The notes beneath the pieces are model-generated. The model was not told where the DNA came from. It saw nothing but the letters and a program-made list of their open reading frames with translations, and made no database searches. A stretch of 64,000 nt of DNA, from the NCBI RefSeq assembly GCF_001640025.1, contig NC_031672.1:2790001-2854000 (forward strand), given 5' to 3'. Both the position numbers and the translations under genes were made by a program. Numbering within the stretch: position 1 is the first letter of the stretch; every line of letters begins with the position of its first letter. This DNA is from Sugiyamaella lignohabitans (taxonomy: Eukaryota; Ascomycota; Dipodascomycetes; Dipodascales; Trichomonascaceae). Below are positions 1-64,000 of the stretch, piece by piece.

Positions 1-420
1 TTCCTTACTCACTGTAATCTAGTTGGAATGGGCTATACCATACTTTTCTACTGGTTCTGATAATAATAGTCAGAAATTTGTAGCATGAATCAGCCAGCAG
101 GTGGAGATATCTAGGTTCAGAGAACTGGTACTGGATCTGGAACCGGCTGACCACTTGTCAAAGGGCTGTCCACTTTGACTGTCAAGAGCAAACCTTATAA
201 TGGCTCGTTCGTTAAAACTCAGACCGTGCCTCAGGATGTCATGCTAGACGGAATAATACCTACCTACATTTAGAGCTCAAAAGCTTTCCTATCTAATATA
301 TAATTGAACCAGAAAGCTGGTGAAGAAAGGATTCCATATAAACAAACAATAATAGAATTAATATTAAGTACAGGAGACAATTCATCGAAACAATAATCAG
401 TAAAGTAATAGGGTTAAGCT
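1..420. other. Unassigned left edge
   Basis: No supported gene. Short ORFs only and no GC-rich element. The part after about 420 belongs to the block shared with the right end of the window. Confidence 0.5.
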
Positions 421-1192
421 CAATCGATCAAGTGTGCGGTTACCACTAGCAGGTCTAGCTTCTGTTCGTGAATAAGTGTCTGCCAGCTCCGTGAGAGGCG
501 AGGGATGTTTCCGTCAATACCAGGAATCCCATTAGAACAGAATCAGCTAGCCCATTGAATTGATTTGTCGAGCTCTGAATCGTAGATCTGGATCCCAGAG
601 TCCATGCCATGGTAAGGGGAGGTACTATTAAAAGTCCAGAGGCCAGGTGGATAAGTAGGGGATGTCCACCTAGGTCAAGTCTGAGTGCTCATCGTCCGTC
701 CATAGAGATTGTGAGCCCTGAATCAAAGTCCAAAATGTCGCTAAGGAAGCGCCGCAATTGGAAGGATTCAAGAATGTCCAGGAGTAGACTGGCGAGGAGC
801 CAGCTCTACCGTAGTCGAACGGTCTAAATCGTCGTCTGCTCGCGGTGTGCGAGGCGACAGATGAAGTGAACAACAAGGGACGATGAGCAAATTGTCAGAC
901 TTGGGACCTGTGAGCCAATGAATGATAGCAAATAACAGACGGGACTCGGGATGCCGCCGACTGAAGATCGCTAATCAGAAGTGAGTACCAAATTGAAACC
1001 ATGACAAAGGAGTCTCTGAAGATCACGTTGTAATTCTGTTCGTCAACTATCAAATAACAAGATAGTCTGACTATGAACTAATAGTCTTAGCTAGTATTGG
1101 TCCCTCGAGAGGAAGGGAGCAACGCACAAGGCAATAGAAAGCCCCGAATCATGCTAGACTGACCAGATAACCGCACATAATGAAAGAAGAAC
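421..1192 (-). repeat. Conserved 3' flank of PIPK copy A (duplicate of 60930-61727)
   Basis: This stretch lies directly 3' of the minus-strand PIPK gene and reappears 3' of the second PIPK copy at about 60930-61727 in the same orientation. The best part, 741-927 against 61258-61443, differs at only about 7 of 187 positions by eye, which is closer than the kinase coding regions are to each other. It contains a perfectly conserved hairpin (831-858). Small indels change frame between the copies, so the short ORF at 670-876 is probably not a protein gene. It may be a long structured 3' UTR or a gene-converted segment. Confidence 0.7.
831..858. other. Conserved hairpin in the PIPK 3' flank
   Basis: The sequence can fold with outer GTCG/CGAC and inner CTCGC/GCGAG stems around a GGTGT loop, with a small asymmetric bulge. 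The same 28 bp recur unchanged at 61348-61375 within about 50 identical bases. Conservation of the stem and its context suggests an RNA or DNA structure, but two copies are too few to show covariation. Confidence 0.4.
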
Positions 1193-3037
1193 TTAACAAC
1201 GAGTAGACACTGACCCGCCAGGTCCAGGAACCACGGCAGATTGAACGAAATTAAGGAATCTCGCTCCATACTTCGCAGGGTGAACAACATCTACAGCAGA
1301 TCTGCCAAACATCAGTCCTTTGACAGTGGTCTCCGCTCTCTTGCGCCAACTAAAGGGGCAAAGGGTATCAATCATACCAATAACAGGTTGTTGTTCACAA
1401 GTACGAGTGTCACTCTGAAGTCCTACCAACAATGAATAATCCATGATATTGTGTCGCTTCAAGAAATCGACATCCTTTGAGACTTGAACCATTAATTTGT
1501 CTCGGTCCTCTTGACTCATGGAGAGAGCCTCGTGTTTGTCAGTCCAGTCAAGGTCCTTGAACACTACACGACCACGATTGTCTTTTCTAGGTCCAGCACG
1601 TCGGTCATGGCTCGATCCCTTAAGATCGTAAATCAGATCCGTCCCCTTCTGAAGCAAATTCTTCATAATGACAAAGTGAGTCTTCTTTCCACCAGCAATA
1701 AGGGTGTAGTTTCCAAGATAGAAAGGGAGTTGGGTACTAGGGTGGGCCTTGACATGGTTGTAGTAGTCGGCCAAAAAGTCCGCATTAGCAATGACGTTGT
1801 GCTCTTTGCGTTTGATGGTCTTAATAATGTACTTGCCATCAGGTGTAAACAAGAAATCGGATCCAGATTTGCCAGGAGATTTAGTCTTGGTCAAGTCAGA
1901 CTGCAAAACAAACGAGTTCAAAAACTCATGATAGTCAATTCCACAAAGGGTGCGGATGTCCTGATAAACAATAGGCGAATAGGCCTTAATAATGGCACCT
2001 CCATCAAGTCTGTATTTCTTGTTCTCCATAGTGAGGACTTCTTGGCTACTAAGGGGAGTAGCATAGACGGCAGATTGAACTCCATTAAACATAAGAGTGG
2101 ATTTCGTGATAGGGGCAGCGTGACCAGTAAGGGTAGTCAGCTTTGCCTTGGCTCTTGTCAACAACAATGGTGTCTTGGACTTGTCGACTTCCTCAACCTG
2201 AATGACCAAATCGTCAGAGGGAGTTTGAGCAATGGGTTTAGATGGAGCCAATGGAGCTGTCTTGGGAAGCTCGGAGTCTGGTTCAGCTAGAAGGCCACCA
2301 GAAACAATCAATTGTGGCAAACCCTTGTATAAGTTTGCAACGGCAATAATCTCAACAACAAGGCTGTCAATGGAAGAACTTCCCCCGAGGGCAGAGGCAG
2401 GGGCGTCGGCAATAGTGCAAGGGGTTTCATCATCCACCTTGGCAGGAGTGATTTCCTCAGATTCAGCCAAATCGCTGGTGGGAGTTTCCAAAGTTGACTC
2501 AACCAATGTAACATCGCCATGGGAGTCAGGAGTAGAGTCATCCTCATCAATTTCAATAGGGCAATCAGAAAGAGCCCAAGAGGCAGCAGGGGTAGTCCAG
2601 GTAGCTTCAGTGTTCTCTTCGGACCAAATGGTTTGAATTTGGCGGGTGGTAAAGGCAGCCTCGTCTCCAACCTCAAAAGACCACTCAGAGCAGTTGTCAT
2701 CATCATTATCAATGGGAGCAGAGTAGGTGTTGCTCGACTCTTCACAATAAGGTTGTTCGGCAACAATATCAATGGGTTTCCAAACGGTGGGTTCATTGAG
2801 GGTCTCATCAGATCCAACCGAGACACCAGAGTCATCGGGAGAACATTCAAGGATCAAAACCTTGTGATAAGCAAAAGCAGAACGTCTGGCAGGACGACGG
2901 TTCTCTAGTTGTGCACAAGCACCATACTTGGGCACAGAGACACCGCAATGGACGTCACTCAAAACAGGACGACGAGGGACCTTGTGGGTTCCATTAGAAG
3001 GAAGATAATCACCGTCGGTAAAGAAAAAGTCACCCAT
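1193..3037 (-). CDS. Phosphatidylinositol-phosphate kinase (PIP5K-type), copy A
   Basis: The 614-residue product has an acidic, Ser/Thr-rich first half (about 1-330) with no recognised domain, then a PIPK catalytic domain (about 340-610). Visible hallmarks are a GKSGS glycine-rich strand, FTPDGKYIIKTI with the ATP-binding Lys (about 402), DLKGS (about 470), HNIMDYSLLVGL (about 531) and GMIDTLCPFSWRKRAETTVK near the end. Known PIPKs of this type make PI(4,5)P2 at membranes. The gene is shorter and N-terminally unlike MSS4, so it is probably a lineage-specific paralog rather than the sole essential enzyme. A closely related but broken copy ends the window at 61931, and a third, inactive-looking relative lies divergently at 5724. 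The start is the first ATG; a purine/pyrimidine-biased leader precedes it. Confidence 0.85.
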   Translation of the reverse strand: MGDFFFTDGDYLPSNGTHKVPRRPVLSDVHCGVSVPKYGACAQLENRRPARRSAFAYHKVLILECSPDDSGVSVGSDETLNEPTVWKPIDIVAEQPYCEESSNTYSAPIDNDDDNCSEWSFEVGDEAAFTTRQIQTIWSEENTEATWTTPAASWALSDCPIEIDEDDSTPDSHGDVTLVESTLETPTSDLAESEEITPAKVDDETPCTIADAPASALGGSSSIDSLVVEIIAVANLYKGLPQLIVSGGLLAEPDSELPKTAPLAPSKPIAQTPSDDLVIQVEEVDKSKTPLLLTRAKAKLTTLTGHAAPITKSTLMFNGVQSAVYATPLSSQEVLTMENKKYRLDGGAIIKAYSPIVYQDIRTLCGIDYHEFLNSFVLQSDLTKTKSPGKSGSDFLFTPDGKYIIKTIKRKEHNVIANADFLADYYNHVKAHPSTQLPFYLGNYTLIAGGKKTHFVIMKNLLQKGTDLIYDLKGSSHDRRAGPRKDNRGRVVFKDLDWTDKHEALSMSQEDRDKLMVQVSKDVDFLKRHNIMDYSLLVGLQSDTRTCEQQPVIGMIDTLCPFSWRKRAETTVKGLMFGRSAVDVVHPAKYGARFLNFVQSAVVPGPGGSVSTRC

Positions 3038-3207
3038 TTTATCAATTAAAACAGGTGACAGTAAGAGAGTAGTAGAAAAATAGTGTTGAAAGTGCTGGTT
3101 AAAAATTCACAGACCAAAACTTGAGTGTAAAAACAGCTGTAGGTTTATTCTGAGGAGAAAAAAGAAGAAGAGAAGAAAAAAAGAGCATTGCTGCGGATGT
3201 CCCATCA

Positions 3208-3215
3208 TATATATA
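3208..3215 (-). promoter_or_regulatory. TATA-like element of PIPK copy A
   Basis: An alternating TA octamer lies about 170 bp upstream of the PIPK ATG, on the far side of a pyrimidine-rich leader. The distance and sequence suit a yeast TATA box. No experimental start site is known. Confidence 0.35.
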
Positions 3216-3464
3216 CACGGGGCTCTAAAGATTATGTTGATGTCTGCACCGACCACATAATCTTGGTTCACGGACTGGGCCGAGCTGCAACCTGCCGCAT
3301 GCAGGCTGCAGCCAGGCGCCCGCTGGGGCACCGGCTGGGGTACTCGCTGGGAACAACCAGTGTTCAGTGCATCTGAGCATTATAAAGAGCGGGAGCTACT
3401 GATTTTGGTCTGGGTATACCAGTGTGTATATCACGACGAATCAATTTAACCCCGATCGTGCAAC

Positions 3465-3508
3465 TTTATTCTAAGTTTATTCTAAGTTTATTCTAAGTTT
3501 ATTCTAAC
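3465..3508. repeat. 11-bp tandem repeat, four units
   Basis: Four successive copies of TTTATTCTAAG occur, the last ending in C, followed by a partial unit. It lies in the intergenic region between two divergent PIPK-family genes. Confidence 0.9.
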
Positions 3509-3647
3509 TTTATCCCGAATGGAAATGTCAGCGGTGATCTCATCGCTGCTCAGTCAAACGGCTGGGCCCATATGCGAGATAACGAGCGGACATCACCGGG
3601 GTATGCATGCATGTTTGGGAGCGCAGGGCTGGCTTTGGAGCCTGGGC

Positions 3648-3698
3648 TGCCTCCGGCGGCCGGGGCTCTGCCCCAGACCCCGTGGCTCGCTTCGCTCG
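3648..3698 (+). repeat. GC-rich element, solo degenerate arm
   Basis: The arm starts at TGCCTCCGGCGG and carries the GGGGC-TCT-GCCCC hairpin. Its inner part is shortened to a CGCTTCGCTCG end. No partner arm is nearby. Confidence 0.85.
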
Positions 3699-5723
3699 TT
3701 ACGCCCGGCAGGAGTTGCTTGTTACAACGGTTGGGAGTATTTGCAAAATCAGAGTTATCGTCAACGTCATCATGCTACTGTTTCAAGAAGAGATTCGCGT
3801 ATTTGCAGCTGGGAAAAATAAAGCCGAGAGCATAGACGGTACAGTCTCACCAAGTAAAGCACGGGTGCTCACCTTTTGGCCACAGAGTTTATTAATTCAA
3901 CCAGTAAAGATTTTTAATTGATTAACACAGTGATGGAAGTAAGCAATTGATCGAATAGTAATACCAGTCGGTGACACGCCAAAATCATAGCATACTTAAT
4001 AAGCTGTTTCAATGCTTGCCAAGAAACCAACCAGCCAATAATCTATGACTTGGAGTAAAAATAATAAATTAACTGATTCTACAATCACAATATAGTGTCA
4101 GCAGTTTCGTCCACTAATTACTAGGACTGGTTTGTTGTCAACTGTTGAAAAACTTGGAAAAAGGAAATTCGATTGTAATCAAGCGCAAAGTATTCAAAAA
4201 TGTGGTGAAGTTAGGAGTATTCAAGAGAGCGGACAAAAAAAAGTGGAAGTAATTACCGTCCATAAGCGTTATGGGGACATTCTGCACTGTACTACTGTGG
4301 GCTTGGTCTGTCCCCCGCTGTGTGATATGCCAGGGGTAGCGCAGGGTACAGCTGCCGGGTTGTACTCAGGGGGTTTGGCAATCAGGAGTTCGGGCCCGAA
4401 AGCTGCTGCTGGTGGGCGGCGGGCGATAAGCAGCCTCGGGGCCAGCGATCGGGAGTTTAAGCGTGCAGGTGGCTGCAACCCCTGGAATTACTCAAATCGG
4501 TAGGCATCTAATGCTGCCTCAAGCTGATCATTGATTTAAACTTCAAAACGTTAAAACTAAGTTTCATAAATCTATTAGAGTAGACGACAGTAAAAAGTAA
4601 GTGGCATTAGGACGACCGGGATATATCTGGTCAGCGCGACGGGGTAGGTATGCTGGTGCAGCCGGTACTCTCCTCCCAAATGTACCCCGGTTGAGGCCTG
4701 CATATAATCTTCCTGATATCGAGAGGTAAACATTGGGCCTGGCCCCTAGTTAATCTCCAGCATAATCTGCCCTTCACGACGCAATAGACTGGCTAGAACG
4801 GGCTCAGCCCGGCCCGCGTAAGCCAACCCAGTGCGGGGGCCCAATCCTGCCCGGTCCAACAACAGCCAATTGAGCCCGCTGGATTGTCGAGCATAATTTT
4901 ATAAACCACAGCTCATATCAGTTCTTAGACACAAATAATTCTATATATATTGGTATTCTGAGCATTATTCTCTGTGAGATCATAAGTCGCAGAATCGAGG
5001 TCCAAATCTTCACGGGCGTCATGGAAGGTCGCAACATTTATGAGGTGCAGGGTGTCCCAGTCTCAGTGGTCAAAGAATGTTTCAGCCGAGTTTCAGGCAG
5101 CGGGCGTAGTAAATTCAATGACCAGCTGCAGCAGTGGCTACACTTGGGCCCTCATCTGGGCTGCGTTTGGGCCGCTCCAGGCTGCTCGGGCCCCGAGCGT
5201 GCCCCCATGCCCAGCCGATATGCATGCATAAGCCCGATGGCCGCCTGCCCGTTATCTTGCATATAGGCCCGTTCGGCTTAACCTGCGATGAGATATCCCT
5301 TGGCATTTCCGTACTAAGTTAGGACCCCCGCGAGACAACCCCAAACGAGCTAGTGGTAGAATCAGATTTAGCGACAACACAAATGTTTAAACAGGAGAAA
5401 ACAAATAAAAGCTCATTTTCTTGCTGAAGTTCACCGGTTAGTTATGTGGTTATGTGGTCCATAAGTTATGCTACCATCTTGGCAGCACCATGCATGCATG
5501 CCTGGTCTGTGGGAGGAATCTCGACATAATTTTTATGACCCAATTACATATAAGCAACCGAATTCGCTCTTTTTTAATTCATTCTGTTTTTTCTCTTCTT
5601 CTCTTTAGAATAACACTTCTTGCTCTTCTACGACTTCAAGTTTTGTTCTGTGATTTTTTTAACCAGCGTTCAAACTCTCTATTATTATCGTTATTACTCT
5701 AGTGTGTTGATTACTTAGCCACT

Positions 5724-7178
5724 ATGAGTAGACTTGCTTCTCTTTCTGTCAAGAAAGCTGGTGCCCAATCCTCTCCTTCTGGTAAAGGCATTGGCCACCA
5801 ATCATCTTCAAACAAATCCAAATTGTTCTCTACTGGTTCAAAGGCCCTGAAAGCTATCAAACGAGCTTGCCATTCCAAATCCAGCTCCCAATCTATTGGT
5901 TCTAGTCAAACTTCTCAATCATCTGTTCTTGAAGTTAATTCCACCCAATCGTCAACAACTAAAGTTGACTTTGACCAGTATCCTCAATGTATTGTCCGTG
6001 GTTCCTCTTCATCAGTTATTGACTACCTAGCCGAAACTCCTATGGCTGCTCTTGACCTTTGTCCCTATGTTGACAAGACTGGTGCCGGCCCTTCTTCTAA
6101 GAGGGCCCCTTGGTGGGATCCTCTTCCTAAGCCTGACTCCTTCACCTACAGCACCACAGTCCCCTCTTCAAGATATCACAGCTCTACTTCGGACAGCAAA
6201 GGCAAATCCAATGTTTATTATTCCTCTGTCCCCATTACTGAGAAGCCAATTGATGATCCCCTCACCAAGTTCGCCAATTGTTCAGAAGGCTTCATTTATC
6301 AACTGTCGGTTGGAGACCACCGTCAGAATGCCTACGCATATCAGAACATATCCCAGTGGTCACGTATATTCAAGTGCCTTGATGATGGTACTGCTTCTCT
6401 TTCTGATGCCTCATCGCCTTCTCTATTCAAGAGATTTTGGTCGAAGCTCTTCAAGAAAACAAATCACGAAGTTCAATTCACTGAAGATTACTTCAAGCAG
6501 TTGGCAATTGATAACATGTCTAATTTATCATTTCAATCTTTCAATGACGAGGCATTTACCTCTATTAGAAAATCACTCGGAGTCAAGCTCCCTAATTGGA
6601 CTCACTTCTTGGTTGACGGTCATGATGACATTATTTATACCTATGACGGCAAATTCGCCCTTCATACAATTGATCACACAGAGGCCTCTGCTCTGTATGG
6701 AATGGCTACCAATCTCAGCCACCACTTGAACCGATACAAAAAAACACAAATCACTAATTACATTGGCCTGTATCGTGTTGGGAATCAATATTTTGCTCTT
6801 GAGAGCTTACCTTTCATTGAGACCAATCTAGTCAATGCCTTCTTCCTGCGTTATGATCCCACAGAGGCCAACATTTATCTCCCCCTCGAGAATGCCAAGT
6901 ATCCCATTCTCTCGTCTAAAAATTATAGACTTCAACCATTGACAAATCGTGCCACTAAACAGGACAAGAAAACATTATTCCGGGATCTCAAGTTCCTGAA
7001 GGACAATCTAGCCTTTGGCTACAGATTAATTGTAGGAGACATCAGGGGAGAACTCCGTTACAAATTTGGCAACGTTTTGCCGTCATTTTCCGACCCAGTC
7101 CCAAATCCACAAATCTGGACAATGTCGGAGTCACAATTCAATCTCTTCACTCGAGAGATTGATGTTGTGTTTCAGTAA
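5724..7178 (+). CDS. PIPK-fold protein, probable pseudokinase
   Basis: The 484-residue product has a Ser/Lys-rich N-terminus (about 1-110). The second half can be aligned by eye to the PIPK domain of its divergent neighbour: YTYDGKFALHTID matches FTPDGKYIIKTIK, TNYIGLYRVGNQYFALESL matches the strand pair before the activation region, and DLKFLKDNLAFGYRLIVGD matches DVDFLKRHNIMDYSLLVGL. Catalytic residues are lost. The ATP-site Lys is His (about residue 312), the DLKGS motif is absent, and the Asp of DYSLL is Gly (about 430). The frame is intact with no sign of decay, so it is more likely a functional pseudokinase, perhaps a regulator of PIPKs, than a pseudogene. The relationship is inferred from this alignment only. 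Confidence 0.7.
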   Translation: MSRLASLSVKKAGAQSSPSGKGIGHQSSSNKSKLFSTGSKALKAIKRACHSKSSSQSIGSSQTSQSSVLEVNSTQSSTTKVDFDQYPQCIVRGSSSSVIDYLAETPMAALDLCPYVDKTGAGPSSKRAPWWDPLPKPDSFTYSTTVPSSRYHSSTSDSKGKSNVYYSSVPITEKPIDDPLTKFANCSEGFIYQLSVGDHRQNAYAYQNISQWSRIFKCLDDGTASLSDASSPSLFKRFWSKLFKKTNHEVQFTEDYFKQLAIDNMSNLSFQSFNDEAFTSIRKSLGVKLPNWTHFLVDGHDDIIYTYDGKFALHTIDHTEASALYGMATNLSHHLNRYKKTQITNYIGLYRVGNQYFALESLPFIETNLVNAFFLRYDPTEANIYLPLENAKYPILSSKNYRLQPLTNRATKQDKKTLFRDLKFLKDNLAFGYRLIVGDIRGELRYKFGNVLPSFSDPVPNPQIWTMSESQFNLFTREIDVVFQ

Positions 7179-8179
7179 CAGTGAATCTAATCGGTATTGG
7201 TCTGTGCTAGTCTTGTCAATTCCTGTGACATTCCAGTGGTCATGCAACTTGCTCCTAGGCCCTCGATGGTGTAGGTGTCTTCCCATGTGGTAAGTAGAGC
7301 TTGGAGTTCTAAATCATTCCCAATGGCTTATGAGATCGTGAGTTGACTATTCGGTGCTACATGATATGGACCCATTCTGATTCAGGCGCCGCCCGACCGG
7401 CGACTGTTCGGAGTGGATCCAAATCAGTTGTTGTTTCCTTTTACCTCAGCCGGTTCAGTTCCTTGTGTAGTGGTGGGTATTCCTGCCATGGTATAGGAGT
7501 TGACTGGTGGCTCTGTAGTGGCGCGTTCTGCTGCCTTTCAGGTTAGGTGATGGGGATAGAGACAGTAGTGGCTGTTCTGATCCACGACAATTAGGCCATG
7601 GGTTCTGATGCAGACTCTAGGTTTCTTCAAGCCACTCAAGTAGACATCTGCGATTCTTGGGTACCCATCTTACCTTGTAGTTGGAACGACCTGACTTCTG
7701 ATAAGGAACCACAAGCCTGGTGCAGACCCACCGATGGATCACCACATTTCATCATCCTCATTATTTTTACGGGTCTCTCCTCTATTATTAATCTTTACAT
7801 GACCTCTGTTGTACTTTAATACATTATTTATTATTTCCTCCCTCTGTTACAACATGCCTAAGTTGCTTTATTCTAAAATATAGTCTCACTACATTGAAGA
7901 TACCAGAGTGAGTCTTAGTATCTAGTGGCATCTGTTTATTATATAATATAGATATACTACCCTCTTTATATTTCTGGGGAATACAGTCGATGGGGTACAA
8001 GCTTGATTGAAAGACATATTTCTGGTTCGTGGATATAAGTCGCTTTTTTTTGATTTCTAACAGTAGGTGTCAGCACCAGGCTCTTATGGACATGCAATCC
8101 TCTGCTATGAGCTACTCAGTAATTGGATGCGTTGAGGGGTTTGTGGGTGCTTTCTACATGTTTGTGCGGTAATAATAAT

Positions 8180-8270
8180 AATAAATCTTGTTTAAAGTCC
8201 TATACTATACATAATTAATAAAATTCAAATAATTTCAAATCCCATCATTTACACATTACCAGGAGGACTG
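8180..8270. repeat. Direct repeat, copy 1
   Basis: From AATAAATCTT through CATTACCAGGAGGACTG this segment matches 8637-8726 with a few substitutions and 1-base indels. No gene overlaps it. Confidence 0.85.
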
Positions 8271-8636
8271 ATTTGTGCGGTAAGTTCTCAGTTGGAAAAC
8301 ACAGAACAAATAAGCACCAGGTGTAGGTATCAATCCAAATGCCTGTTCAATAGAGGTGCAGCAGCAACAGCCACAATCTTTTTCAATTATCAAACTGCTG
8401 TACCCAAGGACTTGGTTTGGATGAGGTATGCCTCTGGCGGCTGGGAAAGTGCCGCACACCCCGCTGCTCCGCTCACTTAGCTCCAGTCGTCACTTCGAAT
8501 GTCCTGATAAAAATCCATCAAAACATTCATGGCCTGTAGTGGAGCCGCATTGGTGGGCGGAGGTAGACCATCGAATGAATAAATGTTGTTTCAGGTTCTA
8601 TACTATATATCCCTGTCGTGATGCAGGAAATGAATG

Positions 8637-8726
8637 AATAAATCTTTTTTAAAGTCCTATACGATACATAATTAATACAATTCAATAATTTCAAATCCCA
8701 TCATTTACACATTACCAGGAGGACTG
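8637..8726. repeat. Direct repeat, copy 2
   Basis: Second copy of the segment at 8180-8270, same orientation, about 460 bp downstream. The sequence between the copies has no recognisable coding content. Confidence 0.85.
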
Positions 8727-9213
8727 CTCGCACTTTTACCTGATTACAAGCTGTTTACTGTGCTATTTTGTCATGATGCAGGGATGCGTAAGCACCCAGG
8801 CTACTACGTTCCATATACATTGTTTCTCTGGGCATGTTTAACAAATAGAATGACAGAATCATTTTTTTTGATTCGAATATCAAGGTTCGAAGTTCTTTCC
8901 TTGGATTTAGTCATTGAAATACTGTAAGGTCGGAGATTCCATGTCATATGCGTGCTGTTTCTGGCTGTCATACTAAAATATTCGCCTAAACTCATTTTTT
9001 TCGGTAAATACATATAAAACTTTCATCTAGAGTAGCTCAATCATCGTCCCAATAAACTGTACTTAAATTTACGGGCTCCAGGACCCGCTTATTATGGCTC
9101 TACTGCCCTATGAGAATGATCTAGGTTTCGCTTCAGGAGAAAGTAAAACCTTAATTACTCAATATCAAGGCTTGTGTCGTACTGGTAATTAGCTGGTGAT
9201 GACTTTCCTTTCT

Positions 9214-9342
9214 GGGAGTGTGGCCGAGTGGTCTAAGGCGCTAGCTTCAGGTTGACCAGTTCGAATCCTCATGGTTTCGAATTGATAAAATTTGTATGTT
9301 AGTCTACATTTGTGGGCAGGAGTTCGAACCTCCTCACTCTCA
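9214..9342 (+). tRNA. tRNA-Leu(CAG) with a 45-bp intron
   Basis: The gene folds as a class II tRNA: acceptor GGGAGTG/CACTCTC (one G-U pair), D arm GCCGAGTGGTCTAAGGC, anticodon stem CTAGC/GTTAG, a variable arm CTAC/GTGG, T arm AGGAG-TTCGAAC-CTCCT and discriminator A. The anticodon loop before the intron reads TTCAGG, so the anticodon is CAG, with T33 and G37. The intron is 9252-9296, after position 37. A run of nine T (9346-9354) follows as the Pol III terminator. The A73 discriminator and Leu-type D arm support leucine identity. The intron also contains AGTTCGAATCC (9259-9269), a good B-box look-alike. Confidence 0.92.
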
Positions 9343-9345
9343 ATA

Positions 9346-9354
9346 TTTTTTTTT
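9346..9354 (+). terminator. Pol III terminator of tRNA-Leu
   Basis: Nine consecutive T residues start 4 bp after the discriminator base. Confidence 0.85.
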
Positions 9355-9540
9355 ATTTCCTAAGATTATTTTTATTTCATACTCAGGAGATACCATATCA
9401 ACTTTACATAGCTCTCAAATGCTTAATTTTGTGAAACGGGATCAAGCTGTATCTGGGCTGTGCCCAAAAACTACAAAAGGACCAATTGACAGGAGAAGAT
9501 TCTCGTTTACTGTTATTTATTGCAGAGACTATAACTTATT

Positions 9541-10722
9541 TTAGAAATTGAGAGACTTTTTGATGGCGTGGAAAGTTCGAGTCACATCAGGTAGTTGAAA
9601 CGACTCGAAAGAGAGTGCAACATGGGTGTCCCAGCCAGTTACTCGTTGGATAGGAGATTCAAGTCGGAGGAAGCAGTTTTCTTGGATTTCAGCTGCCAGT
9701 TCAGCACCCACACCGTTAGATCTAGCCGCCTCGTGGCAGATTACTACTCGACCAGTTTTGTTTACACTGTCAAACACTGTTTGTCTATCCCATGGCACAA
9801 TGGTACGGAGATCTATAATTTCACACGAGACACCACCAAGCTTCTCTTTAGCAAGGTCAGCAGCGGCCTGCATGTGGTACAATTGAGTACCGTATCCAAT
9901 CAACGTGACGTCAGATCCTGGCCTTATAATCTCGGCCTTCCCTAAAGGTAGTTCATAGTCTTCCAAAGGCACATGCTCAACACTAGCACGGTATAAAATC
10001 TTTGGTTCCATAAAAATAACGGGGTTTGGATCTCTAATACTCGCTAATAACAGACCCTTTGCTTGTAATGGAGATCTAGGAATCACTACCTTAAGACCAG
10101 GACAATGTGAAAAAAAGGCCTCTCCACTCTGAGAGTGATACATAGCTCCATGGCCAACACCACCACATGGCATGCGAATAGTTAATCCACCACAGTTGAA
10201 GGTATTAGATCTATAACGGTACTTTGCGGCTTCATTAACTATCTGATCAAATGCAGGAAACACATAATCAGCAAACTGGATTTCAGCAATAGCAGTCTGG
10301 TTCATGGCGGCATATCCGATGGCAAATCCCACTAAACCTTGCTCTGATAATGGTGTATTAAAGACTCGCTGAGAGCCAAATTGTTCTTGAAGTCCCATAG
10401 AACACCTGAAAACACCACCAAATGCAACATCCTCACCAAGGAGAACAGCGGTATCATCTGTTTCTAATGCAATTCTCAGTGCATCATTCACTGACTGATA
10501 CAAGTTCATCGATTTAGACGCGCCATTTTTAGCCAAATCTGACAGTTCGGTGTTCGATAACGCAGTTCTTGACGACCTGGCCAAAAATGATGCTTCTGAA
10601 AGGTTTATATGATTGGGAGATGACTCGGGAATTGCTGAAAACCTTCTTAATCCGATATATCGACTTGGAAGTATAGCCCGAGATGACAAACGAGGTGCTG
10701 TCCGACGTAATACTGCATTCAT
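9541..10722 (-). CDS. Branched-chain 2-oxoacid dehydrogenase E1 beta subunit, mitochondrial
   Basis: The 393-residue protein matches the E1-beta/transketolase-like family: [67 protein letters not shown] and a C-terminal transketolase fold with VTLIGYGTQ and RTIVPWD. The GGVFRC wording is typical of the branched-chain enzyme rather than pyruvate dehydrogenase. The N-terminal 40 residues are Arg/Ser-rich without acids, as expected of a mitochondrial presequence. The enzyme decarboxylates the oxoacids of Leu, Ile and Val together with an alpha subunit. S. cerevisiae lacks this complex, so its presence fits an early-branching yeast. The start is the first ATG. Confidence 0.92.
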
Positions 10723-11282
10723 CTCCAGCCTTTATTGAAAATATTAATAAGAGATTGAAGCAGAAAACAAGGACGAATAAAGCAGTAAAGGTTTTCCGGT
10801 ATCTATTGAAAAGTGTAGATATTTAACAGTGAGTCTTGTCGGGTCTACTCGGGGTACTTTTCGACGTATACTTATTTATATTTATACGATTTATGCTCAT
10901 GCCGTCTCGGTTAACAGCGGGATTTTCATACCCCACTTTCTGCCCCACACATAGTCCACTGTAATACTGCAGTCCCCATCGGCATCTGTCCAGGTAAAAA
11001 TCACGTGATATAAAATCTAACAGGACTATCAGACCGGCCATATCTCGGCTGCCATATAGTGGTTGATAGTTGACCAGGTCCAGGGGAAGAAAGAAGTTCC
11101 AAAATCTAACCAGATACATGGTCAAGTACATTTAACCACAGTGATAGATATCACAGTCGAGATAATTGGTGAGATAATGCAAGAAGTATAGTGTACTACA
11201 GGGTACTATTATAATACATAAATAGTCAACGAATCTACCACAGAAAGTAGTCATTGAATGCAAAAATTAGATATAGCTAATA
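10723..11282. other. Intergenic region, BCKDH promoter side
   Basis: 560 bp between two minus-strand genes. I see no gene or repeat; it should contain the E1-beta promoter and the 3' UTR of the next gene. Confidence 0.5.
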
Positions 11283-12005
11283 TTACTGGGTCAGACGAGT
11301 ATGAAGACGATATAGTCCAGATCTACCGTCAATAAGCTTATTCTGAATGAAATTTTGTGTTTTGGTTGGGCCATACTGGAAATAAACAGCTCCAATTAGT
11401 ATAAGCAGACTGTCAACTGTCGCATTGAGTGTTTCCTCTCGAGACAAATAGCCCGAGTTATTACTGCGATCAAAAACCAATGCATTATCAAGACCAAATG
11501 TCTCTACAAAAGCTTGTAAAGTCTCTGAAGAGTTCATGGTTCCTTGGTCGGGATGTTCATTCGCGTCAGAACGAACAACATTAGGGATGAAATTTAGTCC
11601 ATCAATGATATTTTCCTGCTGTGAAGAGCTTCTCAGCATGCGAAATATCCGGCATTGGATGTCTAATAACGAGCTTCCTGTGACGAATAAGTTGTGGAAG
11701 TAGGCGCCTCGAGTCGGCATGCCGCGAAGCTTGGGTGACATAATTTCCAATTGAAGGTCTTTGGGCAACACATATTCCCGTCCAAGAAGAAGGTCTACAA
11801 TCGCATCACTCGTCTGTCGACCCTTTTCCATTTTCCGGAATATTTTGTTATAATTGTGGAGACTTTCGGATTTCGGCACTGCAAATAATGCCATATTTCG
11901 CCCCTGGAAAAGATACCTGTTTAACAACAAGCTCGACCCCTGCCTCTCGAATATAGGCAAAGCCAGTGCACCGCACAGACTTCTCCGTATGGTACATTTT
12001 GACAT
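11283..12005 (-). CDS. Mitochondrial large-subunit ribosomal protein, RNase III-fold (mL57/MRPL15-like)
   Basis: The 240-residue protein has a basic N-terminus (presequence-like) and a helical domain resembling the catalytically dead RNase III fold of yeast mL57 (Mrpl15): LQLEIMSPK, FHNLFVTGSSLLDIQCRIF, FVETFGLDNALVF and ATVDSLLILIGAVYFQYG. Length agrees with S. cerevisiae Mrpl15 (about 250 aa). mL44 (MRPL3) also has this fold but is longer and carries a dsRNA-binding domain, which is absent here. The acidic catalytic signature of active RNase III is not seen. The family call is from recognition of motifs only. Confidence 0.6.
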   Translation of the reverse strand: MSKCTIRRSLCGALALPIFERQGSSLLLNRYLFQGRNMALFAVPKSESLHNYNKIFRKMEKGRQTSDAIVDLLLGREYVLPKDLQLEIMSPKLRGMPTRGAYFHNLFVTGSSLLDIQCRIFRMLRSSSQQENIIDGLNFIPNVVRSDANEHPDQGTMNSSETLQAFVETFGLDNALVFDRSNNSGYLSREETLNATVDSLLILIGAVYFQYGPTKTQNFIQNKLIDGRSGLYRLHTRLTQ

Positions 12006-12103
12006 TTCATTTCACACCACTGGACATTCAAATAAACCGTGAAGTGCAAGATCACAATCTCCAAATAAATTTAGATGCGGCGCATGCGGCGTACTATACT
12101 GAC

Positions 12104-12318
12104 CACCGGCGGCAGGGGCTCTGCCCCAGACCTCGTTGCTCCCCTCGCTGTGCTCGAGTCGACCATGGGGGGTTTGATAGAAAATAGATCACTTGTACTG
12201 AAGATTTAGATGATTATGGTGTGTGTATATAAAACAGTTCAGCGGCGGACCGGAGCTCGACTCGAGCGCAGCGAGAGGAGCAGCGGGGTCTGGGGCGGAG
12301 CCCCAGCCGCCGGAGGCA
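12104..12318. repeat. GC-rich element, two arms with a long spacer
   Basis: A somewhat diverged plus-oriented arm (12104-12161, core loop TCT) and a well-preserved minus-oriented arm (12258-12318, loop TCC) are separated by 96 bp instead of the usual 22. The minus arm ends 13 bp from the RIM13 stop codon, so it is transcribed in sense in that 3' UTR. Confidence 0.9.
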
Positions 12319-12331
12319 GGAACCACCCAAT

Positions 12332-14883
12332 TTATTGTGTCACACTGACGGGAACCTCTGAATGGAACTGAAGGTTGAACTTGCCATTACCGCACTCCAT
12401 TCTCTCCACCGTCACCAGATAGACCCGGTCGCCCTCAAAATTTGTAGTGAGAACCAGGGGCCTTGGTTGATTCTCAAAGTCGCCAGTGTCTGCCAGAGGG
12501 ATTCCGGCGTATTGATCGTATACGCCGAGTCGAATGTGCGGGCGGTACGACGACGGAGAAGCGGATTTGTCGGGAGTAACTGAGGATGGTGTGCATTCAG
12601 AATCAGCGTCAAGCGAAAGTTCTATGAGCACTTTTGACTTTCTTGGAACTGAAACAAGTGTCTGTGTTTGACTGGATCCATTCCATTTCACTGAGATGCT
12701 CCGAGTAAATAGTCCTGCCTTTTCAGGTATGAGTTTGCGGAGCGATACTACTGAGTTCCCTGTAGCGTGTAGGACAAAATTTGCCAATGTCCCTTGTTCG
12801 TAAGTAGACAAAATTACTGTGTATTCGCCTTGATCCAGATCTGTCATTTCTACACCACAAACGCCAGTTCGATATTTGCCGCTTGATTTAATGACATCCT
12901 TTTCACTGACTATCTGCATGTATTTACCTCTTCCCCATAGAACGGTGGCATTGATAGGCTGCGAAGTATCAGATTCGAGGTATAATTTTGTTGTCTGTGG
13001 CCCAGTCCCTTTCTTTGGCCCAATGGTCAGCTTAAACTGGGGATTGTCACAGTACGATTTCAGTGCCCAATTACCACCCGACTGTAACTTTGTCCATTGT
13101 CCGCTTGCCTCTGATTTGTAGGGATACTCGTCAGGCGCTTTTCTTAACACTATTGGAATGTTACCACTGGTGTATGCTTTCAAAGTCATTTTCTCGCCAT
13201 GAGTTGAACTTCTGCCTGTGTCGTAGCGTACAATCGCTACATATGTAGACCTTGGAGGCACGGTAAATTGTAAGCTGCAGTATGAAGTGTTCCTAGCAGG
13301 GCACTTGACAATGAGTTTAGACTCGTCTGCTATAGCCATCCGATGATTAGACTTACAGACGGCCATTGACAGAAAACATGGTTCTTGCCCTTCAGCAGCA
13401 AGGCTAGGGCCCAAATGACGGGCCAAGTGTAGTACAACGGTAAGAGGTTCAGCGCTGTTATTAGTTAAACTGTATTGTGGATTATACAGCAATGAGTTTA
13501 CTGGTGGCTCATTAAGAACCTCTTTGAATGCTTGAGTGTTGTAGATAAAATGTTCTGGTGTTGACTGGCTGTATGAGCTCATATTCCAGTTCAGATATAG
13601 ACTCTCAAACCTACTGCAAATAGTACGAAATGACATCCAGAATTGTGTACCCAATACTGTAGTCTCAGCGGTTGTCGTATGGCTGTTAGTTTCATCAGAA
13701 ACTACCACAGAGCCAACTTCCCAGGGATTCCTCACTAAAAGCTGTTTCTCTCCAGTCTCACTCTCTCGAATGTCCAAAACTGCGTAATCATGTAGACTCA
13801 CGATACCTAGCGATCGTGATTCTTGCGGGCTCAGTTTTCCACTTCCAACACAAATTAATAAATCCTGTGCGTTCCAGCCTTTATATAGCCGATCCCATAA
13901 ATCATCCAGAGATGTATGTGCATCTTGGAAGTAGTCCCGTAATAAGATATATTCTGGCACCCAGCCAGTAAAGGCAAAGGTATCCGATGCTGAATGTGAA
14001 CCCTGAAAATCGTAACCTCCCATGACCTTCATATATGCCTTTTCAATAAGAGCGGGCCATTGTGGTGTCGCCATTTTTGACCCAGTGACCCGACTGTGAA
14101 CAAAAAGAGCTTCGCCATCTGCTGATACTGGCAAATAATCATCTATGATAACCCTTCGAGGAGTTCCATTGAAATACAGCTTCACAATATATTTCCCATA
14201 TGCACTGTATTTCGGGTGAATATTGTTTGATAGAATGGCATTTCCTGTTCTCTCTTCATATGATATAATTGATAGGAGAGAAGCCACTACTGAACAATCG
14301 GCCAAGGCACTTTGACTCAGGGTCATAAGCCCATCATTTAAAATATTCTTTTCAGAGTTGGAATCTTGGAGGGCGCTGTATCTTTTCCATATAACTCCTT
14401 GGTTCTTTTGAATATTAGACAGATCAAGTTTCCCATCTAAATCATCATATGCCAGAACATGAGGGATTTCTGCATCAAAACCAACTCCAAAAATAGGCTC
14501 AATCCACGGATAAAACACTTTGCCTCTCACCTGGCTACCTAAATGGGCCAATACAGTGGATTTATTGAGAATCTCCTTACCACCTTTCAGACCATCGTAT
14601 ACTGCAAGTGCCAACTTGAGACAATTTTGAACTTGAACTAATACCTGAGACTTGTCGCTTTTAATATATTTGTTCTCCACATAATCAAGAGCTGTATTAT
14701 ACTCTTCACAAGCTTTCAGAGCAGCCTGCTTAGCTCGAACTGGCTGACCTAGCGAATATAAATACAAAGCATTCGCGAACGACCTGTTAGTTAGAATTGA
14801 TTTGTAATGTCATGTCTTACACGGCTTTTTAGACAAATCTTGCGTTGATGCCTTATAATGATCTTGACTTACGTATGATCCAT
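12332..14883 (-). CDS. RIM13: Calpain-like cysteine protease of the Rim/Pal pH pathway (two exons)
   Basis: Exon 1 is only 11 bp (14873-14883, ATG GAT CAT AC). An 89-bp intron (14784-14872, donor GTAAGT, branch CTAAC, acceptor CAG) joins it to exon 2 (12332-14783), giving 820 residues. The N-terminus (FANALYLYSLGQPVRAKQAA and following helix) is MIT-like. The calpain core has the Cys in SALADCSVVASL (about residue 167), the His in SLHDYAVLDI and the Asn in RNPWE, so the triad is intact. Two C-terminal C2-like beta domains follow. RIM13/PalB cleaves Rim101/PacC on ESCRT-III platforms at alkaline pH; the MIT-like start fits ESCRT binding. Without the micro-exon the long frame has no ATG near its 5' end. 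Confidence 0.85.
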
Positions 14884-15329
14884 TCCCTAACACTTTCTAC
14901 AAAATTTTCTGTTAATTCTACTGGAAGTGTTATTAGTTACTTCACGATACTGAATCTAATATGCACCATGGGACGTGATCACAGACTGGAGATCAGGTCA
15001 TCATCTTGCATATTAGACGGGCCAAAAAGTCGTGAAGTTCAAAACAGCTCTACAGCACAAAATTGATGTTGTTCTTTGTTGGTTTGTCAAAAAATGACTT
15101 GAATGACACTCAATTACTTGGGTCACCAACTATTTAAATATATATATATATATCGTACTCTTAAATACACTAATTACAGTCATACTTAAACCAACCAGCT
15201 TATCTATAAAAGATAAGGCATAGGGTAAAATACTTTATACAGGACTATAATATAAAGATAAAGACTGTTTAGAAGAGCCCCAAACCAAGAATCGGAATAT
15301 AAGTAGGGAGACCATTCTTATCAGATGGG
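14884..15329. promoter_or_regulatory. Divergent promoter region RIM13/RAM1
   Basis: 446 bp between head-to-head genes. A long alternating TA tract at about 15133-15154 is the only obvious promoter-like element. No gene or dispersed repeat seen. Confidence 0.45.
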
Positions 15330-16652
15330 ATGAAAAGATATAAAGTACGGTTTCCCAAGAACAAGAAAGCGTCCCCTATTGACTATAATTCTCAGAGTTC
15401 TAAACAAGAAAACATGGCATCAAAACTTAAAGCTGTTTTTGAATCTCCAACATTGATTGCCCAGTTAGAGACTGAGCGTGCTTGCCGACCTTTGCTCCCC
15501 GATAATGATGGCAGCGATAGTGATCCTGAACTACAAGACTTAGGGTCATTATTGAACACTGAAAAACACATTAAGTTTCTAAGGACTATATTAAAGGGCC
15601 CATTGCCAGCAGGCTTTAGAGCTCTAGACGCATCCAAACCCTGGTTGATATACTGGTGTTGTAACGCTTTGGCAATACTTGGTAATGGAATTGATGATTT
15701 GAAACCTGCCATAGTAGAAACTATTTTAAGTGCTCAATGCAAGAGTGGAGGTTTTGGAGGTGGAAACCAGCAATTGGCACATTTGGCACCCAGTTATGCA
15801 GCAATAAACGCCCTAGCATTATCAGGAGATGAGGAAGCTTGGGACAAAATAGACCGTCAGGCTTGTTATAATTGGATAATGTCACTGAAACAAAAGGATG
15901 GCTCTTTTATCATGTGTAAAGGTGGAGAGTCTGATCCTCGTGCGACATATTGTGCATTTTCTATCGCATCTATGCTGAACATTATAACAGAGGAATTGGT
16001 TGCCAATAGCGCAGAATATATCAGTTCTTGTCAAACATATGAAGGAGGCTTTGCCAATGTTCCCCTAAGTGAAGCACATGGTGGTTACGCTTTCTGTGCC
16101 TTAGCTAGTCTTTGTTTCCTAGGTCCTCCTCATGTGGTGCTTCCAAAGTATATCAATGTTGAAAACGCTATCAAATGGCTCAGTTCTCGACAGATGACTG
16201 TTGAAGGAGGTTTTTCTGGTCGTATTAACAAACTTGTCGATGGCTGCTATAATCTATGGGTTGGCGGATGTTGGGGACTGCTAGAAGCTGCCATTGTCAA
16301 TGAAAGAAACACAGAGATCCCCTCTTTGTGGAATAGAACTGCACTGAAAAATTATACAATCTACTGCTGTCAGGATCCACGAGGAGGACTGAGGGATAAG
16401 CCTGGAAAGAGCCCCGATTCATATCATACCAATTATGTCTTGTGTGGATTAGCTGCTTCAGAAAGCGTGTATTTATATGAACAAGAGCCGGGAGCTCCTC
16501 TAACTGGCTTGGGTGAATATGCTTATATGTGGAAGACATTGGCATATAATCCAAGTGCTCCACAATTGATTAACCCCATACATCCATTACATGTATTACC
16601 AGTTGGTGTTGCTGAGAAGATGAAGGCACATTTTCGAAAAGTACCAATTTGA
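15330..16652 (+). CDS. RAM1: Protein farnesyltransferase beta subunit
   Basis: The 440-residue protein has the prenyltransferase beta repeats (GGFGGG, DGSFIM, GGFANVP, GGFSGR, GGLRDKPG) that make an alpha-alpha barrel. Zinc ligands are present: Asp304 and Cys306 in KLVDGCYNLW and His366 in DSYHTNYVLCG. With the Ram2-type alpha subunit it attaches farnesyl to CaaX proteins such as Ras and a-factor. Length agrees with yeast Ram1 (431 aa). The first ATG is used; a second in-frame ATG at 15414 (MASKLKAVF) would remove a basic 28-residue leader and is also possible. Confidence 0.93.
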   Translation: MKRYKVRFPKNKKASPIDYNSQSSKQENMASKLKAVFESPTLIAQLETERACRPLLPDNDGSDSDPELQDLGSLLNTEKHIKFLRTILKGPLPAGFRALDASKPWLIYWCCNALAILGNGIDDLKPAIVETILSAQCKSGGFGGGNQQLAHLAPSYAAINALALSGDEEAWDKIDRQACYNWIMSLKQKDGSFIMCKGGESDPRATYCAFSIASMLNIITEELVANSAEYISSCQTYEGGFANVPLSEAHGGYAFCALASLCFLGPPHVVLPKYINVENAIKWLSSRQMTVEGGFSGRINKLVDGCYNLWVGGCWGLLEAAIVNERNTEIPSLWNRTALKNYTIYCCQDPRGGLRDKPGKSPDSYHTNYVLCGLAASESVYLYEQEPGAPLTGLGEYAYMWKTLAYNPSAPQLINPIHPLHVLPVGVAEKMKAHFRKVPI

Positions 16653-17503
16653 GTTGTGCATTTTCTAGCATTAGAAAATATGTTTTTTTAAGGAATCCTG
16701 GTTAGCTGAACTCAGCTAAACCGAAGAAATTAGTTTACATCTCTCTTCAATTTCATCTGTGAGAGTGTCGTAGTGACAAGCTGAACTCATTAATCTGTCG
16801 AGAGCCGCCCTTAATTATTTTGTGTGCTACTTATTTGCACAGATGCCATCTACAAAGAACACATAGCATATTCATTGATAAATTCTAGGAATATATTAAT
16901 TGACAAATGATTTTTATGGCTATATTTGAGAAAATAGTTGAGAATTATATCATCATCTCAGATCGCATCCAAGATAGATACTCAGTTTTAAGACGTTAAA
17001 GAAATAATAGTACAATCAATATAATTAAATTAAACCAAAATTCCAACACTTATAAAAATTTATCTCAATTATATGAACAAAATCAAAAATGGGCTCGGAA
17101 TTTGAGTTTAGTCACGTGATGCAATCCAATTAGTGTACTCAGGTATATATTTCCACTGTAGAATGAATTCACATATGGTACTGAAGCCAGAACTAAATTA
17201 TTATCACGTAAATATATTCGCAATTTCGCAATTACAATATCTACAATTCGTTTGGCTGAAACAAACGCAAATAGCAGCTCTAAAACTCATATTTGGACCC
17301 TGAGTACTTAACCCTAAACCAAGAAGAGTCCGGGTAAACTAAGTTCGAGTTGATATGAAGAGGGCTCGCAGCTTGCCACGATCAGAGAGCAGCACATTCA
17401 CAGGCAAGTGAACATAAGACAACGGCTTAGAGGTATATTAATAGAGAAAAGAGAACAAGATTCACGATTCTAGTCAACAAATATCTTTAAAAAGGTTATA
17501 AAT
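16653..17503. other. Intergenic region RAM1 to SEM1
   Basis: 851 AT-rich bases with no supported gene and no GC-rich element. It holds the RAM1 3' UTR and the SEM1 promoter. Confidence 0.5.
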
Positions 17504-18091
17504 ATGTCAGACACAACAAGCAATTCTAAGCCTAAGGAAGATTCCAAGACGACAGAGCCCCAAGTTAGTAAGCACTTGGTGTCGTTAGAGGAAGATGATG
17601 AGTTTGAAGATTTTCCAGTTGAGGGTAAGTCACCAATGTCAGATACAAACTGATAAAACCAGTACCAATTGGCACGGGAGCAATTGCTAACATTATAGAT
17701 TGGCAAGAAGCTGACACAGAGGTTCCTATCAAAGGCGGTAAAGAGCACTTGTGGGAAGAACAATGGGATGACGATGATGCTGAGGATGACTTTGCCGCAC
17801 AATTAAAGTAAGTTTTTCGAGGGTTGAGTGGATTTCTAAATGGTCAAGTTATATTTATAAAGAGGTGATTCAGGCATAGCTAAGACACAGATTTTCAACT
17901 GGCTACGCTGGACTGCTAGTCGAGTGTTTCAATATCAAGAAGTGTAAAGGAGATTGAAATTTTGGAGCTTTAACTTTTGATTTCTAATTTCTGAACGGAA
18001 ACTGATCTCATCAAAAAGGAATAGTTGACTAACTGGGTTCAGAGAGGAATTAAAGAAGGCCAAGACCACAAACGAGGCTATGGCCGAGTAG
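17504..18091 (+). CDS. SEM1: 26S proteasome lid subunit Sem1/Dss1 (three exons)
   Basis: Three exons (17504-17624, 17699-17807, 18043-18091) encode 92 residues. Introns have donors GTAAGT, a GCTAAC branch before TAG for intron 1 and GACTAAC before CAG for intron 2. The joined protein shows the Sem1 signature: acidic, Trp-containing LEEDDEFEDFPVEDWQ, then KEHLWEEQWDDDDAEDDF, then a C-terminal helix KEELKKAKTTNEAMAE. Length matches S. cerevisiae Sem1 (89 aa). It tethers Rpn3-Rpn7 during lid assembly and also serves TREX-2. RPT5, another proteasome gene, lies 5 kb downstream. No single exon is long enough to stand out as an ORF. Confidence 0.95.
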
Positions 18092-19098
18092 ACTAGACAG
18101 CCGACCGAATTTGCTGCAATGTAGATAGTGCCTAATGATGACTTTAATGATAAAAAGTGATAAATACGTTTTTAAATGCTCCAGAAAGGCAGAAACCCGG
18201 GATCAATGTTGAGTTTTTCAAGCATAGATCAAGCATCCATGTCACACAACAGGTTTGATTTGAAATATGAGAAACCCTGAAGCAGGGGACGTCCCCATTC
18301 CGACTCGAGCGAAGCGAGAGGAGCAGCGGGGTCTGGGGCGGAGCCCCAGCCGCCGGAGGCTGTATCACTCCTCGATGGTGCCTGGACCCTGCATATGCAC
18401 ACCAAGTCACGTGTATTTTACAAGCTCGATAGTTTTGACGGGAGAAGTGGAATAAAAACGGATACGAAAAACGGATTAACAGAGTTATAGTGAAAGCAAA
18501 GAAGGGAATCCTGTATCACCGAGAACGAGAGATATGTTTCACGCGAGATAGAACGTGGAATGAGAGGAAAGAGGCAGAGAGAGAGAGGACGAGTCGTGCG
18601 GCGGAACGGAGATGCCCGTACCCTGGATCACCACCTTCGGTGGAGAGTGAAGAGGACTTTTTCAAAATGTGATATGTTCATGTGAGAAGCAGCCACAAAG
18701 TAACGAAGGGAGTTGTCGTTTTGACTAGGTTTGTTTTTTTGTCGAAAATTTTTGTTGTTTCGTTTTTGAAATTTTTGCATTGGTATTAGCATTTTTCGGG
18801 ATTTTGTATTTTTTCCAAAAATATTTTTAAAAGTATAGCCGAGCGAACGACTCATTTTCAAGGTTGGAAAAGTGAAATTTAAATTTAACCACGACTGATC
18901 CGTTCACTGACGAACTGCATTCATTTATTACTTGACTCATTTGGAATTCATAGTCGACTATTGCTTTTGTAAAAGTTTTGTAAAACCAAGAGGAAAAAAA
19001 TCGACGAATCGATAAAAAACGAGCGATTCAACAAAGACTCGAACTAAAATTGAAAATTAATAAAAATAATCATAATAAGCATCAGAAAAGCGTAAACA
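18092..19098. other. Intergenic region SEM1 to BTB gene
   Basis: No gene supported. It holds one solo GC-rich arm (18301-18361) and an AT/purine-rich leader before 19099. Confidence 0.5.
18301..18361 (-). repeat. GC-rich element, solo arm
   Basis: Complete minus-oriented arm with core loop TCC and inner apex GCGAAGC, about 210 bp after the SEM1 stop. It is one of the few arms lying antisense to the gene before it. Confidence 0.9.
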
Positions 19099-20691
19099 AT
19101 GAATCAACCACCACCAGGATTCTCTCAAACAGTGCCTCCTCACCATCCTCACGCACCACCGCCACCACCACCTCCACCTCACGGACTCCCTCATCCCGGT
19201 CATGCCCATGCTCAAGGCCATGGCCATCCAGGACATCCCGGTCATCCAGTTCCTCTCCATCTTCCTCCTCCCATTCCACCTATGCCTCAAAATGGGTTTA
19301 TTAATGGAACAGCGGCAGGAAATGGTTCTGCTAATAATGGCACGGGAATTGTTCCAGGTCCAGTTCCTGTTTCAGTGATCCCCAATGGCTCACAATCGAA
19401 TTCTAAGGGTCGTTACAGTCCAGCCCCCAATGCTACTGCTGGCGGTTCCTCCCGTAGCAGCGGAGTTACCTCTCCAGTCCCAGCTCCCATTTCAGCACCG
19501 GCTCTAGTTCCTACTCCTCCTATTCCAGCACCAGTTCCAGCAGCAGCTCCAGGTCCAGCACCATCGGCAGCTCCTGTTCTAACAGGAACAAATGCAACCA
19601 ACTCTGGTACTGTTTCTGCTGCCAAGGGTAGTACTAACAACGAGTTCGATCTTGCTTCGTACGTATACAATGCCGGGTTTGTTCACGCTGCATGGGCTGA
19701 TACTTTCCTTAATATCACACCTCACCCACCTTTGCGATTACATGCCCTTTTCGCATCTCGTTCTCCTCTTCTTTACAGTATCCTGGCCAACTATGCTAGT
19801 GGCAGTCCTCCATATCATATCAACCTTGCCAGTGATGACAAATACCTCACCAGTGGAGCTCTTTCTCTAGCAGCTGCTACTCTGTATGGCCATGCTTTGG
19901 ACAGTCAATCGTGCGATTTAGAGCTTGCCAAGGGCTTATTAAGTGCAGGAAATTTGTTAGCTCTCGATGATATTTCGTCGGGTGGCTACCAGGCAATTCT
20001 GAACTTACTGTCAATTGACACTGTTGAAGAGATTCTGGAATTTGCTCTATCTTCAGCCGGTTCTAGATCCAACGACGAGCAATCTTCCGCTGGAACACAA
20101 ACTGGCTCTGCTCGTGGTTCTCCGGATTTGTCGTCTTCTTCAGCATCTAACAACGGAAACCCCCGCAGCGGCTCTACCTCTGCATCTACAGATACCACCA
20201 ACAACTCAGCAAGTTCAGGTTCAGGTTCTGCCGGTTCCACCACCAGCAACACGAGCAACGGAACTTCTCTCTCCGGCTCATCATCAAACCGATCCACACC
20301 TGCTTATGAGGATCTCCAGATCACATATCCTGGTCCTTATCCACGATTCACCAGCAACCTCGTTGCGACGGTTGTCGACTTCCTGCTCAACAACTTCAAA
20401 AACGCAGAATTCCAGACCAAGCTGCGGACTATCCTACTCACCCTTCCATTCCACATCTACAAGCACATCATCGAAAGCGATCGATTGGCTGTCAAAAGCC
20501 ACATGGAGCGCCACAGCTTCGCCCGCGAGATGACCAATGCCCGCGAGCAGCACCGACGAAAGAACAGCGCTTCCCGACCCGTTGTCTACGAAGAAAACGT
20601 GGTCCTGGCATTCGGCGGCGGCAAAGGCGGCGTCGAAGTCATCCGCAAACCCCTCGGCAAAAAGAAGACCCTCTGGAAGGCGTCTCAATAG
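19099..20691 (+). CDS. BTB/POZ-like fungal protein with low-complexity regions
   Basis: The 530-residue protein starts with a Pro/His/Gly-rich segment (about 1-170). A BTB-like domain follows (about 180-320): NAGFVHAAWADTFLNI, LHALFASRSPLLYSIL, LASDDKYLTSGALSLAAATLYGH and helices to VEEILEFALSSAG. A Ser/Thr/Gly/Asn linker leads to a conserved C-terminus (LPFHIYKHIIESDRLAVKSH and VVYEENVVLAFGGGKGGVEV). This order resembles uncharacterised BTB proteins of filamentous fungi. A role as adaptor or regulator is only inference. Codon use becomes much more GC-rich towards the 3' end, where a GC-rich arm follows 58 bp after the stop. Confidence 0.7.
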   Translation: MNQPPPGFSQTVPPHHPHAPPPPPPPPHGLPHPGHAHAQGHGHPGHPGHPVPLHLPPPIPPMPQNGFINGTAAGNGSANNGTGIVPGPVPVSVIPNGSQSNSKGRYSPAPNATAGGSSRSSGVTSPVPAPISAPALVPTPPIPAPVPAAAPGPAPSAAPVLTGTNATNSGTVSAAKGSTNNEFDLASYVYNAGFVHAAWADTFLNITPHPPLRLHALFASRSPLLYSILANYASGSPPYHINLASDDKYLTSGALSLAAATLYGHALDSQSCDLELAKGLLSAGNLLALDDISSGGYQAILNLLSIDTVEEILEFALSSAGSRSNDEQSSAGTQTGSARGSPDLSSSSASNNGNPRSGSTSASTDTTNNSASSGSGSAGSTTSNTSNGTSLSGSSSNRSTPAYEDLQITYPGPYPRFTSNLVATVVDFLLNNFKNAEFQTKLRTILLTLPFHIYKHIIESDRLAVKSHMERHSFAREMTNAREQHRRKNSASRPVVYEENVVLAFGGGKGGVEVIRKPLGKKKTLWKASQ

Positions 20692-20749
20692 CCCCTCATC
20701 AAAAGCTACCCATGTAAAAATACACATCTTGAAACTTCTGATGCAACGC

Positions 20750-20810
20750 TGCCTCCGGCGGCTGGGGCTCCGCCCCAGACCCCGCTGCTCCTCTCGCTCC
20801 GCTCGAGTCG
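20750..20810 (+). repeat. GC-rich element, arm in the 3' UTR of the BTB gene
   Basis: Complete plus arm, core loop TCC, 58 bp after the stop and in sense with the gene. Its partner may be 21257-21317. Confidence 0.9.
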
Positions 20811-21256
20811 GATCCGGTTCCCAGAGGTGTTGCTGGGATTGTGAGACACAAGTTCATGAAAAAAACACATCTCAATGAACTCGACCCACTATCGGCGATA
20901 GCATCGCATAAATTTATGTGACATGAACTGAGGTACTTCAAAGTCCTGTAAAGCTGCACTGCTAGGAATGAAGAAACTTCAATTATATGTTGCCAAGGGG
21001 TGGAGAATTTAGTGTTTGTGCCAGATGATTCTTGAAGGATAAATATTGCTATCTTGTTCAAATCTCAGAGCATATCCAGACTTGTGAGACCTCTGGAACC
21101 GCAATTCGAGGCGTGTTCGCCATGCTCGCGAAATTTATAATTTGGAGGCCAGTTATGAACTGCTATGAGACCAGAAGAAGATACTCGAAAAAGACGATTG
21201 TGACAGCCAGGAATGATGCTCTCACAGAATTTTTCATCTCAGCCACCCTCGACGCC

Positions 21257-21317
21257 CGACTCGAGCGAAGCGAGAGGAGCAGCGGGGTTTGGGGCGGAGC
21301 CCCAGCCGCCGGAGGCA
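21257..21317 (-). repeat. GC-rich element, arm in the 3' UTR of CWC24
   Basis: Complete minus arm with core loop TCC, ending 74 bp from the CWC24 stop and in sense with that gene. Confidence 0.9.
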
Positions 21318-21391
21318 CAGTCGACCCGGGCTGAACGATATCAAAAACAGTTAATATAATAAATAAAATAAATAGATTACAGAGAAGAGGT

Positions 21392-22390
21392 TCAGGTGCG
21401 ACGAGCGAGCAGTTGCTTGAGGTTTTTGGCTGGTTTGGCCACACCGCCAGTGTTCTTGCCGCAGATGAAACAGGCTCCCTTTTTGCGCGATTCCTTCAGA
21501 AAGCAGGGTTCACAGAAGTAATGCTCACACTGAGTAACGACAGGGTCCTTATAGTCGTTTTTGCATATAACACACTTGAACGGGATCTCGGCTGCCGACG
21601 AGGTCGACCGAGTGGTCTCAGAGCCTGACGACGAGACAGTAGAGCTAGATTTGATTTTGGTTTTGGTCTCATTTTGTACTTCCTCCCACTCTTTATCCAG
21701 TTTCCATCCAGCTTTATAGTCCTCTCGACTGTGTAAAAATTTACAGGTATCTCCGTACCCGCAGAATCCTGTCTGCTTGTAGTCCTTACAAACGTCTGGC
21801 TGGTAATCTATCATGGTAGTACTTCTGATATTACCTGCTGCTTTCATGGGTCCGAATCGTGCCTTGGATGAGACACCTTCTCGTTTGGTGAGATAAGACG
21901 AGTAGTTCACTTTACCATGGTACACACCGTCAATAGCCGACCCGGTATGATCAGGCCCTAGTTCTTCAGATAATCTACCGTTACTAGTGGTGCCATTATC
22001 AGCTGCTGATTCGTCTGAATAGAGTGCACTCTGTTTGGTGGCCTCATCAGCAGCAGAATTAGAAGCATTCGCATCGTGGCTATGATCATGTTTGACTTGA
22101 CCGATATCTGTCTTATCACTATTGGTGCTAGTAGAAGACGAGGTGAATCCAATCTTGGCTCTTTTCCTGCTCTGTCCCGATACTATTTTCGTTGGCTCGT
22201 TTGTCTGAGACTGTTCTGATTCATCAGATCCGTCTTGAGGATCCAGCAGTGAGTCTGACTTCTGTTCTGCAGCAACAGATGATGCTGAGTCTGATTTATG
22301 TCCATCATCGTCATCTTGATCTATTGTCTTTCTTTTAGTTGCTAGGGACGTAGACTTGGAAATCTTCCTCGCCTTGAATAATGACGGCAT
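21392..22390 (-). CDS. CWC24: Pre-mRNA splicing factor Cwc24 (CCCH zinc finger plus RING)
   Basis: The 332-residue protein has a long polar, Ser/Asp-rich N-terminus (about 1-185). It is followed by YQPDVCKDYKQTGFCGYG with C..CKFLH (a CCCH zinc finger) and a C-terminal RING beginning CVICKNDYKDPVVTQCEHYF and ending ACFICGKNTGG. This order defines Cwc24/RNF113, which joins the spliceosome before catalytic activation and protects the 5' splice site. S. cerevisiae Cwc24 is 259 aa; the excess is in the disordered N-terminus. It is divergent from RPT5 with 495 bp between the starts. Confidence 0.93.
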   Translation of the reverse strand: MPSLFKARKISKSTSLATKRKTIDQDDDDGHKSDSASSVAAEQKSDSLLDPQDGSDESEQSQTNEPTKIVSGQSRKRAKIGFTSSSTSTNSDKTDIGQVKHDHSHDANASNSAADEATKQSALYSDESAADNGTTSNGRLSEELGPDHTGSAIDGVYHGKVNYSSYLTKREGVSSKARFGPMKAAGNIRSTTMIDYQPDVCKDYKQTGFCGYGDTCKFLHSREDYKAGWKLDKEWEEVQNETKTKIKSSSTVSSSGSETTRSTSSAAEIPFKCVICKNDYKDPVVTQCEHYFCEPCFLKESRKKGACFICGKNTGGVAKPAKNLKQLLARRT

Positions 22391-22885
22391 GATTAGTTTT
22401 GTGGATATCTAACTTTTTATTCGGGCTTTGGTACTTGTCTATGCTGATATATTGCTAGAAACTACCATTCAGCTCATGTCCGTCCTTCTGAAAATCCAAA
22501 CTTTGTAATCTCTACCAAACAAACTCTCTGAATTTGAGCAAGTCAGTGGGAATTTAAAGACCCAGTGAGGATATAAGAATACAAGAATGACCCTATATCA
22601 AAAGGATAAACCAATTGCAATATTTGTTAACACCAGAGAAGAAGAAATATATCTGCAGAATATTGATGGACCCTGCTTACTGATTTAAAGCCGCACGAAA
22701 TTTAACAGCTTACTAAATAAGCGTCTCTATATCGAGTATCCACTTACCCTGCCTTCACCACGCCACTAACGAGAGCATTCAATATACATGCAGCTGGATT
22801 ATACTGAGTTGTAGTGATTATTCAATCAAGCAAGGTAGCAGACCGCCATCAAACAAACAGGAATTATTGCAGTACAAACGCAACA
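22391..22885. promoter_or_regulatory. Divergent promoter region CWC24/RPT5
   Basis: 495 bp between head-to-head starts. I looked for the Rpn4 site GGTGGCAAA and did not find it. No repeat present. Confidence 0.45.
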
Positions 22886-24211
22886 ATGGCAACTTTAGAA
22901 GACTTGGATGCACTGGAGAATACCAATCAAGCTACAAATGATGCTACTATGAAAGACGCGCCTCCAGCTGAGGACGATTTGGACGATGAAATCCTTAAAG
23001 CATCGACTCAGGAAATCATCAATCGTCGAAAGCTGCTGGAAAATGATATCCGAGTGATGCGATCCGAGTTCCAAAGATTGACACATGAAAAGAATGCCAT
23101 GACTGATAAGATCAAAGACAACCAGGAAAAAATAGAAAACAACCGACAATTGCCGTACTTGGTGGGTAATATCGTCGAACTATTGGACATGGAAGGCGAG
23201 GCCACTGAAGAGGGAGCCAACGTTGATCTGGATGCTGCTCGAGTGGGTAAATCAGCCGTTGTTAAGACATCAACTAGACAAACAGTATTTTTACCATTGA
23301 TCGGATTAGTCGATCCAGCGACGTTGAAACCGGGTGATCTGATTGGTGTTAACAAGGATTCATACTTAGTATTAGACACGTTACCAGCTGAGTACGATAG
23401 TCGAGTTAAAGCCATGGAAGTCGATGAAAAGCCTACTGAGACATATTCCGATATTGGAGGTTTGGATAAACAGATTGAAGAGTTGGATGAGGCAGTTGTA
23501 TCGCCTATGAAGCAGGCTGATAAGTTTAAAGCGATGGGTATCAAAGCACCAAAGGGAGCTCTTATGTATGGACCTCCTGGTACTGGTAAAACGTTATTAG
23601 CAAGAGCATGTGCTGCACAAACCAATGCCACATTCCTCAAACTGGCAGCTCCTCAACTGGTGCAAATGTTCATTGGAGACGGAGCCAAGCTTGTCAGAGA
23701 TGCATTTGCACTTGCCAAAGAAAAGGCACCGACCATCATTTTCATCGACGAATTGGATGCCATTGGAACCAAGAGATTCGACTCGGACAAATCTGGAGAT
23801 CGTGAAGTACAAAGAACCATGTTGGAACTGCTTAACCAGCTCGACGGTTTCGGCAGTGACGACCGAGTCAAGGTGCTTGCTGCCACCAACCGAGTCGATG
23901 TCCTTGACCCGGCTCTTCTTCGTAGTGGTCGTCTCGACAGGAAAATCGAGTTCCCACTGCCCAATGAAGAATCTCGTGTTGGCATTCTACAGATCCACTC
24001 GCGTCAAATGACAGTCGACGACTCGATCAACTGGCAAGAACTGGCCCGTAGTACCGACGAGTTTAACGGAGCACAACTAAAAGCCGTGACCGTCGAGGCC
24101 GGTATGACAGCCCTCCGAGCCGGCAAGTCCCGCATCACCCACGAAGACTTCGTCGAGGCCATCAGCGAGGTCCAGGCCCGCAAGTCTAAATCGGTCTCCT
24201 TCTACGCTTAG
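22886..24211 (+). CDS. RPT5: 26S proteasome regulatory ATPase subunit 6A
   Basis: The 441-residue product has a coiled coil (about 30-90), an OB domain and an AAA+ module. Walker A GPPGTGKT is at 229-236, Walker [10 protein letters not shown] follows, and [19 protein letters not shown] is the SRH/arginine-finger region. The C-terminus ends SFYA as in yeast Rpt5, a tail that docks into the 20S alpha ring. The ATPase unfolds substrates in the proteasome base. I chose the ATG at 22886 ([10 protein letters not shown]), giving a length close to yeast (434 aa); the frame is open for 24 codons upstream to another ATG, but those residues do not resemble the family. Confidence 0.96.
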
Positions 24212-24245
24212 ATCCTAATACATTCACAATACATACTTGCCACGC

Positions 24246-24383
24246 TGCCTCCGGCGGCTGGGGCGCTGCCCCAGACCCCGTAGCTCCTGCTTCGCAGGAG
24301 TTTGCGACGACCGTGGACGTGACGACTCGAGCGGAGCGAGAGGAGCCGGGGGGTCTGGGGCGCAGCCCCAGCCGCCGGAGGCA
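24246..24383. repeat. GC-rich element, complete copy between convergent genes
   Basis: 138 bp. The left arm is of the short type (core loop GCT, inner hairpin CTCCTGC-TTC-GCAGGAG); the right arm is of the long type (loop TGC, apex GCGGAGC). It fills most of the 225 bp between the RPT5 and PRP17 stop codons, so both genes may transcribe it. Confidence 0.93.
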
Positions 24384-24436
24384 TGTCCCGAACAGCAAAA
24401 TAATAAATAGATACAGTATAAAAGAGACCCGGTGAG

Positions 24437-26248
24437 CTAGTCCCAGTAATGGATGGGCGAGTCGAGGCCGGCAGTGGCCACTTTGCTCGTTTCCTGGGGA
24501 TGGGCCGAGATGCATGTCACGAGCGAGTTGTGGACTTTGAGTTTGCGACGGACGGCCGTGGTTTTCCAGTCCCAGAAGAATGCGAAACCTTCGCTGTCGC
24601 CGCTCATGAGATATCGGCCGTCGGGCGAGAAACTGACCTCGGTCGCGAACCCGGGGTTGTTGTATCCAGTGAACTCTTTTTTACGGTTGGCTTTGAACCG
24701 GTCAGTGGCGCCAAACACGAGAATGCGGTTGTCCATGCTTTGAGCAGCAACATGTTTTCCACTTGGATGCAACTTCACAGACGGCATCGAGTGTTGGAGA
24801 GGGTCGGAGATGAATTTGATGGGCACATTGACTCCCCAGTCCCATACTCGGATCGACTTGTCGTCAGACGTGGTCATGAACCGGTGGTTATCGTCGACAA
24901 ATGTAATTGTGTTGACTGCTTCTAAATGATGGTCGTACTCTTGTACAATTTCTTGTGTTCGAATGTCAAACTGGAGAATCTTTTTATTGGCCATGGCAGC
25001 CACAAACTCGTGGCTGTGTTCAGGTCTTGGGTTGAATCGTATACTATTGGCTACACTGTTGCCACGGCCAAACCTGGATATACATGTACCAGTCTCAGTG
25101 TCCCATAATTTAATCGTTCTGTCGTATGAGCAACTTAAGAATTGCGTTCCATCTGGACTGAAATCAATGTCCTTTACTGCCTTTGCATGTCCGCTGTATG
25201 ATCTTAGAAGCTCTCGGTCATGATAAACGTCCCAAAGACGAATTTTACTGTCGTTTCCTGCTGATAATAGGAGGTGTCCACTTTGTGGAAAGAACCGTAG
25301 TCCAGTGACTCCTCCAGCATGTCCTCTCCATGTGTGTATTTTCTTCTTGGGAATGAACCATTCCTCTTGTCCTGGTTCTTTTCGAAGATTGATATCAAGA
25401 TCCTGAGGCACAAACATATATGTTCTACCGAGATAATCTCTCTCAGTCGATCCGTGGAACTGTGTCGTCTCTCCTGTTTCACTTGTACTTGTACTTGTAG
25501 CAGTTGTAGGTTCTGAGGGTGATACAGTATCTTTAGCTTCTGCTGTTTCGCTATCTTCAACAGCCTTATCATTTGTTTTAGTAGCAGCAGCAGCATCTTC
25601 TTCTTCGTCTTCTTCGTCGACTTCATCTTCATACTCATCTGACGAGGTACTCTCTTCTTTGAACTTGGCCCATGGTCCCTTGTACGAGTCATCACCATCG
25701 AGAACACTTGGGTCTCCCTTGGATCTTTTGCTTCGTACTTGTTTCTGTTGAGCTTTATCTGGTCGAAACATCGAAGCATCTCTGCCTAAATTCACACGGG
25801 CTTTCTCCAGATCTCCTATCAGCGAGGCTCCAGAAACACCATTATCGTCGATACTAGGGTCATAAGCATAACCGAGGTTTTGAAAAGTTCGATGTTGAAC
25901 TTTGAACGTGGCTTCATTAAATGCTTGTTCTTCAGCATGGCCAGTGAGAATATTCCGTCGTTTCTTGGTCGGTCTGCTCGACTGTTCTACGTCGTACCGC
26001 TGATTTGGCTGATACAAGACATTTTTCTCGTTCCTCAGCTGTTCAAGCTGGTGATTCGTCGTATGCAGCGTCAGACTCGTATTATCAACGCTGGGTTTTA
26101 TAACTGAGGACAACTCCGTACTGGATTTATGAACAGCTGGAGCAGCATTCATGGATTTTGGTACCAGAGACGATGGCTGATTGGGTCCATTGTGAACGGC
26201 GTTTTCGTCGTCGTCACTCGAGTCTCCACCATATGCGACAAGAGCCAT
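24437..26248 (-). CDS. PRP17: Pre-mRNA-processing factor 17, WD40 splicing factor
   Basis: The 603-residue protein has an acidic, low-complexity N-terminal half and a C-terminal WD40 propeller (about 320-603) starting after the conserved YLGRTYMFVPQDL and IPKKKIHTWRGHAGGV. Repeats include LSAGNDSKIRLWDVY, LSCSYDRTIKLWDTE and MTTSDDKSIRVWDW. Prp17/Cdc40 acts in the second catalytic step of splicing. I start at 26248 (MALVAYGGDSSDD), as in homologs; the frame stays open to an ATG at 26302, but that 18-residue extension is unlike the family. It is divergent from BCP1 and convergent with RPT5. Confidence 0.94.
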   Translation of the reverse strand: MALVAYGGDSSDDDENAVHNGPNQPSSLVPKSMNAAPAVHKSSTELSSVIKPSVDNTSLTLHTTNHQLEQLRNEKNVLYQPNQRYDVEQSSRPTKKRRNILTGHAEEQAFNEATFKVQHRTFQNLGYAYDPSIDDNGVSGASLIGDLEKARVNLGRDASMFRPDKAQQKQVRSKRSKGDPSVLDGDDSYKGPWAKFKEESTSSDEYEDEVDEEDEEEDAAAATKTNDKAVEDSETAEAKDTVSPSEPTTATSTSTSETGETTQFHGSTERDYLGRTYMFVPQDLDINLRKEPGQEEWFIPKKKIHTWRGHAGGVTGLRFFPQSGHLLLSAGNDSKIRLWDVYHDRELLRSYSGHAKAVKDIDFSPDGTQFLSCSYDRTIKLWDTETGTCISRFGRGNSVANSIRFNPRPEHSHEFVAAMANKKILQFDIRTQEIVQEYDHHLEAVNTITFVDDNHRFMTTSDDKSIRVWDWGVNVPIKFISDPLQHSMPSVKLHPSGKHVAAQSMDNRILVFGATDRFKANRKKEFTGYNNPGFATEVSFSPDGRYLMSGDSEGFAFFWDWKTTAVRRKLKVHNSLVTCISAHPQETSKVATAGLDSPIHYWD

Positions 26249-26721
26249 TTCTGTACAGATCTGTTTCCAGTGCTTTTCGAATAACACGCACTTTGTTCTC
26301 ACAGTTTGAACCTGACGATGGCAATAGTCGTGGAGTAAGTCGAGAAGCGATGGGCTGGTGGAACAGGTTTTAAGCGGCTGACCCCTGAGTTCTCATTCAC
26401 CTATTATCGCTTTATCGGGGTACACAAACTTTTAAGCTGTCATAGGCATCCCAAAACGTGAGCTTTGTTTTCCTTCTCTCGCTAAATTCATTTTCAGCTG
26501 GAAAATATAATCGATGAGACGCTTTCTTCAGCGATAGGAGGTCCGTAAGACAAAATTTGATGGGGTAAATGATTCGATCGACATGCTACTAACGAGCTTA
26601 CCAAACTGATGTCCCTGCAGAAGATAACAGCGAACGGCTGAAAAATATTTCAAAAGATAACGAAGCTGGAGCTGATGTTGAGAGAGAGATCTCATTGAAC
26701 CCCTTCAACAACTGAACGAAC
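26249..26721. promoter_or_regulatory. Divergent promoter region PRP17/BCP1
   Basis: 473 bp between two head-to-head starts, without repeats or other genes. No clear TATA box noted. Confidence 0.4.
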
Positions 26722-27839
26722 ATGTCTGGAGCTGGTATTAAAAGAAAGCAAGACGGTCTGTCTGCGGAAGTGGCAGATAAAAATGACCAATCAAATAGTT
26801 CCATTGGCACACCCGAGAAGAAACCAGACAACAATGTCAAGAATGACCAAGAAGATGAGGACGAAGATGACGACGAGGAAGAGGAAATCGTCAACGTCGA
26901 TTTCGACTATTTCGATATTAAAGAGATCGATTTCCATGCCACGAAGAACCTACTTCGTCAACTGCTGGATGCTGACGCCGTAGAGTTCGATCTGTCGGCC
27001 CTGGCAGACCTCATCATCACCCAGAGCTCTCTGGGATCCACAATCAAAACCGACGGTGTCGACAGCGATCCATTCGCGATCCTGACAGTCCTAAACCTCA
27101 ACCAACACAAAGACAAGCCCGTAATCAAAGCACTCGCCGACTATTTCATCCAGAAAACGGCCAACTCGGCCGAGTTCAACCGCAAACTGCGCCAACTCTT
27201 CTCGACCTCATCAACATCCTCCGTGGGTCTCATCATCCAAGAAAGACTCATCAACATGCCCACCGAGGTCGTGCCACCCATGTACAAAATGCTCGCAGAC
27301 GAGCTCGAAGAAGCCGTCAAACAGGTACGTCAACCGCACATGCCTCCGGCGGCTGGGGCTGCGCCCCAGACCCCGCTGCTCCTCTCGCTGCGCTCGAGTC
27401 GTTGCGTCTACGGTCCCAGCAATCTCCTGCGAAGCAGGAGCAACGGGGTCTGGGGCGGAGCCCCAGCCGCCGGAGGCAATGACCCCCTTCAGAACTAACA
27501 TCGCCTCAGAAAGAGCCATTCGAGTTTGATTATTTCCTGATTCTGTCGAAATCTTTTACTGAAGAGGAGTCGAAACTGGACCAGGAAGACAGCCGTCCCA
27601 GTAAGAAACGGTTCCAGAACAAGAAACAGGTGTACTATTTCCACCCGGAAGACGAGACTATTCACAAGCATGCAGTTCACAAGATCAGTTATCCGTTCTC
27701 CAGACAGTCACAGGAATCCGACTCCAAACGGGCATTCCAGGACTACGGGATCCATCCGCAGGGCCACCTGATCCTTCTCAAGAAAGAAGAACTGCTACCA
27801 GTCATTCACGACCTCGAACAGGCGTTTCCTCCTTTTTAA
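26722..27839 (+). CDS. BCP1: Bcp1/BCCIP-family nuclear protein, intron carrying a GC-rich element
   Basis: Two exons (26722-27324 and 27510-27839) encode 310 residues. The 185-bp intron has donor GTACGT, branch AACTAACAT and acceptor CTCAG, and both exons keep phase 0. The protein starts with an acidic stretch (EDEDEDDDEEEE) followed by VNVDFDYFDIKEIDFHATKN, the BCCIP signature. The second exon supplies the conserved FEFDYFLILSKSF and QVYYFHPEDE. Yeast Bcp1 (283 aa) chaperones ribosomal protein uL14 and exports Mss4, a PIP kinase. Unspliced, the frame runs through the repeat and stops, giving a 258-residue read-through protein with a PPAAGAAPQTP tail that is likely spurious. Confidence 0.93.
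27341..27478. repeat. GC-rich element, complete copy inside the BCP1 intron
   Basis: 138 bp, long-type arm first (loop TGC), spacer, then inverted short-type arm (loop TCC). It leaves only 16 bp to the donor and 31 bp to the acceptor, so the intron is almost wholly the element. Confidence 0.95.
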
Positions 27840-28561
27840 TTCAGCTGCATTTTTGTTTAAAATTCGGTGGGGTCTGGCTGCCTCCGGCGGCTGGGGCTGC
27901 GCCCCAGACCCCGCGGCTCCTCTTGCTCCGCTCGAGTCGTTTAACGTCGGGATCCCAGCAATAACTGCTGCGAAGCAGGAGCCACGGGGTCTGGGGCAGA
28001 GCCCCAGCCGCCGGAGGCAGTCAGGGGTAATCAAGTCGATCGGCAAGGGTCGCGGCGATGCGGGGTGTTGTCAAGCCGTATGGTGGGGTGGTTGTCGGCT
28101 CGGTTAAATCTGCAGCAGCTGCTGCTGCCCGTGATTTTCAGATGCTCGTCTTCTGCTCTACAGATTTTGTCACCTCTCTCTGGCTCAAGAGATAGAACGC
28201 TATTAAAACACTATTTATTCGCCAGGCTCTTGTTTTGGTTTTGTTTGGTACGTTTACAGGTCTGAAAGAACAAATTATTTTGTATTCGAGACTGGCATAA
28301 ACTGCCGGATATTTCCATAGCAATTGCAGTGGATTATATTATTTTGCATTTGATTCGACATCCGGTTCCCAGTTCACGGGTCGTTGATTCTCGGTGAATT
28401 GCTTGTGATACGGTTGAGAACAGTTTCTTGTATTTTAGGTGACATTTAGGAATTCCATTTGTTGCTCGCTGATTAGTTTCTTTATCGGAATTGATTTGGT
28501 TGTTGTTATTTATTTAGGACTATCGGTTGAAGTATAGCTTGGGTTTCTGTTGTTACACCAT
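27840..28561. other. Intergenic region BCP1 to Pex30-like gene
   Basis: 722 bp holding one complete GC-rich element and then T-rich promoter or leader sequence. No gene seen. Confidence 0.5.
27879..28019. repeat. GC-rich element, complete copy in the BCP1 3' UTR
   Basis: 141 bp, starting 39 bp after the BCP1 stop. Core loops TGC (left) and TCT (right). The spacer ends CCCAGCAATA, akin to the intronic copy 400 bp upstream. Confidence 0.94.
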
Positions 28562-29944
28562 ATGGCTGCAATTGAATCAAATTTCGTCATGTCGTCATCT
28601 TCTACGACAGCTGATTCGACTACACCAAGCTCGAATACCGAGGCTTCAAGCTCGGGTTTGGCATCATCTTCTCAAAAAAATGCTTCTGGTACAGGTGCGG
28701 CCGTTCCAACTTACGCCACCTTCACTCCTCCTCGCTCCAGTCTGCCACAACACACATCTCCTCTATTATCTTCTACACCTCCATCAGTAACTAAAGCGCT
28801 AAGTCAGGCATACCCGTTAATATTGGCGGTGGACCGGTTTTTGTCGTTGCTCACTTGGACTGGCGACGATGCATATCAATCGTTTTTATTAGTAGCAGCA
28901 TGGAGTGGACTAGTTTTGTATTTCGAGTTCATTGTTCGCTATTTAGGACATATGATATTAGTGGGTTTGATAGCTACCTACACGTGGGTGAATAAGGAGG
29001 TTGAGAAACAACAGGCCGAGCATCCTACACTAGATTCCATCATTCATAGTCTGAACACTGCAGTGACTCGTCTGGACTTGTTTCTTTTACCAGTTACATC
29101 TCTTCGCTTGTCACCTCATGATGTGAGTAGACTTGTGTTTACTACTCTTTTTATGACACCTATTTATGTGACTCTCACTCTGTTTATCGTCACTCCAAGA
29201 ACAGTGTTACTGCTATTGGGGATTTTTGTACTCACATATCATTCAGTGTGGGCCAGAGTCACCCGTTCTATTTTGTGGAGATGGAGATTGGTACATGTCC
29301 TTTCATTTTATGTGACTGGTATAGATTTTAACGGGGTTTCCAAACCTTATGGATCAGAAGCTCAATTTGCAATGGCCAGTGACAAAGCCAAATCGGCTTC
29401 TTCTACTGCTCCAAACAAACCCGTTCGGTTTACTTATGTTCTTTATGAGAATCAACGTAGATGGCTTGGAATTGGCTGGACTTCTAACCTCCTTGGCTAT
29501 GAGCGAGCTGCCTGGTCTGATGAGTTTCTTAATGAATCGCCTCCTCCCAGTTCTTTCAAGCTTCCTGAAGCTGATGGTTCGGGCATGACCTGGCGCTGGG
29601 TAGATAAGACTTGGCGTTTGGACCTCACCAATGACGGTGCTCTTGTCGTAAATGGAGGAAAGACGTCTAAAGTTGACCCTGGTCCAAACGAAGGGTATAT
29701 TTACTACGACAATGTCTGGAAGAAGCCAACTGCTGAAGACTCGTACTCTAAATACACGAGACGTCGTAGATGGATCCGTACTGCAGAGCTTATTGCTCCT
29801 GGAAATACTATCCACACTGATGATAGTTTAGGAACCAGTCCTGGTGATGCCAGTACGGAGGATAGCTCAACGACCACAGACTCAACTGATGAGCCTTCGT
29901 CGACCGTCAAGCAACGAAAAAGTATTCGCTTCGAGGATAACTAA
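28562..29944 (+). CDS. Peroxisome/ER membrane protein of the Pex30-Pex32/Pex23 family (dysferlin domain)
   Basis: The 460-residue product has a Ser/Thr-rich N-terminus. A reticulon-like membrane region follows (about 80-250) with hydrophobic stretches such as FLLVAAWSGLVLYFEFIV, MILVGLIATYTWV and TVLLLLGIFVLTYHSVWA. A dysferlin-type domain (about 275-420) then shows FTYVLYENQRRWLGIGW, the paired MTWRWVDKTWRLDL and YIYYDNVWKKP, with TRRRRWIRTAELI closing it. Such proteins shape ER subdomains where peroxisomes and lipid droplets bud. It cannot be assigned to one paralog. The start chosen is the first ATG in frame; another at 28589 is possible. Confidence 0.85.
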   Translation: MAAIESNFVMSSSSTTADSTTPSSNTEASSSGLASSSQKNASGTGAAVPTYATFTPPRSSLPQHTSPLLSSTPPSVTKALSQAYPLILAVDRFLSLLTWTGDDAYQSFLLVAAWSGLVLYFEFIVRYLGHMILVGLIATYTWVNKEVEKQQAEHPTLDSIIHSLNTAVTRLDLFLLPVTSLRLSPHDVSRLVFTTLFMTPIYVTLTLFIVTPRTVLLLLGIFVLTYHSVWARVTRSILWRWRLVHVLSFYVTGIDFNGVSKPYGSEAQFAMASDKAKSASSTAPNKPVRFTYVLYENQRRWLGIGWTSNLLGYERAAWSDEFLNESPPPSSFKLPEADGSGMTWRWVDKTWRLDLTNDGALVVNGGKTSKVDPGPNEGYIYYDNVWKKPTAEDSYSKYTRRRRWIRTAELIAPGNTIHTDDSLGTSPGDASTEDSSTTTDSTDEPSSTVKQRKSIRFEDN

Positions 29945-31303
29945 TATAATTTAATATAAAACAGTTTCCAAATTTTATTTCTATACGTTTGATTAGTTGA
30001 CATCGAGCGAATGACCCGACAAAAACTATATTATATCTAACTGACATAGCAGATGCTTATCATAAGACTTGAGCCGAGGGCAAAGTAAGGGTACATTGAG
30101 TGGTTTCATTGCCTGATATCGGGATTTGGATAAGAACGTTTCGTCTGCAAATGATATAAACCAAGCTAGCATGCCAGGATACGTCTAGCAGATAGCAGTC
30201 AGTTGAATATCATATAGTTGTGTAGTGTGTTCAATGACATATGTACTTTCATGGTGTATAGCGGTCTATGATATAAGCATATTCTAGTTGTGAAAGGCGG
30301 ACGAATCATATCAACGTGATGAATAACGGAATGCACAGATGCCCAGTCAAGACTCGCAAAACAGAGTGCGAATGATATTATATAGGATCCCGTGATTGTT
30401 TCTGAGTGATAGGATTACCCGAGACCCAGATATCTAGATATTAAGTGTACTGTCTTGGAGAAAATAACAGCCTCAATCACCCATGAGAGCCAGAACTCTG
30501 TAGTTCATGGACGTAGTACAGAGACCAGAATACACAGGAGCATCTAACTGACGGCTCTAAGCAGCTAAAGCTGTTTCGAAAGTCATGTAGGGCTTCAATG
30601 AGTACTAGCTTCTATGAGATCAATAATGTGTGGTTGTAATAGAAGGGCTTCAATTGAGCATTACCTGAATAATCAACACCAACGGTACACTACCTGCTGA
30701 TAAATCATGGGCCATAAGTTTGCATTAGGTTGTCATTCAATCAATGGTGCTATTCCAACGACACAGGCTTGTGACAATCATATCTCAGACTAACTGGCCC
30801 TGAGGGCGTATCATCTTGAGCCATATATTCCTACTATCAGATCAGACAAATGAACTCGCAAAGATTGGATCAGCTTTTCTTAGAGGAACATGGATCAAGA
30901 CATATCATTTCCAATTAGAGAACATAAGGAATATTTGACCATGCCATCTCTGCAATTCCCTGGATAATGTATTATATTAAATTAAGAATTTCATAACACT
31001 ATGGCCAATTTTTCTCAAACTCCGCGACTGAGGGACCATCCTAGTCAAGGAGCTGAAATGCCCAGCTATAATGTAGATCAAATGACTTGCTGATGAACTC
31101 CTCAAAAATCATCGCCGTCTTGACTGTGCAAAAACAATCCAACGCAGGAACAAATAATCCAATAATTCCCCTAGAGCGATGGCTATATCAGTCAGCAGTC
31201 AGTAGAAAGACCATCAAACCTAGGAGCCAAACAGCTCACAAATGTTTTGTGTGAAATAAATACTCTAGGCTCTTCAAAGCAGTAGGACCGTCAGGCCGAC
31301 GCC

Positions 31304-31364
31304 CGACTCGAGCGAAGCGAGAGGAGCCGGGGGGTCTGGGGCGCAGCCCCAGCCGCCGGAGGCA
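31304..31364 (-). repeat. GC-rich element, solo arm in gene desert 1
   Basis: Complete minus arm, core loop TGC, far from any gene (over 1.3 kb), the only one in the desert. Confidence 0.9.
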
Positions 31365-33217
31365 ACGACACCTCGTCCAAGGCAGTGCACATCAGATAGG
31401 AGATATATCCCGTACAGATACGAAAGCATCGGAGTTGGTTACTTCCGGGACGACCACGATATCACGGCATTTCCGAACGATCGCTCAGGGGTAGTTCGGA
31501 AAAATGTGAGCCGACAAGGCGGGCGGACTAGGCAGGGTTTCCGAGAGCCAAGTGTTCGGCACCACTCAACGACGTAGGTATTCAAGCAGCATACCCCAAC
31601 AAGACTTGAGCACAAGGATTTTAGGTTAAGCTCTCGCGGATAATATCAACATGCCGATGCAGGTCAGACAGGGCACGTCATGGATGAGGTGCGATATTAA
31701 TCAGATTGTCAAGGCAAGCCATTTTGTTTTATTTTTTGAGGTAGCAATCCTTTGTTAATGGGTAAAATATTCATCCAGGAATACTACCGGAGCAGGTCGC
31801 GAGCGACATGTGAAAAGTTTCCAGTTTCAAGCGATATCATGCATTGATCCCGCGCGTGCTTGAAGCTACAACGGTCTCTGCACCAATCTTGGTCAGGCCA
31901 CTAGCATATAAGTGGGGTGGACACAAAGAGAATTGTGTGCATGATCTACCGAGGAAACGGGCTTGAAAGTTGTCATGAATCTAACCTCATTAGGGTTTGA
32001 CATGTATGCATGAGTTTAATTTGAGCATGGACCACCGTCTGCAGTGCACTTTAATGGGCGCTTGCTGTACGGTGTTGGGGTAGAGAGGATTGAATCTTTA
32101 AATAGAGTTTCACATCTGTCGAGCGTTCTGCTAGAGGGGTAAAAATATAACCGTTTGACGGGGGATTTGGTGGTGTGGTGGTGTTAAGGTTATCATCACA
32201 AGTATTGCACATGTGCAGTGTTTAGAAACCAAACCGTCAAAGTTGCAAAGGTGGAGTTTGGAAGATCAGAAGTGAAGATCGAAGGTTTCTTTTCTCGACT
32301 TGTTAAACTGCTTATGGCTAGTTCAAGGGGTTATGGGTTCCTAGGTTCCTAGGTTACTAAACTAGCGTGTTGCTAGAGAACAATCCCCTACAGCATGAGT
32401 AGGAGTGTCTTATACCGCTGCGAGTTATACGTTCTTAGTGGACGTTACAAGACGAAGCTTAAGTAGGCTTAGCTCTGGATGTGATTTCAAGAGGTTGTTA
32501 GTCTAGATCCAGGATCCATTGGGTGTATTGTGTGTACGGGTTGCTTCTGATTTCAGTTTCGAGTCGGACTCCGGTTGGCTGGAACGACCGTGACCGAAAG
32601 ACAACCTTGTCCAGACAACCGTGACCAGACGACTGTGGCCAGCCGACTGTGTATGGCCGAAATATCCAGACGAGCATGACCTGATGATCATGTCGAGAGC
32701 TTATTAAGGTCAGAGTGGAGCGCCGGTCGGATCGAAATTCGGCTCAAGAGTAACTTCTATGAACCTTTACAAAGCACATGAGTCGGCACAGTTCCCAGCT
32801 ATGTCACATTCAAACATGCGGATCGAACAATCCCTAGACTGATTTGGAAGTGCAAGAGTAGATTTTTTGTTTTCAGTTTTCAGCCTGCGCCTCTATCCTG
32901 ATGCGTCGTCTACTTTGGTAGCAATATAGGTTATTGCACGCCAAAAACTAAATGATCGCATTTAGTAAAGTTTCTGCCCAGGAAACCATTTTTCAAGTCG
33001 GTTCATTTTGTTTCAGATTTTGCAACGGCACCTGCCACCTGCTACCCCAGTAACGTCCGACATTTTCGATCGATGATGCCGATTGATAGCGTCTACGATG
33101 GCTGGCAGGTCCAGAGGGCTTATGAAGGTCGACGATGGTCAATGATAATCAGATAATCTCCGACCGATAGCCCAAGACAGAGAGCGATAGCCGCAGATAG
33201 AGAGAGCATGATGGCAG

Positions 33218-33345
33218 GGTCTCCGATAGTTAGAGTTAGCAAGGTCTCCGATAGTCAGAGTTAGCGAGGTCTCCGCTAGTCAAGTAACACAACAGTCTCC
33301 GATATTCAGTAACACAGTCTACGATATTCTACGATAGTCCAGTAT
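33218..33345. repeat. Imperfect TCTCCGATA/AGTCAGAGTTAGC repeats
   Basis: About five spaced copies of GTCTCCGATA-like words, with CAGAGTTAGC or CAGTAACAC between them, form a loose tandem array. Confidence 0.7.
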
Positions 33346-34532
33346 GGTCAAGGGTCTAACCATACGATATATGCAATGTGCTAGGAAAGGTGTAGTAGAC
33401 CCGAATTGTCTTTATGATTGAAGTCTACTGATATCAATCTCTGTAACTAGTAGACGACCAACCGACCAACCGAGCTAACAAGAACAGGCGACTTATTCTG
33501 TTTGTTTCAGAATCAGTCGAATCACTCGAGCAATATACCGAACAAGACAAACTGGGGCGGAACTCGCCTACATTTAATGCGGAAGTCAGCATACACCCAT
33601 TTGGCCGCCTGTTACCGCCAAAATTCTATATAAGCTATATAGTATTAAGCTCAGAACGGTAACCAACGAACTTAGAACCTACCTAGAACCTAGATGATAC
33701 GGCGCACTCACGATAATCAGCAAGAGTGGGATTAGGGATACAAACGTGGCAATGTCAATGTCTAATCGAGAAGGTGCTTGATGCTTTCAATCGAAATTTC
33801 ACTTGCACCTGCTTGCACCTGCGATCGGGATGTAACTGCAAAACATGCAATTGCTAACTAATTTATTTACATTTACAAATGTGAGATTTTTTATTATCAT
33901 TATAATCATGATAATAATTATTTATATAGTTTTATGTTTTTTATTTTTGCTCCAGAGTTTATCTGATTAATCGTCATACATCACACTATTATTGCTGATT
34001 ATATATATACGTTGAACCAAACTCTGTCCAAAACACTTGACTGATCGGCTAACCATCACAGATCGCCGGAGATCCTTCTGAAACATGCACCTCTATATTG
34101 AAATGAGCCGCATGGACTGATGAGATCAATCTGAAAAACTGCATGGAAGGTTGTATAACTTTAACTTGTACAGAAGCTTTCTCAACTTAGAACTGGTTCT
34201 GTAAAGAAACGTTTTTTTCTTTTTCATTGCCGTTTGTTTTCTGTTTCCCCCGCTCCTAATTCTATTTATATATTTATTTTTTTATCGCACTTTTGTGGTA
34301 ACCTAGATCACGGCTTTCTTTTTTCTTCACGTCGGTTGCCGAAACTTCACGGTCGCAAGGCATTGCAACATCACAACACAAAAATCACAAAACATTACAA
34401 GACATTACACAAAATCCACAAGGATCAGAAGTTTTCTATCAGGTTGATCTAATATTTCAGCCGCCAAAACAAAAGCAAAAACAAATTTCCTGAAAAGTTA
34501 ACTGATTCTGAAACCTCTGAAACGTCTTCATC

Positions 34533-35576
34533 ATGTCTCAGGATCATCAAAACCCTATTACTGTATCCTTAAAGGACCTCAGGGATAATAACGTATCAGA
34601 TAGTTTACTGGTGGATGCGTTTGGTCGTGAGTCTCTAGGCATTATCATCGTCACAGACTTACCCGATCACTACAAGCAACTGCGAGCCAGGGTCCTGCAG
34701 AATGCTGCTAAACTAGCACATCTAGCCCCTGAAAAACTTGCCAAAATCGAGGTACCAGAGGCTTTCTGGTTAGTCGGATGGTCTTGCGGGAAAGAAAAAC
34801 TTGCAAATGGCTTACCAGATAATTACAAAGGATCGTACTATGTCAATTGCGACTTTTATGCCGAGAAGTCTGGCCAGAAACCCGAATTTACTGCCCAGGA
34901 CCTAGCCAATTGTAAGGAGTACACATCCAACAACGTATTTCCCGACGACTCAGACATTCCTCGATTCGAACAGGATTTGAAAGATCTTCTCACTCTTATG
35001 ATCGATACTGCCAAACAAGTGGCCAAGAACTGTGATCGCTATCTCACCAATAACAAACAAGCCACTGGTCAAGCTGCTGCTGTAAATAGCAACAACTACC
35101 TTGAAAACATTGTCAAGACCTCCAACACCACCAAGGCCCGTCTATTGCATTATTACGCCCCACCGGCCGACGCTGCCCCTGAGTCCGATGACAGTTGGTG
35201 TGGAGAGCATGTGGACCACTCATGTATCACCGCACTCACAAGTGAGTACCTGATCCAGAACGGTAACACTTCTAACGAAGTGACACTTCCTGCTTCTGAA
35301 CAACACAAATACGGATTATTCATTCGCGACCGCCAGGGATCTCCTTTGCGAGTCGAGATTCCTAAAGACGCCCTTGCTTTCCAGACTGGCAGTGCTCTTG
35401 AAGCCATCAGTGGCGGGGTGTTCAGAGCCATCCCACACTATGTCAAGGCCCCTTCATCTCCCGAAATCGCCCGCAGCACCCTCGCTGTCTTCTGCCAACC
35501 CAGCTTGCATGACAAAGTCTCTGTCGACAAGGACTTTGTCACCTTCTCCCGCGAGATCCTGTCCAAGAACCACTAA
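34533..35576 (+). CDS. 2-oxoglutarate/Fe(II) dioxygenase (isopenicillin-N-synthase-like fold)
   Basis: The 347-residue protein shows the non-haem iron facial triad: His226 and Asp228 in WCGEHVDHS, and His302 in GGVFRAIPHYV. Arg314 (ARSTLAVF) is placed to bind 2-oxoglutarate. The N-terminus (SLGIIIVTDLPDHYKQLR) has the usual leading strand of the family. The substrate cannot be told from sequence; related genes are widespread in fungi and plants and mostly uncharacterised. It is the only gene in about 15 kb, between two deserts, and a GC-rich arm follows 147 bp after its stop in sense orientation. Confidence 0.85.
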   Translation: MSQDHQNPITVSLKDLRDNNVSDSLLVDAFGRESLGIIIVTDLPDHYKQLRARVLQNAAKLAHLAPEKLAKIEVPEAFWLVGWSCGKEKLANGLPDNYKGSYYVNCDFYAEKSGQKPEFTAQDLANCKEYTSNNVFPDDSDIPRFEQDLKDLLTLMIDTAKQVAKNCDRYLTNNKQATGQAAAVNSNNYLENIVKTSNTTKARLLHYYAPPADAAPESDDSWCGEHVDHSCITALTSEYLIQNGNTSNEVTLPASEQHKYGLFIRDRQGSPLRVEIPKDALAFQTGSALEAISGGVFRAIPHYVKAPSSPEIARSTLAVFCQPSLHDKVSVDKDFVTFSREILSKNH

Positions 35577-35723
35577 ACGGCTCTGTTACTAGACTCTTAC
35601 ACCACAACCAGTCGGTCAACTGGTAGCTTAGAAGTTTCTTCTTCATGTACATTACAAAAACTACTTAGCACTGTATCTTTTTTTTTTTCGTCCTCACACC
35701 ACGGTTTTGGAGGGGGGCCACGG

Positions 35724-35774
35724 TGCCTCCGGCGGCTGGGGCGCTGCCCCAGACCCCGTAGCTCGCTTCGCTCG
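35724..35774 (+). repeat. GC-rich element, truncated arm after the dioxygenase gene
   Basis: Plus arm, core loop GCT, shortened inner part like the copy at 3648. A decayed TGCCTCCGCCGACTGAGGCA near 36150 may be another remnant. Confidence 0.88.
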
Positions 35775-37065
35775 AATGCGCCGGGTGGTCTGCTCTGTCC
35801 GGGATCTTGGCGACTGCTGCAAGCCAGCTGCTGTGTCTGGTCGTGAAACGAATTGATCCAGATATGGCCTCCCAGTCAGGCCATAGCCAACTCTTCGTGA
35901 ATGAAGATTGAGTTATGGCCTGAATTGGGGCTCTCGGTAAACTGTCGCCAAAAAAGCGAGCTCATTGCATACAGTGCCTGTATGACGTAAACTGTCAAAC
36001 GCCTCTCTCTCTCACCACCAAACTATAATTCTCGGACTGGCACTGCTGGCTATCGACGGCCCTATCTCCACCCTCGCTCACTCAGTAAACAAAGCAGAAA
36101 CCAAAAAATTAACTCATCACCCGACCACTATCACTCAACTCCTCTGGGGGTCCTGCCTCCGCCGACTGAGGCAGATGTCACAGAGGTGTGAAAGATCGGC
36201 AGGTCAACCAGTTGAGAGGTGTGCATGGAAAAAGCAATGTGGGTTAAAAGGGCAAATCTAACTGGATTTAATTTAGATCGTTTATGCACAGAACCACAGG
36301 GGGATCGACGGAGTCTGTGAGGGTAGGTGCAGATGGCTGCATGGTTGTTAGGCGGGGGCCAGGGCAACAGGAACCGCTAGCAGGAAGCAGCGAGTTCCAG
36401 CAACCATGGTTGTGGATCAGTGGTGGGAGACGGTCAGACGGGCTCGCCAGGACCACGAGGGGAATGAGGGGTATGAAGGCGGAGCGGAGATATGCCATGC
36501 CATATTCAGTATTGGATTACAAAGTGCTGTGCAACAAAAGTTCCAGAAGAATTACCGTCTCGCAGAGGAAGCACTAGAAGCAGCAGCAGCAGAAGCAGAA
36601 GCAAAAGCACAGACCTAAAGACCGGTGCCGCAAGGCGGGGTTAGCAATTACATATGACTTGGCCATTGATAAGTATGTAGCTCGAGAGAGCCAAGTCGGA
36701 CTATGTACATGGCAAGGCGGCCTGAATGTTAGATACTGACAGGACAAGGAGGGGCACAACACATGATAAAGCCCACACTAAAGCACTCGATTTGACGAGC
36801 ACGGACTCTCAATTGACCGACCAGCAGATGAGCGACCAGCCACGACCACTCACAATCGTCCGACCAGCAATCGCTTCATCTCCTCACCCACCCACCACCT
36901 ACCTACCCACTACAAAAAGAACTTGCGATAAGGTTTACTAACAAGTTAGTTAGTTAGTGTTCGATTGGCAATAGAGGTACATAGACCGATATACTCACAT
37001 ACCCGACAGAGGGTGGGGTCGATAAGCAGCCGAGAGCCAGGTTAGCTGGTTGGCGATCCAACCCA

Positions 37066-37101
37066 CTAGTTCCTCTAGTTCCTCTAGTTCCTCTAGTCCC
37101 G
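37066..37101. repeat. 9-bp tandem repeat
   Basis: CTAGTTCCT repeated three times plus a partial unit. Confidence 0.85.
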
Positions 37102-37209
37102 CAGGCCCCGCTCTCTGTCCCACACTAGCCAAGACCCACCTACCCATGGTCTATCGTCTACCGTCGTCTATCACCCACTAGCAGGAGAGATCGTCTGAAG
37201 TGCCGTGCC

Positions 37210-37232
37210 ATCACGCATCACGCATCACGCAT
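37210..37232. repeat. 7-bp tandem repeat
   Basis: ATCACGC repeated three times plus two bases. Confidence 0.85.
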
Positions 37233-37964
37233 ATTCGTGCTATCAGTGCAATATTGTCTGTCACTGTACAGGAACATCATGTTACATGAGCTAGGTAGAT
37301 ACCGCTGTTCCTTCAGACTGCCCAGCTATCTTTCTAGCCAGCTACCCAGTCAAAGAACCCCGTTAGTCAATTACACAGTACAGTTTCATAGAAACTCAAT
37401 TGTATAGTGCAGTTTCACAGTCACACAACAGATGTGTTACAAGATAAAATAGCCGGCCACCTGGGTCACTTTAAGCTCAGCATGAATCTCGCTGGTCCTC
37501 TCATATCTCACAGGCTTGAAAAAGGGCCGGCCGATTGACCACGATCTGGAACGACGTCTGAGCTGATTCTGGACGCTACAACCGCCCGATGCACACGGGC
37601 CCTCGTTTGTATCTCCGGCCAGCAGCAGCAGCAACAGCAGCAGCCAGAACCTGCTCGCATCTGGCCTTGCCTCATGCAACCAGCAACAAGCAACAAGCGT
37701 CCTGGACGTACCTCGCACCACCACCATCCAACCCACTAGCAGATCGGCTTGACCCCAGCTGCTGCCCACAGACACTCCCACGGGCCCCGCTCACTCCGCC
37801 TGCCCGCCCGCCCGCCAGTCCACTCAGCAATCGGCCGACTCCCACTGCACGCACAAGCAAGCGAGCCCGCTGCACACCAGAAACACCGACCTATGGCGGG
37901 TGGGCCCACTCGCATCGGCGCATGTACGCTTATCAGGCACCGTAGCGGCCCACGGGCCGGGGCA

Positions 37965-38104
37965 TGCCTCCGGCGGCTGGGGCTGCGCCCCAGACCCCCC
38001 GGCTCCTCTCGCTGCGCTCGAGTCGAGCGTCGACGGTGCCCCCAAACGTCTCCTGCGAAGCAGGAGCCACGGGGTCTGGGGCAGAGCCCCAGCCGCCGGA
38101 GGCA
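37965..38104. repeat. GC-rich element, complete copy, mirror partner of 38300-38439
   Basis: 140 bp, long arm (loop TGC), spacer, short arm (loop TCT). Nearly the exact reverse complement of the next copy. Confidence 0.95.
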
Positions 38105-38299
38105 GACTCCCCCAGACCCGTGCAAGCGGATCGAGATAAGACACCAGCTAAGACATTGCCAGCAGGAGACCATCTCATCATCTGACGGGAAATATTATTT
38201 TATTATTTGCGATTTAATACACTATTGTTTTATATACAGACAATAATTATTTCGTTCGTATAGCGGCCCATCTCCGGCCTGCCAGAGACAGGTCTCAGG

Positions 38300-38439
38300 T
38301 GCCTCCGGCGGCTGGGGCGCTGCCCCAGACCCCGTGGCTCCTGCTTCGCAGGAGACGTTTGGGGGCACCGTGGACGCTCGACTCGAGCGCAGCGAGAGGA
38401 GCCGGGGGGTCTGGGGCGCAGCCCCAGCCGCCGGAGGCA
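38300..38439. repeat. GC-rich element, complete copy, mirror partner of 37965-38104
   Basis: 140 bp, short arm first (loop GCT), then long arm (loop TGC). By eye it differs from its partner mainly at one spacer base and at the apex of one core hairpin. Confidence 0.95.
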
Positions 38440-38634
38440 CGCCCCCCTGGTAGCAGCAAGCTAGCGGTGTTAGCCCACCGATCGGAGATCGATTTGCCTG
38501 GGCAGTCGAGAAAGTTGCTTGTTGATCGGTGAGTCAAGGCGATTGCGACGCGGTTACCCCTGGAAACAGTGTGCGTGCGCGTGCATAGCGGTGGTGGGGA
38601 CTGAGTCGGTGTGACGGGGAAGGGGAGGGGGGTG

Positions 38635-38692
38635 TGCCTCCGGCTGCCGGGGCGTTGCCCCGGACCCCATGGCTCCTCTCGCTTCGCTCGAG
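38635..38692 (+). repeat. GC-rich element, diverged solo arm
   Basis: Plus arm with several substitutions (GGCTGCCGGGGC) and core loop GTT. The stem keeps pairing (GGGGC/GCCCC). Confidence 0.85.
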
Positions 38693-39007
38693 TGGGGGCT
38701 TGGCCGGGTCCGGCGGAGCTGGGGAGGGAGTTGGATGGATGTGCTGTATGGTGAGGGGCAGTCGGGCGTATCTGATTCTGCTGCGCTGCTGTGGGTTCAA
38801 GTGAGTTAGTCGCGATAGTCAGACATTCTGGCAGGACTAGTACCGAACAGACTGAACGGGACAAAACACACCGGCAGGAACAGCAGCAGCCAGCCATGTA
38901 CTAAAATAGAAACCAGTCATCTCCCGGCTGATAACTCGCTGGCGGCAATCAACCGAAAATTTGCATGCTGTACGCTCTGTTTGTACGGTGTACGGTGTAT
39001 GGTGTAA

Positions 39008-39155
39008 GTATCAGAGTATGATAAGACTCGGATTAGAGTGGGATCTGACCAGTATCAGAACTGTATCAGGCAGGATCACAGCAGTGTCAGCCTGGTATCA
39101 GAGGAGAATCACCCCTAGTCAGACAAGATCAGATCAAACAGATGCTATCAGACAG
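39008..39155. repeat. Cluster of TATCAG words
   Basis: At least five TATCAG hexamers, most preceded by G or C, lie within about 150 bp in gene desert 2. Confidence 0.5.
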
Positions 39156-39778
39156 TCTCATGAGATAATATTAACCAGACAGTTTGGGACGTTACGGTAC
39201 TGTTCTGCAGTGCTGCTCAGTCGTGCTGCTCGGCACTGCGAAGTGGGTAGTGGGTAAGGTCGGTCAGCCAGTTTGGTTAGTCGCAAAAAACCAGTTAAGC
39301 ATAAGACGATCCACGACGATCAGGATCACTGCGCCAGACGCACAAAGCGGGGTATAGAAGGATATCAACACGCTAACTAACACTAACTAGAATGATAGTA
39401 AAAGAAATGAGGAGCAAAAACTTTTAAGCGAAAGCGAGAAAAAAAAAAGAAACTGACTTGACCCTGAACTGAAAAATGAAACCGAAAAAGAGTAAGAGGT
39501 AATAACTACCACTGCCTACTGCCCGTTACGACTTCTACTAGTATAGTAATAGAAATTTTTTATTATTAATTAATGCCTGATTCTGAATCTGAAGATCAAA
39601 CTGCACCTAGCTTAGCTTTAGTGTGACTTGAGTTTGAGGTTGAACCAGAGCCTGTAGTTGAACTTGTTGTTAACTACTTCTGTTCAGCAACGTCAGTCAA
39701 TTGTCTAACAAACTAGTGATACTTGATGTAATATAATATAATATATAATATAATATTTTAAATAATAATACCTCTAAA

Positions 39779-39898
39779 CTTGTAAAACCTGTAGGTCATT
39801 TAAGACTTGTAAGACCGTCTAACTGTGATCTATTAACCCTGTAAGACCTTTTAAAATCTGTAAGCTATTAACCCTGTAAACTTGTAAAACTTGTAACG
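39779..39898. repeat. Cluster of TGTAARAC-like words
   Basis: About eight CTGTAAGAC or CTTGTAAAAC variants in 120 bp, two of them with ATTAACCCTGTAA context. The spacing is irregular, more like a site cluster than a simple tandem array. Confidence 0.55.
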
Positions 39899-40145
39899 AA
39901 ACGCTAGTTTTAGCGAGCGACAGCTTGGTTGACTGATAGTCCTAGTCTCACCAACCTCACTTACTCACCTGCTTGCCTGCTACCTGCTCACCAGACAGGT
40001 GCTTTGCAGCCCTCTCGGTTCACATATCGCACCCACATCCACATCCGAACCCATCAAACCCAACCCAACCCACCTGAACTCAACTCAATTCGACCCAAAT
40101 CAACCCAATTTTTCAGTCAAAGTTTAGCTTTTGCTAACCTAAAGT

Positions 40146-40173
40146 ACAGAGCACAGAGCACAGAGCACAGACC
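40146..40173. repeat. 7-bp tandem repeat
   Basis: Four units of ACAGAGC, the last with one change. Confidence 0.85.
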
Positions 40174-41127
40174 AGGTGGTAGAGCGACACAAAATTCACA
40201 GTCTGGTGAACACATGAAACTTGCCGCTATAGCATGAAACAACCGTCACACAACCTTAACGCTGGCCCGGTACCAGCCAAACATAGCACGACCGCCTGTA
40301 AATAGTTTCTAGGCTAATGGTCATTTGGTCATAGCTTGCCGACTGCCGATATATGGATTACAAACGAAAAATAAAATTATAAAATTATAAACTTATAAAG
40401 CTATAGTTTTGTATTTTATTCAACCAGCGTCAACCTTCTATTGGTCATAAGACTGCATCTCACACTAGCGGGGGTTTCTTGTGATAGACAGATAGACAGA
40501 TAAACAAATAAAAATAAACCACTTGGCAGGTCATCCTTAGACTAAGTAGACCAGTCCAATTGGGACTTAGTACAGTAGAAGTGAGTAGCAAGAAGCAAAG
40601 GAGCTCCGCTGGAGCGGCATTCCGTCAGTTATCGGACACTAAACCGGAGTGGTACATAACATTCACAATGCTAATGCTAGTTAGCAAGAACAACCCCTCA
40701 GTCCGCCTCCACCTGTCGACCAGCCAACCAGCCCACCGGCCAACCGACCAGACAAAAAAGCTAAACACCACATGGTCACGGCTCCTAGTGGTCCGAAGTT
40801 AGAAAGATAAAGCAGCAGCAGCAGTAAACAGTAAACAGTAAAGTAGGAAAAATTAGCACCAAGGAAGGAGGAGCGGCTGTCAATCCTGCCAATTCAGCTT
40901 AACCTGGCAATCGTGCCCTGTCTATCTTCGCCAACTATCGACCCTACCCTGACCCGTCAAAGCTGCTTGCCGAGAGTCTACCCTGGTGTCACCATCCAGT
41001 GATCGGCCTTAAAAACTTTAAACTCCCTCAACAATCAGCCCGTCAGCCACGCCGCTATAAACCCAAACAGCCCCCCAAAACCCTAACTTTCCCCACCACC
41101 TCCCCCTCTCCCCTCCCACCTCACGCC

Positions 41128-41188
41128 CGACTCGAGCGCAGCAAGAGGAGCCACGGGGTCTGGGGCAGAGCCCCAGCCGCCGGAGGTA
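41128..41188 (-). repeat. GC-rich element, solo arm
   Basis: Minus arm, core loop TCT, one change in the inner hairpin (GCGCAGCAAG) and GGAGGTA at the outer end. Confidence 0.9.
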
Positions 41189-41503
41189 GACTCCCTCCCG
41201 ATCCCAGCCAGTGATCAAGCTTACACGGATCAGATATCGGATCTAGATCTGTGCCTGGCAGCACCTGTACCAGTAGCTAATCTGCGGACAGACGCACCGC
41301 GGTGCATATGCAGCGGTCGCCTGTACAATAGTCAATATCAGCGCGATATGGCTCGAGGCTGTATCGAGGCAGTATCGGCGAGCTTGCTTTTTTTGGGCCA
41401 TACGTCATGCCAGACTGCTGCAACCGTTCAACTCAAAAAAACGTTGCCAAGACCGGTCTCTGAGACATTTGCTCGCCATCACCCCACTTGCTGGAGGGGG
41501 TTG

Positions 41504-41642
41504 TGCCTCCGGCGGCTGGGGCTCCGCCCCAGACCCCGCTGCTCCTCTCGCTACGCTCGAGTCGGGATGTGGGGGCCACTCGGAAACTCCTGCGAAGCAG
41601 GAGCAACGGGGTCTGGGGCGGAGCCCCAGCCCGCCGGAGGCA
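41504..41642. repeat. GC-rich element, complete copy
   Basis: 139 bp. Long arm (loop TCC, apex GCGTAGC on the minus strand), then short arm (loop TCC) with an extra C (CAGCCCGCCGG). Confidence 0.94.
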
Positions 41643-42299
41643 CAAGGGGGGGGGGATAGGGCAGGTACCGTCGGGCTGGTTTATTCGTGCTGCATCTGCC
41701 AGCCCGGCCCCCGCTGCCTAACGGGAAGTGGTGCATGGCAGCGTGCCTCGCCAGGGTTGTAACTGGATCTCACTCTGGGGTCGGACAGGGTTCAGGCCAA
41801 TGGTAATAATAATGCTAATATATACCAGTACCAGCGCCAAATCAAAATAATAATAATAATTATTATTCTATTATGATCATATACGAACACTAGCAGTATC
41901 GTCCATTGACTAGCATCGAATCTAAGTCAAACCAAATCTCATATGAAAATAAAAATTCCTTGTCCTCGTCACAAACAGGTTCGTGTCAGGTCAGATCACA
42001 TCAGATCCTCTTTTAGTACTGGTTGCTTGTCGATGGGCTTGGCTTGCCTGCTGCCGGCCGGTCGCTGGCCGGCTGGTTTGGTTTTAGCGGGCAGCACCAG
42101 CAGCAGCAACAACAACTTTCGTCAACCTGCCGGCCGGCTGGTTGGCCAGCAGCGGATTTTCACTCTAGCTCTGGCTCGATACTCCACCCGGCAGCTGCAC
42201 GGCCGCTCGACGCTGCTCTTTGGCACCAGCTCGCATTTGTCGCAAAAATCTCACCTCTCAAACCCCCAAACCCACCCCACGCTGCCCCACCATCCCCAG

Positions 42300-42352
42300 C
42301 TCGAGCGAAGCGAGCTACGGGGTCTGGGGCGGAGCCCCAGCCGCCGGAGGCA
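42300..42352 (-). repeat. GC-rich element, truncated arm
   Basis: Minus arm, loop TCC, with a shortened inner part (CTCGAGCGAAGCGAGCTACGG). Confidence 0.88.
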
Positions 42353-42509
42353 ACACCCCCATCCCCCCTGGTACGAGCCCGTTGCCCGTTCGATGCTCGA
42401 TGCTCGATGCTGACACCGGCAGCACCACCGGTCTTTGTCCTGTAATCGGCATGCGGGCCCGGGTGCCGGGCCGTGCGTGTGGTTGCCAACCGGCCTGGGG
42501 AGGGGGATG

Positions 42510-42562
42510 TGCCTCCGGCGGCCAGGACGCTAGCCCCGGACCCCGCTGTGCTCGCATCGCGA
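42510..42562 (+). repeat. GC-rich element, decayed arm
   Basis: Begins TGCCTCCGGCGGC, but the core hairpin is disrupted (CAGGACGCTAGCCCCGG). A CTCGCATCGCGAG end is visible. Confidence 0.7.
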
Positions 42563-42959
42563 GCTGCGTCGGGGTGGGAGGGGGTGAGGGGCGGACGGGC
42601 TTAGAGGGGGAGTGAAGGGGAAGGAGGGGAGTGAAGGGATGAGGGGTGAGAGGGGGGTGATATTTGGAGAAAGTGAGTTGAGAATGAATGAGTGGGCAGG
42701 CGAACGAAAGAGGAGCCCTGCTGCTGCCGAGGGTTGGTCGACTGGTGCCATGGTGATGACGACGGACGATGCCGTTATCAGGCTGTTTCTTTTTCTGTAC
42801 TTCTGTGCCTCGAAACAGCACCCTAGCCCGGGCATCACCGTCCACAGCGGGCAGGCTATCAGCGGGTGTGAAATGAAATGTGCGTTTTAGGAAGGAAACA
42901 CTGAGCTTATTGCGAAAAGAACCTTTGAGACTGCCCTCGGTCTAGGGGGGACGGGGTCG

Positions 42960-43097
42960 TGCCTCCGGCGGCTGGGGCTCCGCCCCAGACCCCGTAGCTC
43001 CTGCTTCGCAGGAGTTGGCTAGCGATCCCCACGCAACGACTCGAGCGGAGCGAGAGGAGCAGCGGGGTCTGGGGTGGAGCCCCAGCCGCCGGAGGCT
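42960..43097. repeat. GC-rich element, complete copy
   Basis: 138 bp, short arm first (loop TCC), then long arm (GGGGTGGAGCCCC, one stem change creating a G-T pair). Confidence 0.94.
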
Positions 43098-43911
43098 GTC
43101 ACCGGGCTGGTATAGATAGGCTATAGATAGAGATATATATAGGTCTGCATATTAACCGATGTCGACATATAGGTCTGCATGTGTTTTATAGCCGGTCGGT
43201 GAACCCACTATGCATGTACAGATTGATATACAGATTGACAGGTAAATATAGATGGAGATACAGGTAGAGCGGATCATTCATTGTCTTCGCTGTTTGCACG
43301 GAATGAAACGGATCAATTGAGAGAATTTTGTCCCCGAGTGTGGGGAATGGAGATGATAGGCCATATAAATTTATTCGAAGAGTTTGTACGAAGTAGGGTG
43401 TAGAGACGGGATGGAGACAATTGAGCAGGGTGAGTAGGTTAGGCTGGTTGAGCAGATCAGAGTCCGATGGAGGAGAAGGCGCGATTAAGCTAGCCACCAT
43501 CGGTAACACAGGTACAACCACCCTTGTCAGAGTAATTTTCGCAATGCCGTTGCTATCGCATGCTGTTGCATTGTCTGGTGTGTGTCGGATGACTGTTTGG
43601 TACCGTCTGTTGTCTGATCTTGTCTTCTGACTTTGCCATCGCTGGATCTACCATGGACTTATCCTTGGCACCGCGCTCGCAGGACCTGGTCGCCAGTAAA
43701 CATCCACGTACCTTCGGATTCCCACTAATGTAGCAACCATTTAAACTCTCGTCTGGCCCAATTGGCTCCGTACCTAGTCTACTGAACATCCCACATACCA
43801 TTGGCTGTATAGCTTGTAAATTAGTTTATATCATCAGTACCAACATCCTTCCACTTACCCCCACACTACACCTCAGTCTCAAAAAAAAAAAACACACCCG
43901 TCCCCCTTACC

Positions 43912-43972
43912 CGACTCGAGCGAAACGAGAGGAGCAGCGGGGTCTGGGGCGGAGCCCCAGCCGCCGGAGGCA
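43912..43972 (-). repeat. GC-rich element, solo arm
   Basis: Minus arm, core loop TCC, one change in the inner hairpin (GCGAAACGAG). Confidence 0.9.
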
Positions 43973-44199
43973 ACACCCACAGCCAGCCAGCTGACAGGAC
44001 TACCCAAGATTTATCACGGACCGCTTACTAACTCGTATGCCGTCCGTCCTCTGCATCTTTAATAATAAAAAAAAATTCACGATAATATAAACTACCCACG
44101 TACATGCATGTCTTATTGCTTTTGTAAAAAGTAAACGTGAAGAAAAAATAAATAATCAAAAAAACAATTAAAACCCAAATCCTTGCGCAGCAATGCACT

Positions 44200-45517
44200 G
44201 CACTGCACACGCACCTGTAGACTATGTTGTACTTTCAATTTCCGGGCCCGACTGTGCAGATCATTTTCTATCTGGTTGGTCCGACACAAAGCGCCTAACT
44301 AGAGTCATGATCTATATATATCGGCCAGTTATCCATTGGATTATCTAGGTGCATTTATTATTATTATTATCGGACCTCAACTTTATAAGTTCGAGGTTAT
44401 TATCTATAATATCGAGTCGTGTGCTGGCATCACTTGATAGTTGGAAGTAGTTGTGTGAGAAGAGTGTGTGTGATTTGTATGGCATAGTAGTTGGTTGGTC
44501 CTCTACGCATTTGTATTTATACCATTTTTTTTATTATTTCGTTGATCAATCATTGGTTATTTGTCTGATATTGTTTTTTTGATATTCGGAAGATATTCAG
44601 TTGATAATCTTTAGTTGTTGTTGTTATTTTTGTTCATATCAAAGTCATTCTCAATCACTCATAGTGGTAAGACCTTAAACGTTAGACGTAAGACACTGGT
44701 AGACGGTTCTCAGTAGTATCTGATTAATCATCTCATCTTGACTGGTGTTCATCTGACGTTTTCTTCCCCCACGGTTCACTTTCTTTTTCCGTCATATTCC
44801 CTTCATTTTTTTTTTTTGCATCCATCAGAGGAATATTTCTCCCCCTGCTACCACTGAATAGAGCGAAGCTTGTTCCATTCCGGCTGGTATCTTCCTGTTT
44901 GATCGTTATTATACCTATACTTGATATACTTCAAGACCCTGTCAAACTCTGTTTGGTATAGAGTTTATAACAGCTATTGATTCAAGTAATAGGTAATTGG
45001 CATTAAAGTTGTTTTCAAAAATATCACTCAGTTCCCCCTTTTTTTGTAAATAGGTTTTCACTACAAAAATCTGTCTGACTTCCCCTTTTTTCTCAGTTTA
45101 GAGTTAAAGCTGGTCTAAAAGTTGCATTTAATATAACCAAATTCGACCGCTGGGCTTTTTACTCTTGAAAATCCTTCGACAATCAATCCAAACAACTCCT
45201 ACAAATCATTCTCAAAATTGCTAGCTAAAAACTTGACTCCCCGTTCACTGTCCGTCAGTACCAGCTTGTTGGTTACATAAACCTTTTTTTTTCCTCGAGT
45301 CAATTTGCTACTTTTTTGCATCTTGTTCCCCGTACTACTACTAACCTCGTCCCCCTCCCAAAAAAACTGCATTCCGTCTAGACATCATTGAAGCTAGCAA
45401 CCACGAAACCAAAATCATCAAAAATCAAATTCCTTTTTCTTTCATTTCTTAGTCATTTCTTTCAGCATTAGTTCGCTGCCTATTTGCATTTAACTCACTG
45501 ATAAAAAATCATTTAAA
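44200..45517 (+). promoter_or_regulatory. Long T/C-rich leader and promoter of the AT-hook gene
   Basis: Free of GC-rich elements, in contrast to the desert before it. Poly-T and CT tracts become frequent from about 44500 up to the ATG at 45518. Such tracts are common in yeast leaders, so a long 5' UTR is likely. Confidence 0.45.
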
Positions 45518-47349
45518 ATGACCGCTCATTACCAGTAAGTTTCTTTCCGAAAATATCCAACAAAACCCTTTTAACCTCCCTGACTAAGCCTGTTTTGGTC
45601 TTGTTGTTACTCGCTCGCTCTTTTTTTATTTGTTCTCTCTAATATTAACCAAACCTTAGATACTCTGGAAGTCAAAGTCAAACTGTCTCAGTTGACCCAG
45701 TGCCAAGTACTCCTCCACAGAAAAGACGAAGAGGTCGTCCTGCTAAAAGACTCCCCTTCTGTACCGAAATGTTTTATGCTACCCCAGTCGTGCCTACGCA
45801 CAGCTCGGTACCCATTTCCCCTGAGGATTCATTCAACTCATTTCATTCTCATCCAGCTATGAATGTGCAGGCGCATTCAAATGCTGTCCCTACATCATCT
45901 TCGTCGAACAATACCGATGTTTCTCCACAAGAACCATCTCCTGTTGCCGTCAACCGATCCAATAGTTACCCAACCCTTGGTCATCAACAGAACCCATCAA
46001 TTTCATCTCTGTCGTCGTTGACTTCATTATCATCTTCAGCAGGTCCTGCAGAATTCCCGTTCAGCGCTTTCGACTTCGGTCCCGGTCAACCCCTGGGCCC
46101 CAGTCCTGTAATGACTGCTGGTCCAGCCATTGCGTCCAATTCTCCCTATGACGGTTCGTACTATTCCCATCAGCTCATGGCTGAGAGATCCAACCATTCC
46201 GACTCGGTTGCAGCTGCTCATCCACAAGCCAACTTCTTCTTCCAGCCGACTGATATTTCTCAGCAACTCAATGCTCCTTATATTATCAAGCAGCAAGAGC
46301 AGCAACATGCTCATGATCAGTCGCTATATGGTCTTTATGGAGATGAAACTCTTAGTGGTCTACAACCCTCAGTTACTTTTGAAATGGCTTCGGCTCCTAT
46401 TCTCCATCCTATCCCAGTGCTTGCTGCTCCACCACAGGAAGATCTCTTTTCCGAGCTTCCTCTTCCCAGTGGTCCTATCAGCGGCAATGTAAGTGGTATG
46501 GCCAGTGGATTTGCCAGTGGTACTGTCAGTGGAGCAGTGAGCCCTACCAGTGTTCCTCCTGCTACGTTCACTTCACAACAGCCGTCGTTAGTTGGGTCGC
46601 CAATTCTTTCTGAATCGACTGCCAATGCAGCTCAAAGAAAGACACTTCAGGAACGAAGAAGAAGCTCGCCACACCGCTCTTCGACTAACCTGCGCCGTCT
46701 ACAACTTTCTCGTAAGAACTCGCTGTCAGCAGGAGCATCCAATAGACTGCCATCGGGACTCATGTCTGCACCACCTTCTGCCAACCCATATACCAAGAGA
46801 AGAATCAGTCTCAGTATTCAGCATGGACAAGCTGTGGTAGCACACAATCAAGGTCGTGAAGGAGAAGATATCGACGAAGACGACGACGAGCTCGTTCCAC
46901 CACCTATGACCCGTCATGTTTCTTACGATATCCGGGATCTGGCTCGCGGTGTCAACTCTGCCTTCTCGTCGCTAGGATTTAAAGCCACCTCTCCCTTCTC
47001 AACCACGAGTTTCCCCATGTCGCAACAAACGTCGACCACCTCTTTCACCAGTGCCACGAGCGAAGGATGCGAGACTGAAGAAGACATTCCCACCCCATTT
47101 CCCCAATATGTTACCAAACCACCCAGTCCGCTCATGATCTCTCGCCAAGTTCGCCACGATACCGAAGACTACGAACAAGACGCTGATGACACGCCCTACC
47201 TAGGAACTAAAGACGACGCCCGTGAAGCGCTCCGACGAGCACTCGCCCAACGCTCGGCAAACATCGTCTCCAAAGCCAGCACCGCTACCTTCACGCTCGC
47301 CGACAACTCGGACGACGAACAGAACCACTACTTCCCCATCTCGGCCTGA
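45518..47349 (+). CDS. AT-hook, low-complexity nuclear protein (two exons)
   Basis: Exon 1 (45518-45534) encodes MTAHY and two bases. A 125-bp intron (donor GTAAGT, acceptor TTAG) joins it to exon 2 (45660-47349), 568 residues in all. An AT-hook (KRRRGRPAKR, RGRP at 30-33) lies close to the N-terminus. The rest is Ser/Pro/Gln-rich and disordered, with short ordered-looking blocks: LRRLQLSRKNSLSAG, NPYTKRRISLSIQHGQAVV, HVSYDIRDLARGVNSAFSSL and REALRRALAQRSANIV. I do not recognise the family. The AT-hook suggests minor-groove DNA binding. The nearly 10 kb empty upstream region and long leader are what highly regulated yeast transcription regulators often have, which is inference. Confidence 0.8.
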
Positions 47350-47415
47350 CTGGGTCCTACATACTTTTGACGACTAATGCATCCATACTTTTTCTAAACT
47401 CTCGGGACGGGGGTG

Positions 47416-47476
47416 TGCCTCCGGCGGCTGGGGCTCCGCCCCAGACCCCGCTGCTCCTCTCGCTCCGCTCGAGTCG
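47416..47476 (+). repeat. GC-rich element, arm with duplicated spacer
   Basis: Plus arm, core loop TCC, followed by GTTACGTCTAGACCCCTTGCAAAC, which parallels the spacer of the next copy. It looks like a partial tandem duplication of that copy. Confidence 0.92.
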
Positions 47477-47515
47477 GTTACGTCTAGACCCCTTGCAAAC
47501 ACTGGGATCGGGTTG

Positions 47516-47654
47516 TGCCTCCGGCGGCTGGGGCTTCGCCCCAGACCCCACTGCTCCTCTCGCTCCGCTCGAGTCGGTTATGTCTGGCTCCCTTGCAAAC
47601 TCCTGCGAAGCAGGAGCTACGGGGTCTGGGGCAGCGCCCCAGCCGCCGGAGGCA
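47516..47654. repeat. GC-rich element, complete copy
   Basis: 139 bp, long arm (loop TTC), spacer, inverted short arm (loop GCT). Confidence 0.94.
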
Positions 47655-47673
47655 GTCTGATCTCTGAGAAATT

Positions 47674-47724
47674 TGCGAAGCAGGAGCCACAGAGTCTGTG
47701 GCAGAGCCCAAGCTGCCGGATGCC
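47674..47724 (-). repeat. GC-rich element, decayed short arm
   Basis: GCGAAGCAGGAGCCAC start is kept. The core has become GTCTGTGGCAGAGCCCAAGC and the outer end CTGCCGGATGCC. Adjacent to the complete copy. Confidence 0.75.
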
Positions 47725-48358
47725 GTCCGATAGCAGAGAAATTAGTTTTTGTTTGTTTGGTTGGACTTTCCTGATGAAGTCGGGCTTCGGCGATACCGAT
47801 TGCCGAGTTGGGCATGTCGTCGGAGAAGAGGTTCGCCGCGCGAAGCGCTAATCTTAGAACGCGCAGCTGTTATGTACCCCTTTTTAAATTGGATTGTCTG
47901 GATTCGGCAGTGCTCGTTCGCTTGTCGCTTCGCTAAGGGGTGGGCAATTGTCGCGAGCTTTTTTTGTTTGCTTTTCTGGTGAGGAAGTGTCTACTTTAGC
48001 TTTTGCTTATTTTGCTTCGTCATTGGAGGGTTCTAAGACTGGTTGTCAGTCGTGTGTTTGATTCAGAAGTCTCGGGTTGCTCGTGGATTCGTGTTTCGGT
48101 CTGCCACTTTTTCAAAGAGTTATAATTTAAAAGATTTAGAAGCTGCTTTGCTGGTCCTGTCGCTTCATTTGATTTGTTTTTATTTATATTTGAGTTTTTA
48201 TTGTCATCAGGTTTCGTTTTTCAGTCGGTATTGATTCATATTTCATTTCTTGGTTGAACCATTGATCGAAATTTGTTGCTACTGGTTGTGACTCCTGATT
48301 TGATCCAGACTTATTATATAGAAGTTGGTGTTTTTTTCTGTTTCGAATCGCTTGACTC

Positions 48359-51094
48359 ATGTATGGTGGTACTTCGCTAGCAGGAATGCCTTCTCCATAT
48401 CTAGGACACAATCGTGATCATAGTCGTGGACGTGGCGAGACTAGTCCAGACGGCGCTAGCGGTGACGGGTCTGCCGGAAGCCCATATCGTAACTCGTGGA
48501 CTCCGGGTTCGGTGAATCAGGTTGATTCTTCGTACAAACAGTACTTACCAGTGCCAATTCCTCCTATCACCACTAACAATTTGGATTCTAATGCCGGTGG
48601 ACATTCTGGATCCAGTCTTAGTCCAAATGGATATGCTGGTTTGGCTTTAAGTACCTCTCTTGGAAGTGGTGGATCTGGTGTGGGCATTGGTTCGGGTTCT
48701 ACCTATAGTCCTGGTGCGAGTCCTGGAACTAGCCCCAATACTGGAAATGGCCCTTTTCCTCCGATGCCAAATCCATATTCTCATAATAGGGGTCGTAGTA
48801 CTGGTACGTTGCCGTCCATTTATATGCCTCCACCACCTCCTCCAAGCACATCTGCAATTTCTCCATCAGCTCCTCTTTATAGAAAGCACTCGAGAAAGAA
48901 GAGCTCACAGGTTCTTGTGCCTCCTATTCAAGTCAGTCGTCGTCGGTCAGTGCGTCATTCGTCAACTTCAAATGCCACCGTTGGCGATGTCGTGCCTCCT
49001 GACTCGACTCATTCGGTAAACGGAGATCCGTCAAAAGACTCAAACCGGCTTTCTTTTCATGATTCGAGTGAATCTGCAAGATCCGATAAAGACTCATCTG
49101 ACGAGGACAGTTTTGTTAAGACCGGTTCAGACGGAGATAGCGACACGCCTTCTGTTAAGAGCAAACTCGTAAATGAAAAGGACTCGAAAAGTAGCATGAA
49201 TAAAAACTTGCATCACGGACCAGACACTCAAAGTGAAACGACTGGAAATGACAAGAAGTCTGGAAACAAAAACGAAAACAACAACATAAATGAGAAAGAT
49301 GAGGATGAAGACGCAGAATACGATGAATTAGATGATGACGAAGAAGAAGATTCCGGGATAACTACTCAAACATTAGCTTCTGGTGCGACGTTTCTCATTG
49401 GTGCACAATTCTTTTCTAAACTGGTTACTTTTACGTTGAACCAAGCACTATTAAGATTTGTCAGTCCCGATTTACTAGGAGTCAATGCACAATTCGAACT
49501 GTTTACAAACACTATTCTATTCTTTTCTCGTGAAGCCATTCGTTTGGCTACTCAAAGACAGACACTTGCCACCAAATCGCAAGATGTCTATAGATTTGAA
49601 GGTGGTGTTGTTCATGGAACCCAGTCTGGAACTATTCAAGAGGTCATTAACATTGGATTTGTTCCCCTGTTCATAGGCGTTCCTCTGGCAGCTATCATCT
49701 CATTTATTTATTATTATACATGGGCAACTACTCTTGGACAGGATTATATAGGCACATCCATTCTCATTCTTGCGGCAGCCGCTGTAACTGAGCTGTGCTC
49801 TGAACCCAGCTTTGTGCTTGCACAACTGTTGATGGACTTCAAGACAAGAGCATCTATTGAATCAGCAGCTATTACCACCAGGTGTTTGGTGACTTTTATA
49901 TTTGTGCTTCTCTCGAAAAAGACATGGGGTCCGACCATTATTCTATTTGCACTCGGGCAACTAGCCTATAGTACTGTGACTTGTGGACTATATTTCGTCA
50001 GTGGACTGAAGACAAGTAGACATCAGCAGTATCGACTCTTGTATCTACAGGCCATCTGGACTGAAACAAACCAAAAAATATATTTCAACGAGGATACAAA
50101 ACAACTAGCAGTGGGAATGTGGGTTCAGACCGTGTTTAAGCACGTTCTAACCGAGGGTGACAAGTTGCTTGTCTCACTTGTTCTGCCAATCACGGATCAA
50201 GGAGTATATGCATTGGTTGCCAATTACGGTTCACTCATAGCACGACTAGGTTTCTTACCTATTGAAGAGGCATTGCGAAACTTTTTCTCCAAACTTCTGG
50301 CTGTAGACGATGGGTTGAACAACCAATTAACACAAGAAAACGCATCATCCACGACTTCACCATCATTTACTCGACCACCATCACCACAACCTAAAAACAA
50401 CCCCGACTCGGAAGAGACAACTGCAACTCACACCTCGACTGTCAAAGCAGCCGACTTGACTCTGTCTGTCACGGTGCTGTCGACAGTACTAAGAGCTTAT
50501 GCCTACCTGGATATCATCATTTGCATCTTTGGCCCGCTGGCTGCTCGTTATGTGTTAAGCATTCTCGTGTCGAGAGCTTGGCTAGCAACCGATGCGCCTA
50601 GAGTGTTGGCCAGTTACGCTTGTTATATCCCCTTTTTGGCCATCAACGGTTGTCTCGAAGCATTTGTCCAGTCGGTGGCCACTGTCCATGATCTCAAAGA
50701 ACAGGGTCGTGTGATGATTGCCTTTTCAGTTTCATTTGCTGTTGCCGGGTACATTTTCATGGTGCTGTTAAAACTGGGTGCTCAAGGACTCATCTTTGCC
50801 AACATGATCAATATGTCGCTCCGCATTCTCTGGTGTGTTCGATTCACCTCGTCATATTATGCCGACTCGCAAACGGACAAGTGGGCGTGGTTGCGACTGG
50901 CCATCCCGCATAAACTCGTCCTCTCAGCAGCAACCGTCATCGCAGCAGCGGCCTGGCGCCTCGGCCCCGCCGAGTCCTTCCGCGACATGATCCCACTCGC
51001 CACACTCGGAGGTGCTCTCGTCGCCATCATCCTCTTTCAAGAACGTAACCACATCCTTAACGCGCTCCACAGGGTCAAGAGGCACCATGACTAG
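48359..51094 (+). CDS. RFT1: Rft1-type ER lipid-linked oligosaccharide translocation protein with long N-terminal extension
   Basis: The 911-residue product ends in a complete Rft1 domain (about 335-911): ATFLIGAQFFSKLVTFTLNQ, LLRFVSPDLLGVNAQFEL, FFSREAIRLATQRQ and many hydrophobic membrane segments, 12-14 by family precedent. Rft1 is needed for Man5GlcNAc2-PP-dolichol to be used in N-glycosylation at the ER. Other Rft1 proteins begin about 20 residues before this domain (about 550-570 aa in total). Here an extra 335 residues, Ser/Pro/Gly-rich then strongly acidic (EYDELDDDEEEDSG), precede it in the same frame without a stop. No intron signals explain it away. The insert 640-700 (TSPSFTRPPSPQPKN) is also low complexity. 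The GC-rich element starts 33 bp after the stop. Confidence 0.9.
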   Translation: MYGGTSLAGMPSPYLGHNRDHSRGRGETSPDGASGDGSAGSPYRNSWTPGSVNQVDSSYKQYLPVPIPPITTNNLDSNAGGHSGSSLSPNGYAGLALSTSLGSGGSGVGIGSGSTYSPGASPGTSPNTGNGPFPPMPNPYSHNRGRSTGTLPSIYMPPPPPPSTSAISPSAPLYRKHSRKKSSQVLVPPIQVSRRRSVRHSSTSNATVGDVVPPDSTHSVNGDPSKDSNRLSFHDSSESARSDKDSSDEDSFVKTGSDGDSDTPSVKSKLVNEKDSKSSMNKNLHHGPDTQSETTGNDKKSGNKNENNNINEKDEDEDAEYDELDDDEEEDSGITTQTLASGATFLIGAQFFSKLVTFTLNQALLRFVSPDLLGVNAQFELFTNTILFFSREAIRLATQRQTLATKSQDVYRFEGGVVHGTQSGTIQEVINIGFVPLFIGVPLAAIISFIYYYTWATTLGQDYIGTSILILAAAAVTELCSEPSFVLAQLLMDFKTRASIESAAITTRCLVTFIFVLLSKKTWGPTIILFALGQLAYSTVTCGLYFVSGLKTSRHQQYRLLYLQAIWTETNQKIYFNEDTKQLAVGMWVQTVFKHVLTEGDKLLVSLVLPITDQGVYALVANYGSLIARLGFLPIEEALRNFFSKLLAVDDGLNNQLTQENASSTTSPSFTRPPSPQPKNNPDSEETTATHTSTVKAADLTLSVTVLSTVLRAYAYLDIIICIFGPLAARYVLSILVSRAWLATDAPRVLASYACYIPFLAINGCLEAFVQSVATVHDLKEQGRVMIAFSVSFAVAGYIFMVLLKLGAQGLIFANMINMSLRILWCVRFTSSYYADSQTDKWAWLRLAIPHKLVLSAATVIAAAAWRLGPAESFRDMIPLATLGGALVAIILFQERNHILNALHRVKRHHD

Positions 51095-51331
51095 CTCTCC
51101 AATAAATTATTCATTTAATCTGTTCGCGCCTCCGGCGGCTGGGGCTCTGCCCCAGACCCCGTGGCTCCTCTCGCTGCGCTCGAGTCGGGCGTGGGGTCCC
51201 CTAGAACCGGTGAATAAACAGCTGACAGAGTCCCGAAATCCGACTCGAGCGTAGCGAGAGGAGCAGCGGGGTCTGGGGCGGAGCCCCAGCCGCCGGAGGC
51301 AAAACACGGCAAAGAGAAAGCAAATAAATAA
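51095..51331. other. Convergent intergenic region RFT1 / Hrd1-like gene
   Basis: 237 bp between two stop codons, mostly occupied by the GC-rich element at 51128-51301. Confidence 0.6.
51128..51301. repeat. GC-rich element between convergent genes
   Basis: Plus arm 51128-51187 (loop TCT) and minus arm 51241-51301 (loop TCC, apex GCGTAGC), both of the long type, with a 53-bp spacer. Each arm is sense to the gene it follows. Confidence 0.92.
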
Positions 51332-52618
51332 TCATAAGGAGCTACGGCAGGTGGGGCATCGACAAGTCCGTTGGAGCCATGTGAAGAGACAACCGTAGTG
51401 GAAGATGTGGCCACATCTGATTTTGACGGGCTGCGAGTCTTCATCGGGGGTCGATAGGGTCATTACGTCGCGGCAGATGATGCATTCAAGGTCGTGGTCG
51501 TGGCGGGCGAGGTCGCTGGCAGTGGCCGGTTTGAACGAGGAGATGTTGTATTGGCCTAGCAGGTGTTTGTGCCAGATGAGAGCACGGGCTTTTTGGATGG
51601 CCAGTCTCAGTGTTAGGTATGCTTCGCGGAATATGTGCAGTGGTAGACAGTAATGACTTAGCATTACCATTGAAAAGCACATGTATATTGACAGTTTAAG
51701 CACGTCGGAAAAGATGTTTGCAAGCGATAAATAAATATGATTCGAGTTTCGTGACGGGTTCAGGAGTCTCTGTTGACCTTCCTGGCTGTTCATAAAATAC
51801 AGCTGACTCGTTGTAGCAAGCAGACTGGCATACATTATGGACAGCTCGACTGCGAAAATCGTCGTCGACATTTTCAAAATACCGTTGTTCGCGGTGATGA
51901 ATAGCTCTTTATAATAATGCTGGAGCCAGATAATGTCGTTCAAATGCAATAAACCCACCACTACCCACAGTTTGACGAATCGTCTTGGTGCGACTTCACT
52001 GTTGGCACCCGGGTTTGGCATGTTGGGCATGGCAGGATTGTTATCAGACCCATCAGAGGAGTCAGAGAACCCTGATCCCGTCAACTCGGGAGTATGACTA
52101 TCAATATCAGAGCTAACATTGGCAGTATTGTTATCAATATTATTGGTCTGATCGTTGTTATTGTTATTGTTATGCTGCGTCCGATTTTGGACGTCATGAT
52201 AATTGTCCAGTACTCTGGATGATGCAAGGGAATGAAACCATTTGAGGAGGATGTATAATAAAGCAGTACACAGGAGCTGGGTCGATAGTTTCTCCTGAAC
52301 TATCAAAAATGCAACTAAAAATTCCACCACTGTGTACCAAGTCTGGCCCATTAATCGTTCAACCTCATCTATCCGTAGAGGACCAAACAGCACCGTCTGG
52401 AGAACTTTGGCAATAATGATGACGGTAACGAGACTCGACTGGTACTCAGGAGCGATGCGAAACAGTTTTTGTCCAAAAATGTCACCGGCGTTTGCAAATG
52501 CCACTTTTTGGGGTCCTACGTCGTTTACTCCAACGATACCAATCCCACTCACAACTGAGTCAAAGAGACCATCTGTGTTTGGCGAAATAGCTGCCAGTAA
52601 TCTTGTAGGATCAACCAT
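51332..52618 (-). CDS. Membrane RING-H2 ubiquitin ligase, Hrd1-like
   Basis: The 428-residue protein has several hydrophobic segments and a C-terminal RING-H2 (CIICRDVM ... CGHIFHYGCLFTWLQRTCRCP). The segment LFGPLRIDEVERLMGQTWYTVVEFLVAF matches the Hrd1 region between membrane spans 2 and 3. Hrd1 is the ERAD ligase and channel. Compared with yeast Hrd1 (551 aa), this protein stops right after the RING and has an Asn-rich insert (about 150-170) between spans. The N-terminal first span is not clear. An upstream in-frame stretch LNFWTALNSSSSPLRTEHI precedes the ATG after a stop, so a missed 5' exon cannot be excluded. Confidence 0.75.
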   Translation of the reverse strand: MVDPTRLLAAISPNTDGLFDSVVSGIGIVGVNDVGPQKVAFANAGDIFGQKLFRIAPEYQSSLVTVIIIAKVLQTVLFGPLRIDEVERLMGQTWYTVVEFLVAFLIVQEKLSTQLLCTALLYILLKWFHSLASSRVLDNYHDVQNRTQHNNNNNNDQTNNIDNNTANVSSDIDSHTPELTGSGFSDSSDGSDNNPAMPNMPNPGANSEVAPRRFVKLWVVVGLLHLNDIIWLQHYYKELFITANNGILKMSTTIFAVELSIMYASLLATTSQLYFMNSQEGQQRLLNPSRNSNHIYLSLANIFSDVLKLSIYMCFSMVMLSHYCLPLHIFREAYLTLRLAIQKARALIWHKHLLGQYNISSFKPATASDLARHDHDLECIICRDVMTLSTPDEDSQPVKIRCGHIFHYGCLFTWLQRTCRCPTCRSSL

Positions 52619-54544
52619 AATATGTTCAGTCCTAAGTGGACTACTGCTACTATTGAGAGCAGTCCAGAAGTTCAGAACGGTTCAACAGAACCAAGATTCA
52701 AAAGATGTTACCGAAAATCAACAATCGAAAAACCTAATTCCAAACGCCAAAAGACAACTATCACTATGGATCAACAGCTTAAGAAAATTTCAAAGTCTGT
52801 CAAAACAGAAACCAAAATCAAAATCAAATACAAAAGATAAAACTCAGAAGAACAAGCTGAAGAAAAAACGACACAGAAAGGCCGATTTCAATGCTATACG
52901 TTTCAAATGTGCCACCGTTGGACTCGTAGTGATTCAGATTTGGATGTGAACAGCCGAGTTCTCTGTAGAAAACCTACTAGCTTCTCAAATCAACTCAAGT
53001 CTGCTGAAACTAATCGCCAAGTATCTCTTATAACCTACGATTTAGGTCTGAATCTGTTTATGTCGTGTTCAAGTAAAATGCAAAGTGCCTCGATTATACG
53101 CGGGCAAATGCTTCACCAGCTGCTGGCCCCTAACTTAATGTGTGGGGGTGTGGCTCAGCAGCTGACCTTAGTTCTATGTCGGGTGATTCGTTTTCGTATC
53201 ACCAAAAAATCCCCCAATACGTCTGTTGACTCGTTTAGGGCCATAAATGTTTGTGCCTGAAATAAGTTTTTTCGCAGATTCGCAACCAAATCTTAATCGC
53301 CTCCATTCACGCTCATCACTTCCCCTAGATAAGAAATTATTTCTTCCTGATAAAGGGTCCGCATTTCACCTAACCCAATGACCTTTAAAGCTAAAGAGTC
53401 TATGCAAGTTAATAATATTAATACTCCCCTCTTATTCGATGATATTTTATTTAATCTACTTAATCTAGACAATGATGATACATAGAGAGATTATAGAGAG
53501 ATTATAGTCATGGAACTAGATTGAAACATGCCTGCCCTGCCAGTTGTCTAAAAGTAATATTGATTTTTAAGCTGGTTGCAGAAGAGCACAAATGAGGACA
53601 AGAAGAAATTATATATAATATAATTCCAAGAAATATGAAGAAACGCCATATGACTCAATCAGTCTTTAATCGACTAATGAAGTACTCAAAGTTTAAGTTT
53701 ACTAATGATAAGTAATGAGCATTGAAAACAAGACAGATCCAGTAAGAGACCTGCAACAGAAGTATTGATTGACATGTGACAGAACTTTCATCTGTCTGCT
53801 CACGTGAGCTCATACCTGATTGAGGATGCCATTTTTTTTCGGATTCTTCTAGGTAGAGGTTTCTGACAAAGGGGGTTTTCAGGTTTGTGCTTTTTTTTCT
53901 ATTTTGCAAGTTCCACTTGAGGTACACTGCTACAGTTCACAGCTTTTGATCGACTCGAGCGAAGCGAGAGGAGCCACGGGGTCTGGGGCAGAGCCCCAGC
54001 CGCCGGAGGCAGTCTGTTAGTAGCAACAGTAGACGTAGAATGTATTATTATTAAAGACAAAGTTGGTAATCTATAGTAGTGATGAGTTCCGTCCAGTGAT
54101 GTGAATGAGATCCAAGGATGGTTTGGGATGTGATTGCAGTGATAATAGTAGTCACCAATCACAGGCCAAGATGAATACATCCTACTCTGATGGAAAGTGT
54201 TGTCAGGGGGTGTCAGTCAGTCTTGGAGTCATAAGATGGTCTCGGTTGGTTTCCAGAGGTGGGAAGGACAGATTATTGATGGTTAGCTATCCCAGTATGA
54301 CTCGGGATGTCATACTACTGCGACCTCAAGTTAGGGATATCAAGCGCAAGAACTGCAGCTATCGGCTATCCCAATTCTGAGAGGGGCAAAGGATGCTGGC
54401 CAGTCCATTTCCACTGCCATACCAACACAATGTCGGCAAAGCAACTTAGAAATGGTACCACGAAGGACGTGTCAACAATGGTGTCTGAAGTGTTGTGAAT
54501 GATGTAAAACCAACTGACTAGGGGTGTAAGAGACCGAGGACCAC
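52619..54544. other. Intergenic region Hrd1-like to membrane protein gene
   Basis: 1.9 kb. ORFs at 52622-53260 look compositional (Lys/Gln-rich or weak) and are not called. One solo GC-rich arm at 53951-54011. Confidence 0.45.
53951..54011 (-). repeat. GC-rich element, solo arm
   Basis: Complete minus arm, core loop TCT, apex GCGAAGC, about 530 bp from the 3' end of the next minus-strand gene. Confidence 0.9.
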
Positions 54545-55435
54545 TTAGAATCTTGACTGACTGACTTGATGTTCTGACTTCTGACCATATGGATTAGAGT
54601 GATGGGTGGATCTGGAGACGAAGATGTCTGGAGGTGGACGACATGGGGGACTACCAACTGGTTTTCTTGGAACTTTGAAATGGGATTCCTGGGGTGAAGG
54701 GGATACCTTTCTGACCGGAGCTGGAATAGTTTGTGTCAACTTGGATGAATCATTGTCAACCGGTTTGAATGACTGTCTGAGCCACTTTACTGACTTGGCA
54801 GACACTTTCTTGACCATTTTGGGTGTTTTTCTCAACTTGTTCTTGATGGAATTCTTGACCCGTGATGACTTGGTTAAAGTGGGTTCAATTTGAACCTCTG
54901 ATGGTCTTCTGGCCGGAGTAGTATTGTCCTGGCCTGTTGATGGAGTACCTGTGGAGAATGATGTATTAGTCTCGTTCTCCTCACCTGAGTCCCACTCCCA
55001 TCCTCTCACAAGATGTGGAAGATTAATTATTACCAAACCAAAAACAAAAGCCACGAATCTCACGGTATCAACTCCTCTCTTTGCCTTCTTCAGTCTTCGC
55101 TTCATCTTTGATTGAGGGGGAGGAGGGGGTGGAAACGGCGGGGACACTTGTGGTTTCCAATTTCGAATCAGCTCTTCAATGGAAGGAATTCTCTCCTTGG
55201 GTGGGGGTGGAGGAGGTTCCTTGGGGAAAAACCAATGATAAATCAATGAACATAGTGAAGTAGTGCACCAAATGGAACAGGAGCAGAGTGAACAAAAAAT
55301 GGTCCAGACAATGACAACAAATGGTTTGCCAATCAAAGACCAGAAATCAATAGAAAAATCAATGAGATCAAATAGGAAGATGGACAAGAACCCACACAAT
55401 TGAATGGAAAGAAGAAGACCGGATTGGTTAGCCAT
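54545..55435 (-). CDS. Hypothetical proline-rich membrane protein
   Basis: The 296-residue product is not recognised. It starts with two hydrophobic segments (about 8-28 and 35-68, the second Cys-rich: FCSLCSCSIWCTTSLCSLIY). Two polyproline stretches (EPPPPPPKE and PPFPPPPPPQSK) follow, then a third hydrophobic segment (about 122-142, VRFVAFVFGLVIINLPHLV) and a basic tail rich in Lys, Ser and Pro (KNSIKNKLRKTPKMVKKVSA). The start is the first ATG. The frame is much longer than its neighbours and amino-acid use is structured, so a real gene is likely, but no homolog could be named. Confidence 0.55.
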   Translation of the reverse strand: MANQSGLLLSIQLCGFLSIFLFDLIDFSIDFWSLIGKPFVVIVWTIFCSLCSCSIWCTTSLCSLIYHWFFPKEPPPPPPKERIPSIEELIRNWKPQVSPPFPPPPPPQSKMKRRLKKAKRGVDTVRFVAFVFGLVIINLPHLVRGWEWDSGEENETNTSFSTGTPSTGQDNTTPARRPSEVQIEPTLTKSSRVKNSIKNKLRKTPKMVKKVSAKSVKWLRQSFKPVDNDSSKLTQTIPAPVRKVSPSPQESHFKVPRKPVGSPPCRPPPDIFVSRSTHHSNPYGQKSEHQVSQSRF

Positions 55436-58204
55436 TGTGATGAAAGTCTTAACAATGACGGTGAGTTGTGAGTGAGTGGTAATTTAATTGTGGGTCAAGT
55501 AGTCCAGTGGAAATCGGTTATAATTGGTTCCGATTTCAGATTATTATCAATTGATAGTCTTCTTGAATCTAAAAACGAGTCAAGAATGATCAATGAGCCG
55601 ACAAACGATTAATTAAGAACAGATGTTTTACCAAATGATGGCCAATGAGAAAGACCAAGGTAAAGCTGTTACAATCGTTTGAAAGAGGCGGAGCACGACC
55701 AAAGTACTCTGCTAAACAGATAAAATAATAATAAAAGCTAGAGGGGTCTGGAATAGACTAATGCCGACTAGTAATAGCTACCAAGGTACAAGGTAGAAAC
55801 TCTTTCAAATCGTAACAAAAAACGTTACAATCAAGACTACCACAACAAATAAACAGTTGTAAGTCTTAAAATAACAATCAATAATAAAAAAAGGATTCGA
55901 AACGGTTGAAATGTTGTTAAAACTCGCAAACTTTGATCTCGGCTGTAAAATCTCTTGAGCAGAAAAGGTAGAGAGGAAGAAAAGAACGAGGGAAAAATGT
56001 CGTCCTAATAAACTACGAATCCCATAATCTATCTAACACAGCCTTGTACAACAGAACGCCGCGCGGCGTCACCCCTGTTAGTGGGATATTGGCTCGGACC
56101 CTGCGTTATCTCGCATATGCAGGGACTACTGTGGGAAAATCGTTTCTGCAAAGTAGCATTAAAGTTAGACATCGAGACTTTCACTAGTCGCTGCTTCTCC
56201 TGAGATCATATATTATTGCGTAGAAAATCTCTCTGATAATATCTGGTAATAAGGTGACTATTATTATATATATTTATTCACAATATAATTGCGTCAAAGT
56301 ATTACCTGGGCAATATTTAACCGAACTTTTAGCAAGTCGGAAATTTATCCTCCTCTATCAATCCTCATTCCCGATGGTTGGCTGACTTCTGATGTGACAG
56401 ATCAAGTGACCTGTCATGTTTGGGACTGCTGGCAAGGTTGCAAGGTTGTCCCATGCCGGCCAATCTTCATGCATGGCTGGGTGCTGCCAGCCGTTATCTT
56501 GCAGATTATCCGCTCGCCAAATATATGAAAATATATGATTACTCCTGGCATTCCAACTCAACTGAGTTCCACAGTTGACAATTTGCCAATTCTTCTACCA
56601 TACACACACTTATTTTTCCTTTTTGCCAAGCTGAGGAACCTGGGTCAAGCTATTGGTGTATCGATACTGCCGCAAGACGACGATCGCATGGGCCCTGCAT
56701 GTTGCTGTAAGCCAATCAAAAGGAGGTTTCTAAATCAACACATGAAGATTATATGCCTCTGAAAATTGCCTCCGGCGGCTGGGGCTCCGCCCCAGACCCG
56801 GTGGCTCCTCTCGCTGCGCTCGAGTCGTGCTTGTGGGACCCGACCTCTACGTCCCGAGTGGTTGGTATTGGATCCCACGTCTTAATAATTTATCCACTGG
56901 ACTATAGATCAATCCAAACTAACATTTGAATCTCACTAGCAGTCGAGATTTAAAATTGGATTGGAACAGCAGTTGGATATGGCTTAGGCTCAATGACTGA
57001 TACAGGCACTGGTTCAATTACTACTACAAGAGCTAAACAATCACCGTTGTATATCCGACAAATCACTATTCAAGAATTTTAAACAATTAATAGAAATTGC
57101 TGTTACCTATCCAGTAAGATCACTTGGTTCATACCCGCCAACTCGTAACGGTTGAGTGAGGTCTTAGAGCTCGGACTACAGATCTGGCTCTAGCGTTTTA
57201 GTCAGAGTTTTGCCAGCTCTATGACTTATCTTCAGCTCTCTGCAATTGTTGAAATCGTCTCATGACGATTACAATAGCTTATCCGTTCTAACGGATAATG
57301 ACTTCCGCCATCGCCAAGGCTTACTCCTGAAACTGCCTCATTCGGCATATCTCACGTGACTATGTCGAATACTACGGTTCGGCTGGCCAGTCACCATGTT
57401 TGTTTACATTGTCTAATTGATGTGAGATAACCAAGTTCGTGGTCCATATCTTCAAAACAGTGCCAGTTCCAAATCAGGCAGAATGGCCTATTTGTGTATA
57501 GAGATACTCTTTGAAAACTGTTAGGGCAATTTAATTGACCCCTACAATTTTAGTAGGCCACTATCCCTCTCAGGCATCAGACCAACTTTGCAATGGACTT
57601 GGTTATCCAAATCCAGGACTAAAAGCTTCTGGAATATTTATAATTGGCACTGGATACTCATTTCCTTTCTCAGATTTTGGCCATTTGGTTCTTTATACTA
57701 TTTTCAGATACCCGTTATCGTCCATCTGATTCACATCACAAGACTCCACCTATGTTGTGGTGTCCTAGCCCCGTTAAAGAGGTTAGATGGTGTCGACGAT
57801 CGCCCAGTAAGGTGACCTACTCCCAGATTATACAATTTCACCTGACCCGACTCATCACTTTTGGAACGGCCCTATTACATTCCAATACTGCTCTCTGTCC
57901 TATTCATGGCCTTCTATCTCTCCAATAGACTCACCAGGATGCTTTTTGATTCAGACAGACCCCAAGCTGGGACAGACAAAACCCCCACCACGCCGAAGAA
58001 CGCCGCAGTTAATTAAGGGTTAGGGCGGAGACGTTGTCTGAGGGATAATGGGGTTCGGGGCCAAAATTTTTCAGGCAGAAATTTTTTTTTCAGGGCATGC
58101 AGTAATTTTTAAACGCTGATATTTCTCGCTTTCTTCTCTCTTTTTTTTTCTTTTCCTTTTCTTCACACCTTTTTTTTAATACAAAAAAAAACAAAAAAAT
58201 AAAA
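55436..58204. other. Intergenic region membrane protein gene to SSB
   Basis: 2.8 kb without a supported gene. Contains two copies of the CGTTATCTYGCATAT segment (56104-56118 and 56492-56506), one solo GC-rich arm (56767-56827), and, from about 58080, the pyrimidine-rich SSB promoter and leader with poly-A/T tracts. Confidence 0.5.
56767..56827 (+). repeat. GC-rich element, solo arm
   Basis: Complete plus arm, core loop TCC, one change beside the core (AGACCCGGTGG). Confidence 0.9.
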
Positions 58205-58611
58205 GTAAGTAGTGCCATTTAGACAACTGAGCATGCTACGAGGGACAATGAAACCCGAATGTTAATAATCTGGACTGAATTGGCCGTTTGAAAGATTTTC
58301 AAACGGGCGAGGATTCGATGAAATCTGGTTGAATTTTGTACGAAGTTTCACTGGGAAATTGCTACTTCGCGCATTTTTTCTTGCAACCTACTTTCCACGA
58401 ATTCACCTAGAAATACATTTCGAGGGGGCCTGAAAGCCTCCGGCGGCTGGGGCTTCGCCCCAGACCCCGTTGCTCCTGCTTCGCAGGAGTTGCTGGGACC
58501 GTCGACGAGACGACTCGAGCGAAGCGAGAGGAGCAGTGGGGTCTGGGGCGAAGCCCCAGCCGCCGGAGGCATATGTCTCCAGCCACAGAGAACCCGTGCT
58601 AACAAAACTAG
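58205..58611 (+). other. Predicted 5'-UTR intron of SSB
   Basis: A GTAAGT donor follows the pyrimidine-rich leader. GCTAACAAAACTAG supplies a branch site and acceptor directly before the SSB ATG. The 407-bp intron contains a complete GC-rich element (58436-58571). The first exon would be non-coding. Inferred from splice signals only. Confidence 0.6.
58436..58571. repeat. GC-rich element, complete copy inside the predicted SSB intron
   Basis: 136 bp, short arm first (loop TTC), spacer GCTGGGACCGTCGACGAGA, then long arm (loop TTC). It ends 40 bp before the SSB ATG. Confidence 0.94.
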
Positions 58612-58986
58612 ATGACTACTGCTGGTGACGGAACTTTCCCTGGTGCTATCGGTATCGATTTGGGTACCACCTACTCGTGTGTTGCTACCTACGACTCTGC
58701 TGTCGAGATCATTGCCAACGAGCAAGGTAACCGTGTTACTCCTTCGTTCGTTGCTTTCTCTGACAAGGAGAGACTTATTGGTGATGCCGCTAAGAACCAA
58801 GCTGCTCTTAACCCCAAGAACACTGTCTTCGATGCCAAGCGTTTGATTGGTAGACGTTTTGATGAGGACTCTGTTCAAAAGGATATCAAGACTTGGCCTT
58901 TCAAGGTTATCGACTCTAACGGTAACCCCTTTATTGAGGTCCAATACCTCGAGGAGACCAAGACTTTCTCTCCCCAAGAGATCTCC

Positions 58987-59038
<52 letters not shown>

Positions 59039-60462
59039 AGGTCGAGAAGGCCGTTGTCACTGTCCCTGCCTACTTCAACGACTCTCAAAGACAAGCTACC
59101 AAGGACGCTGGTGCCATTGCTGGTCTTAACGTTCTCCGTATCATTAACGAGCCTACTGCTGCTGCCATTGCCTACGGTCTTGGTGCTGGTAAGACCGAGG
59201 AGGAGAAGCACGTTCTCATTTTCGATCTTGGTGGTGGTACTTTCGATGTCTCCCTTCTTCAAATCCAAGGTGGTGTCTTCACTGTCAAGGCTACTGCCGG
59301 TGATACCCACTTGGGTGGTCAAGATTTCGATACCAACTTGTTGGAGCACTTCAAGACCGAGTTCAAGAAGAAGACTGGTCAAGACATCTCTGAGGATGCC
59401 CGTGCCCTCAGACGTCTCCGTACTGCTGCTGAGCGTGCTAAGCGTTCTCTTTCTTCTGTCACTCAAACCACTGCTGAGATCGACTCTCTTTTCGGTGGTG
59501 AGGACTTCAGCGTTAACATCACTCGTGCCAGATTCGAGGCTCTTAACGACGCTCTTTTCAAGTCTACTCTTGACCCTGTTGCCCGTGTCTTGAAGGATGC
59601 TGGTATTGAGAAGTCCAAGGTCGATGAGGTCGTCCTTGTCGGTGGTTCTACCCGTATCCCCAAGGTCCAAAAGATGCTTTCCGACTTCTTTGACGGTAAG
59701 CAACTTGAGAAGTCCATCAACCCTGATGAGGCTGTTGCCTACGGTGCTGCTGTCCAAGGTGCTATCTTGACTGGTCAAGCCACCTCTGAGGAGACTCAAG
59801 ACCTTCTCTTGCTCGATGTTGTTCCTCTTTCTCTTGGTGTCGCCATGGAGGGTAACATTTTCGCTCCTGTTGTTCCCAGAAACACCACTGTCCCCACTCT
59901 TAAGAGACGTACTTTCACCACTGTTGAGGACCACCAAACCACTGTTCAATTCCCCGTCTACCAAGGTGAGCGTGTCAACTGTGCTGAGAACACTCTTCTC
60001 GGTGAGTTTGACCTCAAGGGAATTCCTCCTCTCAAGGCTGGTGAGCCCGTTCTTGAGGCCATCTTCGAGGTCGATGCCAACGGTATCCTCAAGGTCACTG
60101 CTGTTGAGAAGTCCACTGGTAGATCTGCCAACATCACTATCTCCAACGCTGTTGGTAAGCTCTCTTCTGACGATATCGAGAAGATGATCAACGACGCCGA
60201 GAACTTCAAGTCTGCTGATGAGGCTTTCTCCAAGAGACACGAGGCCAAGCAACACCTTGAGTCTTACGTTTCCAGCATTGAGGCTTCTATCACCGACCCT
60301 GGTGTTGCTGCCAAGATGAAGCGTGGTGCCAAGGACCGTGTTGAGACTGCTTTGTCCGATGCTCTTGCTGCTCTTGAGATCAAGGATTCCACTGCTGATG
60401 ACTTGAGAAAGGCCGAGCTTAACCTTAAGCGTGTCGTCACCAAGGCTTTCGCCACTCGTTAA
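58612..60462 (+). CDS. SSB1: Ribosome-associated Hsp70 chaperone Ssb
   Basis: The 616-residue protein is an Hsp70 of the Ssb class. The ATPase domain (about 1-390) shows [48 protein letters not shown] and [14 protein letters not shown]. The substrate-binding domain follows and the lid ends in AFATR with no EEVD, as in Ssb (613 aa in S. cerevisiae) and unlike Ssa. Ssb folds nascent chains at the ribosome exit together with RAC. Codon choice is extreme (nearly all Gln CAA, Lys AAG, Gly GGT), as expected of a very highly expressed gene. That bias also opens a long antisense frame, which is an artefact. A 5'-UTR intron is predicted upstream. Confidence 0.95.
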
Positions 60463-60929
60463 AATGCCAAAATGGACCCCAACACATGAACGAAAAGATT
60501 TTTTGCTGTCAGCAAATTTTTCATGTCATTTATGTTTTTTATTTGAAAAGAAAAAAAAGGTTTGTCAGAGGTTTTTGCTATTTAAAATTATATAATGATA
60601 TGTATAATTCTCTGTTTGTATATGATGCCTAAAGATAATAAAAATTTTTAGAGGTTTTATGTGTTTGCCTGAGGGATACTGAGTTTGGATTCGTACTAGG
60701 TGTTCATACACGTATTATTAATCCATAATTTTGACAACCATAGTTTAAGTTTCGTATATATTAATTTGTATGGCACAATTGTCATAATTCAAAATTTCGA
60801 CTGACTTATAACTTGGATGGCATCCAGAGATTTCTCAGATAAAACAAAGATATTAATATTAAAATACAAAGTAAACAAAAAGCGCCAGTAAACAACCAAA
60901 TCCAACAAAAATCATGATGATCGGGTAAG
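60463..60929. other. SSB 3' region
   Basis: AT-rich 3' UTR with poly-T and poly-A tracts in the first 150 bp. No gene seen. Confidence 0.5.
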
Positions 60930-61727
60930 TTCAAATCAATCTAGTGTGCGGTTTCACAAGTCAATCCAGCTTTGTTCTTGAGTACATGTTTGTTACCTCC
61001 ATGAGAGACGAAGAATGATTCTTCAACAGATGTAATCCCACTAAAACAAACAGAGCTAGCTCAATTGGGTTGAGTAGCCAAGTTCTGGATCGCAGTAGTT
61101 GAATCCCAAGATTCCATTTCATGGTAAAGGAGTGGTACTATTAAGAGTCCATTGGCCAGGTGGGTGAGTAGGGAATGCCACCTAAGGCGCCAAGTCTTTG
61201 ATTGCTCATCGTCCGTCCATGAATATTGTGAGCCTTGAACTCCAATCCAAAATGTCGCTAAGGAAGCGCCGTAATTGGAAGGATTCAAGAATCTCCAGGA
61301 GTAGACTGGCAAGGAGCCAGCACTACCGTAGTCGAACGGTCTAAATCGTCGTCTGCTCGCGGTGTGCGAGGCGACTGATGAAGTGAACAACAAGGGACGA
61401 TGAGCAAATGTTAGACTTGGGACCTGTGAGCCAATGAATGATATCCGATATCAGCCGGGGCTCGGGATGCCGCCGACTGAGGATCGCTAATCCGAAGGGA
61501 AATCATGATGATAACCAATCCAATAGTACCAAGAGTGAAGCCATGACAGCTGAAATTCTGGAGAATGATCTGAAATCCATAGACTAATAGTCCTAGCATG
61601 TATTGGCCATCGAAGAAAATGGAATGGCAAACAAGGCATTGGAAGCCTCTTAGTTCTGCTAAACTGACCAGATCCCCGCACAACTAGAAAAAATGAACTT
61701 AGAAACATGTGGCCCCAGATCCGTCGG
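60930..61727 (-). repeat. Conserved 3' flank of PIPK copy B (duplicate of 421-1192)
   Basis: Same orientation relative to the kinase as at the left end. Match quality is patchy at the edges and about 96% by eye in 61258-61443. An ORF on the minus strand (61061-61393) resembles the shorter one in copy A, but indels shift frame, so protein coding is doubtful. Confidence 0.7.
61348..61375. other. Conserved hairpin in PIPK copy B flank
   Basis: Identical to 831-858, with the same two-part stem and GGTGT loop. Confidence 0.4.
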
Positions 61728-61930
61728 GTGGGGGAACCACGACGGATTGAATGAAATTGAGAATTCTCATTGCATACTTCTTAGGGTGAACAACATCTAC
61801 AGTAGAAGCTACCAAATATCAGTCTTTTGGCAGCATGCTCCACTCTCTTGTGCCAACTAACGTCATACCTAGAATAAGCTGTGTTCACTAGCATGGGGAT
61901 CACATTGAAGCCCGACCAACAATTAAAAAT
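61728..61930 (-). pseudogene. Decayed 3' remnant of PIPK copy B
   Basis: The DNA past the stop of copy B still aligns with the last 80 or so codons of copy A, including the stretches matching SWRKRAETTVKGLMFG and VDVVHPAKYGARFLNFVQS. It is interrupted by several small indels and a stop. Confidence 0.7.
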
Positions 61931-64000
61931 TCATAATGTTATGTTCTTCCAATAAGCCAACATCATTTTGAAGTTGATACAATAACTGGACTCTCGTTGA
62001 TCTCCATCTGAATGTAGAGCCTGATCCTTGTCAGTCCAATCGAGATCTTTGCATACCACACGGCCAGAATTATTTTCTCTTACTCCGGCTCGTTTCCCAT
62101 GGCTGGATCCTTTGAGATCATAGACCAGCTTAGTCTTTTTGTGAAGCAAATTCTCCATGACTACAAAATGAGATCTCTTCCCATTCAAAAGAATGGTGTA
62201 ATGTCCCAGATAATAAGGGAGCTGAGTATCAGGCTGGGCCATGATATTTTCGTAATAGTCAGCCAAGAAGTCAGAATTAGCAATGACTTTGTGTTCTTTG
62301 CGCCTGATAGTCTTGATGATGTACTTGCCATCCGAAGTGAAAAGGAAGTCAGAGCCGGATTGTCCAGGTGATTTGGTTTCATTAACCTCAGACTGCACAA
62401 CAAAAGAGTTCAAAAACCTATGGTGGTCAATTCCACAAATACTGCGAATGTTCTGGTAAACAATTGGCGAATGGACCTCAAGAATGGCACCACCATCAAG
62501 TCTGTAATTCTTACTCTCCAAAGTGAAGTCGCTGAGTCCGTCTTCGCAAGGTGGGTTAGCATAAGTAGCTGTTTTAACACCATTGAACATGAGAGTGGAT
62601 CTGGAAATGGAAGTGGTTTTACGAGATGCAACCTTTCTCATAACAGAAGTGGCCATTGCCTTGACTCTTGTAAACAAGCGTGGTGTCTTGGATTTTCTGA
62701 CTTCCTCAACTGAAATGTTGTCAAAAACAGTTGCTTGAGATTCAGGCTCGGATGAAGCCAAAGAACTATCCGACTCAGCAAATGAAGAGTCAGAGCAAAC
62801 TGGAGATTGGGGCTCGATAGGAGCGGCCCCGGTAGGATCGGCCATGTAAGCCTCTGCCTCAGCCCAAGTTTGATGGGATACAATTGGGATACCAGTGTCA
62901 ATAGATCTTTGAACCATGGCTTTGTGGCCATCAATCTCCTCAAGGAGACTAGTAAGCAATGAAATGTTTTCCTCAAAGGAATTCATCTTCTTGACATCAG
63001 ATGAGTCGTCAGTCTCTTCAACGTCAGCGGGAGTGGGAGCATCATAAAATGACCAAGCATCAGCGGGGGCTTCCCACATAAGCTCAACTTCTCCTGACTC
63101 GGCAAATAATTCATCGTACTCGGAGACAGCACGAAGACGCTCCTCCTTCTCAAAATCAGTAGGCGACCAGTCTGAGAGGGTGTCATACTCAGGATCATCA
63201 CCAATGTAGGGTGAGCTCTTGAACTCATTGCAATTGACTTCCTCGGGGGCTCCTAGTGTCACATTAGACTCAACAGAGTCAACAGAATCAGCAGGTGAAT
63301 GAGAAGAAGCACCAGTGATAAATTTCTTGAAACAATTAAAAGCAGAAAGCTTGACAGGAGGAGGGGTCTCCTGTTCAATGTTGGCCAAGGAGCCATGGCA
63401 ATAAGAGTCATTCGATTTGGGAAGACGGGGAAGTTTAAACTGATCATAGCTGGCCAAAGCACGAGTAACCAAAGAAGGTTGTTTGTAGTTCTCAACAACC
63501 TTAACTTCTTCCTCTTTTTGGGATTCTTCCTCCTTAATAGTCTCAAGGGACTCACGACCATCGGTCTCAATAATATTAGAGGGAGTATTCTCAACCTCCT
63601 TGCAATCAGCTTTTTCACCAATGTCAACTCCCTCGGGGGATTCAGCAGAAGTGGGGATTTCAATTGCAACGGTCTCATTTGATTCAGAAGAGACAACATC
63701 ACCAATATTAACTGCCTCGTGGGATTCAGCGGCAGCTGAAACATCAAGAGTCTCATCCGACTCGGTAGAAACAACAGAACCAACGGGTGAATGAGGAGCT
63801 GAACCAGAATTGGAAACAGAGCCCCGGCGACGAACGTCACCCAATACAGGACGACGACGAACTCGGTGAGTAGATCTAACCAAAGTACAAACCAAAGGGG
63901 ATTCCATACCGTTTTCCTCCCTTTCACCCGAATTAGAACGGATCAAAGAATAGCGGTGATACGCAAGCCCACCCTCAAGAGGGAAGCGAAAATTGGGGTC
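61931..64000 (-). pseudogene. PIPK copy B, 3'-frameshifted and open at the window edge
   Basis: The frame is open from the right edge, with ATGs at 63907 and beyond, so the true start may lie outside. The first half (to about residue 420) is acidic and Glu/Ser-rich with SDETL-like repeats shared with copy A. A PIPK domain follows: GQSGSDFLFTSDGKYIIKTI, LVYDLKGSSHGKRAG and VCKDLDWTDKDQAL are intact. Just afterwards a net +2 indel relative to copy A shifts the frame and the protein ends within 25 residues. The DYSLL and MID segments with the catalytic Asp are lost. In the original frame HNIM is still legible but a stop replaces DYSLL. Kinase activity is therefore unlikely, although the long N-terminal region could still be expressed. 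Confidence 0.75.

Follow-up and report, generated by a model that had tools for sequence, protein, structure and literature searches.

A GC-rich hairpin repeat of ~140 bp occurs in thousands of exact arms in the genome of the yeast Sugiyamaella lignohabitans, and we consider its copies to be a non-autonomous, REPIN-like mobile element of the nuclear genome, spread by a trans-acting factor (probability about 60%). The host DNA is the 15.93-Mb nuclear genome, in 4 contigs; the 5.9-Mb contig studied here bears conserved nuclear genes, one with an intron, and the location is thus not mitochondrial. In each arm a stem-loop lies between two constant boxes, (T)GCCTCCGGCGG and GACCCC; in yeast a second stem-loop comes next. 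A complete unit places an A-type and a B-type arm in inverted order with a variable spacer between them, and is able to fold as one long hairpin (−70 kcal/mol for copy 27341 versus a shuffle mean of −33).

Both strands of the window (the whole 64-kb stretch analysed) were scanned with a 34-nt core, calling an arm at 22 or more matches over 31 scored positions and counting arms less than 160 bp apart as one locus. The scan returns 38 arms at 26 loci (Table 1), close to the ~37 arms at ~25 loci of an earlier sequence-only reading; none of 20 first-order Markov simulations of the window yields any arm. The nine complete copies that this reading had assigned to one plan are all recovered with that plan, at 137–141 bp. 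Its inverted arm ends hold, but the first base varies most (T in 91% of 135 arms, against 99% for each of the next two), and we therefore take the conserved end to begin at GCCTCC. Rfam, at gathering cut-offs, reports only one tRNA in the window. The intron that holds element 27341 spans 185 nt (27325–27509), with positions 1–146 of the Pfam BCCIP profile matching the exon upstream and 149–204 the exon downstream.

Table 1 Arms and elements of the hairpin repeat in the window, with flanking ORFs of one copy.
Positions	Strand	Feature
3648-3681	+	Solo D-type arm, common to 3.4-kb inverted duplicate of region
8429-8462	+	Degenerate solo arm, 26/31
12101-12134	+	Degenerate solo arm, 26/31
12285-12318	-	Solo A arm
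18328-18361	-	Solo A arm
20750-20783	+	Solo A arm
21284-21317	-	Solo A arm
22886-24211	+	ORF flanking element 24246, convergent with 24437-26248
24246-24383	-	Complete element, B arm left and A arm right, in convergent ORF gap
24437-26248	-	ORF flanking element 24246, convergent with 22886-24211
27341-27478	+	Complete element in intron of BCCIP-family gene
27879-28019	+	Complete element, 40 bp past stop of BCCIP-family gene
31331-31364	-	Solo A arm
35724-35757	+	Solo D-type arm, second hairpin GCTCGCTTCGCTCG
37965-38104	+	Complete element with private spacer; sole other genomic copy at 38300
38300-38439	-	Complete element, inverted second copy of the 37965 private-spacer element, flanks unrelated
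38635-38668	+	Solo arm, compensated stem GCCGGGGC/GCCCCGGA
41155-41188	-	Solo A arm
41504-41642	+	Complete element, right arm with 1-nt insertion
42319-42352	-	Solo D-type arm
42510-42543	+	Degenerate solo arm, second hairpin different, 23/31
42960-43097	-	Complete element
43939-43972	-	Solo A arm
47416-47515	+	A half-element directly upstream of complete element 47516, spacer related
47516-47654	+	Complete element
47691-47724	-	Degenerate arm, 24/31 positions
51127-51301	.	Inverted pair of A-type arms (51127/51268) enclosing unrelated DNA; no complete element
53978-54011	-	Solo A arm
56767-56800	+	Solo A arm
58435-58571	-	Complete element

A search of the rest of the genome, which the sequence-only reading had proposed, finds thousands of exact arms beyond the window. 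Genome-wide, 5,858 exact copies of TGCCTCCGGCGG are present (2942 + 2916; 0 and 2 in the reversed control). Exact arms, GCCTCCGGCGGC-(6 to 30 nt)-GACCCC, number 3,709 (1858 + 1851; reversed-pattern control 0), and exact two-arm interiors of A arm, spacer and B arm number 1,035 (519 + 516; reversed control 0). Among the matches listed, arm density is very uneven along the genome. Tandem stacks of elements occur outside the window, and tandem half-elements lie at window +111162/+111259. Within a 264-kb stretch containing 142 arms, inverted +− doublets under 165 bp number 32 (random mean 4.5, maximum 11 of 500), while the other close pairs comprise 2 −+ and 12 same-strand.

REPINs are described in bacteria, and their GTAG kind is linked to RAYT transposases. 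They are short extragenic palindromes whose inverted doublets form one long hairpin and whose singlets are more decayed (PMC3116915). The yeast repeat resembles that description in its excess of inverted doublets, its extragenic location, a spacer less conserved than the arms and the decay of its singlets, and its stems are compensated. It differs in residing in a yeast nucleus rather than a bacterial host, in having no associated RAYT (Y1 HUH) transposase that we could find, and in its longer arms, which come in two types (A and B) and have two hairpins each; we did not find the box GCCTCCGGCGG in the REPIN description of PMC3116915. The GTAG and CGTC superfamilies of REPs, as presented in PMC3733652, likewise combine a tag with a stem-loop, compensated stems, head-to-head dimers and a position mostly downstream of genes, but the first yeast hairpin has constant GCCTCCGGCGG and GACCCC as its boxes. 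In the same article CGTC-tagged REPs have no dedicated transposase, Acetobacteraceae are listed as having no CGTC repeats, and the string 'Desulfo' is absent from the main text. All 28 B arms counted have GTNG in front of the second hairpin (GTAG 9, GTGG 7, GTTG 12), a resemblance to the GTAG tag that may be fortuitous. The DNA uptake sequences of Neisseria, which pair to form terminators, are a constant ~10-nt word in nearly two thousand copies, and their close pairs, like those in yeast, are mostly +− and often between convergent genes (PMC1852404). Theirs is a bacterial uptake signal with no hairpin inside the arm, and we propose no uptake role in yeast. Our literature search found no description of the yeast repeat; arm letters do occur in papers, and where the passage was checked they belong to primers, a phage terminator table and a construct sequence.

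The same arm grammar is multicopy in some Desulfovibrionaceae and Acetobacteraceae: four genomes have 197, 8, 323 and 93 matches, and the reversed pattern 0 in each. The sequence-only reading had missed both this matching bacterial arm and the anatomy of bacterial REPINs. Distribution is patchy: the arm is multicopy in 2 of 198 and 3 of 120 genomes of the sampled phylum and family, carriers having 5 to 323 matches and the remaining genomes 0 or 1, as does the reversed pattern (1 in 4/198 and 7/120). Among the first 99 arms listed for one of these bacterial genomes, 24 pairs closer than 300 bp are +−, with 0 −+ and 0 same-strand. Of 264 outer stem cells in 44 distinct hairpins from yeast and bacteria, 240 are Watson–Crick, against a mean of 202 and a maximum of 218 in 2000 shuffles, which ignore relatedness.

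The strongest competing view is convergence: the repeats of yeast and bacteria would have no common origin, their boxes would be alike through accident or separate needs, and those of bacteria would act as bidirectional transcription terminators. We regard it as less probable. Against it, the two boxes agree over 18 bases and occupy equivalent positions on either side of a variable hairpin, which is unexpected by accident, and the stem CTGGGGC/GCCCCAG is also common to both. The reversed pattern is missing from the four genomes, and non-carriers stand well apart from carriers in their match counts. Less surely than for the yeast element itself, we infer that yeast and bacterial arms form one family, through horizontal transfer or the same kind of mobiliser. 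More tentatively, a single family of hairpin replicators (GCCTCCGGCGG, hairpin, GACCCC) might be mobile in bacteria and in the yeast nucleus, moved by an enzyme other than the Y1 RAYT. The viral contigs hold 0 matches to the yeast core and 0 to one bacterial form; a looser form finds 7 stretches, 5 of which (on four contigs) are arm-like by eye. Plasmid DNA gives only partial matches (31% of the query, 85%), on four Streptomyces plasmids.

Paired arms diverge by ~0.5% per site from their consensus, whereas spacers are 76% like theirs (shuffled 58%), although the 22 elements compared were picked by arm similarity, which biases arm divergence downward. Variation is greatest in the spacer, which lies at the hairpin tip. 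A simple recent burst fails to predict the contrast between arms and spacers; this counts against our preferred explanation, which has to invoke long-lived constrained lineages or host selection on the arms. A perfect core is found in 45 of 64 arms in pairs and in 35 of 78 solo ones (one-sided rank test, p 0.0025). Solo arms (n = 75) include 39 A, 10 B and 17 unclassed; this excess of A over B is not predicted by simple doublet decay and also counts against our preferred explanation.

Arms far better conserved than spacers would also suit host-functional sites, with the palindromes kept by host selection as 3′-end, insulator or RNA-structure signals. Arm loci do avoid long ORFs, with 5 of 82 inside ORFs of at least 200 aa (51% of the DNA), one of the five being in an intron; counting ORFs from 120 aa (55% of the DNA), 19 of 82 are inside. 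They lean to gene ends, being closer to the gene end in 23 cases and to the gene start in 9 within tandem gaps, and to convergent gaps (18 versus 12.5 expected). A mobile element cleared out of genes and promoters would, however, leave the same pattern, and the copies only 335 bp apart (37965 and 38300), the intron copy, the tandem stacks and the uneven density are unlike one site per gene. We therefore judge host function unlikely as the explanation of the copies.

That the exact 140-bp unit was copied follows from the private-spacer element, which occurs twice, inverted, with unrelated flanks. A 26-nt stretch comprising its spacer and the start of the B hairpin is found genome-wide, within 3 mismatches, only at 37965 and 38300; the flanks differ, matching at 6 of 14 bases next to the A arm; on the B side the difference was judged by eye. 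Dispersed copies in general have a common interior but unrelated flanks. The earlier proposal of a non-autonomous mobile element gains from both observations and from the lack of target-site duplications described below, short of proof, as no empty site was seen. In two large duplications (3.7 kb and 3.4 kb) the sites are armless or the arm is common to both, and for an LTR family with 29 matches genome-wide, the one split copy examined held 176 bp of unrelated DNA and no arm.

Spread could also have needed no enzyme of its own, with copies made by template switching during replication, by gene conversion or by break repair at G-runs. The clear near-identical copies are neighbours (37965/38300 and the tandem half-elements), spacers are more similar among arms less than 1.2 kb apart than among distant ones (23 versus 1747 pairs, p 0.016), the hairpin tip is where variation peaks, and arms adjoin G-runs. 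Yet an exact, unchanging interior at more than 1,000 places implies end recognition, and gene conversion should homogenise the 3-nt loops, but within one element the two loops are alike in just 5 of 21 cases. This account, too, seems improbable to us.

No target-site duplication exceeds the level of permuted pairs in 29 paired copies of the 264-kb stretch, allowing up to 2 bases of slack, which upholds what had been noted by eye. Exact flank repeats of at least 4 bases occur in 0 of 29 (permuted 0.8), and of 3 bases in 1 of 29 (permuted 3.8). Target palindromes, and clone-specific direct repeats around A half-elements, likewise show no excess over permuted pairs. Inverted ends, small size and high copy number would fit a classical MITE whose terminal inverted repeats are used by a DDE transposase to move it, but the missing duplications, the many half-elements and the hairpin structure of every single arm, with its covarying stem, make this very unlikely. 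The earlier judgement that the repeat is unlike classical LTR or TIR elements was right.

Yeast mitochondrial GC42 elements are mobile GC-rich palindromes with variable loops and conserved stems that merge and shuffle (PMC4478555). Together with fungal double-hairpin elements (PMC10085805), they share with the present repeat the character of mobile or potentially mobile GC-rich fungal hairpin DNA, but GC42 is mitochondrial, 42 nt long, has short direct repeats and differs in sequence (PMC4478555). Escape of such GC clusters to the nucleus is the least probable origin of all: the quoted GC42 sequence offers a hairpin plus ACCCCG, but not the box GCCTCCGGCGG, and the AG or ACT direct repeats of GC clusters (PMC4478555) are lacking here, two-base repeats being covered only within the duplication test.

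The mobiliser was sought in both hosts. The Y1 transposase profile PF01797 has no match in the yeast genome at E ≤ 10 and none at E ≤ 1 in the Acetobacteraceae MAG with 323 matches, the richest bacterium. Two Desulfovibrionaceae contain four Y1 matches at three places, with no arm within ~1.5 kb and one locus partly N. The Helitron profile PF14214 has no match in yeast, but none in control genomes either. An arm-spanning ORF compared with 5.8 billion proteins had a single match at E ≤ 0.01, an S. lignohabitans protein. Longer copies encoding a transposase, which the sequence-only reading had suggested looking for, were not found in 264 kb of the 15.9 Mb: among nine + ... − arm pairs 0.4–8 kb apart none has a transposase, and the two with an ORF of at least 100 aa enclose host genes (peptidase M20 and TRM13). 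Three wider bacterial pairs (1.2–2 kb) were rejected as autonomous copies, their four scanned ORFs being an FMN oxidoreductase, a catechol dioxygenase, a PadR regulator and one without a Pfam match.

In the REPIN-like reading, the inverted A and B arms with their variable spacer would form the replicating unit, which may be copied to new places via a folded single-stranded form. An enzyme encoded elsewhere would recognise the box plus the hairpin. Arms tend to have a G-rich run on their 5′ side at −13 to −4 (G 39–57% per position versus 23% background, n = 135), and insertion may occur next to such a run, which could pair with the arm's own GACCCC. If this is true, then, with bacterial counterparts that have its constant boxes and no RAYT found, hairpin replicators would be confined neither to one domain nor to one enzyme, and more than 1,000 REPIN-like doublets in an experimentally accessible eukaryote would offer a place to find the mobiliser.

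The window (C1:2,790,001-2,854,000) is yeast nuclear DNA from a genome of 15,932,016 bases over four contigs; a review gives S. lignohabitans 4 chromosomes, 16.0 Mb and 50% coding content (PMC5499181). The window holds 38 hairpin arms at 26 loci, called with a 34-nt core at ≥22 matches among 31 scored positions, and the same scan found 0 arms in any of 20 simulated windows. Across the whole genome, exact TGCCTCCGGCGG occurs in 2942 + 2916 copies (reversed control 0 and 2), the arm pattern GCCTCCGGCGGC-N6..30-GACCCC in 1858 + 1851 (control 0), and the exact A-spacer-B interior in 519 + 516 (control 0). The hairpin family is real and abundant in the yeast nuclear genome, and is REPIN-like, resembling the bacterial inverted doublets of REP hairpins.

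The nine complete elements of the window, each 137-141 bp, all conform to the plan that the sequence-only reading had drawn for complete copies. Their order is (T)GCCTCCGGCGG, the hairpin CTGGGGC-NNN-GCCCCAG, ACCCC and then a second hairpin, which is CTCTCGCTNCGCTCGAGTCG in A arms and CTCCTGCTTCGCAGGAG in B arms, with the A and B arms inverted around a spacer. Two additional second-hairpin types, C (GTGCTCGCTTCGCGAGC) and D (GCTCGCTNCGCTCG), occur across the 264 contiguous kb surrounding the window (C1:2690001-2954000). Folded as single-stranded DNA, the 27341 copy reaches -70 kcal/mol versus a shuffle mean of -33. Two solo A arms do not fold better than many of their own shuffles, 9/200 and 43/200 of which did equally well. 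Stem variants are compensated (for example, CTGGGGC/GCCCCAG versus CCGGGC/GCCCGG), and a set of 44 distinct hairpins from the yeast and the bacteria has Watson-Crick pairing in 240 of its 264 outer-pair cells, compared with a mean of 202 and a maximum of 218 in 2000 column shuffles, which ignore relatedness. In 28 B arms of the 264 kb, the second hairpin is preceded by a GTNG tetranucleotide (GTAG 9, GTGG 7, GTTG 12), reminiscent of the GTAG tag that bacterial REPs carry.

Among 142 arms in the 264 kb, 32 +- pairs are spaced by no more than 165 bp, where 500 randomisations average 4.5 and reach at most 11. Close pairs in -+ order number 2, and those on the same strand 12. The core is perfect in 45/64 paired arms versus 35/78 solo arms, and paired arms are the better preserved (one-sided p 0.0025). 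An excess of inverted doublets and stronger decay of solo arms are shared with bacterial REPINs, being described as hallmarks of REPINs in Pseudomonas (PMC3116915). Among the 75 solo arms of this region, A arms (39) outnumber B arms (10), an imbalance that simple decay of doublets would not predict. Solo arms also form tandem stacks in which the flank is included, which suggests local amplification.

The hairpin family is probably mobile. A 26-base stretch of element 37965, covering spacer and the start of the B hairpin, has just one further match genome-wide when up to 3 mismatches are allowed, in the inverted 38300 copy, and the immediate flanks of the two elements are unlike (6/14 bases alike on the A side, the remainder judged by eye). 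Dispersed elements have a common spacer consensus near TTGCGTCGACGGTCCCAGCCAT, with flanks that are not shared. The exons either side of the 27341 copy cover positions 1-146 (upstream) and 149-204 (downstream) of the BCCIP profile. The absence of target-site duplications noted earlier from the sequence was borne out in the flanks of 29 paired copies in the 264 kb, in which flank complementarity did not exceed that of permuted flanks. Two large duplications and one LTR family yielded no empty site.

A G-rich run lies 5′ of the arms, from about -13 to -4; G accounts there for 39-57% of the bases at each position, versus a background of 23% (135 arms). The G fraction over -14 to -4 is similar in paired (0.47) and solo (0.48) arms, and the run is missing from many single arms. 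Where no B partner was recognised (38 A arms), the arms continue as the consensus GGCGTCGGGGGTCCC, which fades to background some 17 bases past the second hairpin; at least four of these 38 are in fact paired with an arm that is diverged or of a different kind, and some are members of A-A pairs. GGGGTC could pair with the arm's own GACCCC. In IS200/IS605 elements, base-pairing guides direct insertion, and by analogy the GGGGTC:GACCCC pairing may guide insertion here. With genes taken as ORFs rather than annotation, 5/82 arm loci fall inside ORFs of at least 200 aa (19/82 when ORFs from 120 aa are counted). In tandem gaps, 23 loci are closer to the gene end and 9 to the gene start; convergent gaps hold 18 loci versus 12.5 expected and divergent gaps 27 versus 29.6. 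This bias fits either purged insertions or a 3′ function.

Coordinates of hairpin elements and neighbouring features (window positions unless marked C1)
Feature	Position	Remarks
Complete element	27341	Inside 185-nt intron of a BCCIP-family gene
Complete element	37965	
Complete element	38300	Inverted relative to 37965
A arms with diverged or different partner	41504, 158699, 118247, -26917	
Tandem solo-arm stacks, period 68 and 97 bp	+117131 to +117300, +111033 to +111260	Outside window
Young LTR retrotransposon (stretches L019, L020)	C1:2860777-2867641 (+70777 to +77641)	Outside window; identical 650-bp LTRs; target duplication TTGGG
PIP5K-family genes in segmental duplications	284-7765 and 17-47 kb upstream of window	3.4 kb inverted, ~95-96% identity; 3.7 kb direct, ~91%
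Third PIP5K-like ORF	61931-63907	
tRNA match (Rfam)	9214-9342 +	129 bp, exceeding usual tRNA gene size

The young retrotransposon lies in a 15-bp G-rich gap, with a degraded arm remnant on one side and an intact hairpin arm on the other; its LTR has 29 matches genome-wide. The tRNA match perhaps contains an intron, and was not called by ARAGORN with bacterial settings.

The mechanism and mobiliser of the yeast family we infer. The Y1 transposase profile PF01797, the family of the REPIN transposase RAYT, has no match in the yeast genome or in an Acetobacteraceae metagenome-assembled genome (MAG) rich in arms; two Desulfovibrionaceae have four matches at three places, with no arms nearby. A Helitron search gave no match, control genomes being likewise silent, and each ORF lying between wider-spaced arms (264 kb of yeast, three bacterial stretches) is either a host gene or has no assignment. 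The parts of the open literature reached by box letters and topic gave no description of this repeat, either in yeast or in bacteria.

The bacterial counterparts have the constant boxes in common with the yeast family. The exact core CCTCCGGCGGCTGGGGCNNNGCCCCAGACCCC matched four contigs in a bacterial and archaeal collection, three from Desulfovibrionaceae and one from the MAG. The arm pattern gave 197 (Solidesulfovibrio), 8, 323 (MAG) and 93 matches per genome, totals in which a few arms may count twice (reversed control 0), and the first 99 MAG arms listed include 24 +- pairs spaced by less than 300 bp, with no close pairs in any other arrangement. Their distribution is patchy: 5/198 genomes of the Solidesulfovibrio phylum match, two multicopy (197 and 29), as do 15/120 of the MAG family, three multicopy with hairpins (323, 20 and 5). 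The remaining 3 and 12 genomes have a single match each with no clear stem by eye, and since the reversed pattern also gives one match in 4/198 and 7/120 genomes, single matches are at chance level. In 20 Solidesulfovibrio stretches inspected by eye, doublet flanks are mostly purine-rich and the first hairpin is often followed by GGAGAAGTTTTT..AAGGGG. Left flanks tend to be purine-rich and right flanks pyrimidine-rich in doublets of genomes G001 (L044-L055) and G003 (L067-L071). Bacterial doublet flanks resemble those of bidirectional intrinsic terminators, the MAG flanks including A- and T-runs. Arms of the bacterial kind, judged by eye, also occur on IMG/VR contig stretches classed as viral (L072, L073, L074, L077, L078), and viral contigs are a possible vehicle between bacteria.

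The arms of 22 complete elements differ at 7 of 1320 sites (0.5%), a figure biased low by choosing elements on arm similarity. Identity of their spacers to the consensus is 76% on average (58% after shuffling), and the pair of 3-nt loops within an element agrees in 5/21. Host selection acting on the arms may keep them constant. Near-constant arms, diverged spacers and discordant loops are better accounted for by long-lived lineages with constrained arms, as in REPIN populations; a recent burst and gene conversion both fit them less well.
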